Assembly: GCA_023078555.1 (NCBI GenBank)
Contig: CM041201.1
Span: 7,757,172-7,821,171, forward strand
Source: Ulva prolifera
Lineage: Eukaryota; Chlorophyta; Ulvophyceae; Ulvales; Ulvaceae
DNA length: 64,000 bases
Reading direction: 5' to 3'
Position 1 is the first letter of the stretch. Every line of letters begins with the position of its first letter. Shown here one piece after another: positions 1 through 64,000 of this stretch. The translations under genes and the position numbers were made by a program. The notes under the pieces were generated by a model that was not told where the DNA came from, made no database searches, and saw only the letters and a list, made by a program, of their open reading frames with translations.

Positions 1-549
1 TGGTCCCGCGAGATTGGCAACTTTCTGACATGGACCGTACTCAGTGAACATTTCCCGATTGCCTACTATATGCATGTCCGACCCACTATCAAAAATGATG
101 TTCCACGGCATGGACGCGTCCGGCTGTGGATACTTGTCAGGCATTTCTACAGTGCAAACATCTTTGGCCGCGGCCTGTTTGCGTTGGGGGCAGTTCGCAC
201 GCAAATGTCCCTTCTTCTTGCAGAAGAAACAGGTCCTGGTCTCCTCGCGAGGAGCCTGGCCAGCTGCGAGAGCAGCAACCACAGGGCCATCACCACGGTG
301 CTGCTTGCGCCAGCCATGGCCTGGTTTGCCCGCGGGCGCCCCAGACCTAGCCTGCAGCGACCGCTGTTGTTTGAGCAAATCAGCATGCTCAGTCAAACGT
401 GATATTATCACATGAGGGGAGGAGTGTTGAACTTCGCCGCGCACAGCGTTGAACTCCTCCCCCACCTCTAACAGTTTCAATCTTAGCCATCGCTGGCCCA
501 CATCGGCACCTAGTGCCTCCAGTTGAGTGTAAACACTCATCACATCACC
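1..549 (-). CDS. Copia pol start: zinc knuckle and retropepsin, truncated by window edge
   Basis: On the minus strand the frame of the upstream gag continues after one TGA (550-552) to the window edge. It carries a canonical CCHC zinc knuckle at 190-231 (C-FF-C-KKKG-H-LRAN-C) and then, near 70-105, a Ty1/copia-type aspartic protease start (WNIIFDSGSDMHIV), where the copia consensus is W-x-x-DSGA/S-x-x-H. The zinc knuckle packages element RNA and the protease processes the polyprotein; integrase, RT and RNase H would lie to the left of this window. The block is open over about 180 codons, so decay is slight. Family assignment rests on the protease signature and on the flanking LTR and primer site. 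Confidence 0.8.
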
Positions 550-1197
550 TCAATATGTCGCAACATCTTTATTGTTTTGTGACAAAGAATTAAACCGACT
601 CCACAGTCTGTGGATTTCGGCTTCAGTGCTAGGTCTGTACTTGGCAGTCAAGTAAGACCATGCTTCACACAAATGTGACATGCGATAGACAGTCGTCCTA
701 TCCGCGTCAGGCAAAGACATTAGGACCTGTGTCCTCGCCCTAGCATGAACACGCAGTTCGTCCGCAGACGGTGCGTGCTGCAACAAATGATCTAACTCGA
801 ATTGACCTAACCACAAAAAGACTTTCTGTTCGTACGCAACGAAACTTTCAGTCTTAAAATTCCATTTAGGGAGTTTTCCTTTCGTCAAATCAAGTTCGCT
901 ACGTCCCCGAGATGCACGCAGCGCTTCGGTTAACGTTTCGAGTGATATGAGTGACTCAGTGTGACCAGGATCGTTCACAACATGAGAGGAAAAAGGCACC
1001 TGCTGGCTGCTCTGCCCAGTGTGGGAAGAGGGTCGTGGCCGGACAATTCGTCCGCCCCGGAGCAACATACCCGCAGGCTGTTCTCCGTCAGGGAGCTGCT
1101 GGTCAGCGTCCCTGTCGACGAGAGGCTGCTGGTCAGCATCGTCACGCCTCTCCTCGCGAGGAGAGTTGGCGTTAGAGTTGGCGTTTGAAAGAGACAT
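550..1197 (-). CDS. gag: Copia gag (capsid-like) ending at an internal TGA
   Basis: A 215-residue minus-strand ORF begins with an ATG at 1195-1197 and a low-complexity Asn/Ser/Gln/Asp-rich head. Residues about 100-215 look like a copia-type capsid: KLPKWNFKTESFVAYEQKV, a W-x-x-L-x-x-K/R-Y motif (AWSYLTAKYRPS), then an I-x-x-L-W-x-x-F helix. The ORF stops at TGA 550-552, after ATY, while the same frame stays open downstream into the zinc knuckle. In copia elements gag and pol are normally one frame, so this is probably one nonsense change in an otherwise young element; programmed readthrough cannot be excluded. The ATG lies about 290 bases inside the primer site, as expected for a leader. Confidence 0.8.
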   Translation of the reverse strand: MSLSNANSNANSPREERRDDADQQPLVDRDADQQLPDGEQPAGMLLRGGRIVRPRPSSHTGQSSQQVPFSSHVVNDPGHTESLISLETLTEALRASRGRSELDLTKGKLPKWNFKTESFVAYEQKVFLWLGQFELDHLLQHAPSADELRVHARARTQVLMSLPDADRTTVYRMSHLCEAWSYLTAKYRPSTEAEIHRLWSRFNSLSQNNKDVATY

Positions 1198-1489
1198 CCT
1201 GCATTAGGACAGACGGTTGTTTGTCGCGCGCAGCAACTAAACCGGTGGGATTGCTCGCAAGCATACAGGTTGAGAAAATAAGCGCACGCGTTCGCTTTTC
1301 TCAGCGCTGATCATTAAAACAAGCTTCTCGAATTGTGTCTAACAACAATATGCTACGAGAAAGCCAAATGATGCCTACGCTTATGACCAAGGTCTGAGCG
1401 CCGGCAGAACAGTGGAATGCCTGCCGTGTCTGCGCGCAGACTTTGGCCAACGGCTTCCTGAACATGACCATAAACAGACATAACGCTAA
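1198..1489 (-). other. Untranslated leader of the copia element
   Basis: This lies between the primer-binding site and the gag ATG on the minus strand. No conserved ORF or splice pair was recognised. It would hold packaging and dimerisation signals by analogy with other LTR elements; none was identified. Confidence 0.5.
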
Positions 1490-1504
1490 CATTCATCGAT
1501 ACCA
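1490..1504 (-). promoter_or_regulatory. Primer-binding site of the copia element
   Basis: Directly after the LTR terminus (minus-strand ...TTTCTGACA) comes TGGTATCGATGAATG. The first seven bases equal the classic initiator-Met PBS start TGGTATC, and later bases differ from the plant form. A near-identical string, GGTATCGGTGA, occurs at 59,144 and at 60,650 in other elements, suggesting one local tRNA used by several families. Confidence 0.7.
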
Positions 1505-1856
1505 TGTCAGAAATGCTACATCCTTTCGGGTCAGACGCGCAGTCTCAGTTCAGGTCACATCAAGTCAGCCAGTGGTTCCATACCTTCTGCGCACAGAGGT
1601 AGAACCGAGGAACAATTAAAACGGGGAGATGTTAATACCGTGAAACAGTAAGAAGAAAAGGTTACAGATCTCAGTGTGCACATCCTTATGTGCACACTGA
1701 ACACTCAAGGTTACGGCGGGAAACCCTCGCAGGATCTCCCTCACTACATCGAGACAATCCCGGCTGGCGGCTTACCCCTGCACTGGATCCGCGGATCGTC
1801 CGTGCATGGGTGCACCTGTCACCACACTGCTGCCCACAGGCTCATGCATTGTGACA
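1505..1856 (-). repeat. 5' LTR of the copia element (352 bp)
   Basis: On the minus strand it begins TGTCACAATGCATGAG and ends TTTCTGACA (TG...CA). It is homologous over its full length to 4,859-5,205, 40,440-40,786 and 57,257-57,606. The core-promoter segment reads GTGCACATAAGGATGTGCAC, a weakened version of the CATATAAG box in the other copies, within an inverted TGTGCA pair. The right flank (ctagg) is intron sequence of gene A copy 1, 40 bases before the acceptor at 1,896, so the whole element entered that intron. The matching duplication would be left of the window. Confidence 0.9.
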
Positions 1857-1896
1857 CTAGGAGGAGCGAGGACTGAACGCAGACATGTCTGTGCAG

Positions 1897-3475
1897 GGTC
1901 GCGAGCAGCAGCATGGACACGGCAGCGGTGGGTCATGATGATGTGGTCATGCCCCGCAAAGAGATGCTCGTGCGCAACCTCACTGCAGGGTGGCCCGTGG
2001 TGTGGTCTGATAAAGACGCGGCGTGGTACAAGTGCATTCCTTGCCGGGATGTGCTGTCTCGGGAGGTGGCTGCGAGATGTCTGTTTACCTTTGCACGTGC
2101 ATACCTTGCAGCTTTGGTATCTCCTCGGGACGATCCTGTATTCGAAGAACAAGGTGATGCCTCACGTGACACCCCCACCGAGCTCCTCGACGACATTCAG
2201 AAATCCCAGAACGCCAAAGGGGAGGTGACCATGGGTAGTATCGTGAAGTCCTTCAAGGGATGCTCTGGCAAAGTCTTTTGTCACATGCTGATGCTGCTGA
2301 CATGGGCTGGCCACATTGGCCGTTTCAACACACTGGCAATGTCCTAGTACCATTTGTCGACGATCGTTGATGCATATTATGCAAACAAGGAGTGGATCCT
2401 TCGTGCCAGCCCCGAAGTTGCGAAGGTGTGATATTGCAGTCTATCCCATAGATTCGGATGCAAACTGCCACATTTAACTTGCCCTTTTGCTTCTAGTGAC
2501 ATGATTGTGAGGTCTGTAGCATCCCGTGTTGTATGTGCAACCTTGCCACTACTGACTAGCGGTACGGGGCTGAAATTTACATGGCTTGCGTGTGGCGTTT
2601 ATCCGCGGCTGTCGTTATGTAGGCCCGGAGGGACGCGTCCTATCTGTTCCGAGTGTTCAGGCCGTATGTGCGGCTATACGTTATGGCCCTGAAGGCTAAT
2701 GGCGCTATCAACACATTGAAGCCGAAACCGATGCAAGCTTCCGAGCTCAGAAGCTGCGCAGAGGCTACAACCAGCGGCGCCATGACCATCATGTATGGTC
2801 GGGTGACAGCGTTCATCAAGATGTTGTCCGGGGCACGCAACCCAGTGTTTGTGGCACTACGCTGGGGCCATGTTCATTTCATCCCCACGTACTATGTCGA
2901 CGAGGCGACGCGTGAGACACTGGTGCGCGCGCGATTTTGCCATGGCCTCGGTGACTTGTCAACATGCGCATGCTGTATGATTCCACATGTCTCGGCGCGC
3001 GAGTCGATTGGTCCGCCCCGGAAGTTGTTTCTTGCCCGAGTGCGAGTCAACCCGCTTTTCCCACGACAGCGCGGTGGAACCCTTGCGTGGTCTGTACGTG
3101 TCACACGGCTCTAATGCGCAGGTCACATTCATGTGTGGCTTCTCCATTGCGTAGGGTAAAAGCCCACACCACTTTGGGGTCAAGAACATTGTTGTGGACA
3201 ACACGGCCGCCCTCAACGCGGAGGACGCGGACTGGCACAACAACCTCAGCACAGTTGGGGAGCATCTAATGTCCATCGCGCTCCATCAGCGCATCATCGA
3301 TGTCGCTGATTCGGCTGGCCTCCACATTGGTGAGAAGTTCAAGTTGAGTCAACTGCTCAAGCGCCGCAAGTCGGCCGGGGCTGGAGACCCCGATCCATTA
3401 GCGGTCGATGAAATGTGTGCTCTTGTGGAGAATGTGGTTGTTGGCCTGTTCAATGGGGGTCTCCCACATGTTTAG
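1897..3475 (+). pseudogene. Gene A copy 1, exons 1-3 (unrecognised protein)
   Basis: Exon 1 (1,897-2,425) and exon 2 (2,623-2,922) were placed by comparison with copy 2, where the matching exons (25,571-26,099 and 26,281-26,580) have exactly equal lengths (529 and 300 nt). Exon 3 starts at 3,122 and stays in a recognisable frame to about 3,475. Exon 1 encodes MDTAAVGHDDVVMPRKEM and a WYKCIPC motif; exon 2 has RLYVMALKANG and ALRWGHVHFIPTYY; exon 3 has NIVVDNTAALNAEDADW. No known domain was recognised. In-frame TAG codons occur in exon 1 (2,351-2,353, replacing a sense codon of copy 2) and in exon 3 (Trp TGG of copy 2 becomes TAG near 3,154). The copy is therefore dead unless stops are suppressed. 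Confidence 0.7.
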
Positions 3476-3561
3476 GTACACATGCATGGATCCATACACA
3501 TGTGGTGTGATGCAACACAGACACAGGGTCCTCAGTGATGCATGTGGCTCATGCAGGTTTT

Positions 3562-4688
3562 GCTTTTGTCGCTTCCACGGCATGGTCCCTCTGCGGTACA
3601 TCCCCCTCGCGCCATTTGCTATGTCTGCGCTTCTGGCACGGTTCACCGCAGCCGCAGACAAGAAGGCACTCACGCGAGAGCTCCGGTCAAGCATGGTGTT
3701 CGGCCGCATGTTGAGAGCGCAGCTATTCCAAAATGGCCACGAGAACCGTGTCTCTATAGCGAATGGCGGCTTGTGGTCGATCAATTGCGACACGTACCAA
3801 AACGAGTATTTGCACCTGGCCTTTTTGAATGCCGTGTTTGGGGACCTGGTACGCTAAGTCTTGCAGTGCATGTCGGCATTGTTGCATACCTTGCTCACAC
3901 CGCCCCACAGCTTGGGTGTCGTGCTGTGGGGCGGATGGTGTCCACTCGTACAGCGGCGGGTTCGAGTTCTCGGGCGTATCGTACTGTACTGTGGCATGGC
4001 GCGATATGCTGCCACTCCCTCCTTTCTCAACGAGCGATGTCTGTGGCGGTGTTGCATGAGGTTTTGTGGCGTTCAGTGCCGACTACGCGTTGTGTGCGGA
4101 CGTGTATGTGCCTACTTCATTTGCCGTTGTGCATGGTGTGTCTGCGACCCCCACAGCGCGGCGCTGCGGCATACAAAGCCGCCACGCTCGTGTTGTGTCC
4201 CTATCTGCTAATAGCACTCATCCTGATGCACAACGCGCTGATGCTGGGTGCATTTCGTGTAGAGGAGCTAAAGGGGTTTTGCACAATGCTGGGGACAAGT
4301 GGCGAGGTTCAAACGGCATGGCTGAGCCAGCTTGAGAACGCTGGCGGGGAGCACGGCGTTGATTTACGTGACATGCTGAGCACGGCCAGCAGGGGGCAAG
4401 GTCACGTCGTCTCTGGAGGCTATGCGGGTGGTTGGAGAGACTGTTGCAGCTGATGTGTATGACCACCTCCTTGATCGTGACGCCCAGGTGGAGGGCCTCA
4501 CTGTTGAGGACGTGGCGGAAGACGTTGACCTCTGTCGCTTTGGGCAAGAGCTATCGTGTGCGCAGCTGTTTGGTCCGGCCGGGGATTTCATGGTTGAGCG
4601 CATGCGGAAGCGGAAGTGTGTGTATAATGCCGACGCCATGCGGCGGAAGCGACTCACCAAGATGCGGGTCGGAGACATTGAAGTGCAG
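3562..4688 (+). pseudogene. Gene A copy 1, exons 4-5 (unrecognised)
   Basis: Exon 4 (about 3,562-3,848, after ...catgcag and before gtacgc) encodes MVPLRYIPLAPFAMSALLA and IANGGLWSINCDTYQNEYLH. Exon 5 (4,215-4,688, after ...ctaatag and before gtgcgc) encodes MLGAFRVEELKGFCTMLG and an acidic stretch VEGLTVEDVAEDVDLC followed by a basic end (MRRKRLTKMRVGDIEVQ). Exon 5 needs a one-base frame change near 4,410. There is no counterpart in copy 2, which lost this part. I do not recognise the fold. Splice sites are inferred from sequence only. Confidence 0.5.
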
Positions 4689-4858
4689 GTGCGCATGGCT
4701 GCCAATTTTTGGTCTGTATGGTGTCTGCGATATGCGGATCGTGGCTGTAGCTTGTGCTATGTTGATGTTGGCCATGACATGCGCGTCAAACTTGTTTCTG
4801 TTTGCACCTGCTTAAGATGCCTCACAGCAAAACACACCATCAGTGTAGTTCCAACGTT

Positions 4859-5205
4859 TGTCACAATGCATGAGCCTGCGGGCAGCAGTGTGGTGACAGG
4901 TGCACCCATGCACGGACGATCCGCGGATCCAGTGCAGGGGTAAGCCGCCAGCCTAGATTGTCTCGATGTAGTGAGAGAGATCCTGCGAGGGTTTCCCGCC
5001 GTAACCTTGAGTGTTCAGTGTGCATATAAGCATGTGCACACTGAGATCTGTAACCATTCTCCTTACTGTTTCCCGGTACTAGCACTTCCCCTCAACATCT
5101 CTCGGTTCTACCTCTGTGCGCAGCAGGTATGAGATGTTGGCTGTCCTGACCTGACCTGAATGAGGACTGCGCGTCCGCCCCTGTACATAGATAGCTTTTC
5201 TGACA
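4859..5205 (+). mobile_element. Solo copia LTR with ACGTT target duplication
   Basis: The LTR starts TGTCACAATGCATGAG and ends TTTCTGACA, flanked on both sides by ACGTT (4,854-4,858 and 5,206-5,210), a perfect 5-bp duplication typical of copia. No internal region remains, so it arose by LTR-LTR recombination. A TATA-like CATATAAG lies at 5,023-5,030 between inverted TGTGCA motifs. It sits in an intron of gene A copy 1, and its downstream edge is 8 bases before the next exon. Confidence 0.95.
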
Positions 5206-5213
5206 ACGTTCAG

Positions 5214-5415
5214 GTCTCGACGGAAGGTCTCAACGCCATCTTGATGCATCGCAAGGCAGTGCTGCAACACTTCAGCATTGCGGTGCAAAGACCGCCAACA
5301 CTACGCATGATGGATTGGGTGTGCTCCGCTGGCGGAGGTCTCTTCATCGGTATCCTGCGGCACATTCGTGAGGGTGGTCGGGGCCTCGAGCACATGCTGC
5401 AGTACCTACGTCTTG
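5214..5415 (+). CDS. Gene A copy 1, exon 6
   Basis: The exon follows ...acgttcag and precedes gtaggatct. It encodes VSTEGLNAILMHRKAV, then MMDWVCSAGGGLFIGILRHI and a RLGR-type end. The acceptor survives although a solo LTR lies 8 bases upstream; the LTR end TTTTCTGAC may now serve as its pyrimidine tract. No domain was recognised. It is unrepresented in copy 2. Confidence 0.5.
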
Positions 5416-5633
5416 GTAGGATCTCGACTTGTTGGTGGGCAAGGAACACATTGGCACCTCGACTTTGAAGGCGTGCTAGTCGGTTATGGATGTGTGTCAC
5501 ACATGCTTGAACGCTGTGGCCTTGTTGTGTTTGTTCACGGTTGCGACAGAATGTACCACGTCTGCCTACTGCACCTACTGCACCGGTGTCACCTGATGCA
5601 TGCTGAAGATGATCGGTCTTGGCGCTGCTGCAG

Positions 5634-6184
5634 ATAAGGCACCGGTGCCAGTGGTGGTTCGCAGCTACAAATCACTTGACGTGGCCAACCCGCTGAAGCG
5701 CCTGCAAGGCAAGTGTCTGGCGGTCGACCCGAAGAAGGTGGCTGCTGGAGCTGAAGGTGCCGACGAGCTGTGCCTAGCAGACACAACAGGAGGGGCCAGC
5801 CAGCGGTTTCACCTGTGCCCACACCACCTAGGGAAGCCGCTGTTGCTGATCGAGGACTTCCATGGCACCGGCACCGCACGCTTTGTGCGGTATTGCAGCA
5901 ACACGCAGCACAGGCGACTGATGGACATCGCGAACTTCACAGGGTTCGCGACGGTGTGTGACGCGCATCAAACAGGCGCGACGCTACTCGGCCGGAAGGC
6001 TGTGCTGCTGTCGGCCGGAGAGGACTTCCACGGGGTGGCACCTACCGACCTCCGGCTTGACACACTTGTCGCCGGGTCTCCAAACATCCACCGCCGCAAC
6101 CTGGAGCGCTGCGATGTCAGCGTGTGCGAGATGGAACCCGATCGCCGGAAGACTGTCACAGGGTTGTGCCGGAAGCACGTCAAG
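5634..6184 (+). CDS. Gene A copy 1, exon 7: Cys/His-rich block
   Basis: A 551-nt open exon lies between ...gctgctgcag and gtgtgctac. It contains spaced Cys/His groups: KCLAVD, ELCLAD, RFHLCPHHLGKP, RFVRYCSNTQHRR, TVCDAHQTGA, RRNLERCDVSVCEME and GLCRKHVK. The repeated C-x-x-H and RF-x-x-C-x-x-x-x-x-H spacing suggests metal-binding clusters reminiscent of, but not matching, SBP-type zinc fingers. Coding support comes from the open frame and the clean intron (6,185-6,353). Function is unknown; nucleic-acid binding is an inference. Confidence 0.55.
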
Positions 6185-6353
6185 GTGTGCTACGCATGTA
6201 TGTCTGGCGTGCCATGTGCATGCTCTTGACGATGGCCTAAGGTTCGTCAACGGATTTTATGCAGTGACGCTGAATATATATCCGTATGTGGTTCTTAGTT
6301 TCAGGTTCTCGTCATGTAGTCGTGCCTCCCGGCTGACGTGGCGTGTGCTGCAG

Positions 6354-6914
6354 GTTCCACGGGTGATCGACGCGAAAGGCGTCGCAGCCGTGACTTGCAG
6401 TCGTTGTTATAACCTGAAGGAGCAGGGCCTCTTCCCAGATGCTCAGCGCAACTGGAAGCGGCAGTGCTGTGTGTGTCTGGAGCTGGATTCCCCGCAGCAG
6501 CCGCAAGACGCGCGCGTGCTTCCGGCACTGCCACGCCCCCCTTCCGGCGCGCTGGTGATGATCATTGGCAGGATGCCGGCGGGCGCGCTCTGGCCAGGGC
6601 CGCTGACCGGGGCTCGGTGCGCGGTGTACGTGTGGCAGGCAGCTGACGGGGGCCGGTATGTGCCGTGCCCTAACAGTGTGATGACAGCGAAGAGCCGCCC
6701 GCACGGTTCCCGCACGTGTGCGGAGCACAGAGGATGCGTCGTGCATCACACGGACGCGCACGTGACATGCGCAAAGAAATATTGCACTGACTGTCCCGCA
6801 TGGAAGATCGAAGATGCGTGGGTGACACGGGCAGACGGCACGTATGTGAGGAGAGCGTGTGACGACTGCGCGGCGAAGAGAGCGGCAAAGCGGGAGGGCG
6901 CGCGGCTGCAGTAG
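6354..6914 (+). CDS. Gene A copy 1, last exon: zinc-cluster C-terminus
   Basis: The exon starts after the intron end gtgctgcag and ends at TAG 6,912-6,914. It encodes several C-x2-C pairs: VTCSRCYNLKEQG, KRQCCVCLELD, SRTCAEHRGC and CAKKYCTDCPAWK, then CDDCAAKRAAKREG with a basic tail. The C-x2-C...C-x2-C pattern implies two or more zinc sites. The next ATG (7,005) follows after 90 bases on the same strand, so gene A probably ends here and gene B begins, although a single longer gene cannot be excluded. Confidence 0.55.
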   Translation, partial: VPRVIDAKGVAAVTCSRCYNLKEQGLFPDAQRNWKRQCCVCLELDSPQQPQDARVLPALPRPPSGALVMIIGRMPAGALWPGPLTGARCAVYVWQAADGGRYVPCPNSVMTAKSRPHGSRTCAEHRGCVVHHTDAHVTCAKKYCTDCPAWKIEDAWVTRADGTYVRRACDDCAAKRAAKREGARLQ

Positions 6915-7004
6915 CAAGGCGCGCAAGCGGTTCAGTCCCTGACCTTGCATCAGCGAGTGCCGGACCATCCAAGCGCCCTTGAGTGGCTGTTGTGATACGA
7001 GCCA

Positions 7005-8378
7005 ATGTCAAAGGCCATGAGGGAGGCGGGGGGCCCGTGGGCTCGCCCGGGCGAGTGCCACGTCGTGGGCTGCAGCGGCACAATTGTGACGAGCAAGTCT
7101 AAGGTGTGCGACACGCACAGGGATGCTGTGCTGTACCTCCAGAGCAAGGACGGCCAGGACGCGGCGGTTGTGTACCACTGTCGATCGTGCCAGATGTGGG
7201 TGGAGATCGAGCGGCTTGAAGAGGATGGCAGATGCGGGCCACGCTGCCAAGCATTCGGCAGCGACGGCGCCAAGGCGGCGGTCGCAGGCGACAAACACCT
7301 GAGGCGGGTCCTCGAGCGCCTTTGTGAGACGCCGGCTCTCGCAGATGAGCCGCCCCGGGGTCTAGCTCGTGTGCTGGGGCTGGCCACGTGCGACATGCAG
7401 ACGGGAGAACCGAGTCGATGCCACCACGTCAGCCCACACACGGGTCGGTGCACGTCGAAGATCACGGCGAGCCATGCCAGCCGCATGTGCCGGACACATT
7501 GCCATGATGTGGTGCTCAGGGTTGACGGTGGCCAGGGCCCGTCGGTGGTGTCCATCAAGAGGTACTGCCTAAACCGATTCTGCCAGAAGGTGTGCAGTAT
7601 CGAGGGCGTGGGCCTCGTGCGTGGCAGTTACGCGTGTGCCCGCTGCTATGAGGTGCACACAAGGCTGCAGCGACACGCTGCACAGGCACGCCGGCTGCTG
7701 GACGAAGACGCACCCTCCTGCGACGGCAGCGTCGTGCTGTCCGCTGAAGGGGAGGACGTCGGCAGCGAGTCCGATGCGTCTTCGGATTGGGACTCGGAGC
7801 CGCAAGTCATCGGCTCCACCGAGGCTGCTGCAGAGTCGGCTGAGGACGACAAGGTGCCGGCGGGGTACGACTACGGTGACGGGAGCGGGTCAGATTGCGG
7901 GGATGTTGGGTTGGCGCTCGTCGCAGGCATCACCGTCCGTCAGTCGCGACAAGACGCAGCCCAACCAACCACAGGACACGGTGGGGCCAGCACGAGCGCA
8001 ACAGCTGTCGCGCGTGCGCAAGCGCCCTCAGCAGAGGTACAGGGCTCCCCGGCCGTGCCTCTCGGCTGTGTCCGGTGCCGCAATGCACCTTTGTGCGAGA
8101 AGACGCCGCCGGTTGAGCGGGTCGTGGACGGGTACTGCATCACCTGCCTGTCCAGCTTGAAGGACTGCGGCTCTGCTCTGGACGCGATCGTGTTGGTGAC
8201 GACTCCAGGCACATTGGATCGCAGCGCGGGTGCGGCATTCGCTGTTTTTAATGCGCAGCTGAGCATAAATCGGTCACATTCGTGCCTGCTCTGCACTTCC
8301 TGCCGGGTCAGGGTCTGTGTGCTGACATGGAAGTTGCCGCTCGTGCGCTATTGTTTCAGTGGCACTGGTGCCTCGTGA
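7005..8378 (+). CDS. Gene B copy 1, N-terminal Cys-rich exon
   Basis: An ORF of 457 codons opens with ATG at 7,005. Cys/His clusters recur: ECHVVGCSGTIV and VCDTHRD, YHCRSCQMW, CGPRCQAFG, SRCHHVSPHTGRC, MCRTHCHDV, RYCLNRFCQKVCSIEG and YACARCYEVH. These are followed by an acidic low-complexity part (GSESDASSDWDSE) and two more clusters (GCVRCRNAPLCEK, YCITCLSSLKDCG). It resembles gene A exons 7-8 in style, suggesting related zinc modules. The real exon probably ends near 8,220-8,230, since the tail looks intronic. No catalytic motif was seen. Confidence 0.6.
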   Translation: MSKAMREAGGPWARPGECHVVGCSGTIVTSKSKVCDTHRDAVLYLQSKDGQDAAVVYHCRSCQMWVEIERLEEDGRCGPRCQAFGSDGAKAAVAGDKHLRRVLERLCETPALADEPPRGLARVLGLATCDMQTGEPSRCHHVSPHTGRCTSKITASHASRMCRTHCHDVVLRVDGGQGPSVVSIKRYCLNRFCQKVCSIEGVGLVRGSYACARCYEVHTRLQRHAAQARRLLDEDAPSCDGSVVLSAEGEDVGSESDASSDWDSEPQVIGSTEAAAESAEDDKVPAGYDYGDGSGSDCGDVGLALVAGITVRQSRQDAAQPTTGHGGASTSATAVARAQAPSAEVQGSPAVPLGCVRCRNAPLCEKTPPVERVVDGYCITCLSSLKDCGSALDAIVLVTTPGTLDRSAGAAFAVFNAQLSINRSHSCLLCTSCRVRVCVLTWKLPLVRYCFSGTGAS

Positions 8379-8593
8379 AACCGTGTGCACCATCACCTGG
8401 TGACGTGCCGAGCTGTCACCGGTGCCTCTGCGGACATGCTTCGTTTTACTATGTTTATTAATTGTATTAATACGTATCAATATGCTCTCAATCGCTTCCG
8501 ATACGTGTGGTGTGCAAGATTGGTTGTTTGTACATGTGTTGACGCGACTCCCTGTGATGCCATCCGAAGGATTGCTGTGCAGGCACTGTTGAC

Positions 8594-9956
8594 ATGATGA
8601 AACACGCACTCACGGATGACGTCGACGAGTGCGACATCCGGCCGAGGGACGCCCTGAAGACTGACAAGGCTGCCAGGCGGAACCACCGGGAGCGTCTGCA
8701 GTACGAAGCGCTTCCAGAGGAGAAGAAGAAGGTGAAGCGGGCAAAGATGCATGCGAGCTTGAAGGGACCCCGGAGCAATGCCCCCAAGGGACTCAAGAAC
8801 ATTCAGCAAGGCCCAATCGCAAATGCCATGCGCGGCCGATGCGCGCCCAGCCGGCACTGTGAGCATGGTACGGCTACATGCTCTTGCTCCTGTAGATGGT
8901 GTGTGTGCACAGTGTTCAGTCTTATTTTTCTGGAAGGTGTTGTGGAATTTCGTGGCCTGTGTTGTATCCATGCTATGCCTGCCCTGCTACTGCGGTGTCC
9001 ACAGGGGTGGACCTATGTAGTCTGTGTGTATCCTGTGCCGCGCTGGACTCTTGCCTGTGCATGCAGCATCATCAGCGATGCGGGTGATGGACGGCCTCCA
9101 CGCTTTCAAGCTGGCGGACTGGGCGAAGGCCGCAGCGGTGTCTGACGCGGCGGTGGGAATGGTGGTGGAGACTCCAAAGTGGGTGACCAACCGCAGCCTG
9201 CAAATCTTCGCGCTGGAGATGTTCATGCCTGTCGGCTTCACATCTCGAAAGCCCAAGGCCAGCAAGGCGCAGGCCCCACAGGGGGCTGCCTCAGCACGGC
9301 CACGCCCAGACGACGCGCTCGTGGCTCAGGCGGCGCGGAGCCAAAGGTCAACGGTGGTCCGCATCGGACACGCGCAATGTCAGCAGGCAAAAGACCGCGG
9401 CGAGGATGCGCCTTCATGTCTGACGTACTCTGTGCGCGCGGTGCATTTGAAGTGCGCACAGAGCATGACGGAGCCGCTGCGCAGGACCCTGCAGCTACTG
9501 CGCACGACCCTGCAGCTACTGCAGCGGCTGCAGCTGCTCCCTCGGCCGACACTCCCAGCCCTCCTGACGCTGTTTGTGTGGGGCCTCGCACACTGCAGTG
9601 TCGCTGTTTGCGAGAGCAGAGACGCGGTGCCGCAGCTGATCTGGCACTATGCGTATGCGGAAGGCCTGACGCTGGCATGGCAGCTCGTCCTAGTCGCCGC
9701 CGGCACGACGTGGATCAACAGCGATGACGATGTCACGTCTGCGCTGTCCGTGCTGGCGTGCATCCCGCGGGCCGCCCTGATCGGGCTGGAGCAATTTGAC
9801 AAGCAGAAGTGGCCGGAGATCCTGGACGGGCGACGCAAGCGGCGAGGCGGCGACAAACTCGAGCCGGTGCGAGTCTGCCATAACCCAGATACTTCCCAGC
9901 TCGGCCTCAAAACAGAATTTATGAGACTGCACTGTTCGCCCTCCTATTATCGGATG
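8594..9956 (+). CDS. Gene B copy 1, middle exons (two)
   Basis: A first exon about 8,594-8,870 encodes a basic stretch (KAARRNHRERLQYE, KKKVKRAKMHASLKGPRSN), and a second exon 9,067-9,956 lies between ...catgcag and gtgtgcatg. The second is almost identical to 27,404-28,389 in copy 2 but 96 bases shorter: copy 1 lost 32 codons and carries a short LQLLR-T-TLQLLQ duplication at the join, keeping frame. It encodes LHAFKLADWAKAAAVSD, a hydrophobic Leu-rich patch and EQFDKQKWPEILDGRRKRR. No family was recognised. Exons match copy 2 far better than the intron between them. Confidence 0.6.
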
Positions 9957-10040
9957 GTGTGCATGTGTCGTGTCTGTTTTCCGTAGTCATTGTACCGGGC
10001 GTGCATCGAAACAATGGCACCGACGCCCGTGTGCATGCAG

Positions 10041-10892
10041 ATCCCATGGTCTGACGACTGCGACCCGGAGGTCATCGTGATGACGCGTGCGACGCCATCC
10101 GAGTTGACAGGCCTTCAGGCGGCAGCCCAAACGGACGCCACTCGGCAGCGGTTCGAATTCACCGCGGACGCGCGCGTGCGCCCGGTCGGCGACGTCACGC
10201 AAGGCCAGGGTGTCGGGTCGATGCGGCGCGCCGCAAGGAGTCGTGCGGGAGCCAGCGCGGCCGCGATCGACCTGACCGGTGACGGAGGTGATCGCGCGCA
10301 GCCACCCTCCAAGCGGCGCCGCAGGAACAGCAGTCAGCGCGGCCAGGGGGACACCCAGGCGGGCACTCGGGCGGGCACGAGACGCGGGTTGAGATCCGGA
10401 ACCGGCGGTGGCGTGATGGTCACAGGTCCGGCCGCATCGCTGGGCGACCCTGTGCACAGGTCGGCCCCTGCAGCGCCAAAGCGTGCTCGGAGCCCCCCGC
10501 GTGGCGGGTCCCGAGGCGATCCGGGCGCCGGTCCATCCGGTGGACATGCGGGCGGGAGTGGGGGCGGAGGAACTGGGCGCGGCAACGGCGGACATGGAGG
10601 CTATGATGGCGGCAACGGAGGCGGCGGCAACGGAGGCGGGTCTGACAGCGACGGTGGCGGCGGAAGCGGCTGCGATGGGGGCGGCGGTAACGGCGGTGGT
10701 GGAGGTGGCAGAAGGAGGGGTCACTGGGCTCCAATCAGCCACCGCGTGCCCATCTCTGTGCGGACACCGCAGCAGGTGTCTGAGATGCTGCAGTTGTGCA
10801 AAGACACGACGTCGAATCCATTCAGCTACAAGCTGAGGATCGGTGACCAGCCCATGCAGCCCGGCCAGAGTGTCAAAGCCATCACTGGCGCG
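10041..10892 (+). CDS. Gene B copy 1, Gly-rich linker exon
   Basis: The exon lies between ...gtgcatgcag and gtgtgtactt. It starts IPWSDDCDPEVIVMT, has a basic patch KRRRRNSSQRGQG, then a long Gly-rich low-complexity linker (10,545-10,720) and ends with PFSYKLRIGDQPMQPGQSVK just before the helicase exon. In copy 2 the matching exon (28,474-29,323) is two bases shorter with two nonsense changes. The likely role is a flexible tether between zinc clusters and the helicase, with DNA contacts through Arg-Gly runs; that role is inferred. Confidence 0.6.
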
Positions 10893-11076
10893 GTGTGTAC
10901 TTGTCGTGGGCGGCTGACGTGTGTGCATGCATGTGGCGCTGTGTTCTGTGCGCTTGCTTATGCGCTTGGTTCGCTGCGAAACTGTGTGTATTTGTGTGAG
11001 CGTGCCGAGACCGTTGATGATCCCTGATGAATAAGCCAACACGGCCCATACGTTCACCGCGTCTGATTGTATGCAG

Positions 11077-11805
11077 GATCTGCTTGTGGCCGGTAAGCCG
11101 GCAGCCGACCATGCGAACGGCATCATTGTGCTCGGCATGCCTGGCTCGGGCAAGACCGGGCTGATGCTGGACGCGATGGCCCTGTCCATCGTCGACTCGC
11201 CGCTGCGAGCCGCAGCCCAAGGCAGCACCGCCGCGCTGCCGCGGCTGACGCACGACTGTGCCAAAATCATGGTGCACAAGTCGGGCGTCACGCACAACAT
11301 CGGGTACCCCACCGAGACGTGCGCAAAGGCGATGTGTAACTACTTCTGGGAGCCCGCTGTGGAGGGTCGGCCAGCCGGTTACGTCGGCAACGCCATCGAC
11401 CGCGTCGCCGGCCGGAAGCTGCATGTGCTAGAAGAGGTGCAGGCATGGGTGCAGCAGTTGCCGCATCTGCTGAGTCAGCATCAGCGAGCCCTCCAGCAGG
11501 CCAATGCGCAGTGCGAATCGGAGCATATGCTTCGCCGCTGCCGGTACATCCTTGCGTGCGACCCCCACCAGAGTCCGTGCAAGACGTACGGCATCAAGTC
11601 AATCGACCACAACGGGAGGGTGCAGCAGGAGAAGCCAGAGGTCGTGATGCCGTGGACGGCGGCGTTCAACGCGCTCGGCCAGCCTAGCGAAAGCATGCAT
11701 TGGCACATCTTTGCCATCCACGGCCAGCGACGCCTGCGTGGCCTCGGGTTCCGGCTGCTCCACAATGCGTACGCCCCACGCTGGCTGCTGTCGTGCTACC
11801 TCCAT
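11077..11805 (+). CDS. Gene B copy 1, SF1 helicase core, N-terminal half
   Basis: The exon starts after ...tgtatgcag. It shows the superfamily 1 helicase order: Walker A GMPGSGKT (motif I, near 11,138-11,162), a motif Ia-like VHKSGVTHNIGYPTET, a Walker B-like HVLEEVQAW in which the usual Asp-Glu is Glu-Glu, motif III-like YILACDPHQSP (consensus GDxxQLPP), and a motif IV-like HIFAIHGQRRLRG. Spacing resembles the Pif1/RecD branch. It would use ATP to unwind DNA during replication or transposition. The exact donor near 11,805 is uncertain. Copy 2 lost about 155 bp here, including motif IV. Confidence 0.65.
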
Positions 11806-11946
11806 GTGATGTGCTGTGATTTGTTCTGGTCGTGCTGTGCGCTGCCTACAACCGTGACAGGGCCCGGATGTAACCGCCGCTCAGTCCAGGCCATCGGTGG
11901 GACAACTGCACATACGTCGGCTGCGACCGGCTGAGTGAATGTGCAG

Positions 11947-12403
11947 GTCAAGGGCAGACATTGCCACCATGCAATTCCGGAGGGTGGACCTCGCGACGGA
12001 CTACTTGTTTTCCACGTGGTGCCGGTCAGACCTGCGGCAGACGCCGGCGCAGGCTGCGCAAGAGAAGTCCGGCATCAAAGGCGTTAACTACGGCTGGGCA
12101 GCGGTGGGGGCGGACGAGGCGACATATCGCAACCCCAACTACCCGATCGACCTGTCGGGTGAAGATCGCAGCCTGCCGCCGGCGACCGTTGTCATCGCGC
12201 CGTACAAGCCGGACTGCAAGGCGCTGCGTGATATACTGCTCACGCGCGCTGACTACAAGGCGTTGTTCTACACGCTGTCGGCCCTCCGGCATGATGCCCC
12301 CTCGTGCCCCGGTGGGCCGACGACCTGCACCTTCCGAGACACAGAGTACCACGCGGAGGATGCGTATGCATTCGAGTGCGCGCCCGACTTTCTGTGTGAT
12401 CGC
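11947..12403 (+). CDS. Gene B copy 1, helicase middle exon
   Basis: The exon follows ...gaatgtgcag and ends before gtgtgcagg; the matching copy 2 exon (30,223-30,679) has exactly the same length, 457 nt. It encodes FRRVDLATDYLFSTWCRSD, then PPATVVIAPYKPDCKALRD, which fits the strand that follows motif IV in SF1 helicases (where a nucleotide-contacting Asn/Arg loop sits), and a Cys-containing end. Conservation between copies is about one difference per 60-70 bases by eye. Confidence 0.6.
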
Positions 12404-12561
12404 GTGTGCAGGCGGCATGTGATCTGCATGTCGGAATGCCTGGTGTAGTCTGCGCACGTCTCCTCCATCGCGGTGACACATTCACTCCGGGTGTCTGACT
12501 GCTACGTAGGCCTGTGCGCTGCCGCTTTGATGCTGGCTTGATGGGACACGGGTGCATGCAG

Positions 12562-13513
12562 TACGACGACAGACTCCGGCCGGAGGATCGTGGGACAGCT
12601 AGAGGACATCGCATTCTCCAGCTGGGACTCCTTCAGGGTCCACCTCGGTGAGCCCCTGCTGCTGACAGCGTGCCTCGGGGAGAGCCGACCAAACGGTGCG
12701 GCGTGCTCGGCTGTGGCATGGGCGTTTGTGCCAGCATGGCACGTGCGGGCAGAGTTCAAAGCGCGCCTCGCCTTCATGTGCAAGAACGCCGCGAAACTGA
12801 AGGTCCCGTGGTCGCCAGTGCGGCTTCGCACGGGTGCTTCTGTGCCACAGCAAGTCGCAGGTTCGGTCGAGAGCATCGCTAACATGCTGCTGGAACGGTT
12901 CATTGAGGCAAACACGTCGTACGACCTCGTGGGCTTGCCGTTCGTTGCGATTCGGTCGCCGTCGGACGTGATGATCCAGCAGGTGCTCATGCCGGAGCCC
13001 GAGATGGAGTACGTGCTGAAGACCAAGAAGATCGCGGCGCTGCGCGTGCAGCTGCCGATCGTGCCGGCGGCCGTGCGCACATCGTCATCCATGCTCAGCG
13101 CGACGGTGGAGCTGGCAGGGCAGCGTGTGGTCGTGCACAGTAAGTCTGCGGCGGACACGACGCTGGACCCTGTTGCACACAACGCGCCGATGTACATCGG
13201 CCTCACACGTGTGTCAGACGCCGCAGACGTTGCGATCACGCATGACTCGATCGTTCACGAGAACATGTTCGCGCCGCGGCAGCCGGTGGCGAACCTCGCA
13301 GCGGAGGTGCAGCGGCTGAGCCAGGGGCAGGGCTACTGCAACCTGTACCATGCGTATGCGCAGGGGCATGACGGACAGCCGCCCCCGGACCGCGGGTCGG
13401 CGGTGTTTGATGCGCGGCTGAACAGCCAGGCAGCGCATGGGTTCTTCCGGTGGGCGCCGGATGTCGAGGCCTCCGTGGTGAACGCTTTTCTGCAGCGACA
13501 GGCGGCGCCGTAG
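12562..13513 (+). CDS. Gene B copy 1, helicase C-terminal half
   Basis: The exon follows ...ggtgcatgcag and ends at TAG 13,511-13,513. It contains MYIGLTRVSDAADVAI, a clear motif VI (consensus Y-V-A-L-S/T-R) near 13,191-13,240, and a weaker motif V region (LPIVPAAVRTSSSML, where the family has a TxHxxQG loop). The changed motif II and motif V residues mean activity is uncertain, but the fold assignment is good. Copy 2 is cut off before motif V (31,278). Total gene B coding length in this copy is around 1,700-1,900 codons. Confidence 0.65.
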
Positions 13514-15369
13514 TGTGCTCAGTGTTGAACGTGTTTGGTACGTGTGCACACATGAGTGTGCCTGTATACGTCATCCTACCCTTTGCCACTGGTGCGGCAC
13601 TGGGAACATCTGTGTAACGACTGTGATAGATGTTCACCTTATGCCACGCGTGATCCTATAGTGCGAGACGTGCAAGAAGGAGTACATGTGTATGTCGATG
13701 CCGAGGGTATGACACAGGTAGAGCCACGAACCACTGACACATCATCATGATTGCGGTTGAGAGATTCCAATGTCGATGCTGCACTCTGGCTCCTTCTGTG
13801 ACGTCACGTGCCGCTGAGTGATACACTGCTTTCAAAACGGCGCCGCGGAGGCCTCGGTTGGCCGATCGCAGGTCTGTCGAGTGCGGATCGCAGCTCCCGG
13901 CATGTATGTTACGGTGGATGCAATGTTTCTCACATCGGGGCAGGTCGGTTTTGGCCCCCTGTGCAGTACACCACAGGGTGGGTGGCAGGTGCGGCGCTCG
14001 GAACGGCGCCACGGAGGCCTCGTTTGGCCGATCGCGGGTCTGTTGAGTGCCGCCAATACAGCGTTGACAAGTTTTTCATCACGGTTGGTTTGAGCCCTAT
14101 GTGCAACGCTCCTTGAGAAGGGTGTTGTTGTTCTGCGAATTCCACACCGCCCCGTATTGTTAGGTTGTCCGTTAGGTGTTCTGTCATCTTCTGCTTGCAC
14201 GATGCGGCATGCCGGTTCCAGTGATTGCATTGTTTTATGTATCATGCATGTTCCTACCTTCCATGCGCTGCGCATCCAAGTGAGTGTCCAAAGCGCATGG
14301 TTGCATGTTACGGTTTGTTCGTTTGTCTGTTTGCTGCTCTGTCAGGTTCGGTGTACACTATGCAAGATTATCATAGCACATGTTGCTCCATACGTGAGTC
14401 TATCTTGCCTCTGCATAACCGGCAGGTTTCCTGATCCGGTGGCTGTCATTCAGGCCAAGTCCACGCTGCAGCTATGTTGCTGTGCATTCCACAAGGGTTT
14501 CTGTTGTCAGCATCACAGAGTTATCTGTTTGTTGGTGCATTACACGACATGTTGTCAGCGCAGCCGTTGTGCTACACACTAGTCGCTCTGCACTGCTAAC
14601 GCAGGGCTGCTTCCCTGTAGTGGTGTTGCATGTGTATGGGATGCCCACCTGTATTGGCGCGGCCTGGTGAGGGCACGTCGTGCATTATAAGTAGGGGAAT
14701 CAAACGTCAGGTGCAGATTTCATTGCAACGCGACGGGTGTGGCGCGAAGCAGATGGAATCATGTGTGTCCGCGGCTGCACTGGAACCGATCTCCTGTTTT
14801 AAACTTAACTATACTGTGTCTTATATGGCTTAAAATATTATATTACGGCTTATAATTATACTGTGTCTGATTTATACTGTGTCAGCGTGGCTTCAATGCT
14901 GGGCTTGTGCGTATCCGAACCACGGCGTTGTCCGTCCACTCCCACGCGTACGCCCTACTGGCCTGCGGCGAAGTTGCACACATTGTACACCCGCAGGCCA
15001 TCTAGCATACCATACGAGCTTGCGGGCGCACCACACTGGACGCTTGCTGCACCAGCAATGTTTCATGGCGCACCTCGCCCTGTCTCCAGCTGCGATCTGC
15101 TACAGCTGGATAGGCCACGCTTTCATATCCCAGCTGCGAGCTGCTACAGCTGGGCTGACGGCCCGCCTCTTAAGCGTGGCTGCCTCTTAAGCGTGGCTTG
15201 TGGGCGAGGATGCTGGGGACACGCCTCGCAGCTGTTCCTATACTTTGACAGCTACAGCATATGATTCAATGGAAGTCTAACCAGGAGAGCTAATAGGACG
15301 ATATTCTGGAAGGAGAAGCAGTGTGGTGTTGTATCGCGCCTGCACGTCCTTGTGCGGGCAAAATCTCTA
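13514..15369. other. Non-coding stretch with a short direct repeat
   Basis: No convincing gene. A segment of about 50 bases (CGGAGGCCTCG, then TTGGCCGATCGC, then GGTCTGT) occurs at 13,838-13,890 and again at 14,002-14,055. From 14,150 to 14,880 the DNA is T/G-rich and lower in GC. Near 15,090-15,200 short repeats of CAGCTG and of CTCTTAAGCGTGGCT occur. Nothing else was recognised. Confidence 0.5.
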
Positions 15370-15900
15370 GGCAAGTGCGAAGCCTGCCGGTACACTCCAC
15401 ACGGTCGAATCCATAGCTGTGCGAACAATGAGCAGCCAGCTTGTTACATCGGGGGCAGCATTCTCTATGGTAAGCAGCTGTCGTTCTGTCGCCATGTTCG
15501 TGATCGTACCTGCCAGCTGTGAAGCATGCCGTTACACTTTCGCCACTCGGCTAAATCCATCGCCGTTCGAAGGGCGACAATTAGCAGCCTTTATTACATC
15601 GGGAACAGCTTTCTCTGAGGTAAAGAGCTGTCGTTTTGTCGCCATATTCGTGGTCGTAGCTACCTCAACCAGCTATGACGTGTGCCCTTACACGTTCGCG
15701 ATTCAGCTGAATCCATAGCCGTTCGAAGGGCGACCCTTACCAGCCCTTGTTACATCGACAACGAATGTATCTAAGGTACGCAGCTATCTGTTTTTCGCCA
15801 CATTCGTGACCGTAGCTACCTGAGCCAGCTGTGAAGCCGGCCTTTACACTCAGTTGAACCCATAGCCGTTGGAAGGGCGACAATTAGTAGCCCTTGCTGT
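15370..15900 (+). repeat. Tandem satellite, unit about 150 bp, 3-4 units
   Basis: Successive units share GAATCCATAGC, GTTCGAAGGGCGACAATTAG, TTGTTACATCG and TCGCCATATTCGTGATCGTA. Two units keep an open frame (15,419-15,718), giving a repeated peptide with VTSGAAFS..CRSVAMFVIV and TFATRLNP. Later units carry stops in that frame, so the DNA repeat, not a protein, is probably what is maintained; a decayed repeat protein is the alternative. Confidence 0.75.
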
Positions 15901-16254
15901 AGTAGTGGTACCTGTTGATGTGACTGCGGCTTGATTGATCGTAGCCACCGCAGCGAGCTGTGCCTACCCGTGTGATAGCGTCACTGAGTTGAGCGGCCCA
16001 CATTGCTGTAGGCCACCAATTTTAAGCTGATCGGTAGCCTTTGAGATAGAGGAGGCCACACCATCGAAGGTATGCCCCTACCAATTTTTATTTTGACCGA
16101 CTTTGGTATCGGCATGTTGTTTCCTTGTGTACCTATTCCTTCGTGCACCCCTGTGCACCCAATCACCCCCATGTGGCATATGCACCACACAATGAACTCA
16201 GTTCTGTTTTCCAGTTTGACACCACATAACCTTTTGCTTTAGGTGCATCTATAA
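15901..16254. other. No feature seen upstream of family X gene
   Basis: AT-richer DNA with no ORF of note. A pyrimidine-rich tract ending ttttgctttag (16,231-16,242) could be a splice acceptor for the first recognised X exon, implying an unseen exon further left. Confidence 0.35.
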
Positions 16255-16275
16255 CGGAAATCGACGGCCACACAC

Positions 16276-18257
16276 GTGTTTGCAAGAGGAGCCTACCACG
16301 CCCAATCCAAAATGGGTAGGCGGCCACTTGAGAGGTATTGTATTGGGCATTGCTCGCAGCGCAATCATTGCAATTTGACATGCCGATACACCAAAGTAGA
16401 GGGTACAGTTGATAGTCCGTACTTTCGGATCAACCTTTCAGGTAAGAGTGTCTGGGCTACACCCACTCGGCTTGGCCGCGAACGGCTAGAAAATCTACGC
16501 CAAGCATCAGGCACATCAACCAAGCAATTTGTTATGTGTCAAAAAACCCAATCCAAGAAATATAAAGAAGACAAGACAATCCATACTCTTTTTACGTTAG
16601 ACTACTCTAGTGACCCTCCCGCGGTGTTGGGTACAGCCCAACCGACGTCGGTTGAAACATTGCAAGTACGTGGTCGCAATGACGTGTACCAGGTTGGATG
16701 GGCCGGTAGTGCAAAGGCTAACGTTGAGGTGTCCACTCAAGCCGAGTTTGACACGGCTCGTGCTTACATGTTAGCGCACTACCCTAGCTCATGTGCCCAA
16801 TATCATGTGCGACATGGGAGCCCGCTATTTATTAGTGTTACGGGTATACTACAAAATGCCCACAATACGTTTGCTCTACATGATCGCGTCACATTGCCGC
16901 GAGAGGATCTAGTGGTGGTTTTTGTGAGCACTCTGCCGGATAAAAAATGCAAAACCCTTGGCGAGGGTAAAGAGGTTTCAGATAGTAGTGATGCGTGGGA
17001 GGTGCTCCCCGACCATCGCACTACATTCTTCATAGCGGCTGTCGAAAACCCAACTTTTGAGGACATCTTGGCAGTGGTGGGACCAAGTCAAATCGAATCC
17101 GTGTACTTACATGACGAGGTATGCCACGTCAACTGGCCACTTGCTTTAAATGTGAAAGTGTGCATCACGTCGGCAATTCGGGCGGTTCGGGAACCGAACT
17201 TTCGTCAAAGTCCACACTCACATGTGCAGGCGGTTGGTGACCTTGCCGATATCGCTGATGGTAGCCCCAATGGGAGTACTAGACGGGGAGCGAATACAAG
17301 GGGCGACGTAGTGTTGTTGAGTTCGGGGGCAAACGCTCCTCTTGGAGGAGGCAAAGATGGTGACGCTAGCATCCACAACTTGGCTCCGGTGAAAGGGCAC
17401 AGTGCCTTTTCGGTGGGGGCTTGTAAGGTGAGATACTTACGGAAAAGATTGTAGTATGCATGTTGATTGCAAAGTGGTGTACCGCTCGCGGGTGTTTGTT
17501 GTGCTTCCATGTATAAAAATATACCGTTTTGACATGGTTGCATGTTGCATTGCCCTATGTGAACACTCTTTGCAGGGGGCCATTTGGGAACTCGGTGCTC
17601 GTGCTTTTGCCACGTCACCCACAATGGGGTGGCTAGGCAACATTGCTTTATCCAACGAAGAGATAGTGAAGACTGCTGAGCGTGCCGCCCTTTGGAAGGC
17701 AATTGAGCAAAACGCTGTAGCTTCATCATTGTTCCCGTCAAGGTCCATGACAATTCTTAGGCCAACAGATGAGGCTCAACATGTCAAGCAGCACTGCGAC
17801 CAAGGGGACTGTATTGAAGGTTGCGCCATCACATGGCTGCAGACTGGTCCTTTCCATGGCTGCCCATCTGTGTACGGTCAATACTTTTGGATAAGTGCAG
17901 CGGGGGTGCGAATTCTCGTTAGGAACGGTGTTTTGGTGTGGCTTCAGACAGCGGTGCTACGGCACGGCACAACGGGGGGGGGCAACATACGCTCACCCTG
18001 ATGCAATGCGTATTGGCATGGCCTTCTATGCCAAGGAACGCATTGTGTCCGTCTACAATGCTGCACTGTTGAATGACCCGAATGTACAAGCGAAGCCGAG
18101 TGTGGGAGGGTTTAGAGGGGAGAACTTGTGTATGAAAGAGGCCAGTGGAGGTGCTAGGCGGTGTGCAAAGCGGAAAGCCGTTGATGAAGGTAACACTAGT
18201 AATGCAGGGGCGAAGGTACATGCGACAAGGTCCAAGTCGGCTAACAAAGCCAAATGA
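16276..18257 (+). CDS. Family X gene, best copy (X1), two exons
   Basis: Exon 1 runs from about 16,276 (open frame; first ATG at 16,312) to 17,427, and exon 2 from 17,576 to the TGA at 18,255-18,257. Splicing ..TGTAAG|gtgaga....tttgcag|GGGGCC joins both in one frame, giving about 610 residues. Exon 1 has SPYFRINLSGKSVW and HRTTFFIAAVENPTFEDILA; exon 2 has GARAFATSPTMGWLGN, RSMTIL and VWLQTAVLRHGTTGG, then a Lys/Arg-rich end. A run of nine G at about 17,974-17,982 puts the last 90 residues one base out; the related piece at 31,279-31,546 has one fewer and stays in frame. Protein-level similarity to 37.2-39.9 kb and 50.9-51.8 kb shows a real coding family. I do not recognise it. Confidence 0.65.
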
Positions 18258-18334
18258 ACTAGGTACTTGTAAAAAATTGAAAATTTTTGACATTGTACGT
18301 AGATGAAGAGCATTAGCAAGTGTGGATTTTCCTC

Positions 18335-18362
18335 AGGCACAGACAGACACAGACAGACACAA
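18335..18362 (+). repeat. CAGACA microsatellite
   Basis: A short run of cacagacaga units (18,339-18,361) lies about 80 bases beyond the X1 stop codon. It is a simple repeat of no evident function. Confidence 0.7.
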
Positions 18363-18410
18363 ACATCTGTTGTTTTGGCTGCTGCATAGACTTTCGATTT
18401 AATAGACGAG

Positions 18411-18500
18411 AAGCGCAGCCCGGCGAGCGGCGGGCGGGGAGCGGCGGGGCGCAGCCCCGCGGCGAGGCGGCCGGCGCGAGCGGCGCGTGCGACCGTCCCT
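18411..18500 (+). repeat. GC-rich hairpin repeat, short block
   Basis: The block is a chain of short inverted repeats such as GGGGCGCAGCCCC and GGCGAGCGGCGGGCGGGGAG, ending GGCGCGAGCGGCGCGTGCGAC. The same strings make up the larger arrays at 19,366-19,815 and 31,560-31,790. It is the 3' portion of that repeat. Confidence 0.8.
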
Positions 18501-18544
18501 GAGCCCCACCGGGGTGGCACGTGTGGGCCCCGCAACCCAGCAGC

Positions 18545-19318
18545 TTGTTCGCTTGCTTGGCACTTGTAGGAGTAGCAGATGTAAATTATGTGGCAGGTGG
18601 GATCCATGTGTGGTGGGGGGCGTGGCGGAGCAGCGGATGTAAATTATGTGGCAGGTGGCATCCATGTGCGGTGCTGTCCACCTTCAAATACCACTCTGTT
18701 GTAATGTACTTCAGTACTTGCACTCATGTCAGCTGGGCGCGCACCGACGACCCACAGTGACTACGGTGACATTGCCTCACCTGGGTGAGCCACCCCGGTG
18801 GGTGCGCCAGTGCAGGGTGAGCCACAAGCAAGAGGTGCAGGAAATGCTCCAATAAAGCTTTGAAGGCTGCTCTGTTACCTTACTATAGCTGTTGGACCTT
18901 TCTGAGTTGCTCTAACTCAAATCTACTCGCTCTGTTGCATGTTTGGTGCGCTGGTCTGCAGTGCTGGCTCACCCGGATGGGTGTGCAATACCCAAGGGTG
19001 AGCATACTGAGGGTGTGGCAATCTCGACGACGAGGCTCACTTTAGCACAATGTGAACTACCTTCCAGACTGTTCAGAGCAGCTTTTAGAGCAGGTTTGAC
19101 GATGTATCACATCGCGAATCCGTCCTTCTCGTTGCTGCTGTGCCGTGCAGATGGCGGAAATCCCGCCACAAACTCACCATCGTATTGTAATTGTCTATCG
19201 TTTCACGTTGCCAAATTCCCGCCCTGAGTGCGGTCGTTGGTCTGGCGACGAGGTCTCCATTCTAACGACACACACCTGTGCACGTCTGAAACGGGGATAA
19301 CCGCGGAGACGACCATCC
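18545..19318 (+). repeat. Repeat Y 5' part, tandem copy a
   Basis: This segment is about 95% like 19,842-20,538. It begins GCTTGGCACTTGTAGGAGTA and ends near GGATAACCG. Copy a has an extra internal duplication of about 70 bases (GATGTAAATTATGTGGCAGG twice). AATAAAG occurs near 18,852. The ORFs read through it are short and not conserved in frame, so I call it non-coding. Confidence 0.8.
19152..19224 (+). promoter_or_regulatory. E2F-like paired sites in repeat Y, copy a
   Basis: TGGCGGAAATCCCGCCA (19,152-19,168) and AAATTCCCGCCC (19,213-19,224) resemble eukaryotic E2F/DP sites (TTTSSCGC/TTCCCGCC). The pair recurs at 20,352-20,424 and in slightly altered form at 56,441-56,513. Conservation of the first palindrome in all three copies is seen; binding is inferred. 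Confidence 0.35.
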
Positions 19319-19365
19319 TTCTAATGATGCTCACCGGACGCTTTTGCCGCAGCGTCGCCCGCATG

Positions 19366-19815
19366 TTTTCCGGCGGGCGCGGGCCGCAGGCCCGCCGGGG
19401 GGCGGGGCGGAGCCCCGCGTGGGCGGGTTCGGGCCGCAGGCCCGACGGGGTGCGTGGCGGAGCCCCGCGGGGGCGGGTTCGGGCCGCAGGCCCGACGGGG
19501 TGCGGGCCGGAGCCCCGCGTGGGCGGGTTCGGGCCGCAGGCCCGAAGGGGTGCGGGGCGGAGCCCCGCCGGGCGGCCGGAGGCCGCCGCCGGCGAGCGGC
19601 GGGCGGGGAGCGGCGGGGCGCAGCCCCGAGGCGAGGCGCCGCCGCGAGCGGCACGTGCGACCTCACCAGAGTCCGGGGAGGACCACCGGGGTGGCCGGAG
19701 GCCGCCGCCGGCGAGCGGCGGGCGGGGAGCGGCGGGGCGCAGCCCCGCGGCGAGGCGCCGGCGCGAGCGGCGCGTGCGACACCCACCAGAGTCCGGGCGG
19801 CGCGAGCGGCGCGTG
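19366..19815 (+). repeat. GC-rich hairpin array with 50-bp tandem units
   Basis: The array opens with GTTTTCCGGCGGGCGC and holds about four 50-bp units, each with two perfect stem-loops: GGGCC-GCA-GGCCC and GCGGGGC-GGA-GCCCCGC. It continues with GGCGAGCGGCGGGCGGGGAG units and two copies of GAGCGGCGCGTGCG. GC content is about 85%. Long ORFs in all frames here are a by-product of composition. Confidence 0.85.
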
Positions 19816-19841
19816 CGCCCGTCCCTGCATCTTGTTGGCTT

Positions 19842-20538
19842 GCTTGGCACTTGTAGGAGTAGCAGATGTAAATTATGTGGCAGGTGGGATCCATGTGTGG
19901 TGCCGTCCGCCTCCAAATACCACTCTGTTGTAATATACTTCAGTACTTGCACGCATGTCAGCTGGGCGCGCACCGACGACCCACAGGGACAACGGTGACA
20001 TTGGGTGAGCCATCCCGGTGGGTGCGCCAGTGCAGGGCGAGCCACAAGCTAGAGTTGCAGGAAATGCTCCAATAAAGCTTTGAAGGCTGATCTGTTACCT
20101 TACTATAGCTGTTGGACCTCTCTGAGTTGCTCTAACTCAAATCTGCTCGCTCTGTTGCATGTTTGGTGCGCTGGTGTGCAGTGCTGGCTCACCCGGATGG
20201 GTGTGCAGTACCCAAGGGTGAGCATACTGAGGGTGTGGCAATGTCGACGATGAGGCTCACTTCAGCACAATGTGAACTACCTTCCAGACTGTTCAGAGCA
20301 GCTTTCAGAGCAGTTTTGACGATTTATTACACCGCGAATCCGTCCTTCTCGTTGCTGCTGTGCCGTGCAGATGGCGGAAATCCCGCCACAAACTCACCAT
20401 CGTATTGTAATTGTCTATCGTTTCACGTTGCCAAATTCCCGCCCTGAGTGCGGTCGTTGGTCTGGCGACGAGGTCTCCATTCTAACGACACACACCTGTG
20501 CACGTCTGAAACGGGGATAACCGTGGAGACGACCATCC
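19842..20538 (+). repeat. Repeat Y 5' part, tandem copy b
   Basis: The second copy of 18,545-19,318, separated from it by the hairpin array. It lacks the 70-base internal duplication. It holds the same AATAAAG and the paired E2F-like palindromes (20,352-20,368 and 20,413-20,424). Downstream it continues without a break into the 3' part of repeat Y. Confidence 0.8.
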
Positions 20539-20545
20539 TTGCAAC

Positions 20546-22040
20546 AAGCTTATTGATGATACTGCAATCTAGTGGGCCGACTTGGCGCTATTGGAGCCGT
20601 GAAAGTTGCGATCGGTGCTCCGAGCTGGTGGAACCAGGCAACAACGTCGCCGATGCGACGACCACGACAGGCAGCAACACGGAGGCTAGGAAGGAGGCTC
20701 AAAGCATGCAATAGGCACGATATCGCGCCGTGCATGGAGGCTGCGATGAGCAGCGGTCGTTGTTACAGCTACGCATTCCTGGAGGCACAGCAGATCAGTG
20801 AATACCAGTACATGCACTGACCTCAGGTGGCCGCGCACGCACAGACGGGAGGGGTTGATGGAAGAGGTACCGTTGCAGAAGAGTTTCTTTCTTTCTTGTA
20901 GAGTGAACGGGAATGGAAAACACAAGGAAGGACGAGCTTCCGAGTCAGCAGCTACGCAGACACGACCACAGCACGGCAGGCCACACGCCGCTGTTCGGCA
21001 GCGCCGGGATTTTAGAAACGTAGTTCCGCACACAGCTGTGCACAGGTGGACCGCCTGCGTCGATGTAGCCGAGGCCGGTGGATCCGAGGCGACGGCATGC
21101 GACGGGGCCGTCGGTGATGGCAAGCTTGCAGCGCTGGTTCGGGGGAGGCAAAGCACATCCAGTGTCCACAGCGCATTCAGAGAGTCTTCCGCGGGGCCGT
21201 GGAGGTGGCAACGGGAGCGCTTGAGCCGAGCAGGAGGCCAGTGGACGCCTAGTTGGTCTGGTGGCGTGAGGGCGCACACCTGGTGCATGCCGGTAGAGTT
21301 TGACCAGCGCAGGGCGACGCCGGAGACGGTGGCGAGGAAGGGGAAGCCACAAAGGCCGATGTGGAGTGCACCATGGGGAACTGGAGGCTTTCGGCGTGTT
21401 CGTGCTCTCATACAATCACTTGACGGTTCGTACTTTCGTGTGGCGGTACGGCGGCAGCCACGGCGTGCGAGGTGCCACCGCGGCACGACGAAAAGACGTT
21501 GACTCTCTAGGATATTGTACAGTTAGACAGCTAAGGCCAGAGGCGCGCGAAGCAGAGGCTTCCGTCGGGACGCCGTGGTCGAGGTGCTGACCGCAAGCTT
21601 ACACGAGGCAAACGAAACAGCGAATCGCGCGGGCGGCCGCTGATATCTACCAGGTCTTTCATGACTCATAAGCGTGCGCACAGCTGTTCATCGACGCCGG
21701 GGAGTGGCGGGTTGTCGATGGCGGGGCCCGGCCCTACTTGCGAAGGGGTACGTACGCATGTTGACTCCGTGGATAAGGCTTCATGCATACCGTGACGCGC
21801 GTGCATACAGTCCGTGACGCGCATGCATACAGTGGTGGGCCGTGTACTGCACTGGTGCAAGGCTAGTGCAACGAGTCGACAGTCGATTAGTGCAAATACA
21901 CGACCTGTGCTTCGTACCGGCCGGTGTCCCACCATATGCCCATTGCCCGCCAGTTGTACTGCCGGCGCGGTGAACGTCGTGGCGGATCCACGTTGCCTCG
22001 AGTCGCACCAGTGCAGCTACATGTAGCTGTGCATGTGTTC
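20546..22040 (+). repeat. Repeat Y 3' part (shared with 56.6-58.2 kb)
   Basis: Segments 20,590-20,775 and 21,400-22,030 align with 56,680-56,860 and 57,700-58,200. Shared strings include GAACCAGGCAACA, GATGAGCAGCGGTCGTTGTT, GACCGCAAGCTTAC and TACTTGCGAAGGGGTACG. Open frames exist on both strands, but the substitutions are not concentrated at third codon positions, so I do not call a gene. The best candidate peptide, LFIDAGEWRVVDGG near 21,685, recurs as LCIDAGGWRVVNGG at 58,023. Confidence 0.6.
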
Positions 22041-22345
22041 ACTCTGCGGTGTGCCTACAGGGGGAACACTGCAACCTGGACCGGACCAATGGGGATGACG
22101 GCGGGGTAGCAGAGTCCAGCACGGCGATCAGGCAGTGCGAATTCAGCACAGCGCTCGACGCTGGAGGCAGAGAGGCCGTCGTGGCCCGGTGGGTGGCCCG
22201 GATGGAGGCGGTCACGGGTGGCCTGGTGCGCCATGGTCGCGGTGGGGCGCGACGCAGCAGCGGTACGCGACGTGGGGGGAAACGGCGCGAGCGAGAGCGT
22301 CGAGGGCGGCCTGCACCTCCGCCGAGGTGTGCACGCACTAGCTGC

Positions 22346-22596
22346 TGTGAGCCAGGCATGCCTGAGCATGTTCCGTGAACCAACCATGCCTGGCGCATGC
22401 ACTGTGAGACAGCCGGTGCTGCGCGTATGCTGTGATCCAACCATTCCTGAGCATGCACTGTGAGACAGCCATTCCTGAGCATGCACTGTGATCCAACCAT
22501 TCCTGAGCATATGCTGTGATCCAACCAACTCTGCGCATGCAATGTGAACCAGCCATTCTTGAGCATGCAATGTGAACCAGCCATTCCTGCGCAGGT
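22346..22596 (+). repeat. 28-bp minisatellite, about nine units
   Basis: Units follow TGAGCATGCACTGTGAxxCAGCCATTCC with small changes (for example TGCGCATGCAATGTGAACC). Since 28 is not a multiple of three, the open frames through it cycle and are not meaningful. It ends exactly where the coding-like sequence of gene A copy 2 begins. Each unit holds the near-palindrome GAGCATGC. Confidence 0.85.
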
Positions 22597-25455
22597 TCCC
22601 GACCGAGCCGGCACCGGCAGAGGTCGCAGGGCTGACGGTGGAGGTGTTGGCGTCGTACGCCGACGACGTGCAGTGGAGCGTGCGCTGGCACGCGGTGCCT
22701 CGGGTCAGGAGGTACGTCTTTGCTCCTGTGTCCATGCCCGCCGCGCGGTGGCTTGTTGCAGTGCGCGAGCCGCGTCGGTTTGCAGGGCGATGGCGCATTG
22801 TGTGCAAGGCAGGCGCGGCCACCATCCGAAGGTCCGGCGGCTGTGGCGGCGTGAGGAGTTCCAGGATGTGGCGCGCGGTCGGCGCGGCGACATCCAGTGC
22901 AACGGGTGGCGCGACCAGTACGTTGCCAAGGTCAGCCTTCCGCCAGCGACATCCGGAGGTGCACGGGCACGGGTGGCGCTGGAGGGGTGCGTGAGAGCTG
23001 CACGTGCGTGGCTGCTGAACCCTGAGCGGAAGCGGGCGGTGGCGGCCACGCACACGCCGACGCGCGTGCATGTGATGGACGCGCCGGGGGATGTCACTGT
23101 GCAACAGTCGCAATACGGGCTCGCGTGGTGCGACGGCCTCGCCCCGGCGCCGGGGGTCGACGCTGCGGGTCCGGGGACCGCCATCGGAACACCCAGCGCA
23201 GAGCGGGCGAGGCAGCCTGTGCCCGGGCGCGTCACCGCCGGCATGCACCTCGGCTCCTGCATCGTGCGGTGTGTCCAAACCCTGCTGCGGAATGCCGTGG
23301 CTGGACCAGCTGTGTGCAGCGTCGCCAGACATGACGACGCCAGGGTCGGGCGGGTCCTGTTCATGGCAGCGCGCATGGCTGCTGTGGGCTTGGCTGCAGC
23401 GGAGATGCACCGTGCGGCGAGACCCGCTGGCTGGTCCACAGCATGGGCCTCAGATGCTGTGCCGGCAGCAATCGACGCTGCAGATGGCGTGAGCGCAGTC
23501 CATATGGACTTGCCTGTCCCGGCCCTCGACGTCGGGCCCAGGCTGAAGGAAGGCGGTGGCTGCAGCAGGCCGTCCAGTGATGACGGCGAAGCGAAGGGCT
23601 CTGTGGACGCTGCCGACAGGTACAGGGTCAGGGGTGGCGGGGACAGCGGCGGCCTGCTCGATGAGGACGGTGACGAGGAGGGCGCTGCGGGCGGTGGCGT
23701 CGGGTTGCAGCCTCAGGCGCCGAGGCCTTGGGGACGCGGGGACAGCGGCGGCCTACTCGATGAGGACGGGGACGAGGAGGGCGCTGCGGGCAGTGGCGTC
23801 GGCCTGAGGCTGAGGAAAGGCGGGGACAGCGGCGGCCCGTTCGAGGGGGACAGTGACGAGGAGGGCGCTGTGGGCGCGGGCGTTGGCCTGAGACTCAGGG
23901 GAGGCGGGGACGGCATCGATCTGTGCGTGTCCGATGAAGATGGCGATGAGATGGGCTTCGGCGCCGGCCGGTCGCGCTCTGGCCTTGCGGTGTCTGACCC
24001 GGTAAATGCCGCACCGGCCCTTGTAGCTGCGGCCGTGGCTCCACACAACACATCGGTGCGACCGGAGATCCGCGTCCGAAAGTCACGGCACCAGCGTTTG
24101 ATGACGATGGGTCTCAAGAAGCAGCCAGCTTCCAAGCGGCCCCGTGATGAACCGCTGACCGCGCCCGGGCAGCCAACCCTCGGCAGTGCATCCACTGCAG
24201 CTGCAGCCATTGCCACCGCAGGCACTGTAGGTGGAGGTCCACCACATGTGGCTCCTGCATCACCCTTACGAGCGCCGGATACGTCGTGGATCAGGACCTC
24301 GGCAGGCAGCGGTGGGGCTGGTGAGGGTGGCGGAGCGGTGCGCGCCGGTGATACGGCGCAGCCCCGACACGGCCGCAGCGCTGTGTCCTTGTCAAAGTTT
24401 GTCCTTGCGGACTTTGATGATGATGAACCCGCGTCGAGCGCTCCGAAGGGTGTTGCATCTGCCCCGTGGCAGGCGTCCGTGCCTGGTGGGGCTGCACATG
24501 CGCGGCCTGGTGTTGACACTACATCTGGTGGTGCGGCAGAGCGCGATGGGGGTGGAGGGCGCAGCTATGTTGCTGCCCGTGGTCGAGGTGGCCGGGGCCT
24601 CGGCGCGGCCAGTCGCTATCGTCGCCATGTCATCAACCTCGGCCCCCTGCCACCTGTGGCGACTGCACGTGGCCATGGCAGTCCTACTCTATCGCGAGAT
24701 GGCAACGTCGCAGGTGAACCTCTTCTGTGCACTGGCATGGCTGACCCTGGCGTTGCGTCAAACACTCGCGAGGTCGCAGCTGCGACCACGCTGATGCCGC
24801 CCGCGACACCGGCTCAGATGGTGAGGTAGCACAGCATGCTGATGGGCGTCGGCGGGCATCAGGCGCATGAGCAGGCGGGAGAGGAGGCTGTCACAGGAGG
24901 CGCCGCGGCTGTGGCGCGAGAGGGGGCTGCAACAAGCGGCGCTGCGGCAAATGGCGGTGCCGCGGACGCTGCTGCCATAGACGACGCACATGTCAGCCTA
25001 GGCGAACACGTGATCACTGCGGACGCAAGCGACTGTGGTGTTCCTAGCGGTGCGCGTGAGGGTGGCGGTGCGCGTGAGGGTAGCGGTGTGGATGCACATC
25101 CCGTGCAGCGACTGCATGCCCATGCAACGATCGGTGCTGCCGCTGGGGGTAGAGATATGCCTGGAGACTCGGAGGGCGAAACCGTCCAGCATGACTCCTG
25201 CGCGGACACAGACGGCGACGACGAGTCTTATGTACCATCGGAGCCCGGGTCAGCGCCCAGGAGCCCTCGAGGGGTGATGTCATCTGATGACGGCGACCGT
25301 GCGGCCCCCATCAGCCCCCCAAGGGGGGACGTTTCACCTGGTCATGGCGGCAGCGATAGCGATGTCAGGACTGTGCGCGAGACACATGAAGGTGATGAGG
25401 TCGCGGAGCTGCATCGTCTCGGAGACCTTCTTGACAGCCCCCAGATGTATGCAAG
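22597..25455 (+). pseudogene. Gene A copy 2, N-terminal exon with acidic repeats
   Basis: The frame from about 22,597 reads VAGLTVEVLASYADDVQWSV, shifts one base near 22,810, then continues REEFQDVARGRRGDIQCNGW and runs open, except for one TAG (24,827-24,829), to the donor at 25,455. At 23,620-23,960 a roughly 35-residue unit (GGDSGGLLDEDGDEEGAA) repeats four times. The end MYAR joins the next exon (25,571) in phase to give MYARVMCSSMDTAA, which supports one gene. The rest is Ala/Gly/Pro-rich and probably disordered. The equivalent part of copy 1 would be left of the copia insertion. Function unknown. Confidence 0.6.
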
Positions 25456-25570
25456 GTGTGTAAACGCTGCATTCTTTTGCTCTGTGCGCACGTAGCATTG
25501 CCCAAAGAGGTTGCACATGACGTCACAACACCGTCACTACTTGCTGCATTGAGCCTAACCTGTCCTGCAG

Positions 25571-26580
25571 AGTCATGTGCAGCAGCATGGACACCGCGGC
25601 TGTGGCCCACGACGACGTCGTCATGCCTCGCCGTGAGATGCAAGTCCGCGGCTTAGCCGCGCAATGGTCGGTTTATTGGTCCGAAGTCGACCTAGAATGG
25701 TACAAGTGCATACCATGCAAGTGTCTCGACCACCAAGAAGCAGCTGCGAGGATCGCGCTCACGTTTGCGCGAGGCTACCTGGCGGCGTTAGTTTCGGGAC
25801 AGGACGACCCGGCTTTTCACACACAAGGTGACGAGTCGCGTTCTACGCCGGCCAGTATCTTGAATACTATCACACAGGGCGCGAATGCCAAAGGCGAGGT
25901 GTCGATGAGCAACATTGTCGCCACTTTCGAGAAGTGCCCCGGGCGGATCTTTTGCCAGACCCTGACGTTGTTGACATGGGCCGGCCACATTGGGAGCTTC
26001 AATACGCTCGCCAGGTACAAGTACACCTTATCTCAGGTGGTGTATGCGTATTGGGAGGACCGGCAGCGGCTGTTTCGCGTCGACGCCGACAAGGCTCAGG
26101 TGTGCCCCTCCCCCACTGTGGCATTGCGGCAACTGCTATAGATCGGCTTTGTCCACTACGTGGTCATATGCACCCGTCGGGGCCAGCGTGCGTGTTGTTG
26201 TTGTGCGACCGTGCGCAGTTTGTGTGATGCCATCCAATCGTCACGCCAGCATACAGCGAGGGAGCCTCATCGCCATGCAGGCTAGCATGAAAGCCAGCCA
26301 CCTCTTTCATTTCTTCAAAAGACAAGTGCGGCTGTATGTGATGGCCCTGAAGGCGAACGGCGCGCTGAACACGCTGAAGCCAAAGCCGATGCAAGCCGCC
26401 GAGATCCGCAGCTGCGCGGAGGCAACCAATTGCGGCGCCATCACAATAATCTATGGCCGGGTGACGGCGTACCTGAAGATGTTGGCTGGGCCGCGGAACC
26501 CCGTCTTCGTGGCGCTCAGATGGGGGCATGTCCACTTCATCCCTACGTACTACATGGACGAGGCAAGTAAGGAGACAATG
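25571..26580 (+). CDS. Gene A copy 2, exons 1-2
   Basis: Exon 1 (25,571-26,099) and exon 2 (26,281-26,580) have the same lengths as in copy 1. They encode MDTAAVAHDDVVMPRREMQ, WYKCIPC, LLTWAGHIGSFNTLARYKY and then MKASHLFHFFKRQVRLYVM, NPVFVALRWGHVHFIPTYY. Unlike copy 1, no stops occur here. Divergence from copy 1 is large (about a third of bases), mostly silent or conservative, showing long-term coding constraint. The protein is not recognised. Confidence 0.7.
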
Positions 26581-26772
26581 GTGAGAATTACCTCAGCTGG
26601 CCGTGTTCATGGGACCGCATGTGCATGTTGCTGCCTTTCATCGAACCCAGCGTTGCTGCCTCATGGGATTCCCGTGTGCATGCGGAGCAGTACCTCCATT
26701 ATGCGCGTGGCGTGTGCTAGCTGTTAGATGCCTCGAATGACACGATGTGTTCAACGGGGCCACTGTGAGCAG

Positions 26773-27219
26773 GTCACCTTTATGTGCGAGTTTGCCATCG
26801 CGTGGGACAAGTCTCCGAACGTCTTTGGGATCAAGAACATCGTCGTGGACAACACAGCAGCGCTGAATTAGGAGGACGCCGACTGGAACTGCAGCTTGGG
26901 TTCCGTCGGGGAACACTTGTTGTCAATCGCCATTCACCAGCGCGTCATTGATGTGGCGGACCTGGCTGGCCTGAAGGTAGGAGAGCACTTCAAGCTGAGC
27001 CACCTCATTCAGAAGCGCAACTCCAAGTCCACCCGGCCGAACAATCTTGCAAACTCACCTGTGGTGAAGGTGAGGCGGGCAAAGATGCATGCAAGTATGA
27101 AGGGACCCCGGAGCAATGCCCCCAAGGGACTCAAGAACATTCAGCAAGGCCCAATCGCAAATGCCATGCGTGGCCGATGCGCGCCCAGCCGGCACTGTGA
27201 TCATGGTACGGCTACTTGA
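26773..27219 (+). pseudogene. Chimeric exon: gene A exon 3 fused to gene B exon 2
   Basis: After ...gtgagcag the exon reads VTFMCEFAIAWDKSPNVFG, hits a TAG at 26,868-26,870 (sense in copy 1), continues VGEHLLSIAIHQRVIDVAD, and near 27,070 switches to sequence nearly identical to gene B copy 1 from about 8,730 (RAKMHASMKGPRSNAPKG). Everything between 3,400 and 8,730 of copy 1, including the end of gene A and the zinc clusters of gene B, is missing. The join retains frame in sequence GTGAAGGTGAGGCGGGCAAA. Confidence 0.7.
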
Positions 27220-27403
27220 TCATGCTTCTGTAGATGCTGTGTGTGTTCATTGTCCAGTGTTGTGCTAGAAGTGTGTTGCCGAATTTCATGGCCTGTGTTG
27301 TATCCAATGCCGTGCCTGCCCTACTGCTGCAGTGTCCACAGGGGTGTACCTATGGAGACTGTGTACGTCATGTGCCCCGCCGGAGTGTTCCATGTGCATG
27401 CAG

Positions 27404-28389
27404 CATCAGCAGCGATGCGGGTCATGGACAGCCTCCACGCCTTCAAGCTAGTGGATTGGGCGAAGGCCGCCGCGGTGTCCGACGCGGCGGTAGGGATGGT
27501 CGTGGAGACTCCGAAGTGGATGACCAACCGCAGCCTGCAAATCTTCGCGCTGGAGATGTTCATGCCTGTCGGCTTCACGTCTCGAAAGCCCAAGGCCAGC
27601 AAGGCGCAGGCCCCACAGGGGGCTGCCTCAGCACGGCCACGTCCAGATGACGCGCTCGTGGCTCAGGCGGCGCGGAGCCAAAGGTCAACGGTGGTCCGCA
27701 TCGGACACGCGCAATGTCAGCAAGCAAAAGACCGCGGCGAAGATGCGCCTTCATGTCTGACGTACTCTGTGCGCGCGGTGCATTTGAAGTGCGCACAGAG
27801 CATGACGGAGCCGCTGCGCAGGATCGGCACGGTGGACGTGCGGTATCTGCAGCTCGTGCGAGACGCGGGCGAGCTCCTCATCGCGCGGGTGTTCGACCCC
27901 GCCGCGCCTGCACAACCCCCCGTCCGTGTGCATGCGACGACCCTGCAGCTACTGCAGCGGCTGCAGCTGCTCCCTCGGCCGACACTCCCAGCCCTCCTGA
28001 CGCTGTTTGTGTGGGGCCTCGCACACTGCAGCGTCGCTGTCTGCGAGAGCAGGGACGTGGTGCCACAGCTGATCTGGCACTATGCGTATGCGGAAGGCCT
28101 GACGCTGGCATGGCAGCTCGTCCTAGTCGCCGCCGGCACGACGTGGATCAACAGCGATGACGATGTCACGTCTGCGCTGTCCGTGCTGGCGTGCATCCCG
28201 CGGGCCGCCCTGATCGGGCTGGAGCAATTTGACAAGCAGAAGTGGCCGGAGATCCTGGACGGGCGACGCAAGCGGCGAGGCGGCGACAAACTCGAGCCGG
28301 TGCGAGTCTGCCATAACCCAGATACTTCCCAGCTCGGCCTCAAAACAGAATTTATGAGACTGCACTGTTCGCCCTCCTATTATCGCATG
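27404..28389 (+). CDS. Gene B copy 2, middle exon
   Basis: This exon is 98% like 9,067-9,956 but keeps 96 more bases (27,825-27,940), encoding IGTVDVRYLQLVRDAGELL and an IARVFDP segment. It is open throughout and has the same splice sites (catgcag, gtgtgcat). It therefore preserves the fuller form. The flanking intron upstream (27,220-27,403) is visibly less similar to copy 1 than the exon. Confidence 0.65.
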
Positions 28390-28473
28390 GTGTGCATTTG
28401 TCGTGTCTGTTTTCCGTAGTCATTGTACCGGGCGTGCATCGAAACAATGGCACCGACGCACGTGTGCATGCAG

Positions 28474-29323
28474 ATCCCATGGTCTGACGGCTGAACCCGG
28501 AGGTCATCGTGATGACGCGTGCGACGGCATCCGAGTAGACAGGCCTTCAGGCGGCAGCCCAAACGGACGCCACTCGGCAGCGGTTCGAATTCACCGCGGA
28601 CGCTCGCGTGCGCCCGGTTGGTGACGTCACGCAGGGCCAGGGTGTCGGGTCGATGCGGCGCGCCGCAAGGAGTCGTGCGGGAGCCAGCGCGGCCATGATC
28701 GACCTGACCGGTGAGGAGGTGATCGCGCGCAGCCACCCTCCAAGCGGCGCCGCAGGAACAGCAGTCAGCGCGGCCAGGGGGACTCCCAGGCGGGCACTCG
28801 GGCGGGCACGAGACGTGGGTTGAGATCCGGAACCGGCGGTGGCGTGATGGTCACAGGTCCGGCCGCATCGCTGGGCGACCCTGTGCACAGGTCAGCCCCC
28901 GCAGCGCCAAAGCGTGCACGGAGCCCCCCGCGTGGCGGGTCCCGAGGCGATCCGGGCGCCGGTCCGTCGGGTGGACGTGCGGGCGGGAGCGGGGGCGGAG
29001 GAACTGGGCGCGGCAACGGCGGACATGGAGGCTATGATGGCGGCAACGGAGGCGGCGGCAACGGAGGCGGGTCTGACAGCGACGGTGGCGGCGGAAGCGG
29101 CTGCGATGGGGGCGGCGGTAACGGCGGTGGTGGAGGTGGCAGAAGGAGGGGTCACTGGGCTCCAATCAGCCACCGCGTGCCCATCTCTGTGCGGACACCG
29201 CAGCAGGTGTCTGAAATGCTGCAGTTGTGCAAAGACACGACGTCGAATCCATTCAGCTACAAGCTGAGGATCGGTGACCAGCCCATGCAGCCCGGCCAGA
29301 GTGTCAAAGCCATCACTGGCGCG
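28474..29323 (+). pseudogene. Gene B copy 2, Gly-rich linker exon with nonsense changes
   Basis: It matches 10,041-10,892 but has TGA near 28,491, TAG near 28,535 and one-base losses near 28,492 and 28,712. These break the reading frame ahead of the helicase, so copy 2 cannot make the full protein. The Gly-rich part (28,975-29,150) is otherwise almost unchanged. Confidence 0.75.
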
Positions 29324-29507
29324 GTGTGTACTTGTCGTGGGCGGCTGACGTGTGTGCATGCATGTGGCGCTATGTTCTGTGAGGCTGCTTGTGCACCTTG
29401 TTCGCTGCGGAGCTGTGTGTATTTGTGTCAGTATGCCGAGACCCTCGCTGCTCTCTGATGAATAAGCCAACACGGCCCATACGTTCACCGCGTCTGATCG
29501 TATGCAG

Positions 29508-30150
29508 GATCTGCTTGTGGCCGGTAAGCCGGCAGCCGACCATGCGAACGGCATCATTGTGCTCGGCATGCCTGGCTCGGGCAAGACCGGGCTGATGCTG
29601 GACGCGATGGCCCTGTCCATCGTCGACTCGCCGCTGCGAGCCGCAGCCCAAGGCAGAACCGCCGTGCTGCCGCGGCTGACGCACGACTGTGCCAAAATCA
29701 TGGTGCACAAGTCGGGCGTCACGCACAACATCGGGTACCCCACCGAGACGTGCGCAAAGGCGATGTGTAACTACTTCTGGGAGCCCGCTGTGGAAGGTCG
29801 GCCAGCTGGGTACGTCGGCAACGCCATCGACCGCGTCGCCGGCCGGAAGCTGCATGTGCTAGAAGAGGTGCAGGCATGGGTGCAGCAGTTGCCGCATCTG
29901 CTGAGTCAGCATCAGCGAGCCCTCCAGCAGGCCAATGCGCAGTGCGAATCGGAGCATATGCTTCGCCGCTGCCGGTACATCCTGGCGTGCGACCCCCACC
30001 AGAGTCCGTGCAAGACGTACGGCATCAAGTCAATCGACCACAACGGGCGGGTGCAGCAGGAGAAGCCAGAGGTTGTGATGCCGTGGACGGCGGCGTTCAA
30101 CGTGGTCGTGCTGTGCGCTGCCTACAACCGTGACAGGGCCCGGATGTAAC
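29508..30150 (+). pseudogene. Gene B copy 2, helicase core exon with 155-bp deletion
   Basis: It contains GMPGSGKT, HVLEEVQAW and YILACDPHQSP as in copy 1, but at about 30,102 it jumps past the bases equivalent to 11,672-11,826. The loss removes the motif IV region and the splice donor, so the frame ends at TAA shortly after. The intron before it (29,324-29,507) is about 88% like its counterpart by eye, against about 98% for the exon. Confidence 0.75.
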
Positions 30151-30222
30151 CGCCGCTCAGTCCAGGCCATCGGTGGGACAACTGCACATACGTCGGCTGT
30201 GACCGGCTGAGTGAATGTGCAG

Positions 30223-30679
30223 GTCAAGGGCAGACATTGCCACCATGCAATTCTGGAGGGTGGACCTCGCGACGGACTACTTGTTTTCCACGTGGTGCCG
30301 GTCAGACTTGCGGCAGACGCCGGCGCAGGCTGCGCAAGAGAAGTCCGGCATCAAAGGCGTTAACTACGGCTGGGCAGCGGTGGGGGCGGACGAGGCGACA
30401 TATCGCAACCCCAACTACCCGATCGACCTGTCGGGTGAAGATCGCAGCCTACCCCCGGCGACCGTTGTCATCGCGCCGTACAAGCCGGACTGCAAGGCGC
30501 TGCGTGATATACTGCTCACGCGCGCTGACTACAAGGCGCTGTTCTACACGCTGTCGGCCCTCCCGCATGATGCCCCCTCGTGCCCCGGTGGGCCGACGAC
30601 CTGCACCTTCCGAGACACGGAGTACCACGCGGAGGATGCGTATGCATTCGAGTGCGCGCCCGACTTTCTGTGTGATCGC
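30223..30679 (+). CDS. Gene B copy 2, helicase middle exon
   Basis: Same length (457 nt) and splice sites as 11,947-12,403, with a handful of substitutions such as FRRVDL to FWRVDL. Open on its own but stranded downstream of the deletion in the preceding exon. Confidence 0.65.
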
Positions 30680-30837
30680 GTGTGCAGGCGGCATGTGATC
30701 TGCATGTCGGAATGCCTGGTGTAGTCTGCGCACGTCTCCTCCATCGCGGTGACACATTCACTCCGGGTGTCTGACTGCTACGTAGGCCTGTGCGCTGCCG
30801 CTTTGATGCTGGCTTGATGGGACACGGGTGCATGCAG

Positions 30838-31278
30838 TACGACGACAGACTCCGGCCGGAGGATCGTGGGACCGCTAGAGGACATCGCATTCTCCAGCTG
30901 GGACTCCTTCAGGGTCCACCTCGGTGAGCCCCTGCTGCTGACAGCTTGCCTCGGGGAGAGCCGACCAAACGGTGCGGCGTGCTCGGCTGCAGCATGGGCG
31001 TTTGTGCCAGCATGGCACGTGCGGGCAGAGTTCAAAGCGCGCCTGGCCTTCATGTGCAAGAACGCCGCGAAACTGAAGGTCCCGTGGTCATCAGTGCGGC
31101 TTCGCACGGGTGCTTCTGTGCCACAGCAAGTCGCAGGTTCGGTCGAGAGCATCGCTAACATGCTGGAACGGTTCATTGAGGCAAACACGTCGTACGACCT
31201 CGTGGGCTTGCCGTTCATTGCGATTCGGTCGCCGTCGGACGTGATGATCCAGCAGGTGCTCATGCCGGAGCCCGAGAC
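30838..31278 (+). pseudogene. Gene B copy 2, truncated helicase C-terminal exon
   Basis: It equals 12,562-13,005 with one Leu codon fewer and stops abruptly at VLMPEPE before motifs V and VI. The break is followed directly by an inverted piece of family X. The apparent ORF that runs on to 31,510 is an accidental fusion. Confidence 0.75.
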
Positions 31279-31546
31279 CTTCATCAACGGCTTTCCGCTT
31301 TGCACACCGCCTAGCACCTCCACTGGCCTCTTTCATACACAAGTTCTCCCCTCTGAACCCTCCCACACTCGGCTTCGCTTGTACATTCGGGTCATTCAAC
31401 AGTGCAACATTGTAGACGGACACAATGCGTTCCTTGGCATAGAAGGCCATGCCAATACGCATTGCATCAGGGTGAGCGTATGTTGCCCCCCCGGTTTTGC
31501 CGTGCCGTAGCACCGCTGTCTGAAGCCACACCAAAACACCGTTCGC
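31279..31546 (-). pseudogene. Inverted fragment of family X (X2)
   Basis: Reverse complement of 17,928-18,192 with about 96% identity. On the minus strand it reads VLVWLQTAVLRHGKTGGATY and MAFYAKERIVSVYN in one frame, with seven G where X1 has nine G counted from ACG, confirming the X reading frame. Only the last part of exon 2 is present. It joins the truncated helicase on one side and a hairpin array on the other, marking a rearrangement junction. Confidence 0.85.
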
Positions 31547-31559
31547 CCTTCTAACGGCT

Positions 31560-31790
31560 TTGCCGCAGTGTCGGCCGCAGGTTTTCCGGCGCGGGGCGCA
31601 GCCCCGCGAGGGCCCGATGGGGTGTGGGGTGGAGCCCCGCGTGGGCGGGTGCGAGCCACAGGCCCGACGGGGTGCGGGGCGAAGCCCCGCCGGGCGGCCG
31701 GAGGCCGCCGACGGCGAGCGGCGGGCGGGGAGCGGCGGGGCGCAGCCCAGCGGCGAGGCGGCCGGCGCGAGCGGCTCGCTCGCCGTGGGC
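31560..31790 (+). repeat. GC-rich hairpin array, third block
   Basis: It opens with TTTGCCGCAGTGTCGGCCGC and GTTTTCCGGCGCGGGGCGC, like 19,345-19,385, then repeats GCGGGGC-GAA-GCCCCGC type stem-loops and GGCGAGCGGCGGGCGGGGAG units. It lies between the inverted X fragment and the PrimPol gene. Confidence 0.8.
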
Positions 31791-31796
31791 CCGCCT

Positions 31797-32212
31797 CGCC
31801 GCGGTCTTGACGCCCGTGACCGACGCGCGGACATCCGCAAGTGGAAATTGGTGACGCTGTTGCCAGCCGCGTTCCTGACGTTGGCTGCCACCAGCTTCGG
31901 CACCAACCAAGCTTGGTGGTGGTTGTCGGCGGCGCCACTCTCCGACGACGACGTCTTGATGTCTCGCCAGCAGCAGCAGGCGGCGAAGTTGCGGAAGGGT
32001 GACAAATCGTCGGCGTTGCACACCCTGTCCGCCATTCTCACGCACGGAGCGGAGAGCGTGAAGGACCCCTCGAGCCGGACGTCATCGCAGGGCTCGACGT
32101 GCGCTTTTGGTATGTCGCGCTGCGTGCCATGGCGCACGTCTGCGGCACAGACGCCAACACATCCCAGGCGCCCGTCTCACTGGAAGCGGTAACGGTGTAC
32201 GCTGAGGAGTAG
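31797..32212 (+). pseudogene. Upstream part of PrimPol gene (N-terminal region)
   Basis: A coding-like frame reads DIRKWKLVTLLPAAFLTLAA and QAWWWLSAAPLSDDDVLMSR, shifts one base at a CCCC run near 32,069, then reads LEPDVIAGLDVRFWYVALRA and SLEAVTVYAEE to a TAG. The shift would be repaired by one base at the homopolymer. The position just before the primase domain suggests the N-terminus of the same protein. No domain was recognised. Confidence 0.45.
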
Positions 32213-32213
32213 G

Positions 32214-32915
32214 GTGCACCGCGCCATGTCTGCCAAACCAGGCACGCTGTTCGCCGTGGGCACTGTCGGAACTGTCCACCAGGCCACGAGGACAATACGG
32301 CTGGCTTTTCACGAAGCCTCGCATTTCTTCGAACTGCTTGACCCCCGGAAGCAGATGAACGGCTACATGGATGTCGAGCAGGCTGTTCCGGCGGGAATGG
32401 TAGGGGATGCTGAGGCGGTCGCGGGATTCCTGCGCGAACGGTACTGCTGGCTGCCTGCAGTCACGGAGTTCGCGGCCCAATTCCTGGCGGACCGCATGCA
32501 TGCGACGTCTCCGGAAGACATCACCTGGGTCGTCAAGTGCGGGGACATGCCGCATGGAGCACCCCCCGCGGAAAAGTTCAGCTGCCACATTGTGTTCAAA
32601 CATAAGCAGCGAATCGCTGGGTTTGAGCCCATGAAGATCACCATGGAGACCCTCATCGCCGCGCTGGAGGCGGTAATGCCCTGCTTCGGCCGGATGATTG
32701 ACAAGGCGGTGTACACCTGGTGGAGGTGCGCGGGCCCCCCGCCCCCTCGCGTCTCCTGGTCCTGCCTTGTGCCTCCCCCGACGTGTCTCCCAGCGTGCAA
32801 CACCGCGCGTGACTCTAAACTTGCCCAGTGCAGGTGCATGCGCATGCTAGGGTCGTCGAAAGCACAGGAAGTGGTGCGGGGCCGTGTCACCGCTCCGGCC
32901 AACGTGATGACGTGG
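32214..32915 (+). CDS. PrimPol-like archaeo-eukaryotic primase-polymerase
   Basis: The frame (first ATG at 32,226) contains ASHFFELLDPRKQMNGYMDVE, matching the eukaryotic PrimPol pattern of a Tyr/Phe-E-x-h-x-P strand followed by the catalytic DxE (YMDVE, near 32,365). About 65 residues later comes EKFSCHIVFKHKQ, the second active-site motif (SxH) in the order and spacing of PrimPol proteins. The final catalytic Asp motif should lie further on and was not found, probably beyond an intron that starts with gtgcgcggg near 32,726. Such enzymes prime DNA synthesis and extend the primer. Nearby zinc-cluster and helicase genes suggest a shared replication role. Confidence 0.65.
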
Positions 32916-32949
32916 TGAGGAACAAGGCTATAGTGAGGAAGATGTTCCA

Positions 32950-33285
32950 CTACAGAATCGGAGGATGCAGCAGAGCGAGAAGAGAGAGAGAGAGAGAGAG
33001 AGAGGGGAGGAAGAGGGGGGGAGAGACACGGGAGTTCGGGGCGCACATGTTGGATTGGAGGGTGAAAGACACGCTCCCATACTTCATCGCAACGCAAGCG
33101 GACGCCCAGTCCAGGGTTTCGCCGGCGGCGAGAACTTGTTGATGGGTCATCCACTCGCGCACGGGCACAAACGCAACCTCACATAGGTGGTGCAAGGCGA
33201 CGCTGTCCGAGACGGAGCTGTGCATGTCTCTGAAGATCGTCATTTGACGGTGGGTTCGAGGGTCCATAGTGATGTGGGATGGCAT
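32950..33285 (-). CDS. Possible minus-strand ORF, unrecognised
   Basis: The minus-strand frame opens with ATG and gives RTHRQMTIFRDMHSS, then HHLCEVAFVPVREWMTHQQV and SACVAMKYGSVSFTL, with good amino-acid composition. It ends in the CT-repeat complementary to the AG microsatellite. No family or duplicate is available for support. Confidence 0.25.
   Translation of the reverse strand: MPSHITMDPRTHRQMTIFRDMHSSVSDSVALHHLCEVAFVPVREWMTHQQVLAAGETLDWASACVAMKYGSVSFTLQSNMCAPNSRVSPPLFLPSLSLSLSLLALLHPPIL
32976..33025 (+). repeat. AG microsatellite
   Basis: An agagagag tract (about 32,980-33,002) grading into ggggaggaagaggggggaga purine-only DNA. On a purine-only strand this may form triplex DNA. Confidence 0.8.
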
Positions 33286-33289
33286 GTTC

Positions 33290-33830
33290 GATGCTGGTCA
33301 TTGAAATCTGATCTTTCATTGCAGCGTGCGTTGTGTCGATGCAGTGCTTGTAGTGTGGTGCATCACTGCAAGCGCTCCCGCAAGGACCTCACCTCCGTGT
33401 GTATGCTCACGCCCGTTCCCCGCATGTCTGCAGAGGTCGTCCAAACACCAAGGTGTGTATCCCTGAAACTTGGTTGTGTTTTCGAGCATGATCATACTCA
33501 TACTCTATCTCAGCATACTCATGATCATACTCTATCTCCTTCTGTGCACCCTGCCGGAAAACCTGCGGCGTGTTCCTCACCAGGAGCGACTGCTGGTGCA
33601 CTGGTGTGGGCTGCATCACCGAGGCACAAGTGCTTCTGGACCAGGGGGACAGGTCCCCAAGGAAAGCTAGTTGTTAAAGACAAAGCGCCACATCACTGGG
33701 GGCAGCTCGTCAAGGACCGCGGCTGCGGCAAACAGGTCCTTGCGGCAAGAAACGGCGAAACATCGAGGCAGCGGCCACGCACAGCAAAGCCAGGTACATG
33801 CCGAGCAGTACGCAGAGGCCCGCTGCTCGA
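33290..33830. other. No gene seen; short tandem catgatcatact repeats
   Basis: CATGATCATACTCATACTC occurs at about 33,487 and again in shortened form at 33,518. Open frames across it disagree with each other and are not supported. Confidence 0.35.
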
Positions 33831-33854
33831 CATCTATAAACGCACGCTTGCGGC

Positions 33855-34890
33855 AAAGCAGGCCGCAATTACTCGCTGTTGTTGGATGATGGTGCTTGTA
33901 AGATTAGCGAGCTGGTGGATATGTCGTCAGACGAGGAACCTGTCACAGACGTGGCAACTCTCAGTCTCGACGAAAGGTGTCAGCGGACTATCCGCATTAT
34001 GTGTAAATTTTTTTAATTTTCAGAGGACATGTTCGACCTCATGCTCCCGGTAGCGTCAGTACCGGGGCCTGCGGAAGTTGGCTCCGAGTACGCCCGGGAC
34101 GACTTCATGACGCAGTGTAGGCAGTACGTACACCATGCCGGTGAGTGCTATATTAGACTATTTAGGTTCTACACCATCAGGGCACTGGCCCTGGCGTGGC
34201 GCTGGCTTGCCAAGCTGCGCGGAATAGATGCGCTGCCTCTTGTCCCGCGGTTGCGCTCGACAATTGGAGTACCGGCCACAATCTACCACTACAAGCAGGT
34301 TTCCGGGGGGAAAGCCAGCACTGACTGCCTACGCAGACTACTTCCCGGGCGGGCATTCCCCCCTCGTTGTTGAGAAGGTGCACGCCCCCAACATCGCAGG
34401 GCCACATCCCCCGGGCGATACACCTGTGCCATCGCAACCCGCGGCTGCCGCAGAGCTACAGGCACCTGAACATGCTGTTGGGCCCTCCGGGGCCACCTCG
34501 CCTGCCAGGGCCAATTCGCCTGCAGGGCTTGGCGTACCTGCAGACGGCGCTGCCGGGCCTGTACAACAGGGACCAGGAACCAAGACTGTTAGTGCGCTCC
34601 ACCACCATGCTTGCATCCAGCAATTTCCTACCCGACTAAGGCACACGATGGCTCCGTGCACTCACGGCAGCGTGGCAAATAGCTCCCTCTGTTGCAGAGG
34701 TACAAGTCAAGTCCTTCGCCCCGCTCTTGTGGCTATTTCACTTCTTGTGGCTAGGCAGAATGCCTGAGTGGGTGGAGAAAAGCGACTTTTCAGACATGTA
34801 CACCTTCAATGACCCAATTTGTGCCGTGTACCTTCTGGCGCGAGCGGCGTACCAGCGCCGCCTGGAGATGCCGAGCGGTTCGATATCCCA
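33855..34890 (+). pseudogene. Degraded unrecognised gene, several frames
   Basis: Coding-like blocks follow one another on the same strand: ISELVDMSSDEEPVTDVATL near 33,900; MFDLMLPVASVPGPAEV and FYTIRALALAWRWLAKLRG (34,029-34,310); then, after a shift at GGGGGG near 34,310, KPALTAYADYFPGGHSPLV with a Pro/Ala-rich tail; then AEVQVKSFAPLLWLFHFLW and RMPEWVEKSDFSDMYTFND with YLLARAAYQRRLEM (34,680-34,880). Together they look like one protein broken by indels. I do not recognise it. Confidence 0.4.
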
Positions 34891-34899
34891 CAGGCGAAG

Positions 34900-35335
34900 G
34901 TAGGGGAGATGTGCAAAGCCATAGACCCCCCGCCTCCTGATGGTGTGCTCACTCCCCGTCTGCTGCCCTTTTTTTGGGAGTCATGCATTCCGTGTCCACC
35001 GCGGACGTGCCAAAGGCCACCGCGTCCGTGCATAAGGTCCACATGTGTTATTGGCCGTGTCGCAGAGGTGATGGAAGGGGGTTATAAGAGGTGTCGGTGC
35101 ACCTTTTTTTTGTCCAACCCCCCGGCACGTCGTGTGGGCATGGGCTGCTTTCATGTCTGGCCTCTCCCCTCATCGTGTCAAACTGTGGACTGCCGGAAAG
35201 CTGACTCCCGCGGCGGCGGCGGTCGGGACCTCCAGGAGCAGGGAGAGACCAACATCCAACCTCCCTGATGACCTCTACCCACTGGTGGCGTGGGACTGTA
35301 TCAAAATGCACACTATGAACGTCTGGAGGGCATAA
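34900..35335 (+). pseudogene. Weak coding-like remnant
   Basis: Short blocks EMCKAIDPPPPDGVLTP, then in another frame LSPHRVKLWTAGKLTPAA and LPDDLYPLVAWDCIKMH, suggest the decayed end of the preceding gene. Runs of T and C interrupt it. No homologue is available in the window. Confidence 0.25.
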
Positions 35336-35456
35336 AGGAAAAGCAACTCGAGCCATCTCAGTCAATAGCCCGGCACATTGGGGACTGGTGTCAAGCGGCG
35401 TAGGCCAACACAAATGGGGTGCCTTCCCGGCTGGTGTCCTAGCTGACTTCGCAATC

Positions 35457-36640
35457 AGTCATGGTCTCCCCAGAGGCCCTTGGGCCTAGGGGTCAGTCAT
35501 GGTCTCCCCAGAGGCAGTCATGGTCTCCCCAGAGGCCCTTGGGCCAAGGGGTCCTACCGGCACCAGGGGCAAGTGTCAAACATGTGGGAATTTTTACGTG
35601 GCGCCACGAGTCTACGGAGCGCGTTTGTATCGACGCGCTCCGCGAGACTATGCGGACAGACTGTGATTATGTTTTATGTTACGTCTGGCTTGTGTGATTT
35701 ATTACATAGCGTAAATGCGACATTGGTAGTGTCCCATAAGAGTATGCCCAAAGCGTTGCCTATTCTCCATTGTAGTTACGGGTTGTACACTACACGAAAA
35801 ATTGCAGGTCAAATTGCCAGCCATTTTTATTTATGTTTCCCCTGATTTTATGAATGTTGTGATATGGGACATTACACACTCTAGGCAGTTTACGGAAAGC
35901 ACGCGCAATCATCGTCGGCACAAGCGTGTCTACGAGTGACAATGATGCGGTGGAACGAGCGATCGTCTCGTGCATTTCCGACTTATGCATGCCACTATCA
36001 GCTCCGAAACTTCGAAATGGCGGATCTCATTGCGGCAAAGGGATGAAAACACGCAATGAATAGGGATGGCCTAGACCGCTATACGGGTTTATACCGGTAT
36101 ATGGGTATAGGGTATATATACCGGTTTAAGTTAAAAATCAACAGAATAAGGGTTATAATCTCGATATGTCGGTACACCCTTGAGAGGGGTATATTGAGGT
36201 TGCAATCTACCCTTGCAGAACATTGTTCCCCCCAGCAAAGGGGGTATAGTGGGGCCGCGGTGCGAGCGCAGGTGCAACCACAGTTGCATTAGTACGTTTC
36301 GTGATGAAGTACGTTACGGAAAAGACGCGTATGGTATGTCGATTCCAATCAGGGGGGGTTTTAAAAGTTCTTTGGGGTAGGCAAGTGACAGGCGTCGCAA
36401 GGCACATCCCAGCGCAGGTCCACCGGGACAACACTAGGCACGCAGCGGGGAACGTGGAGAGGGCGTCTCACAAGGTATATATGTTGACAAGGCAGCTCGG
36501 AAGGTTGGACAACATGGCATACGGTCAGTGACTTTACTTTACAGGCACGTACATTCGAGTATTCGTCCCCAGATCGACTCGAATCATTGTCGAGGAATCG
36601 GAGTTGCAGATGATCGATGTAATGTTGCTCTGGTATGCTG
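35457..36640 (+). repeat. Dispersed repeat R, copy 1
   Basis: It is colinear with 53,928-56,305 apart from an insertion there. The start holds three tandem copies of CAGTCATGGTCTCCCCAGAG. The centre (36,070-36,130) is rich in ATACCGGTAT palindromes around a TATATATA core, followed by GGGGTATA repeats. The remainder (36,230-36,620) is G-rich. ORFs are short and not conserved in frame. It looks like a non-autonomous element; no terminal repeats were identified. Confidence 0.7.
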
Positions 36641-37211
36641 ATCGTTTCTGATTTCGTGCAGTGGTACCGCGACAAGGCACGGCGTGGGCGTCGACCCCAC
36701 GGCGTATGCCAATAACGTAGAATTCCATCTTGACGGTGACTTCTCATAGCTAATCCGTGTGATCCGACTAGGGATTTTGTCGCGGGGCCGTGCGGGACGC
36801 CTATGTGCAAGCTGAAAGCTTACGAAAGGTCATCGGCACGGCGAACGATGTCGACGCGTCTGCTTGCTGACATCTTCGTCGTCAACAAGGCAACGCAGTC
36901 TACATCTGGGTAGCGACGCCAGTGGGTTGAAGGAATCGATAGCGGAGGTCGGCCTTATTTCTGGAGCGTGACGACCACAACGAGGTGCACCGTGTTGCTA
37001 GACATTAAGTGCTCGAGGAGCGCGATGGGAAACTGATTTTATACCGCTGTCCGGGTAATGGAAGATAGATTATTGTCGAGGACTATAATTTAGAAGGTAA
37101 ATTCGTAAATTGATTCCGGAAAGCTTCATATCTTTCCGAACACTGGTGTCACAGCGCCAGCTGCTGTAGGCCCAGCATAGTCACAAGCTCTACACAGCGT
37201 GGGGCACTAAG
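36641..37211. other. No gene seen
   Basis: Unique sequence without a supported ORF. AT-rich palindromic stretches lie around 37,060-37,120. Confidence 0.35.
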
Positions 37212-38080
37212 ATGGGCAAGGCGTCGTGTCGATCAAAAAGGGTATGCCTGGCCCAATTAGGAACCAACTGCCAACGGGATAATGGGTACAAAGGAGCGCC
37301 GGGAGACTTTGACTCGCCATACTTCCCGGTGGAGTTTCCGTGGGCCGGGGGGTGCGGGTCGGCTGTGCCCACGAGGGCAGGCCACATGCGCCTCTCGGCC
37401 TTACGCCGGAAGCAAGTTAGTAGGCACTTTGTCACTTGTAGGCATAGTATGTCAAAAAAGCTTGAAGCCAACGGTTTCTTCCATAAGCATTTTACTTTGC
37501 ACACCAGCAAAAAGCCCCTGCTCGTGCCAGTTGTGAGTGCGGCCGGTGGTGGCTCAAGTCCCGTGCCCGGTGTGAAACAAGCACCGGTTAATGTGGACGA
37601 TCCATCGGCACCGCAGGTACACGGTGGCACAGGTGTGAACCGGGCGGGGTGGTCGAGCTATAGTAGTGAGACTAGTGGCACTGGTGGAGCGCAAGAAGTG
37701 AGCACCCTCGACGAATTGGCCAGTGCGCGTGCTCATTGTGATGTTCACAACATCGGGCCATGTGTACGGTTTCATGTACGTCACATGGAGCCAGCTACAC
37801 ATGAGCACTGTGAGTAGAATCCATGAATTCCACGACACGCTGGCGGGACATAGTCATGCAATTGCATGTACGAGACTCCGTGGTGATTTTCGTGACACCT
37901 ATCGTCCAACATGAGGGTATGAATCACGGATACCACGACACGGACAACGACGGGGCATGGAAAGTGCCAGATGACAAGCGGACCACATACATCCTTAGAG
38001 CAGTGGAGGACCCCCAACTCCATGACATTTTGGCAGTGGTGGGTGCAACTCCAGGCTCACCGATGTATTTTCATTCCTGA
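37212..38080 (+). pseudogene. Family X copy 3, exon 1 remnant
   Basis: It shares protein motifs with X1 in the same order: FDSPYFPVEF (X1 VDSPYFRINL) and VPDDKRTTYILRAVEDPQ followed by HDILAVVG (X1 LPDHRTTFFIAAVENPTF, EDILAVVG). An ORF of 201 codons (first ATG at 37,212) is broken at TAG 37,815, then the frame resumes at 37,823. Nucleotide similarity to X1 is low, so these are old paralogues. Confidence 0.55.
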
Positions 38081-38203
38081 GGTATGATGATGTCCTTTTT
38101 GCACTTTGGTGGTTTGTGAACTCAGTATTCCAATGAGTATGCGAATTGACCAGCAATGCAGCAATGTAGCCGTAGTCACCGGTCAAGGAGCACACGACAA
38201 CGC

Positions 38204-38769
38204 ACCGTATGTACAAAACAATTGTTCTGTCAACATACTACATTGCGTTGTCCACATCAATAGACAACTCTGTGTAGATGGCAGAAAAGCTCATCAAGAT
38301 CGAACGGTCATTCCAAACGGAGTCTCAGGTGCATGACAAAACAAGCGTCGCCCTGGTAAGATGTTGGGAGGGGGGTTGAATAATCCGATGGGTGGAGGCA
38401 ACCGTCGCGGGAGCATACCCAACGTAGCAGGCATTAAAGCCATCGATCCTGTGACCGTCGCGGCTCTACTGGTACGCTTGCGCTCATTGTTGATGTATAT
38501 ATGAAGCCCAGCCATATCATTGGCAAAACGATTGATTTATACTAATTATATTGGCAATTGCCATTTGCAATGGTTGTGGAACACAACGGTTTAATTCCAA
38601 TTGTGTGTAGGGCGCTTGCTATCGCTACCAATGTCAGTAATGAATGGACAGTGACCGAGCTAAACTCGCCTTGTCTCGGCGCATACCCTTTGCGGGCGAT
38701 GACCATTTTGACGGACGAAAGTCAGGTGAGATCCGTGAAGCAACACCTTGACTTCTATGACCGCCCTAA
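38204..38769 (+). pseudogene. Family X copy 3, distal part before the Harbinger insertion
   Basis: Over 90% like 50,884-51,451 (X4). It includes GGGGLNNPMGGGNRR-like coding at 38,370-38,500 and RAMTILTDESQVRSVKQHLD (38,690-38,750), equivalent to X1 RSMTILRPTDEAQHVKQHCD. The reading is interrupted at 38,769 by the 811-bp element. Confidence 0.65.
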
Positions 38770-38962
38770 GGCCGTGTTCAGTGGACTGACCTCGGTCAAT
38801 AAAAAAGTTGCAAAAGGCCTGAACGAAGCATGAACTATACATACAAACATCATTTCAGTACTTCTGGACCGGCCGTTTGTCCATATTTGATGTCGTTTAA
38901 AAGTTATTTAATGATGCGTGATGTGACCCACGAATGTGTCCGGTGGGGTATGTGACCCCCCC

Positions 38963-39005
<43 letters not shown>

Positions 39006-39580
39006 ATACATTGCCTGGACGCATGTCGGCGGACGCGGACGAGGTCGCGAGCTAGGACGCATGCCCTCAAGAAATCGTCAAAACGGGCTCTGACCATGGC
39101 CAAGCTAATTTATATTGTTCCTAAATTTTTTATTAAGTATTATAAACTTCTGCTCGTCGTCTCCGATCGTTCTTTTGATTGTCTGTTTCCGATTATCATC
39201 TTGTCTGCGTCTACCAGCAAGGGACACCTCTCTCGCAAGCAGTAAGAGGTTCTGTTTGATAGTTTCTTGTGATATCACTGTTCATGTACTCGTGTATCAT
39301 GATATCGTCCTCACTATCAGACCAGGACAGCGCACGCTGTGTCATCATGCACAGCCCCGAAATTCATATCGATGCACTCTCGAACAACACCATACATCAA
39401 TATGTATTACGCAGGGCGTGTTTAAGTGTTTTCAGCGTGCTTGTAGTTGTTTTCGCAATCGTGGTGATATGCGTTCTCATGACGCCATTCGCCACTGAAC
39501 ACAGCACGCAATGCGACCGGTCACATCACCCACGTCCGCCCCATGCGTCCTATTTCAGGCGCACCCCACTGAACACGGCC
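38770..39580. mobile_element. Harbinger/PIF-like non-autonomous element with TAA duplication
   Basis: The 811-bp insert has terminal inverted repeats of 15 perfect bases, GGCCGTGTTCAGTGG, continuing weakly inward, and is flanked by TAA at 38,767-38,769 and 39,581-39,583. A 3-bp TWA-type duplication with GGCC-starting ends is typical of PIF/Harbinger. The related X4 copy has the uninterrupted site GCCCTAAAGGG at 51,445-51,455. No transposase or Myb-like ORF is inside, so it depends on an autonomous partner. Confidence 0.85.
38956..39004 (+). repeat. Homopolymer C9-G40 tract
   Basis: Nine C followed by forty G within the Harbinger-like element. It can form quadruplex DNA, and the length is likely to be unstable or approximate in assembly. 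Confidence 0.9.
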
Positions 39581-39583
39581 TAA

Positions 39584-39886
39584 AGGGGGGGTCATCATGT
39601 GGCTACAAACAGCCCTTGCCTCGGCTTCCCCAGAAGTGTGTCGGTCGGATTTTTTTGGATGAGTGGGTTGGGGTTCCGTTTTGCTATTACGCCACAACGC
39701 TATGTATGGCTGCAAACCGCAGTCGTGCGGCATGGCACGACCGGTGGGGCAGAGTTTGTTGACTCTGATGCAGTACAGGTAGGCATGGCATTTTGTTGTA
39801 ATGGCCAAATCTATCTGCTCAGAAGCACACCTATTCCAGAAAAGCAGGCACCCATTGTGGATGCATGTGTATGTATGTCAGGCTAG
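39584..39886 (+). pseudogene. Family X copy 3, terminal part after the insertion
   Basis: It resumes with HVATNSPCLGFPRSV and YVWLQTAVVRHGTTGGAEFV, then DSDAVQVGMAF, equivalent to X1 VWLQTAVLRHGTTGG. It matches X4 51,455-51,690 at over 90% but diverges after MAF. Frame shifts separate the blocks. Confidence 0.6.
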
Positions 39887-39889
39887 TGC

Positions 39890-40439
39890 CTTGCAAACTT
39901 GAGCCGGCCGAAAGTATACCAAAGAATACCTCAGAGTGCCAGCATGTACCACGTCACAGCTGTGCACATGAGCTGCATGCATACAGCTACATGTGCGTAA
40001 TTCCACATGCCCAAAAGTGCCACTAGCATTTCTCAACATGTATACTCTCGCATGCCAATCCCATGTATCATGCCACCTTATGCCATAGCCTATTGGCAGT
40101 GCGAAGTGCCAGCTCAGTACATGACACGTCATGCATGCGGCACATGCATACCCCTGATCTGCGCTTGCGCACGCCAAGGGTGCAGCGTCAAAGACCATGC
40201 CAACCAATCTACGTCTGCGTATCCATGCAACACGATGTTGCTGCATTGAATTGACGAAGGATGATACATGCCAAATCCCAATGCCCGCAGAAGATCGCCA
40301 GATCTCGTGGGATGCTGCACCCTGATCCGCACAGAGATCAACGAGCAACGCGATTCCCCAGTTCCATAGAGCTTTCAGTAGCGCGGACAGCAAAAAGCAG
40401 GGATCGGCCTGGGCACATATATTCCAAGTGTTTTGCAAG
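39890..40439. other. No gene seen
   Basis: Rich in GCATGC, CATATG-like and CACATG words. ORFs on both strands are short and unsupported. Confidence 0.35.
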
Positions 40440-40786
40440 TGTCACAATGCATGAGCTTGCGGGCAGCAGTGTGGTGACATGTGCACCCATGCACGGGCGA
40501 TCCGCGGATCCAGTGCAGGGTGTAGCCGCCAGCCGGGATTGTCTCGATGTAGTGAGGGAGATCCTGCGAGGGTTTCCCGCCGTAACCTTGAGTGTTCAGT
40601 GTGCATATAAGGATGTGCACACTATGATCTGTAACCATTCTTCTTACTGTCTCACGGTATTAGCATCTTCCCATCAGTGTTTCATCGGTTCTACCTCTGT
40701 GCGCAGAAGGTATGGAACACTGGCCTCCTGACCTGACCTGACGTAAGACCGCGCGTCTGACTTGAGCGAATGATGCATTTCTGACA
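40440..40786 (+). mobile_element. Copia-family solo LTR without matching flanks
   Basis: Same TGTCACAATGCATGAG...TTTCTGACA ends and internal GCATATAAGG box (40,603-40,612) as the other LTRs. The 5-bp flanks differ (gcaag and ggcca), and neither a primer site nor a polypurine tract adjoins. This points to recombination between different insertions, or a flank rearranged after insertion. Confidence 0.85.
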
Positions 40787-41280
40787 GGCCACTCACATGC
40801 CTAGCTGCCATGGAACCATCCTGGTTCAGGGCCTTTGTAAGATCATGACATGACCGTTGTGGACATGACAGGCTCATCTGCCGGTCCGACACAACGTCAA
40901 CTGGAACGTCTCGGCCTCGATCAGCGGCAAGAACTCTGCATATGATCACCTGCTTTCTCACCGAACCCAGTATGTGTGTCGTGAGATGGCACCTCACGCT
41001 AGCGCAGGCATGTGGTCACAATGCATGAAACCCATGCATTGAGTCATGATGTACAGTCATACACAGGTGCCTGTCATGACACATGTCATGGCACACTTGT
41101 ATATATTAAGATCCTCGTGCTTCACGAAGATCTCCAAGTCAGAATCCCACAAGATACATACACGTGGCGCTTGCGCCGCACACACTTGTATGGTCACACA
41201 CTCTATTGCATTTCACAAAGTCAGCTTAAAAAAGGTCATGCACCTAATCATGCACGCGAACACAAGTGACCTCAGCTTAT
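40787..41280. other. No gene seen; TGTCATGACA palindromes
   Basis: The segment 41,020-41,100 is rich in ATGACA/TGTCAT inverted words and GTATATATTAAG. No supported coding. Confidence 0.35.
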
Positions 41281-41659
41281 GAGGCCGCCTGTGCGACAAG
41301 TTACAACCATCCGCCAGATCGGGCAGCCGCACGCGGCGCGGAGACGCGGTGCGCTTGCGCGCCGTCAGACTCAGCTGTGCACGTCAAAATGTACACAGGC
41401 ACGGACAGCTCAGTCCCGGCGCCCCTCTAGTTACACACTGTGGCGGCTATGTCAAGATGCTGCACATTATCGCGCACAATCTCGGGATGAGATCCAGCTT
41501 TCAGTGTGTCGATCTCTGGCTCGCACCACGCCACGCCCGCCCATGGGGCAGCATCGTGCGCAGCCTCCCTCAGAGATCCTCATGCACCACGCACTGCGCA
41601 CAGAACACTGTCAAACACTCACGCATTTCAGCGTGTCACCACAAGTCACTGGGGATCCC

Positions 41660-41900
41660 TCACTTATTGGGGATTCCATCAGATGACTGCGTAGGGTGCG
41701 CAGCATCTTGGCGAGGCCAGCCATAGCAGGGGGTAGTCCTGGGCGCATCACAAGCAGTATTTATACTGCGCGCTTGCTGGGTCCGACACAGTTCGCACTG
41801 GTTCGGATGGGGCGCTTCTATTGAGCATTTCTTCCATCTTGTCCTGCGTACACGCATCCAATCTCTGTTTATTGTCGCCGCATAGGTCCTCGTGCCTGGC
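41660..41900 (+). repeat. Gypsy-type LTR promoter remnant
   Basis: Homologous to 60,345-60,560: GGCGAGGCCAG, CCTGGGCGCA, TATTTATACxGxGCGCTTGCTGGG and GGGGCGC occur in the same order. The TATTTATA at 41,758-41,765 is the likely TATA box. A primer site was not found after it, and gag remnants lie 5 kb away, so the element is rearranged. Confidence 0.6.
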
Positions 41901-41949
41901 CGTAAGTCCACGCTTCCACTGTCAATCTTTCCAAGGTACTCCGCTCAGA

Positions 41950-42233
41950 GACCAGGGACCTCGCGTCCTAGACAATGTGCTTCCTACCTTCCGGGCCGTT
42001 GCCCCTCGCCACAACAGCATCGTTGCTCCATTCTTGGTGTTGCTCGCCCTGCCGCAAAAACTCATTTGAGAGATCGAAGCCTAGGATTTTCAGCCTTACG
42101 TCTCCTTTCAATGTTCCGACCATGTGCTCCGGCGGGGAATGCACGTCCGGTGAAATTTTCGACAGCGGCATCAGTTGCCGCTCATGCACGATGATGTAGT
42201 TGATATTGCTGAGGGATTCATGCCATCTCCATA
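41950..42233 (-). pseudogene. DDE transposase-like C-terminal remnant
   Basis: The minus-strand frame reads LWRWHESLSNINYIIVHER, then SKISPDVHSPPEHMVGTLK, KGDVRLKILGFDLSNEFL. The string SP-D-x-H-x-P-P-E-x-x-x-G-x-L-K resembles the third catalytic site of DDE transposases of the IS630/Tc1 type (SPDLNPIE...LK). Just upstream another frame reads VPFIGPSLTTAVTQFYYGDG, needing a shift near 42,213. The assignment rests on one motif. Confidence 0.35.
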
Positions 42234-42294
42234 GTAAAACTGGGTGACAGCCGTCGTGAGTGATGGCCCTATGAAGGGCACGAGGTCGGTTGTG

Positions 42295-42717
42295 CTAGGC
42301 ATTTCCACGGCGCATCAGGTGTCTCACGCGGCTGGGGCCCGAGTTCTCATCGAAAAGTTGCAGATTGCTCGCTTGCTTATGAAGGCCAGGCGCACCAAGC
42401 CGTTGGGAGACGGCCCTTTGGCCGAAGCCTGACACGTCTGTGCCTCGCGGCTGCTGGATCACCGATGTGAGTGAGGCATGTCTCGTGTCCCAGTCCAAGC
42501 TGAAAAAGCATGGATTTGTGATGGCCCCCAAATACTGCGGGGGGGTCTGTGCCTCCCTTGCAAAGTTTCGGCACAGCTGTTGATATGCCTCATCACCTCC
42601 TGTCTTGTAATGCTTCCGAATGGTGGGCAGTACAGCATAGGCAAACATAGCAGCCACTTCACTCGAAGCGGGCGCTCTTGCCTTCTTGCCTTCTGCATTA
42701 TGCACACATGTTGGCAT
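42295..42717 (-). pseudogene. Unrecognised minus-strand coding block
   Basis: A 140-codon frame includes SSEVAAMFAYAVLPTIRKHY, DEAYQQLCRNFAREAQ and LDWDTRHASLTSVIQQPRG. It lies upstream (minus sense) of the DDE-like block and may be part of the same transposase gene. No motif confirms this. Confidence 0.35.
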
Positions 42718-42739
42718 CCTTGTTTTGTCATTGTGGCTT

Positions 42740-43480
42740 CTTGATTCAGATTACTTTTCTGAGAGCTGGCAGAGGCTGTTCTGAGATGTAACAGGCACTC
42801 CAGCTAAACTCTTGTGTGCCATGTGCAAGTGCTTGTCAGGTGGAGCTGCTGCAACAATTCCTATCCCAAGGTTACAAGCTGCACCCATGCCATGACCACC
42901 ATGGTCATGTTTGTGGGTGCATGATGCCCCCGAAGACTGAACCTACAAGCCCCTGTCAATGAAAGATGGATGGCAGATTCAAGGACAGTGGAGGTGCTTA
43001 AGCCCTGCAAGTGTGGAGGGAGGCTGGCTATTGTGGGCTGTTGTGCACACAGTGGCCCCTCCACTCAAAGACACAAAAGCATGATGGCATGATGGCATCA
43101 GTGGCATCTATGGCAGGGTGATGGCATCAGTGCACAGGGGTAAGAAGAGAAGCCGACGTGGATAACAGTCTAGGGAGGGGTGCAACCTAAAGCTGAACCT
43201 GGTGATGTCATCACCAGGTCCAGAGTGCAGGTTGGTTGCTGTTGAGGTGCATGGCAGCAATCACACTAGATCTAGGGTTGTTAAAAGTGATCATGTGAAA
43301 ATGATTGCATGTCTTGGTGCATGTATTACTTTGTATGGCTTGAGTGCATATGAATGTGTTTGTGATGTACAACAAGGGCGTTCTCGCTCTGCCAATGTGT
43401 TTGTTTCAGATGTTGATAGTATAGCTTTAGAGATTGTAAGCATGCTTGCATTGTTCACAACTTCCATGTGGTTTACCATG
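42740..43480. other. No gene seen
   Basis: GGTGATGTCATCACC at 43,199-43,213 is a short perfect palindrome. The remaining sequence shows CA/TG-rich words and the repeat ATGGCATCAGTG at about 43,090 and 43,120. Frames here are unsupported. Confidence 0.35.
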
Positions 43481-43499
43481 TGGTCACGAAATGCAGCAG

Positions 43500-44120
43500 C
43501 ACACCATGAACCATCGTAGATTGAACTTGCCCGTCGTGAAGGCTGCCCATTCTTCCTTCGAGCTCTTGTTGCGATACGCCTCGATCGCGCTTGGCTGATT
43601 ACATCACCGGTTGCGGACGATATCTTCCTTGTCAGCCTCAAAAATGTCATCATACCAGTATTTTGAACCCTTGGAACATTTTCTTCTCGCCCTCTTCGTT
43701 GACAGCTCCATGCCTGGCTCCATGATAAGGATACCAAGCATAGGTGCCGTACTGCTGGTGCACAGCTATGTACACGAGGATCAAGGGGAGTGTCCCTGCA
43801 CCGGCGCTTTCCAACTTGGTGTTCCTGATGGGTTGTGGTGTGCCACGGCACCACAGGCCAGTGATACCCTCCACCGTTGCTGATGGGTCAACACTGAAGG
43901 CATCCACCCACCGCTGGTTCATACCATTGCTTGGGTCCCACTTGCACTCTCCTGTGATGTTTGGCATGCAACTCCCACCAACAGTTGCCTGCTCTTGCTC
44001 TTTCTTCCTCTTGTTGTCTTGAGTTGGGGGCTTTACAATCACTGGCTCTACAGTCACTGCATTAAACTGCATTGGGCTCTGTCCTAGAATTGTGCGAGCA
44101 GACCCCTGCACCTCAATCAT
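43500..44120 (-). pseudogene. Unrecognised minus-strand gene start, frameshifted
   Basis: From 44,120 the frame reads QGSARTILGQSPMQFNAVTV, GSCMPNITGECKWDPSNGMN, TVEGITGLWCRGTPQPIRNT and LILVYIAVHQQYGTYAWYPY. At an AAAA run near 43,664 it must lose one base to continue KYWYDDIFEADKEDIVRNR, then TGA and SAIEAYRNKSSKEEWAAF. It may be the N-terminal half of the transposase-like gene to its left. No known domain. Confidence 0.4.
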
Positions 44121-44264
44121 ACTCGGTCATTGCAACTTATATGGGCTGTCAGCTCACATGAGGGGGGGAGCATGCATAGCAGGCAATGCCCTATGTGGGG
44201 GCATGCATTGTGGGGGGTGCAGATCAGACCGACAGGCTATGCAGTTGATGCTGCAAATTGGTAC

Positions 44265-44277
44265 ACTATATATAAAC
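44265..44277 (+). promoter_or_regulatory. TATA box upstream of the 44.3-kb gene
   Basis: ACTATATATAAAC lies about 60 bases before the open frame at 44,326. It matches the eukaryotic TATA(T/A)A(A) consensus. Confidence 0.5.
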
Positions 44278-44325
44278 ATGAGGTTGGCTGTATTGTGTTC
44301 TAAATTGAGCCTCATTTGAGCTCTG

Positions 44326-46320
44326 GTGCACCCGACCGCAACTTGGGAAGAACAGTTTGTCCATGACAACCTTACGCAACAAAACGGTATGTACGAAGCT
44401 CTTCATGCGGGGTATGGTGTTGCCGTGCGTGTCCAAGCTGCCCGCACGCAGTCGGGTCCCCCGAGGAAACGTGTGCGTGTGCCGCCCCCTAACAGCAGTC
44501 AAGAAACTTTCGATCTGTCCCAATGCTCGCACGGCTCGGAGCTCTCCGAAGAAGCTGTATTTCCTGATCCTTACGCGATGCGCGCCGCTGTGATAGAACA
44601 TGTGCGCGCCGCAATCGTAGCCGGTGCACCCTACGATGAAGACTTCGCGCGCCTTCTCCATGAGGAGTATGCACCGATGAACAACATGAGTGGATGCTCA
44701 CTGATTGACATCCACACGGCATGGGAGAGAGGGCACAGTCACGGTAAGTTGGTGCATGCGCGGTGCTCTTTGTCGTCTATATTTCTTGTAGAGCTTGTCC
44801 GCGTTAAGTTAACCTCTGGTTCAAAATGGTTGATGCTCCGCATAATTGCCAGATCATGTAGGAGACGGCAACACCATAGCTCTCTTGGTTGTATGCCGTG
44901 TCTACGGCTTCACTACATTTGTTTTTGTACCACCCCAGGACAATGTTTTGTCTACTCGTCAGCGTTCCTTCAAACCGATCCTCTTCAATCGAGCTGCACG
45001 CCTGACTGCCGATCGTCTGGTTGTCTGGTTGGTGTTAGAGAACTGCAAATTCACAACTCTCTCAGCAGCCGATGTGCGACTCAACAAATTACAACAGACA
45101 ATTTACCCCTCCGGCCAATCTCCTTTCGTACTCTGCAATGTAGAGGTGGATGCTGCTACTAGTTGGTGTGTCCCCACACCATGTAGACGTCTGATGCATC
45201 GGTTGTCCGCAACTCAATCAGCGGCACATGTCGTGACATTTCATGCAATGATGCATTGCCATCACTTCCTTGTTCAAATTGCATGGGTGATCCTAGGATC
45301 CTGTGGACTTGTAGATTCTGCCTGACACGCGCATGCCTGGCAGCAACATCAGTACCGCCCAAGAGACGGCTTTGGATCACGTCACGAAGATTGTAGAGGC
45401 TCTCAACAAACATGCGGATTCACGAGCTGTCATTCTGAGCTTGACAGTCTGAACACCGTTGACCGACCTGCCGGAGGACACGATCCCAATACCCCCGATC
45501 TGGGTACCGCCTTGGACCGGTTGTACGAAGCGGGTCTCATTCAAGAGGGTGTGCTTCGTGCATCACTGTGTTCCATCGTCTGTGCACGTATCGGCACCAT
45601 ACCTCTCCTCGAGGAGTGTAGATCTACAACATTTGCATCATACCAGAGAAGCAACCTGCGTATGGCTCTTCATGCATGCAATGTTGTGTGCACGACCCAT
45701 CTACCACACCATGCTCAAGAGATCGACTCGAATTGCTAATGTTTAAAGCATGCACATGTCCAGCCGCTCGTGAATTGTTCTTTGCAGGGGCTTTCTTCAT
45801 AGAACGTGGCAAATGCAACGAGCGAAGGCATATACAATGCATGGCCAAGGCTCACTGTGTGCACGATCGGGACAAGGCACAACTTCTCTTACGGGAGTAC
45901 ATCCTACAGTGCTTGAAGGCCAGCGACGCCCCTGCCAACGTGCGGCGTGCGTCATATCACTTCATGGTCAAGCTTTACGACGAAGACGGCCGAGCCATCA
46001 CATGGATGTCCATGCTCGGATGTGACGCAAAATGCATGTGTCGCACATTGAAAATTGCTCTCCGATTAGCGAATTGGATTCATGCGTTGGTATTTCTCTT
46101 TGTTTGTCACTCGTTGGTTGTGCTCTTGTGCTCTTGTGCCTATCACTCGGACACAACGGCTACAAGCAGCGCAGGCACAATATCTGGCACAATGCCTATG
46201 GCCATACACAGTGTTTCCATGCATATTGTGACGGGCGTCAATCGCGAATTTGCTCCACCTGCTTCCGTTGCCAGTTGCTGCCGGCATACATTCTGCGTGA
46301 ACCTGAATCCGCCTTGAAGG
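44326..46320 (+). pseudogene. Multi-exon gene with OTU-like domain, decayed
   Basis: Exon-like blocks on one strand: 44,326-44,743 (PRKRVRVPPPNSSQETFDLS, DPYAMRAAVIEHVRAAIVAG, ARLLHEEYAPMNNMSG), 44,846-45,160 (HVGDGNTIALLVVCRVYGFT, KFTTLSA), 45,480-45,739 (ALDRLYEAGLIQEGVLRASL), 45,745-46,030 (FKACTCPAARELFFAGAFF, NVRRASYHFMVKLYDEDGR) and 46,150-46,316 (CFHAYCDGRQSRICSTCFRC). The second-half order LR-x-x-V...F...Y-x-x-M...GDxxTIxALxxxYxF resembles OTU cysteine proteases. The catalytic DGNC motif is not evident, so if OTU it is probably inactive. Exon limits are approximate. Confidence 0.35.
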
Positions 46321-46329
46321 TACATTATG

Positions 46330-46900
46330 AAAGAAGATGGGGTAAAGGACCGCAACGGTGTCTTCAACAACGTCCGCGTGCCTTGGAGAGTCGGAGGCAG
46401 CCTTGCAGTCTGCAAAGTTCGCGTACCATCAGCGGTCGATGGACTTGTTGATTGGCCTTGACCATGTTGTTGGCACATCAATCTCAATATATGTGGTCAT
46501 ATGCACTGCGTTTCACAGCATCAGCATAGGAACTTTGACCGGCAATAGAGTTATTTAGACGCCAGATATTTCGCCTCGATCAGTGTTTGCCACGTGAAGC
46601 TTACTACGTACATTGTATGCAGGAGGGCGTGGTGTGGTCATGAATATCTTGCATGCCATGAACGCCATCCACGACTCGCTTCAATGCAATCACGATTTGC
46701 CCATTGGACTCGTATACATTGTTATGTCCGGCATGTCACCACCAGAAGGTAATGAAATCGATGCGAATGATGATCCCTCCGGGGCAGCCAGAGACAAGGT
46801 TTTCGATGCCATAGAGCCCCTTGTGGCATTCCAGGCCGCCCTCAGAGCCACACAAGCCCAAGAGCGCAACAGAGACTGTGTCATCATTGCTGATGAGGCC
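46330..46900. other. Junction region before gypsy gag remnant
   Basis: One open frame (46,613-46,960) contains PPEGNEIDANDDPSGAARDK and VFDAIEPLVAFQAALRATQA, which may be more 5' gag or unrelated. It runs into recognisable gag at about 46,965. Not matched in the fresher copy at 60.7 kb. Confidence 0.3.
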
Positions 46901-46959
46901 GCTGCCCTCGCGTTAGCTGTTGATAATGTCAGGCCCGCCTATGCCCCACAGCAGACGAC

Positions 46960-48126
46960 CTTGCAGGCACACTGCACAACTCGGCAGTGGTTCGAAACAA
47001 TCTGTGACAAGTATTCACGAACGGGCAGTTCCTACACAATATTGAACGCGCCTGGCAGTCGTACAGAGCGGACGAATCTGTCAATTTCAACAAGCTCATG
47101 CACCATATCAGTGAATACTACCGCCTCATTTTTCTGGACTACGCCCACATGCCCGGCAAGCAGAGTAAGCTAGATTTTGCGTGCATTCTGTTTGTCAAGC
47201 TGCAAACACTTATGCAGCCGTCAGCGACGTCGCCCGTCACTCATACCCTTGCTATGTTCATGCCGCTGTCACAATTGGTCTCGAAATTCAACGAAGAACT
47301 AAAGCCAGCCATGAATGAATGCACTGACCGCGCTGATGCCATTGCCACTTCGTTTATCGAATGGGTGATTCCCCAATTACTACGCATTGGCGAGTCAGCG
47401 AACACCGTCAGACGCTACGCGCTGCCTGACATTGATACTCAATTTGATTATGCCACATTGCAAGGCAGGCGCAAACCGTCTCGTGGTGTGTCGGAGACTC
47501 ACCAGTTGCAGGCAGCGGTAGCTGCCCATTCACCTGACCGACCTTTGCGTGTGCAGCAACGTCAGCCTCAAAAGGGTGGTACCCACCTAGCTCATATTCC
47601 TAACCTAAAGGAAGCATGCAACACCGACAGCCCACAAATCCTGCAGTCATTCGTCAACACGCTCCGTGCGGACCCTTACGCCAAACTCACAACGGAATTC
47701 GACACCGCATTTGACCTTGAGCTTGAAGGCGGCGACACGTCTCTCCACGGCGCGCTGGCGCACGCCACTGAACCATTCACTGTTGTCGAGCCCACGTTCA
47801 TCAGCTGCATGCAACTGCTCTTGAAAGTGTATTTTCTGTACCCTTACAAGCAGTGCGGGTTGTGCCCACCCTACCGCGCAGACCCAGCGTCGGGCATGCA
47901 TGCGCTCGACCAATGCCCAACATTCAACCGCGTCGCTAAGCAGTTCTTCTCCAGTGAGTTCAACCGCCGCCGCGAGTTTAGCCCCATGCCGGCTTGTTAT
48001 GACCCAGCGGTCCCAGCGGAGAGGACGGACAAGGGCAAGCGCGATCGGTACGACCCCATCTGCAAAGGCCTCAACAAGCCAAAGCGGACACGTCCATCCA
48101 CGGACGCCGCTGCACATATCCGCTGA
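46960..48126 (+). pseudogene. gag: Ty3/gypsy gag, decayed copy, 5'-truncated
   Basis: It aligns with residues about 370-769 of the gag at 60,703-63,012: TVRQW..., HNIE, FNKLMHHISEYYRLIFLDYA, KLDFACILFVKL, GESANTVRRY and a zinc-knuckle-like CGLCPPYRADPASGMHALDQC. A missing T near 47,020 shifts the first part. It ends at TGA 48,124-48,126 in CGC-TGA-GA, the same context as the fresh copy. Confidence 0.75.
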
Positions 48127-48224
48127 GATGCGGGCAAGCCGCCTGTCACGTGCCCTTCGTGGGCGGCAGAGCCACACATCTTGATTCCGGCACTTTGTCC
48201 ACAGTCAACAACTATGATTGAGAT

Positions 48225-49049
48225 TTGATGTCTGGAGGTGACTTGTTGTTTGATCTGCACCTTCTCACTACCAGCATCTCTGTCACACTGCCTTGCTCAG
48301 ACCAAGCACATGTTGCAATGAGACACATTCACACACTGGATATGAATCAGCATAAAGTCACTCTTTTCATCCCCTCTCGTATCTTTGACTCCGCGGCTGT
48401 CACATATTTCCTGCGCCGGCACACACAATCCATAGTTGATGAGGCCTGTAACTTCTTTCAGGACACATCGGGTGCATCTGTTCCAGGAAAACAAAAACAT
48501 CATATTTGCACACTTGTCACGAATCAACGCGCGCCTGTCTTGCCATCGCGAATGTCTGCGGTGTCAGCTCAACCAGCAGCATTTGTGGATTTAGTTTGCA
48601 CAATGAAAATCAAAGTCCGAGGTCACTACACGAAAGTAATGAGTGACACAGCATCCAACCACAGCATGATCACACGCTCTGTTCTAACTCGACATGACAT
48701 CAGCTGGTCACACAAACACACTGTCACTCAGGGAATTTCGGCCTCAGAGGCTACTTGTTTGGGCTCCGTGCACCTAGAGAGCCGCGGACACATCATCAAT
48801 GTGAAGTACACTGTGGTTGAGTCCTTGCCCACCGCAGCCACAGAGCTGGATCCCAATGAGGTCCTCTTTGCTCTTGACGTTATCTCTACAGTAGGCATGC
48901 AGTTGTCTTTCCACAAGCAACACATCCAGATCACGATTCCTTCTCCCGCTGTCCACTCCAAAAAGTGGAGGCAGGGAACACCTTGGTTTGCTGCATATCG
49001 TCTTCACCACAACACACCACGGAATCAAGTGATCTGGATGACTTTGTGA
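48225..49049 (+). pseudogene. Gypsy protease region, decayed copy
   Basis: It starts MSGGDLLFDLHLL (fresh copy MSGSLSLFDLHDL) and carries the retropepsin loop as MSDTASNHSMITRSVL, then GISASEATCLGSV and LFALDVIS, which fit the protease flap and C-terminal strand. An extra G just before the ATG (TTTGATG against TTTATG) puts it out of frame with the gag readthrough frame. The catalytic DTG/DSG is DTA here and in the fresh copy. Confidence 0.7.
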
Positions 49050-50640
49050 TCTCACAACGTGAACTCAAGGACTTGAATGCTAAGGCTCGCATGGGCAAGC
49101 ACCCTCTGTTTATAGCCCACGTGAAACCGACCGCAGCATCATTGAATGTCAGTTGTGCAAACACACGAAAGAAAGAATATTTATCTGAGCAGGTGGCCCT
49201 TGCACATCAGATGCAGGCCTCTGATACACAACCACCTGCTATCCGACTTGTCATTGACAAGCATACATGAGACGGCGGCCCCTTGGGCCCCTCCCATCAC
49301 ATTAGCATGTGGTTTTGAGATGGACATCGATCTGCTTCCTGGTGCACGCCCAAAGGCGGCCAAGCAGCGATTGAAACCTCTGGAGCAGCTAGAGCTGAAG
49401 AAGCAGCTCCAGCACCTCATCGACATGGGATGGGACAAACCGTCTATCTCACCATGGGCATCATGTGTCTTGATTGCACCCAAACCAGGCGGAAAGCTAA
49501 GGTTGTACATTGACTATCGTTATTTGAATGAGAACACCATCAAAACACGTATCCGCTGGCGCGAATAGATACGCTTCTGGATCAACTCAAGGGCCACATA
49601 TACTTCAGTGCACTAGATCTGCAGTCGGGATATCATCAAATCAAAATTTCGGATTCAGCGGGACTCAAATCAGCTTTCAGAACCCCCGGCGGCATATACC
49701 AGTGGACAGGCAAGCCGTTTGGGCTGTTAAATGCACCATTTCTGTGTTCTAGAAAGCGATGGATGTGGTACCGAAAGTACTCATAGGCAAAATATCTCTT
49801 GCAAATTTGGATGATATCATTGTTTAGCGGAATCTGAAGAGCAGCATGCCACGAATCTGGACACGGTCCTCACGTGTTCAGCCCAGCACAATTTCTTTTG
49901 CCACAGACAAATGCCAGTTCACGTTACAGGAAATAAGTACTTGGGTCATATTGTCACAGCACATACTGTGACACCAGACCCAACAAAGTCGCGGTGCTAC
50001 AACAGTGGCCCATGGCAGACATGGTGGCATCACCCAACAACATCCGATCATTACAGGGCCTCGCTGGGTATTTTGGGAGATTTGTGCCGAAGTTCCCCAC
50101 ATGGGCGGACCCGCTACTGCATCGAATCAGCACCAAAGAGCACCAGCCTTGGACTGTCCAATGCACAGAATCATTCAATAATATCAAGGTTGCTTTGGTT
50201 AATGCCACAGTTCTTAGGCACCCAGATTCATCTAAACCATACCATACTTACACCGATCATCGGATTATGCATATGGAGCGGTCCTCACTCAGGAACACGA
50301 GGGCAGCCTCGCTCATGTGGCCTAGATTGGGCGGAAGCTCAATAGGGCTGAGGAGAATTATTACACTCTTGAAAAAGGGCTAGGCGCGATTGTCTTTGCA
50401 TGTAGACAATGGCGTTGTTATCGGAAGAACCATCAATTTTTTATTCATTCAGATCACAACCCGCTCAGATTCTTACAGACTCAAAAAAAGCTTGCTGGCA
50501 AACATGCCCGATGAGTCCTCGTCACGTATCAACATGATGAAGACCCGGGTATCGCGATGGCAGGCTTGGAACCTGTTGCTCCACTGCCCATGCGGGCGGG
50601 CAGAGGTTACGCCCTTGGTTCTTGGAGCCGCAGTGTGATT
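49050..50640 (+). pseudogene. pol: Gypsy reverse transcriptase and RNase H, decayed
   Basis: In shifting frames: ISQRELKDLNAKARMGKHPL, then HLIDMGWDKPSISPWASCVL and GGKLRLYIDYRYLNENTIK (49,420-49,545), FSALDLQSGYHQIK and GKPFGLLNAPF (49,600-49,745), NLDDIIV where YxDD is expected (49,797-49,825), KYLGHIVTAHTVTPDP, LAGYFGRFVPKFPTWADPLL, YAYGAVLTQEHEG and LNRAEENYYTLEKGLGAIVF, then HSDHNPLRFLQTQKKL (50,440-50,490). This is the Ty3/gypsy RT, connection and RNase H order. No integrase follows; similarity ends near 50,600. Confidence 0.85.
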
Positions 50641-50883
50641 GTAGGCCAGCTTAGTCCAGCGAGATTAGTGCTGGCATCTCTGGGAATGGCAACAATATCA
50701 AGGCTTGTGCCTGCCTGCTAATATAGTACATAAGTGCACATTTTCTGGTTACAGTGCCCTGTTAAAGCATCCTGATTAATTTGGTCTTTCGACCGGTCCA
50801 ATAATTAGAGTCCCCGCGGACAGGTGGTCCAATATTTAGCGGTGGCCGGTCCAATAATTAGAGGTCTCAATGATTAGAGGTGA
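50641..50883. other. No gene seen; short CCGGTCCAATAATTAGAG repeats
   Basis: CCGGTCCAATAATTAGAG occurs at about 50,795 and 50,848 with a variant (GTGGTCCAATATTTAGCG) between them. It separates the gypsy remnant from X4. Confidence 0.4.
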
Positions 50884-51798
50884 TACGGTATGTACAAAAC
50901 AATTGTTTTGTCAACATACTACATTGCGTTGTCTACAGCAATAGACAACTGTGTGTAGATGGCAGAAAAGCTCATCAAGATCGAACGGGCATGTCCAAAC
51001 GGAGTTTCAGGTGCATGACAAAACAAGTGGCCACGGTCAGATGTTGGGAGGGGGGTTGAATAGTCCGATGGGTGGAGGCAAAGGCCGTCGCGCGAGCATA
51101 CCCTACGTAGCAGGTGTTAAAGCCATCGATTCTGTGACTGTCGCGGCGATACTGGTGCGCTTGCGCTCATTGTTGACGTATATATGAAGTGCCCAACCAT
51201 ATCATTGGCAAAACGATTGATTTATACAAATTATGTTGGCAATTGCCATTTGCATTGGTTGTGGAACACAACGCTGTAATTACAATTGTTTGTGGGGCGC
51301 TTGCTATCGCTACCGATGTCAGTAATGATAATGCGACTGAGCTAAACTCGCCTTGTCTCGGCGCATACCCTGCGCGGGCGATGACCATTTTGACGGACGA
51401 AAGTCAGGTGAGATCCGTGAGCAACACCTGGACTTGTATGACCGCCCTAAAGGGAGGGGCCATCATGTGGCTACAAACAGCCCTTGCCTCGCCTTCCCCA
51501 GAAGTGTGTTGGGCGGGATTTTTTGGATGAGTGGGGAGGGGATCCGTTTTGCTATTACGCCAAAAGCTACGTGTGGCTGCCAACCGCAGTCGTCCGGCAT
51601 GGCACAACCGGTGGGGCAGAGTTTGTTGACTCTGATGCAGTACAGATAGGCATGGCATTTTATGCCAACATGCGATCGGTGTCGGCACTCCACAAAGCGG
51701 TGCAGCAAAATCCCAATGCGCCGGCATCGAGGAGTGTGAACGGGTTCTTGAAACCCAAGACATGTAGCAAGAAGCAAGTGGTAGTAAGCCAAGGGTAG
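50884..51798 (+). pseudogene. Family X copy 4 with intact Harbinger target
   Basis: Over 90% like 38,204-39,890 without the 811-bp insert. It reads RAMTILTDESQVRSV, MWLQTALASPSPEVCWAG, VWLPTAVVRHGTTGGAEF and DSDAVQIGMAFYANMRSVSA, ending SQG-TAG at 51,796-51,798. Two frame changes break it. The preceding block encodes GGGLNSPMGGGKGRRASIPY. Confidence 0.65.
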
Positions 51799-51817
51799 AG
51801 CGTAAGACCTCTTAAGT

Positions 51818-52120
51818 ATGTCAAGAACAGAGTTGATGATAATTGTGCGACTACAAAAGTACATCAAACTAGGTCAAGGACAACCACTCTCTTGTAAGAT
51901 TAGCATACGCAATGACCCAAGGTACAATGCAGCAGTGCCCGCGTCACCAATGTCACGAACTATGGATGTTGGAGCCCGTATTGCAAAGTGTCTACGGTCT
52001 TGTGAAACCGTCGGCCACCTGAGCCGGTATGTCTCAAACTGCGGAGGTGAGCTAATGTGTTCCGCTACAGATCCTATGAAGCAAGTGCGGTGTACACCAT
52101 GTTGCGTGCAAACAATCTAA
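51818..52120 (+). CDS. Unrecognised short ORF
   Basis: A 100-codon frame includes KYIKLGQGQPLSCKISIRND and SRTMDVGARIAKCLRSCETV. It lies between X4 and the gene A fragment. Coding status is uncertain. Confidence 0.25.
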   Translation: MSRTELMIIVRLQKYIKLGQGQPLSCKISIRNDPRYNAAVPASPMSRTMDVGARIAKCLRSCETVGHLSRYVSNCGGELMCSATDPMKQVRCTPCCVQTI

Positions 52121-52226
52121 CCCTGCTCTCCCAACCTCTTGAAAGTAAGACACCATGCTCGCGGGCATGCAGTGGTGATACATAAACTGGACATCACCCT
52201 TTTATATCCCAAGACTAAAAGCACTG

Positions 52227-52490
52227 GTGGTTATGACCACTGACACTTCCCTCTTTGCCTTGCCTCGAGCACAGCCACGGGTCAGGCCCCGCAATGAGAC
52301 GAAAGTGCACAACCTCACTGCAGAGTGGCCTGTGGTATGGTCCGAGAAAGACACGGAGTTGTACAAATGCATTCTTTGCCGCGATGTGCACTCTCAGGAA
52401 ACGGAGGTGACTACTTACTTTTGCAAGGGCATACCGTGCACCTCTAATGTATGCTCGAACCGATCCCATATTTGACAAACAAGGTATGAG
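52227..52490 (+). pseudogene. Gene A exon 1 fragment, third copy
   Basis: The frame RPRNETKVHNLTAEWPVVWS with EKDTELYKCILCRDV aligns with copy 1 MPRKEMLVRNLTAGWPVVWS, DKDAAWYKCIPCRDV. Similarity fades after IFDKQG (copy 1 VFEEQG). Only this exon portion is present, so it is an old partial copy. Confidence 0.6.
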
Positions 52491-52499
52491 TAGATGATG

Positions 52500-53021
52500 C
52501 GTGTGACACTAGGAACTCGAGACAAATGGATCCCTCGGCATAATCAGTGCGGTCCTCAAGCGGACCACAGCTGAAACAATCCCAGACGCCATTCGTTTAC
52601 ATGCCCGTGACGCAATGGCGCACGCTGACACTACTAGACGTGTGCATGCGTAAGTACACTATGCACCAATGAACCCGAGCAGGATATATGGATGTCATTG
52701 GGCAAGTTACACGTGAAAGGGCGACATGATGTGTGCGTTGCAGAATTTTCAAAGATCCCTAACTTTGATCGTCTGACGGAGGAGGGGGTTGTGTGTGAGG
52801 GGGTTGGGTGATGAACGGTACTCGCTCTTGCACCTGCCCGTGGTTTTTCAGTGCTGGAAATGTCTTGACACATGCCCATGCGGACGACCCTAATGTGATA
52901 TCGGCGAGAGACGCGTGCCCACGCATGCGCGCAATTTTTGAGTTTTTATTCCCCGTGAAATTTACACCAAAGCAATAGGGTTTTGGCGTGGACAGGAGTG
53001 TCGTAGGATGATGGTTGACAT
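52500..53021. other. No gene seen
   Basis: A possible continuation of the gene A fragment (SLGIISAVLKRTT near 52,535) is too weak to call. A purine-rich tract lies at 52,780-52,810. Confidence 0.3.
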
Positions 53022-53443
53022 GTGAACGTTAAGGGCGCTTTCGGGTTCATTCAAAAGTCCAAGGACACCGTCGGCATTCCAATGGGGTTTGCGCATGCTA
53101 TCTACACATACTACGTAGGCGGAGATCAAAGTGAGCATTGGTGCATCTTGGGAGGCCCTCAATTGATGCGCAGTGAAAAGACAGGTTTTGAAGCATTCTT
53201 TGTCTTTGGGAGGTGTCAGGAAGTAGGTGTTCGTGTGGGAACAACACTAAACATTACATATACCTATTGCGCCCATTGGCTATGCTTTGGATTTCCGACA
53301 ATTTCAAGCTGGAAATGAATGATTTTGACCATAAGGGCGAGTATACCGCTTTGAACCGACATTGGGTTGAATTCAAATTCACTAGTTCTAGGTCGGAAAG
53401 TGCTTTGAAAAGGTGTAAAGCCGCGGATGTAGTGGCTATGTAA
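53022..53443 (+). CDS. Unrecognised coding-like block
   Basis: Frames read KGAFGFIQKSKDTVGIPMGF, HAIYTYYVGGDQSEHWCILG and then, in the next frame, MNDFDHKGEYTALNRHWVEF with KRCKAADVVAM-TAA. An intron or a shift near 53,250 would be required. The GAFGFIQ start only superficially resembles cold-shock RNA-binding motifs. Confidence 0.3.
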
Positions 53444-53459
53444 TGGCATAGCAGCCTCG

Positions 53460-53927
53460 TCGCTGCACTGCCACTCTCAATAACCCATGCCCAAGGTGCA
53501 CTGTGGTCATGTTAACGTGGGCGGCGGATCTCGGATGGTGATGGAAGTGCAGGCATTCGCTCGTCTTGGTAACCGCGCCGACGCGGAAGAGCGTTCGGTG
53601 TGCTACGCTTTAAGCGCGCCGCTAGCAAAAGAAGTTGGGTTTCGGGTGCTTAGTAGTCTGGTAGGGGTGGGGAGGGCAGCAAGGAAACGGAGTGGCTGAA
53701 GCGCGTCATGCCGATGGCAGTGAGGGCATGCCCCAACACACAGCACGTCACATCGGAACATGTGCATGAGGTGCCGTACGCCTTGAAGAATGTCGACGAA
53801 GCTACCCGCACGGCGGATGCTCATGAGGGGCCGTGCCTTCAACAATCAACACTACGGCAACGAATATGATGCCGAGGAGAGGGGCGAGAGTATCCTCAGG
53901 AGCCTACCCGTGGGCAGCCAACATCCT
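53460..53927. other. No supported gene
   Basis: Two short overlapping frames (MEVQAFARLGNRADAEERS and EHVHEVPYALKNVDEATRTA) have protein-like composition but no other support. Confidence 0.25.
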
Positions 53928-54292
53928 CCAGTCATGGTTTTCCTAGAGGCCCTTGGGCCAGGGGTCCTACCGGCACCAAGGGCAAGTGTCAAACAGGTGA
54001 GAAATTTTTTGCGGCGTCACGAGTGCACAGAGCGCGTTTGTATCAACGCGACTATGCGTACAAACTGTGATTATGTTTTATGTTACCTCTGCCTTGTGTG
54101 CTTAATTACATTGTGTCAATGCGACGTTGGTAGTGTCCCATAGGAGTATGCTCAAAGCGTTGCCTATTCTCCATTGTAGTTACGGGTTGTATACTACACG
54201 CAAAATTGCAGGCCAAATTGCAGGCCCTTTTTCCCCCCACCCCCGTGATTTCATAGAACCTGCATGTTGTGATATTGGACGTTACACACTCT
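53928..54292 (+). repeat. Repeat R copy 2, left part
   Basis: It aligns with 35,505-35,882 from CAGTCATGGT to GTTACACACTCT. It has only one copy of the CAGTCATGG unit, where copy 1 has three. Confidence 0.8.
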
Positions 54293-55554
54293 TAAGCCTG
54301 GAAAAGCGGTACACCGATTGGGCATTTATTCCTGGTACATCGGAACATATGCAACATGTTCCGGAATATCATACATTTGAGACCCATGCAAATCGGAAAC
54401 ATGAAGCTAGTAGCTAGCAAAATTTAAATTAAAGCATTTGGTCTTTTGCAACTGATTTGCAACAGCTTTACGCACATTGTGACGGGTTTTCAGTTGTGTT
54501 GGACCAGCGAGGGCTATTGTAGCGGTTATATACGATTTTCCAATCTCTCAAGAAGGAGCTCAATGACATGTTGTGTTGATGCAATTGACACAATGTGATG
54601 AGACATCGGATCAACACAAGAAATATATTATTGGAAAGCACAGAACAAGTGTTTTCATAACTACAAACCAACATAATTGAATGATCTGTATGACAGTAAA
54701 TATGTGCTTGTGTAGCTGCCCCCTATGTGCAGCTCACTGCGCAGTTGTGTTCACAGCAATGCTCCCACAAAGCACTGAATTTTGCAAGTATAACGTCGAG
54801 TAAATCTCAGGCAATGAAGGTGGTCAAACATGGCTTTTCGTTAGTCAAACGGCTGGTAATTGATCAGGCTGGTTGTCAGTCTTAGACCTTTGCGACACTG
54901 ACACCTTGCACACAACCTATCTTGCCTAGCCGTAGCCACATTGTGTAGAAGCAAAGCAACCCCATCCACTACTGTAGAATGGAGTGTGGCACGGCTCAAG
55001 GAAGCTTGGCGAGGACGTCATAATGGTATGAGCAATGCTGCTTTCACGCTGGTCATCGTGCGTGTCTTTGAATAAATCAACATCTATGCTACATTTGGTG
55101 CTCTTATTACCTTTGTGCCTAGCGAGAGTATAAAGATGCCGCGTTGCACAGGGACAAGCAACTCGCGCGCGCGCGCGCGCATGCGTGCAACACTCAATTT
55201 TGCAGCAACGTTGTGCACCGTACATGAACCTGAACATTTGATAATTGAATTTGATGTGGCTCGAGGCTTCGGTTGCGATGTTATGTTCATATCATCGCTC
55301 ACACACGGAAGAGCGTAATGCGCACACCGCAATACAAGCACCGCGCACACTGCAAACGACCTTAGGACTGACCGCAACCTCATAAATCTGAAGAATATTC
55401 CGAACATCGGAACATTGCCACTCCAATATCTACCGGTCAACGGTACATCAAGAGACACCCAAAAGTTCCTGGTATCCCGCATTTTGCCAATATACCGGTA
55501 ATGTACCGCATATTTTTTGTGCCGGTGCATGTACCTACACCGGTACATGTCAGC
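54293..55554. mobile_element. 1.26-kb insertion in repeat R with 11-bp duplication
   Basis: TTACACACTCT flanks the insert at 54,282-54,292 and 55,555-55,565, while repeat R copy 1 has it once (35,873-35,883). This defines an inserted unit. Ends are TAAGCCTGG and GTACATGTCAGC, with no clear inverted termini or poly(A). The right end is rich in ACCGGTACAT. An 11-bp duplication would suit a MULE or a non-LTR element; the class is undetermined. Confidence 0.65.
55164..55184 (+). repeat. CG dinucleotide run
   Basis: An alternating CGCGCGCGCGCGCG tract followed by CATGCGTGC inside the 1.26-kb insertion. Such tracts can adopt Z-DNA. Confidence 0.7.
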
Positions 55555-56305
55555 TTACACACTCTAGACAGTTTACGGAAAGCATGTGCGATCATCGTCG
55601 GCACAAGCGTGTCTACGACTGACAATGATGCGGTGGAACGAGCGATCGTCTCGTGCACTTCGCACTTATGCATGCCACTTTCAGCTCCGAAACTTCGAAA
55701 TGGCAGGTCTCATTGCGGCAAAGGGATGAAAACATGCGATGAATATGGATGGCCAATACCGGTATACGGGTTTATACCGGTATGTGGGTATAGGGTATAT
55801 ATACCGGTTTAAGTTCAAAAGAAACATAATAAGGGGTATAATCTCGATATGTCGGTATACCCTTGAGAGGGGTATATTGAGGTTGCAATATACCCTTGTA
55901 GAACATAATTCCCCCCAGCAAAGGGGGTATTGTGGGACTGCGGTGCGAGCGCAGGTGCAACCAGAGTTGCTTTAGTACGTTTCGTGATAAAGTACGTTAC
56001 GAAAAAAAGATGCGTATGGTATGTTGGTTCCAATCAGGGGGGGTTGAAAAGTACGTTGGGGATGGCAAGCGTCAGGCGCCGCAAGGCCCATCCCAGCGCA
56101 GGTCCACCGGGACAGCACAAGGCAGGCAATGGGGAACGTGGAGAGGGCGTCCCATAAGGTGTATATGTGGACAAGGCAGCTTGGAAGGTTGGAAAACATG
56201 GCGTGCGGTCAGTGACGTTACAGGCACGTACATCCGAGTATTCGCCCCCAGATCGACTCGAATCATTGTCGAGGAATGGGAGTCGCAGATGATCGATGTA
56301 GTGTT
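55555..56305 (+). repeat. Repeat R copy 2, right part
   Basis: It aligns with 35,873-36,625, including the ATACCGGTAT palindrome cluster (55,755-55,812) and the CCAGCAAAGGGGGTAT box. After about 56,305 the copies diverge. Confidence 0.8.
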
Positions 56306-56409
56306 GATGATCCACCATCGGTATGTATCGTCGTGCATATGTGCAGTGGATTCGTTGGTCTGACAAGAAATTCTATGCTGTTGCATAAACTCAAGTTCTT
56401 GCACTCATG

Positions 56410-57256
56410 GCAGGTGGGCGCGCTCCCACAACCGTGCAAATGGCGGAAATCCCGCCACTGAATCACCATCGTATTGTAACTGTTTAGCATTTCGCGTTAT
56501 CAAATCCCCGCCCTGAGCCCGGTTTTTGGACTGGCGACGACGAATGTCAAGTGTCCACGAGGTCTCCGTGAAGTCTCACACATCCACGGGTGCACGGGTG
56601 AAACGGAGACATTGGCAGATACCACCATCCTTGCATCATGTTGATTGATGGCAATGCAGTCTATCTGGCTGACGTGGCGCGATGGAGCCGCGGAAGCGGG
56701 CGGTGCTCCGAGGTGATAGAACCAGGCAACACCATCGCAGATCCGACGACCACGAAAGGCAGCAACACGGACGATAGGAAGGAAGCTCGAAGCATTCAAC
56801 AGGGACGACATCGCGTCGTGAATGGAGGCCGCGATGAGCAGCGGTCGTTGTTACAGTACATGGCAGCTCTTTCTCGCACTCGTGAAAACCAACATAAGCA
56901 TGTTAACCGATGGAGAATTGCAATTGCAGATAAGGACTTGAAGGATGAGGCGGCCTTGTTGATGCCCTGTGTCACACCCGTGCTTTAATTCACCTGATCG
57001 AGCATGTTAGCCACATCGTGATCGGGCTTAGGAAAGGGGTACAACGCAAAGAGGATGCGTGGCGGAGATGTGTTTCAGGTGGATCTGAAAAGCTCATTAC
57101 ATAAAACCGAAGATAGGTACAGACACGTCGACATTACCGCCCGCCGCCAACGCATGATAGACAGTCGGGTGGCATGTGAAGGATCTTGTAACATCTATTT
57201 CAAGGGAAGAGGCAGCGGCGGGAAGCCTAGAAGTGCAGGTGGCGTACGGGCGTAGC
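56410..57256 (+). repeat. Repeat Y, second locus, left part
   Basis: Segments align with 19,140-19,340 and 20,590-20,775. The paired E2F-like sites are at 56,441-56,457 and about 56,501-56,513. A 116-codon open frame (56,638-56,988) covers the GAACCAGGCAACAC region; its twin in the first locus has a TAG, and substitutions show no codon bias, so it is not called a gene. Confidence 0.6.
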
Positions 57257-57606
57257 TGTCACAATGCATGCGCCTGCGGGCAGCAGCGTGGTGACAGGTG
57301 CACCCATGCACGATCGGTCTGCAGATCAGGTGCAGGGGTAAGCCGCCAGTAGGATTGTCCCGGAGTAGTGTGGGAGATCCTGCTAGGATCTCTTGCCGTA
57401 ATCTTGACTATTCAGTGTGCATATATGGCTGTGCACACAGAGAGCTGTAACCATTCTTCTCAATGTTTCACGGTACTAGCAGTATCATGTCTCTCCCTCA
57501 GCATCTCTCCGGTTCTACCTCTGTGCGCAGTAGGTAGGAGATGCTGGCCTCCCGACGTGACGTAAGACTGCGTGTCTGACATGCACGAAGGATAGACTTT
57601 CTAACA
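57257..57606 (+). mobile_element. Solo copia LTR with GTAGC target duplication
   Basis: The LTR starts TGTCACAATGCATGCG and ends TTTCTAACA, flanked by GTAGC at 57,252-57,256 and 57,607-57,611. It is the most diverged of the four LTRs (for example GCATATATGG in the promoter), so the oldest. It splits repeat Y. Confidence 0.95.
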
Positions 57607-58210
57607 GTAGCACCAAGGCGAGATGTAGGCGTGCATGCTGACAGAGTATGCACAGCGCAAGGCGATGTGGCCGACGCCAACGCCGCCCCGGGAGCATGTA
57701 TAATTGTCGAGATGCGCACCATGGATGCCTAGATGCTGATGGCGTGTTCGTGCGGTCCTATAATTGCATGGCGGTTCGCAATTTGTGTGGGAAGTTCTGC
57801 GACTGTCACGGCGTGGGAGGCGACACCACAACACGTAAAAGAGATGTTGATTCAGTAGTGTATGTTACGTTTACATAGCCAAGCCTAGAGACTAGGCAGA
57901 GGCTTCAGTCGAGAGGCCGTGGTGGAGGTGCCGACCGCAAGCTTACGCAAGTCACCGACACAGCGAACGGCGCTTGCGGCCGGTGAAACCCACGAGGAGC
58001 TCAGGCTCTCGCAAGCGGCTTGCAGCTGTGCATCGACGCCGGGGGTTGGCGGGTTGTCAATGGCGGAGCTTGGCCCTACTTGCGAAGGGGTACGCATGTT
58101 GACGACAAGGATAAGGCCGCATGCATACGTGCATTCACACCGTGGTGGGCCTATGCCTGCGTCGTGTATTGCGCTGTCCTATGGACAGTGCTGCACAGTG
58201 CCTCTTAGTA
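57607..58210 (+). repeat. Repeat Y, second locus, right part
   Basis: It aligns with 21,400-22,030: GTGTTCGTGC, GACCGCAAGCTTACGCAAG, CATCGACGCCGGGG and CCTACTTGCGAAGGGGTACG. It matches at roughly 70-75%. Confidence 0.6.
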
Positions 58211-58990
58211 GGGTTGTGCTTCGGATGAGATTGTTTTGTGGTATTTGTCTTCGCTCTCTTGTATATTCATTGTTGTAGACTGCGCTGCATATTGCCTACA
58301 AGTAATACTCTGTCGGTACGCAGAAGCCCGTAGCGGATACATATGCATGCCGCCTTGAGCGTCACCGGTACCTGTGTAGATGTGGTATCATTGTAGATGT
58401 GCATAGACAAAATCATATCTAGGCTTGCGCCGAGAAAGCAGGGTCCTACGCGGGGAAGGTGGGGAACTCCGGGCAGCATTGCAGGCACCTAAACCGGGCG
58501 CTTTGCTTCCGTCGCAGAGCGACTATGGGGCAGTTTGATATTCACGAACATCTGGTTCATGTTTCTTACGAGTTTGATTGTGTTTCGGTGTTGCCGGAGC
58601 TCATGTTCGCGTGGTTTGATGCAAGGTTCTGCCCTGCGTTGAATTCCTTAATGCATGGCGCAAAGTTTGGCCGATGAAACAATAGATACAAACAACTTGG
58701 GTCATGCGCTCGCGGACAATGACGAGAGCGTCCAATTCAATCCTGCCGTTTGTCATGCACACTGATATGTGAAACGTGGCATGGTCAAGCTAGGCAAAGT
58801 GGTGGCTAGCGGGGGCCAAGTGTCATCCCTTACGGTTGTTGGCCGCTACGATGATGACCATGCATGCAGCTACGTCATGCATGACAAGCTCAAGACGACG
58901 ACGCGTAATATGACAGCCTGTAGCCACCAATGCATAATCAGCTGTCGAGCGTTCTCATGTTCTGCACTGTTAGGGCTTACACGGCACTTA
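58211..58990. other. No recognised gene
   Basis: A short frame (58,459-58,677) gives GQFDIHEHLVHVSYEFDCVS and PELMFAWFDARFCPALNSLM, which has protein-like composition but no relatives in the window. The remaining sequence is unremarkable. Confidence 0.3.
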
Positions 58991-58999
58991 GGCCAAAGA

Positions 59000-59008
59000 C
59001 TATATAAG
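59000..59008 (+). promoter_or_regulatory. TATA box of a possible LTR
   Basis: CTATATAAGG, near 59,000, lies about 140 bases before the primer-site-like sequence at 59,143. This spacing suits an LTR with U3/R/U5 organisation, but the other LTR boundary was not found. Confidence 0.4.
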
Positions 59009-59142
59009 GCTTGGACTGCCCTTTGTCCTTTGCCACTTTCAATGTACAGAGTATACAAGTGTCGTGCTTAATCCCGGGAGCGTTGTTACTGTTTGTCATC
59101 TTTGCTGTATCGTGTGCACCGAACGGATCCCGACTTCACAGA

Positions 59143-59155
59143 TGGTATCGGTGAG
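59143..59155 (+). promoter_or_regulatory. Primer-binding-site-like sequence
   Basis: ATGGTATCGGTGA follows CGACTTCACAG. It matches the copia PBS (TGGTATCGATGA) at 11 of 12 positions. An ORF starts 80-90 bases later. It could instead be a splice donor (ATG|GTATCG). Confidence 0.4.
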
Positions 59156-59231
59156 TCGTTAATAGGATTGTAAGTTCTTCTCACCGTTACGTTACGACCA
59201 GTGTCGAACGTACATCAAAGCAGACGATCAC

Positions 59232-59886
59232 GTGACAAATTATTTGAAACAGTATCATTCAGTACTGCTCAAGTTACCTGTACAGGACCTGTTCAAACAT
59301 GGAACAGCTTGTGACGACTCTCTTGCAGCGCATCTGACGTCGAAAGAGATCGATGCTCGTTTCTGCGAGGCAATGGGTTTGGCTATTGCATCCTACCCGG
59401 ACAGCGATTTTGATACTCTGTGCGAGTTCGTGCTCAGCGAAGTATCAATATTTACGAGGCCGTGTGTCACATTTCAATAAGGACTATTTCGAGTATCTGC
59501 TTGGTGCGCCTGAAAATGTTGAGGATCCTGAGTCGGAAGACTACCTTCGCCGTAGTGCTCGCATCAGAGCCCGTGCAGCTATTCGTATGGCTGGAAGTTT
59601 ATCCCCTGATTCAGGAAATGTCTTTGAAAGGACACCTGGAGACGGTGGACGGCCTCGTGGCCGGTCTGGACAGGGCGAAAGCTCAAGGATGGCGATGATG
59701 GACAGACCACGACTTGGTACTGTATCCCCAGCTAATGTGCCATTGGATATCCCTGGTATAGAAACGTTACCAATTGGATCTGCTGAACGTTATTGTTGTG
59801 AGATACATCTCACTAGGCGCATGCTGGCGCGGCACACCTATAGACACCTAAGGCTGCAGCGCAGACCACAACATGTGTCCTCGTAA
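59232..59886 (+). pseudogene. Unrecognised ORF pair after the primer-site-like sequence
   Basis: The first frame encodes TNYLKQYHSVLLKLPVQDLF and EIDARFCEAMGLAIASYPDS and stops at TAA 59,478. An overlapping frame continues HFNKDYFEYLLGAPENVEDP, an Arg-rich stretch (YLRRSARIRARAAIRMAG) and NVPLDIPGIETLPIGSAE to 59,886. One base change near 59,450 would join them. It may be gag of another LTR element, but no zinc knuckle or protease was seen. Confidence 0.35.
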
Positions 59887-59999
59887 CTTGGACTGGCGTC
59901 TGTACAACGCCACTTTTACATTATATACCACGTTAATTATTATTATGCACATATGTGCACGCAATTTCTGTACAGCGTCCTGTACACTCGAATCACAAT

Positions 60000-60649
60000 G
60001 ATACGTGTATGCCTGACACCTTACTGGACGTGGCTACGAGTGCACCAACTCGGCCAGCTTACGCAGCCATGCTAAGTTGGCACTATATTATATCAGGTTA
60101 CTCGGAACAGCGCATTAGCGGTCATGTCCTACCCAAGCTAGACTGGTATCTTACAGACCGGGTCGCATGCAGACCTCCCATGTTTATTTGCGAACTCACA
60201 CATGTTACGCGGCAGCCTTGGGGCTTCGCATGCATGCCCGCTGTTAGCAGGCACGGCACCCACATCGAACACGAAATCAGTGTGCGATCAGCCTTCAGGC
60301 TCCGAAGGCCACATGTTCACTTTCTCCCGCAGTTACTCGGGATCTTGGGTCTGCGCTCTGCGCGATCCGGCGAGGCCAGCTCTAACGGGGGGATCGACCT
60401 GGGCGCACACACCATCGGTATTTATACCGAGCGCTTGCTGGGACCAGGCACGTTTTTACAGTGATCTGGTTGGGGCGCCACCCATTCGAGCATCACATTG
60501 TATTGACTTCTTGCCTCTTTTCGCATCTGTCTGTTCTATTTCTGTCTGCCTATACAGCCTTCGTGCTGCGGCGGTTAGCCCATTTTATTCAGCTGTCCTC
60601 GCGGAGCACCGTAGGTCCGTTCCGTCCCAGCGACTCAGAGACCTCAACA
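60000..60649 (+). repeat. 5' LTR region of the fresh gypsy element
   Basis: The segment upstream of the primer-like site shares a promoter core with 41,660-41,900, including GGTATTTATACCGAGCGCTT (60,417-60,436). It probably ends at CCTCAACA (60,649). The left limit is not determinable because the 3' LTR is outside the window; 60,000 is approximate. Confidence 0.5.
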
Positions 60650-60660
60650 GGTATCGGTGA
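60650..60660 (+). promoter_or_regulatory. Primer-binding site of the gypsy element (or splice donor)
   Basis: GGTATCGGTGA directly follows CCTCAACA and is 43 bases before the gag ATG. It matches the copia PBS in nine of eleven bases. The alternative reading is a 53-bp intron, AG|gtatcg....cttgcag|ATG, whose acceptor is exactly at the start codon. Confidence 0.45.
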
Positions 60661-60702
60661 CCTATAAGATCTCTGTCCTGATTATTCCTTTATTACTTGC
60701 AG

Positions 60703-63012
60703 ATGGCCAGCGAATTAGCTGCCCAAGCCATGGAGGACCCGGTTACGTGGGAATCCGCTCGTGAGTCGATCGTTACATGTGTTGATTCGAATTTTTCTTT
60801 AGAACAATGTCAGAATCCTGGCCTGGCTACCTTTCCTCAGGAAGACTTAGACTTTATTCGACGTCTGTTTAGCATGCTGCTGTGGCTGCAAAACGTTATG
60901 GTGAATTGTGCTGCTGACTTTGACAAGCCGGCGTTCATGGCTGTATGCCGGGATGCCAGACAGATTTTCTTAGAGTCTGACCTGCCGGATGAAGAGGTAC
61001 CCTTCCGACCTCTGGAGAAGAAGGTGTCTTCGGAAGCTGTTAAGCGTGCCCTTAAGGCGCCGGGTGGATTTTTGTGCGCGGCTGATTGGGGCCCCGTGGA
61101 CGGCCCCGTGCGCAACTTGCTTAGCCCGGCAGCCATGACATTATTGGTCTGGCTCGGGCCTAGGTTCGCCAAGCCCCTGCTTGATCTGACTTTTGCTTTC
61201 TCCACCAATTACAAGTCGTTTACGCTTGCCATGTTGGCATGCCCTGTCCGTACCGACTTGTTAGGACTGCTTGGCGTCAGGGAGCGGACTACGAAGTTAC
61301 GTACCACGCCCGCTGTTAACAGCCATGGCGCTGCACTAATTAAGCTTGTGAAAGCCTCGGAGCCAAAAGTTTTTAATATTGTGCACGCAGTATGGCATGC
61401 GTTTACTAGTGCACGTTATTGTCTCAAAAGCGTGTCTGAAGTGTTCCCAACGGTCCACGTTTCGGAGATTACCAAGGCGGAGGCACAACAGTATCGGGAC
61501 TGCTCGGCAAGCGTCACCACCCAGGTGCAGTCAATCTTACCCATCCATTCATCACTGCCTGAGAGTAACCCGAATTTTCTTGATGACAGCTCAAATACGT
61601 GGTTTCGTAGTGCTCAATATACATTTTCGTCGGTTCACATGCCCACAGCAGCCGCGTTGCGCGGCGATCCCTTATCCGAATTACGCTGGCACAAGTACCA
61701 AAGCGACGTTTTGCATGCACGCGCGAATTGTTTGCAACTATCAGAGAAGCAAGTCATACAACATCTGACCACCACTTTTTCTCGCACTGACCAACATGTT
61801 ACGGTTGCGCAAGAAGCTGCTCTGAACCCTGAATGCACTGTCCGACAGTGGTTAGAAGTGATTAGAGACTTTTACTTCACCAGCGGTCAGTTCATACATA
61901 ATATTGAACACGCGTGGCAGCGCTATGACGCGGCCGACTCTGCTGATTTTAATGAGCTTATGCACCACATCAAAACTTACTATCGATTAATTTTCCTGGA
62001 TTACACGCACATGCAAGGCAAGCCGTGCAAAGTGGATTTTGCCTGCATTTTGTTTACAAAACTGCAGCGTCTAATGCAGCCCACCTGCAAATCGACATTA
62101 GCTGATACCTTGCGCATGTTCTTACCCATGTCAACTTTACTAGAGAAATTTAACTTAGAGTTGAAGCCGTTAGTGGGCTTGAGTACGTTTCAAGCGGACG
62201 CGACCGCTGTTAAATTCATTACGTGGGCTGTTACACAGCTTCAACAAGTCCGCGAGTCGGCCAACACGGTCAAACGTTACACAGGTGATGCGCCTGATAG
62301 CAGGATCGATTATGCTATGCTAGTCTCCAAGCGCAAATCACAGGCACCTGGCACTCACGAACCCAAGCAGCAAGCCGCGGCCGCGATCTTACATGGCCCA
62401 CCGGCTAACAACCGCAATGGTTTGCAGAAACGCGCGGCTCCCTCAGGTCCCCTACCAGGCACCAGGCAGCCACTTATCCCTCAACTTAAAGAGCAGGCTA
62501 ACTCAACGGACGAGGATACGTTTAGGCCATGGCTGCAAGGGTTTGTTCAAAACCCTGTGGTGCCGGCTGACCTGCGCAAGGCACTTAGCCTTCAGTTGGA
62601 AGGTGGCCCTACTTCGGTCCATGGCGCATTAGCTGCGGCAACGCACCCACTGCCTCCAGGAATTGAGCCTACATTTATGTTTACGGCAACACGCATGCGC
62701 ATGCATTATCTGTACCCGTTCAAGCAGTGTTGGTTATGCCCGTCGGCTAGGAACAATGCCAACCCCCAAGCTGGCCATCATCAGGTTGACCACTGCCCCA
62801 CTTTTCTTTCACTTGTACCACAGGCGTCTCGTGACGCGTTCTTCGGGGAGGCTTTTAACAGGCGGCGCCACCTCACCCCGCTGCCCCAGCGCTACAACCC
62901 AGCCCGGCACCGCGATCGCGACAACAAGAGGGACTGGTGCGAACCCAACCGAAGAGGCTCTGATACTCAAGCCAAACGGTCACGCCCCGACCATCATCAC
63001 CATGTCCGCTGA
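60703..63012 (+). CDS. gag: Ty3/gypsy gag, intact
   Basis: An ATG at 60,703, right after cttgcag, opens a 769-residue frame ending in TGA 63,010-63,012. The N-terminal half is a novel-looking helical region (QCQNPGLATFPQEDLDFIRR). Residues 360-560 form a retrotransposon capsid-like domain (TVRQWLEVIRDFYFTSGQFI, LMHHIKTYYRLIFLDYTHM, QVRESANTVKRYT). Near residues 676-698 is a long-loop CCHC cluster, C-WL-C...H-HQVD-H-C, and the end is Arg/Lys/His-rich for nucleic-acid binding. It shares order with the decayed copy at 46,960-48,126. Gag forms the particle that packages element RNA. Confidence 0.85.
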   Translation: MASELAAQAMEDPVTWESARESIVTCVDSNFSLEQCQNPGLATFPQEDLDFIRRLFSMLLWLQNVMVNCAADFDKPAFMAVCRDARQIFLESDLPDEEVPFRPLEKKVSSEAVKRALKAPGGFLCAADWGPVDGPVRNLLSPAAMTLLVWLGPRFAKPLLDLTFAFSTNYKSFTLAMLACPVRTDLLGLLGVRERTTKLRTTPAVNSHGAALIKLVKASEPKVFNIVHAVWHAFTSARYCLKSVSEVFPTVHVSEITKAEAQQYRDCSASVTTQVQSILPIHSSLPESNPNFLDDSSNTWFRSAQYTFSSVHMPTAAALRGDPLSELRWHKYQSDVLHARANCLQLSEKQVIQHLTTTFSRTDQHVTVAQEAALNPECTVRQWLEVIRDFYFTSGQFIHNIEHAWQRYDAADSADFNELMHHIKTYYRLIFLDYTHMQGKPCKVDFACILFTKLQRLMQPTCKSTLADTLRMFLPMSTLLEKFNLELKPLVGLSTFQADATAVKFITWAVTQLQQVRESANTVKRYTGDAPDSRIDYAMLVSKRKSQAPGTHEPKQQAAAAILHGPPANNRNGLQKRAAPSGPLPGTRQPLIPQLKEQANSTDEDTFRPWLQGFVQNPVVPADLRKALSLQLEGGPTSVHGALAAATHPLPPGIEPTFMFTATRMRMHYLYPFKQCWLCPSARNNANPQAGHHQVDHCPTFLSLVPQASRDAFFGEAFNRRRHLTPLPQRYNPARHRDRDNKRDWCEPNRRGSDTQAKRSRPDHHHHVR

Positions 63013-64000
63013 GAAGCTGGCAAGCCATCCATTGCGTGCCCACAATTGGCGGCTGAGCCTTACAATCTGGCACCAAAGTTAATACCATTGAACGCGACTT
63101 GTTTCAACTCCGCATTTATGTCTGGGTCCCTGTCCTTGTTTGATCTACATGACCTTAAAGAAAATATTATAGTGACTCTTCCATGCACAGACGCGGCGCA
63201 GGCTGCAGTTCGCCACATGCACACCATCAACATGCATGAACACAACATTACCGTCGTTATCCCCGCGCGAATTTTTGACTCGTCAGCATTTGTTCCGTTT
63301 TTACGTCAGCACTCCCCGTCCATGGTTGACGAGGCACGGCATTTGCTGGAGTATATGTCAGGCAACCCTGTTCCAGGACACCAAAAGTACCACATATGCA
63401 CAATGATCACGAATCAGCGTGTGTCAATTTTGCCAACGAAGAAAGCTGCAGCGGCGGTGTTGGCACAGCAAGCGAGTTTCGTTGATCTTATATGCACGAT
63501 GCCCACACGCATTCACAACCACTTCGCCAGGGCGTTGGTGGACACGGCAGCAAACCATAGCATGATCACTCGCGGTTTTTTGGAGCGCCATAACATCCCC
63601 TTTCTATCTACACACAGCGTAATGGTTGGAATTTCAGCATCGGAGGCACCATGCATAGGGTCTGTCTTGTTAAGTGCGCGGGTAGGACGACGGATCATTA
63701 CAGTGAAATTCACAGTAGTTGACTCGCTGCCCGCGGCAGCGGATTCATTCCATCCGAACGAGGCACTATTTGCACTTGATGTGATATCAGCCGTCAACAT
63801 GTCCATCACTTTTAAACATCCGCGCATTGTTATTCATGTCCCACCAGTAAAACATGGACGCAAGAAGACGGGACAGCCCTACTTCCATGTCATTCACGCC
63901 AGCCACGCACAAGTCACAACGGAATCCAGTCCACAGGAAGATTTCTTAATATCGCAACGTGAATTGAAGAGCCTCACAAACAGGGCGAGGCGCGGTCAGC
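63013..64000 (+). CDS. pol: Gypsy pol start, open after gag UGA; runs off window
   Basis: After the gag TGA the same frame stays open for 329 codons to the window edge: EAGKPSIACPQLAAEPYNLA, an internal ATG at 63,118 (MSGSLSLFDLHDLKENIIVT), IPARIFDSSAFVPFLRQHSP, the retropepsin loop LVDTAANHSMITRGFLE (near 63,535-63,585), VGISASEAPCIGSV and LFALDVIS. It ends with FLISQRELKSLTN, which precedes RT in the other copy. The absence of any frame change suggests UGA readthrough or reinitiation at 63,118. No reverse transcriptase is reached inside the window. Confidence 0.8.

Follow-up and report, generated by a model that had tools for sequence, protein, structure and literature searches.

The A-B unit and its copies

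The window analysed here is a stretch of 64,000 nucleotides of the Ulva prolifera genome (88.9 Mb in 44 contigs), C6:7757172-7821171 (contig 6). On its forward strand lies copy 1 of the A-B unit (1895-13510), comprising about 17 exon matches that were collinear over the whole of this interval when the window ORFs were searched against C2:1914001-1934000. A and B had been described as two genes. Because the exons are collinear in this diverged contig-2 copy, the two are better read as parts of one spliced unit. Their joint duplication holds. In the C2 copy the gap between the A part and the B part is 105 bp, an intron-sized distance, and several GT donors and AG acceptors, compared by eye and with the junctions resolved in part, coincide between the window and C2. 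The DNA homology between copy 1 and C2 ends at about the stop codon. Copy 1 is made up of an A part that extends to about 5.4 kb, cysteine-rich exons at about 5.6-8.9 kb and helicase exons at about 11.0-13.5 kb; the matched exons encode an estimated ~2,700 residues, perhaps 3,700 if the upstream X part (below) is included.

Between the window and the C2 copy, dN/dS is 0.22 (15 exons, 2,408 codons) at an overall dS of 1.3, which is near saturation, and individual values range from 0.11 to 0.42 in the 14 exons with a computable dS. As judged from these coding sequences, the A-B exons evolve under constraint. The zinc (cysteine) clusters reported ahead of the helicase are real and conserved: in four cysteine-rich exons 46 of the 56 aligned Cys residues are identical to the contig-2 copy, compared with 432 of 811 other residues.

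Both A-B copies in the window are damaged. The first A exon of copy 1 is broken by one in-frame stop (stop-free copies of this exon occur elsewhere on C6), and a repeat insert interrupts copy 1 at 4859-5175. Copy 2 (25557-31277, forward strand) confirms the predicted duplication, as 8728-13004 of copy 1 matches 27066-31277 with 92-98% DNA identity, but the second copy is incomplete. It is a mosaic, since identity in the A part is only 73-79%, and has no counterpart of about 3.4-8.7 kb of copy 1. A further 155 bp, equivalent to 11672-11826 of copy 1 and holding helicase motif IV, is also absent, and the copy is cut at 31277, ahead of motif VI. Upstream of copy 2 lies an X part (22520-25492, forward strand) with an X domain at 23120-23494, a basic motif block at 24071-24292 and an exon termed YARC at about 25355-25480. 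The third A fragment, placed at 52.2 kb by the original prediction, exists but is small, corresponding to part of the first A exon (52281-52479, forward strand; E 5e-7).

Several repeats accompany these units. An inverted 216-bp repeat, 99% complementary, occupies 17976-18191 and 31277-31492, its second arm beginning at the exact point where copy 2 is cut off. GC-rich repeats and a 28-bp tandem array occupy 18.4-20.5 kb and 22.3-22.6 kb; the GC-rich repeats are partly shared with 31.6-31.8 kb, adjoining the PrimPol-like segment described below.

The helicase part

The helicase exon of copy 1 (11071-11778, forward strand) carries motifs I, II, III and IV, and the last helicase exon (12599-13510, forward strand) carries motif VI. 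Two of the three motifs originally reported occur in both copies, GMPGSGKT at 11134-11157 and 29565-29588 and YILACDPHQSP at 11545-11577 and 29976-30008, while MYIGLTRV is single, at 13190-13213, and belongs to copy 1 only. Comparison of exons from seven helicase copies showed that G-x-P-G-x-G-K, [DE]-E-V-Q, D-P-x-Q-S and H-x-Q-x-R are invariant. SF1 motifs I, II, III, IV and VI are all present by motif comparison, a set that bears out the assignment to an SF1-type helicase. The likeness is to SF1B enzymes of the Pif1/RecD type, with which the family shares the Walker A motif, [DE]-E-V-Q, D-P-x-Q, the motif IV Arg and Y-x-G-L-T-R of motif VI. It differs from them in being fused behind a long zinc-cluster part, in the lack of a recognizable motif V and in profile matches that all fall below cut-off.

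No helicase profile in Pfam was matched above its cut-off. In three relatives AAA_19 scored between 0.0007 and 0.15, below cut-off (best 0.0007, 20.2 bits versus a cut-off of 25.1), and in two of these AAA_30 gave 0.006 and 0.02, also below cut-off; AAA_25, a non-helicase P-loop family, and AAA_16 scored equally well or better in two of the three relatives. The window helicase exon itself matched Viral_helicase1 at 0.077 and otherwise only unrelated Pfam families. Searches of PDB, PHROGs and NCBIfam returned nothing convincing, and a structure predicted without an alignment (pLDDT 32) was set aside.

Zinc clusters preceding a Pif1-like helicase are the layout of Helitrons, which the A-B family resembles in this respect and in being multicopy. 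The exons scanned gave no Pfam match to the Helitron Rep/HUH domain, and Helitrons were provisionally set aside; H-[VI]-H is conserved in the C6 and C2 copies, while no such exon was seen in C4. PrimPol is not known from Helitrons. Replitrons were likewise set aside, as the best score in a genome search for the Replitron HUH domain was 19.4 bits versus a cut-off of 28.5. A sub-threshold match in the window at 45.6-46.3 kb (ORF at 45.7 kb; 20.4 bits versus 28.5) received no backing from that search.

Genomic distribution and surroundings

The A-B family is multicopy, with counts that are lower bounds and include many fragments. The helicase exon has at least 47 matches in the genome (at least 40 with a C3 query), the A exon at least 73 (at least 57 with a C4 query) and the last exon at least 48. 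Extended by 50 kb on either side, the matches merge into 13 regions on C1-C7 that make up 2.5% of the genome; the small contigs from C13 up hold many copies of the C2 type. A centromeric reading of these regions was set aside, because C1, C2, C3, C4 and C6 each have two or three and none was seen on C8-C12 in these searches. On C6 two copies separated by about 18 kb form a pair that is repeated about 135 kb away, showing segmental duplication at least on this contig. The copies sit in clusters, a picture that does not show the mobility proposed in the original prediction; no element ends or target duplications were mapped.

The surroundings of A-B are retrotransposon-like, as judged from sub-threshold protease and zinc-knuckle matches, and together with the spliced genes they mark the DNA as eukaryotic. 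Two related units, at 46.6-50.4 kb and 60.7-64.0 kb, each contain an aspartyl-protease match below cut-off; in the latter one stop codon splits a long frame between its gag-like and protease parts. Gag-like frames on the reverse strand at 1-1203, presumably copia-type, have a zinc-knuckle match just below cut-off. A repeat of ~320-350 bp beginning TGTCACAATGCATG is found in the window at 1505-1858 (reverse strand), 4859-5175, 40438-40787 and 57253-57607, and at 2625-2977 of locus L073. Its copies are 80-90% alike; one of them interrupts the A-B unit and another lies next to the PrimPol on C4. The repeat is probably a non-autonomous mobile element. The window contains no match to tRNAs or Rfam families, and the one stretch compared with phage DNA was also without a match.

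Clustered copies, constraint and many introns at matching places are what would be expected of an ordinary, fast-evolving host gene family, encoding a nuclear zinc-cluster helicase, without a selfish history and expanded into tandem and segmental clusters. We regard this explanation as rather unlikely, given the many broken copies and fragments, the retrotransposon-like surroundings and the failure to match the family in any of the libraries tried.

A PrimPol-like segment beside copy 2

Downstream of copy 2, exon 1 of a PrimPol-like segment (32226-32725, forward strand) contains YMDVE (32364-32378) and KFSCHIVF (32574-32597), both where they had been predicted, followed by D-x2-VYT-x2-R. A putative intron of 108 bp (32726-32833, forward strand; GT...AG), at the same position as in the C4 copy, separates it from the start of exon 2 (32834-32916, forward strand), which contains R-x5-K and at the end of which homology to the C1 copy stops. 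Read across this intron, the window sequence gives MDVE, KFSCH and then D-x2-VYT-x2-R-C-M-R-x5-K. The C4 PrimPol reads DMD, K-S-S-F-H and D-x2-VYS-x2-R-P-F-R-x5-K. Its intron (spliced by eye) lies at the matching place, and a C-x5-H stretch, a conceivable candidate for a UL52-type zinc finger, was noted downstream by eye. Thus motifs A (D-x-E), B (S-x-H) and C (D) of the archaeo-eukaryotic primase (AEP) type, with their R, R and K neighbours, are present in the window, and DMD and K-S-S-F-H are the C4 equivalents. In human PrimPol the corresponding residues are D114, E116, K165, S167, H169, D280, R288, R291 and K297, as listed in PMC10778844. Spacing within the motifs equals that of this eukaryotic PrimPol (CCDC111), including D+8R+11R+17K; the distance from motif A to motif B is longer here, and the window copy is a fragment.

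A loose PrimPol motif pattern, written after the match had been seen, gave two overlapping matches in the window compared with 0.01 per shuffle. Searches of Pfam, PHROGs, NCBIfam and PDB found no match to the PrimPol sequence, and a structure predicted without an alignment (pLDDT 43) yielded a Foldseek list that was noise and was set aside. On its motifs, the segment is best classified as a PrimPol-type AEP. The PrimPol reported beside copy 2 therefore appears genuine by motifs and spacing, but it forms a separate segment and is not part of the copy 2 gene.

The window PrimPol shares about 690 bp at 88% identity with a copy at C1:12.065 Mb (dN/dS 0.24 or 0.37, according to where the limits are set), while the flanks of the two are unrelated. 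Since the flanks differ, the segment may be an AEP fragment brought next to copy 2 by rearrangement. Apart from the C4 place, a dispersed relative is found at 19 places (on C1-C5, C7, C9 and C34), none of them in the window. Its copies on C9, C3 and C5 are 100% identical (rounded), and a frame of 302 residues is open in 11 of the 19 places. In the one copy read, Arg replaces the His of motif B and motif A lacks its second acid. It is puzzling that the frame should be kept open so often when the copy read is without catalytic residues.

Linkage between PrimPol and A-B

The original prediction placed the primase in the same element as A and B. In the linkage test four PrimPol queries, which do find each other across families, were used with E values up to 1. 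None of 30 A loci read had a PrimPol match in the upstream stretch, a result that does not support the proposal. PrimPol largely fails to adjoin A/B in other copies: in 29 of the 30 loci the normal upstream exon, YARC, stands directly before A. The exception is copy 1 of the window (L066), where a repeat takes its place. At C4:1.107 Mb, by contrast with the loci read, a motif block, a repeat, PrimPol and A follow one another on one strand; an A gene 93% identical to this one, also on C4, has no PrimPol beside it.

PrimPol gave 23 matches, five of which reach motif C. Three of these five fall within A-B regions (P 1.5e-4); with the window excluded the figure is two of four (P 0.0036). The region width and the grouping rule were chosen after the data had been seen. 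The C1 copy falls 0.5 kb outside its A-B region. Among the other matches on large contigs, one of 17 is in such a region, and the places of the dispersed relative have no A or helicase match nearby, except C3:2.68 Mb, which is 8 kb from a helicase fragment. Because of the C4 adjacency and the regional enrichment, a looser link between PrimPol and A-B may exist. The sequences are an unusual clustered family of giant helicases, TE-like or of the host, and a separate PrimPol family side by side, with a single replicative element possible but unproven.

In such an element, self-replicating and eukaryotic, PrimPol would prime and the helicase unwind, most copies having lost PrimPol. The C4 locus, where PrimPol immediately precedes A and shares its strand, and the three motif-C copies in A-B regions, with the C1 copy 0.5 kb outside its region, are consistent with this proposal. 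The 30 A loci without PrimPol upstream, the nearest paralogue of the A gene at C4, which also lacks it, and the dispersed PrimPols, which apart from the C3:2.68 Mb copy stand away from A and helicase matches, make it improbable. In its boldest form the proposal would add to the replicative elements of eukaryotes a new class, PrimPol plus a giant zinc-cluster SF1 helicase, preserved in line at C4:1.107 Mb, with PrimPol lost in most clusters and a relative lacking the motif B His spread alone to 19 places; we give this little credence. No primase transposon with this layout appeared in the titles and abstract openings of the literature searched, which does not prove its absence.

Viruses commonly pair a helicase with an AEP primase, and the remains of an integrated DNA virus could supply both. 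Herpesviruses, for example, combine an SF1 helicase with an AEP primase (UL5/UL52). The likeness extends to these protein types, whereas here helicase and PrimPol are unlinked genes in nearly every copy; the herpes-type UL52 profile PF03121 had no match anywhere, its control likewise going unmatched. Polinton-like viruses and virophages also combine a helicase and an AEP primase when integrated; the window differs from them in having SF1 rather than SF3 motifs, dense introns and no capsid gene among the ORFs scanned. The dense introns, the lack of a capsid or packaging match (Pfam, a subset of window ORFs) and pattern searches through 2.9 million viral contigs, which confirmed no relative of the helicase, PrimPol or A, render a viral origin highly improbable.

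Interpretation

The explanation that we prefer, with a probability of roughly one half, takes A-B to be a single spliced gene of very large size. Its many copies lie in clusters, and the family is probably selfish or transposon-derived in origin; the PrimPol in the window would be a fragment belonging to a different family, of the AEP type. A single A-B transcript would encode zinc clusters followed by a C-terminal SF1 helicase, the clusters possibly binding DNA or RNA and the helicase unwinding it. The family may now multiply at least partly through segmental duplication and recombination between copies. Introns this dense are unusual in a transposon, and the enrichment of motif-C PrimPols together with the C4 adjacency speaks for some tie between the two families, observations that both weigh against this explanation.

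If PrimPol and the helicase did constitute one element, they would represent a kind of eukaryotic transposon with its own primase. Under the preferred explanation, these clustered, fast-diverging giant helicase genes, unmatched in the libraries tried, would be an unusual element that is domesticated, decaying or multiplying locally.
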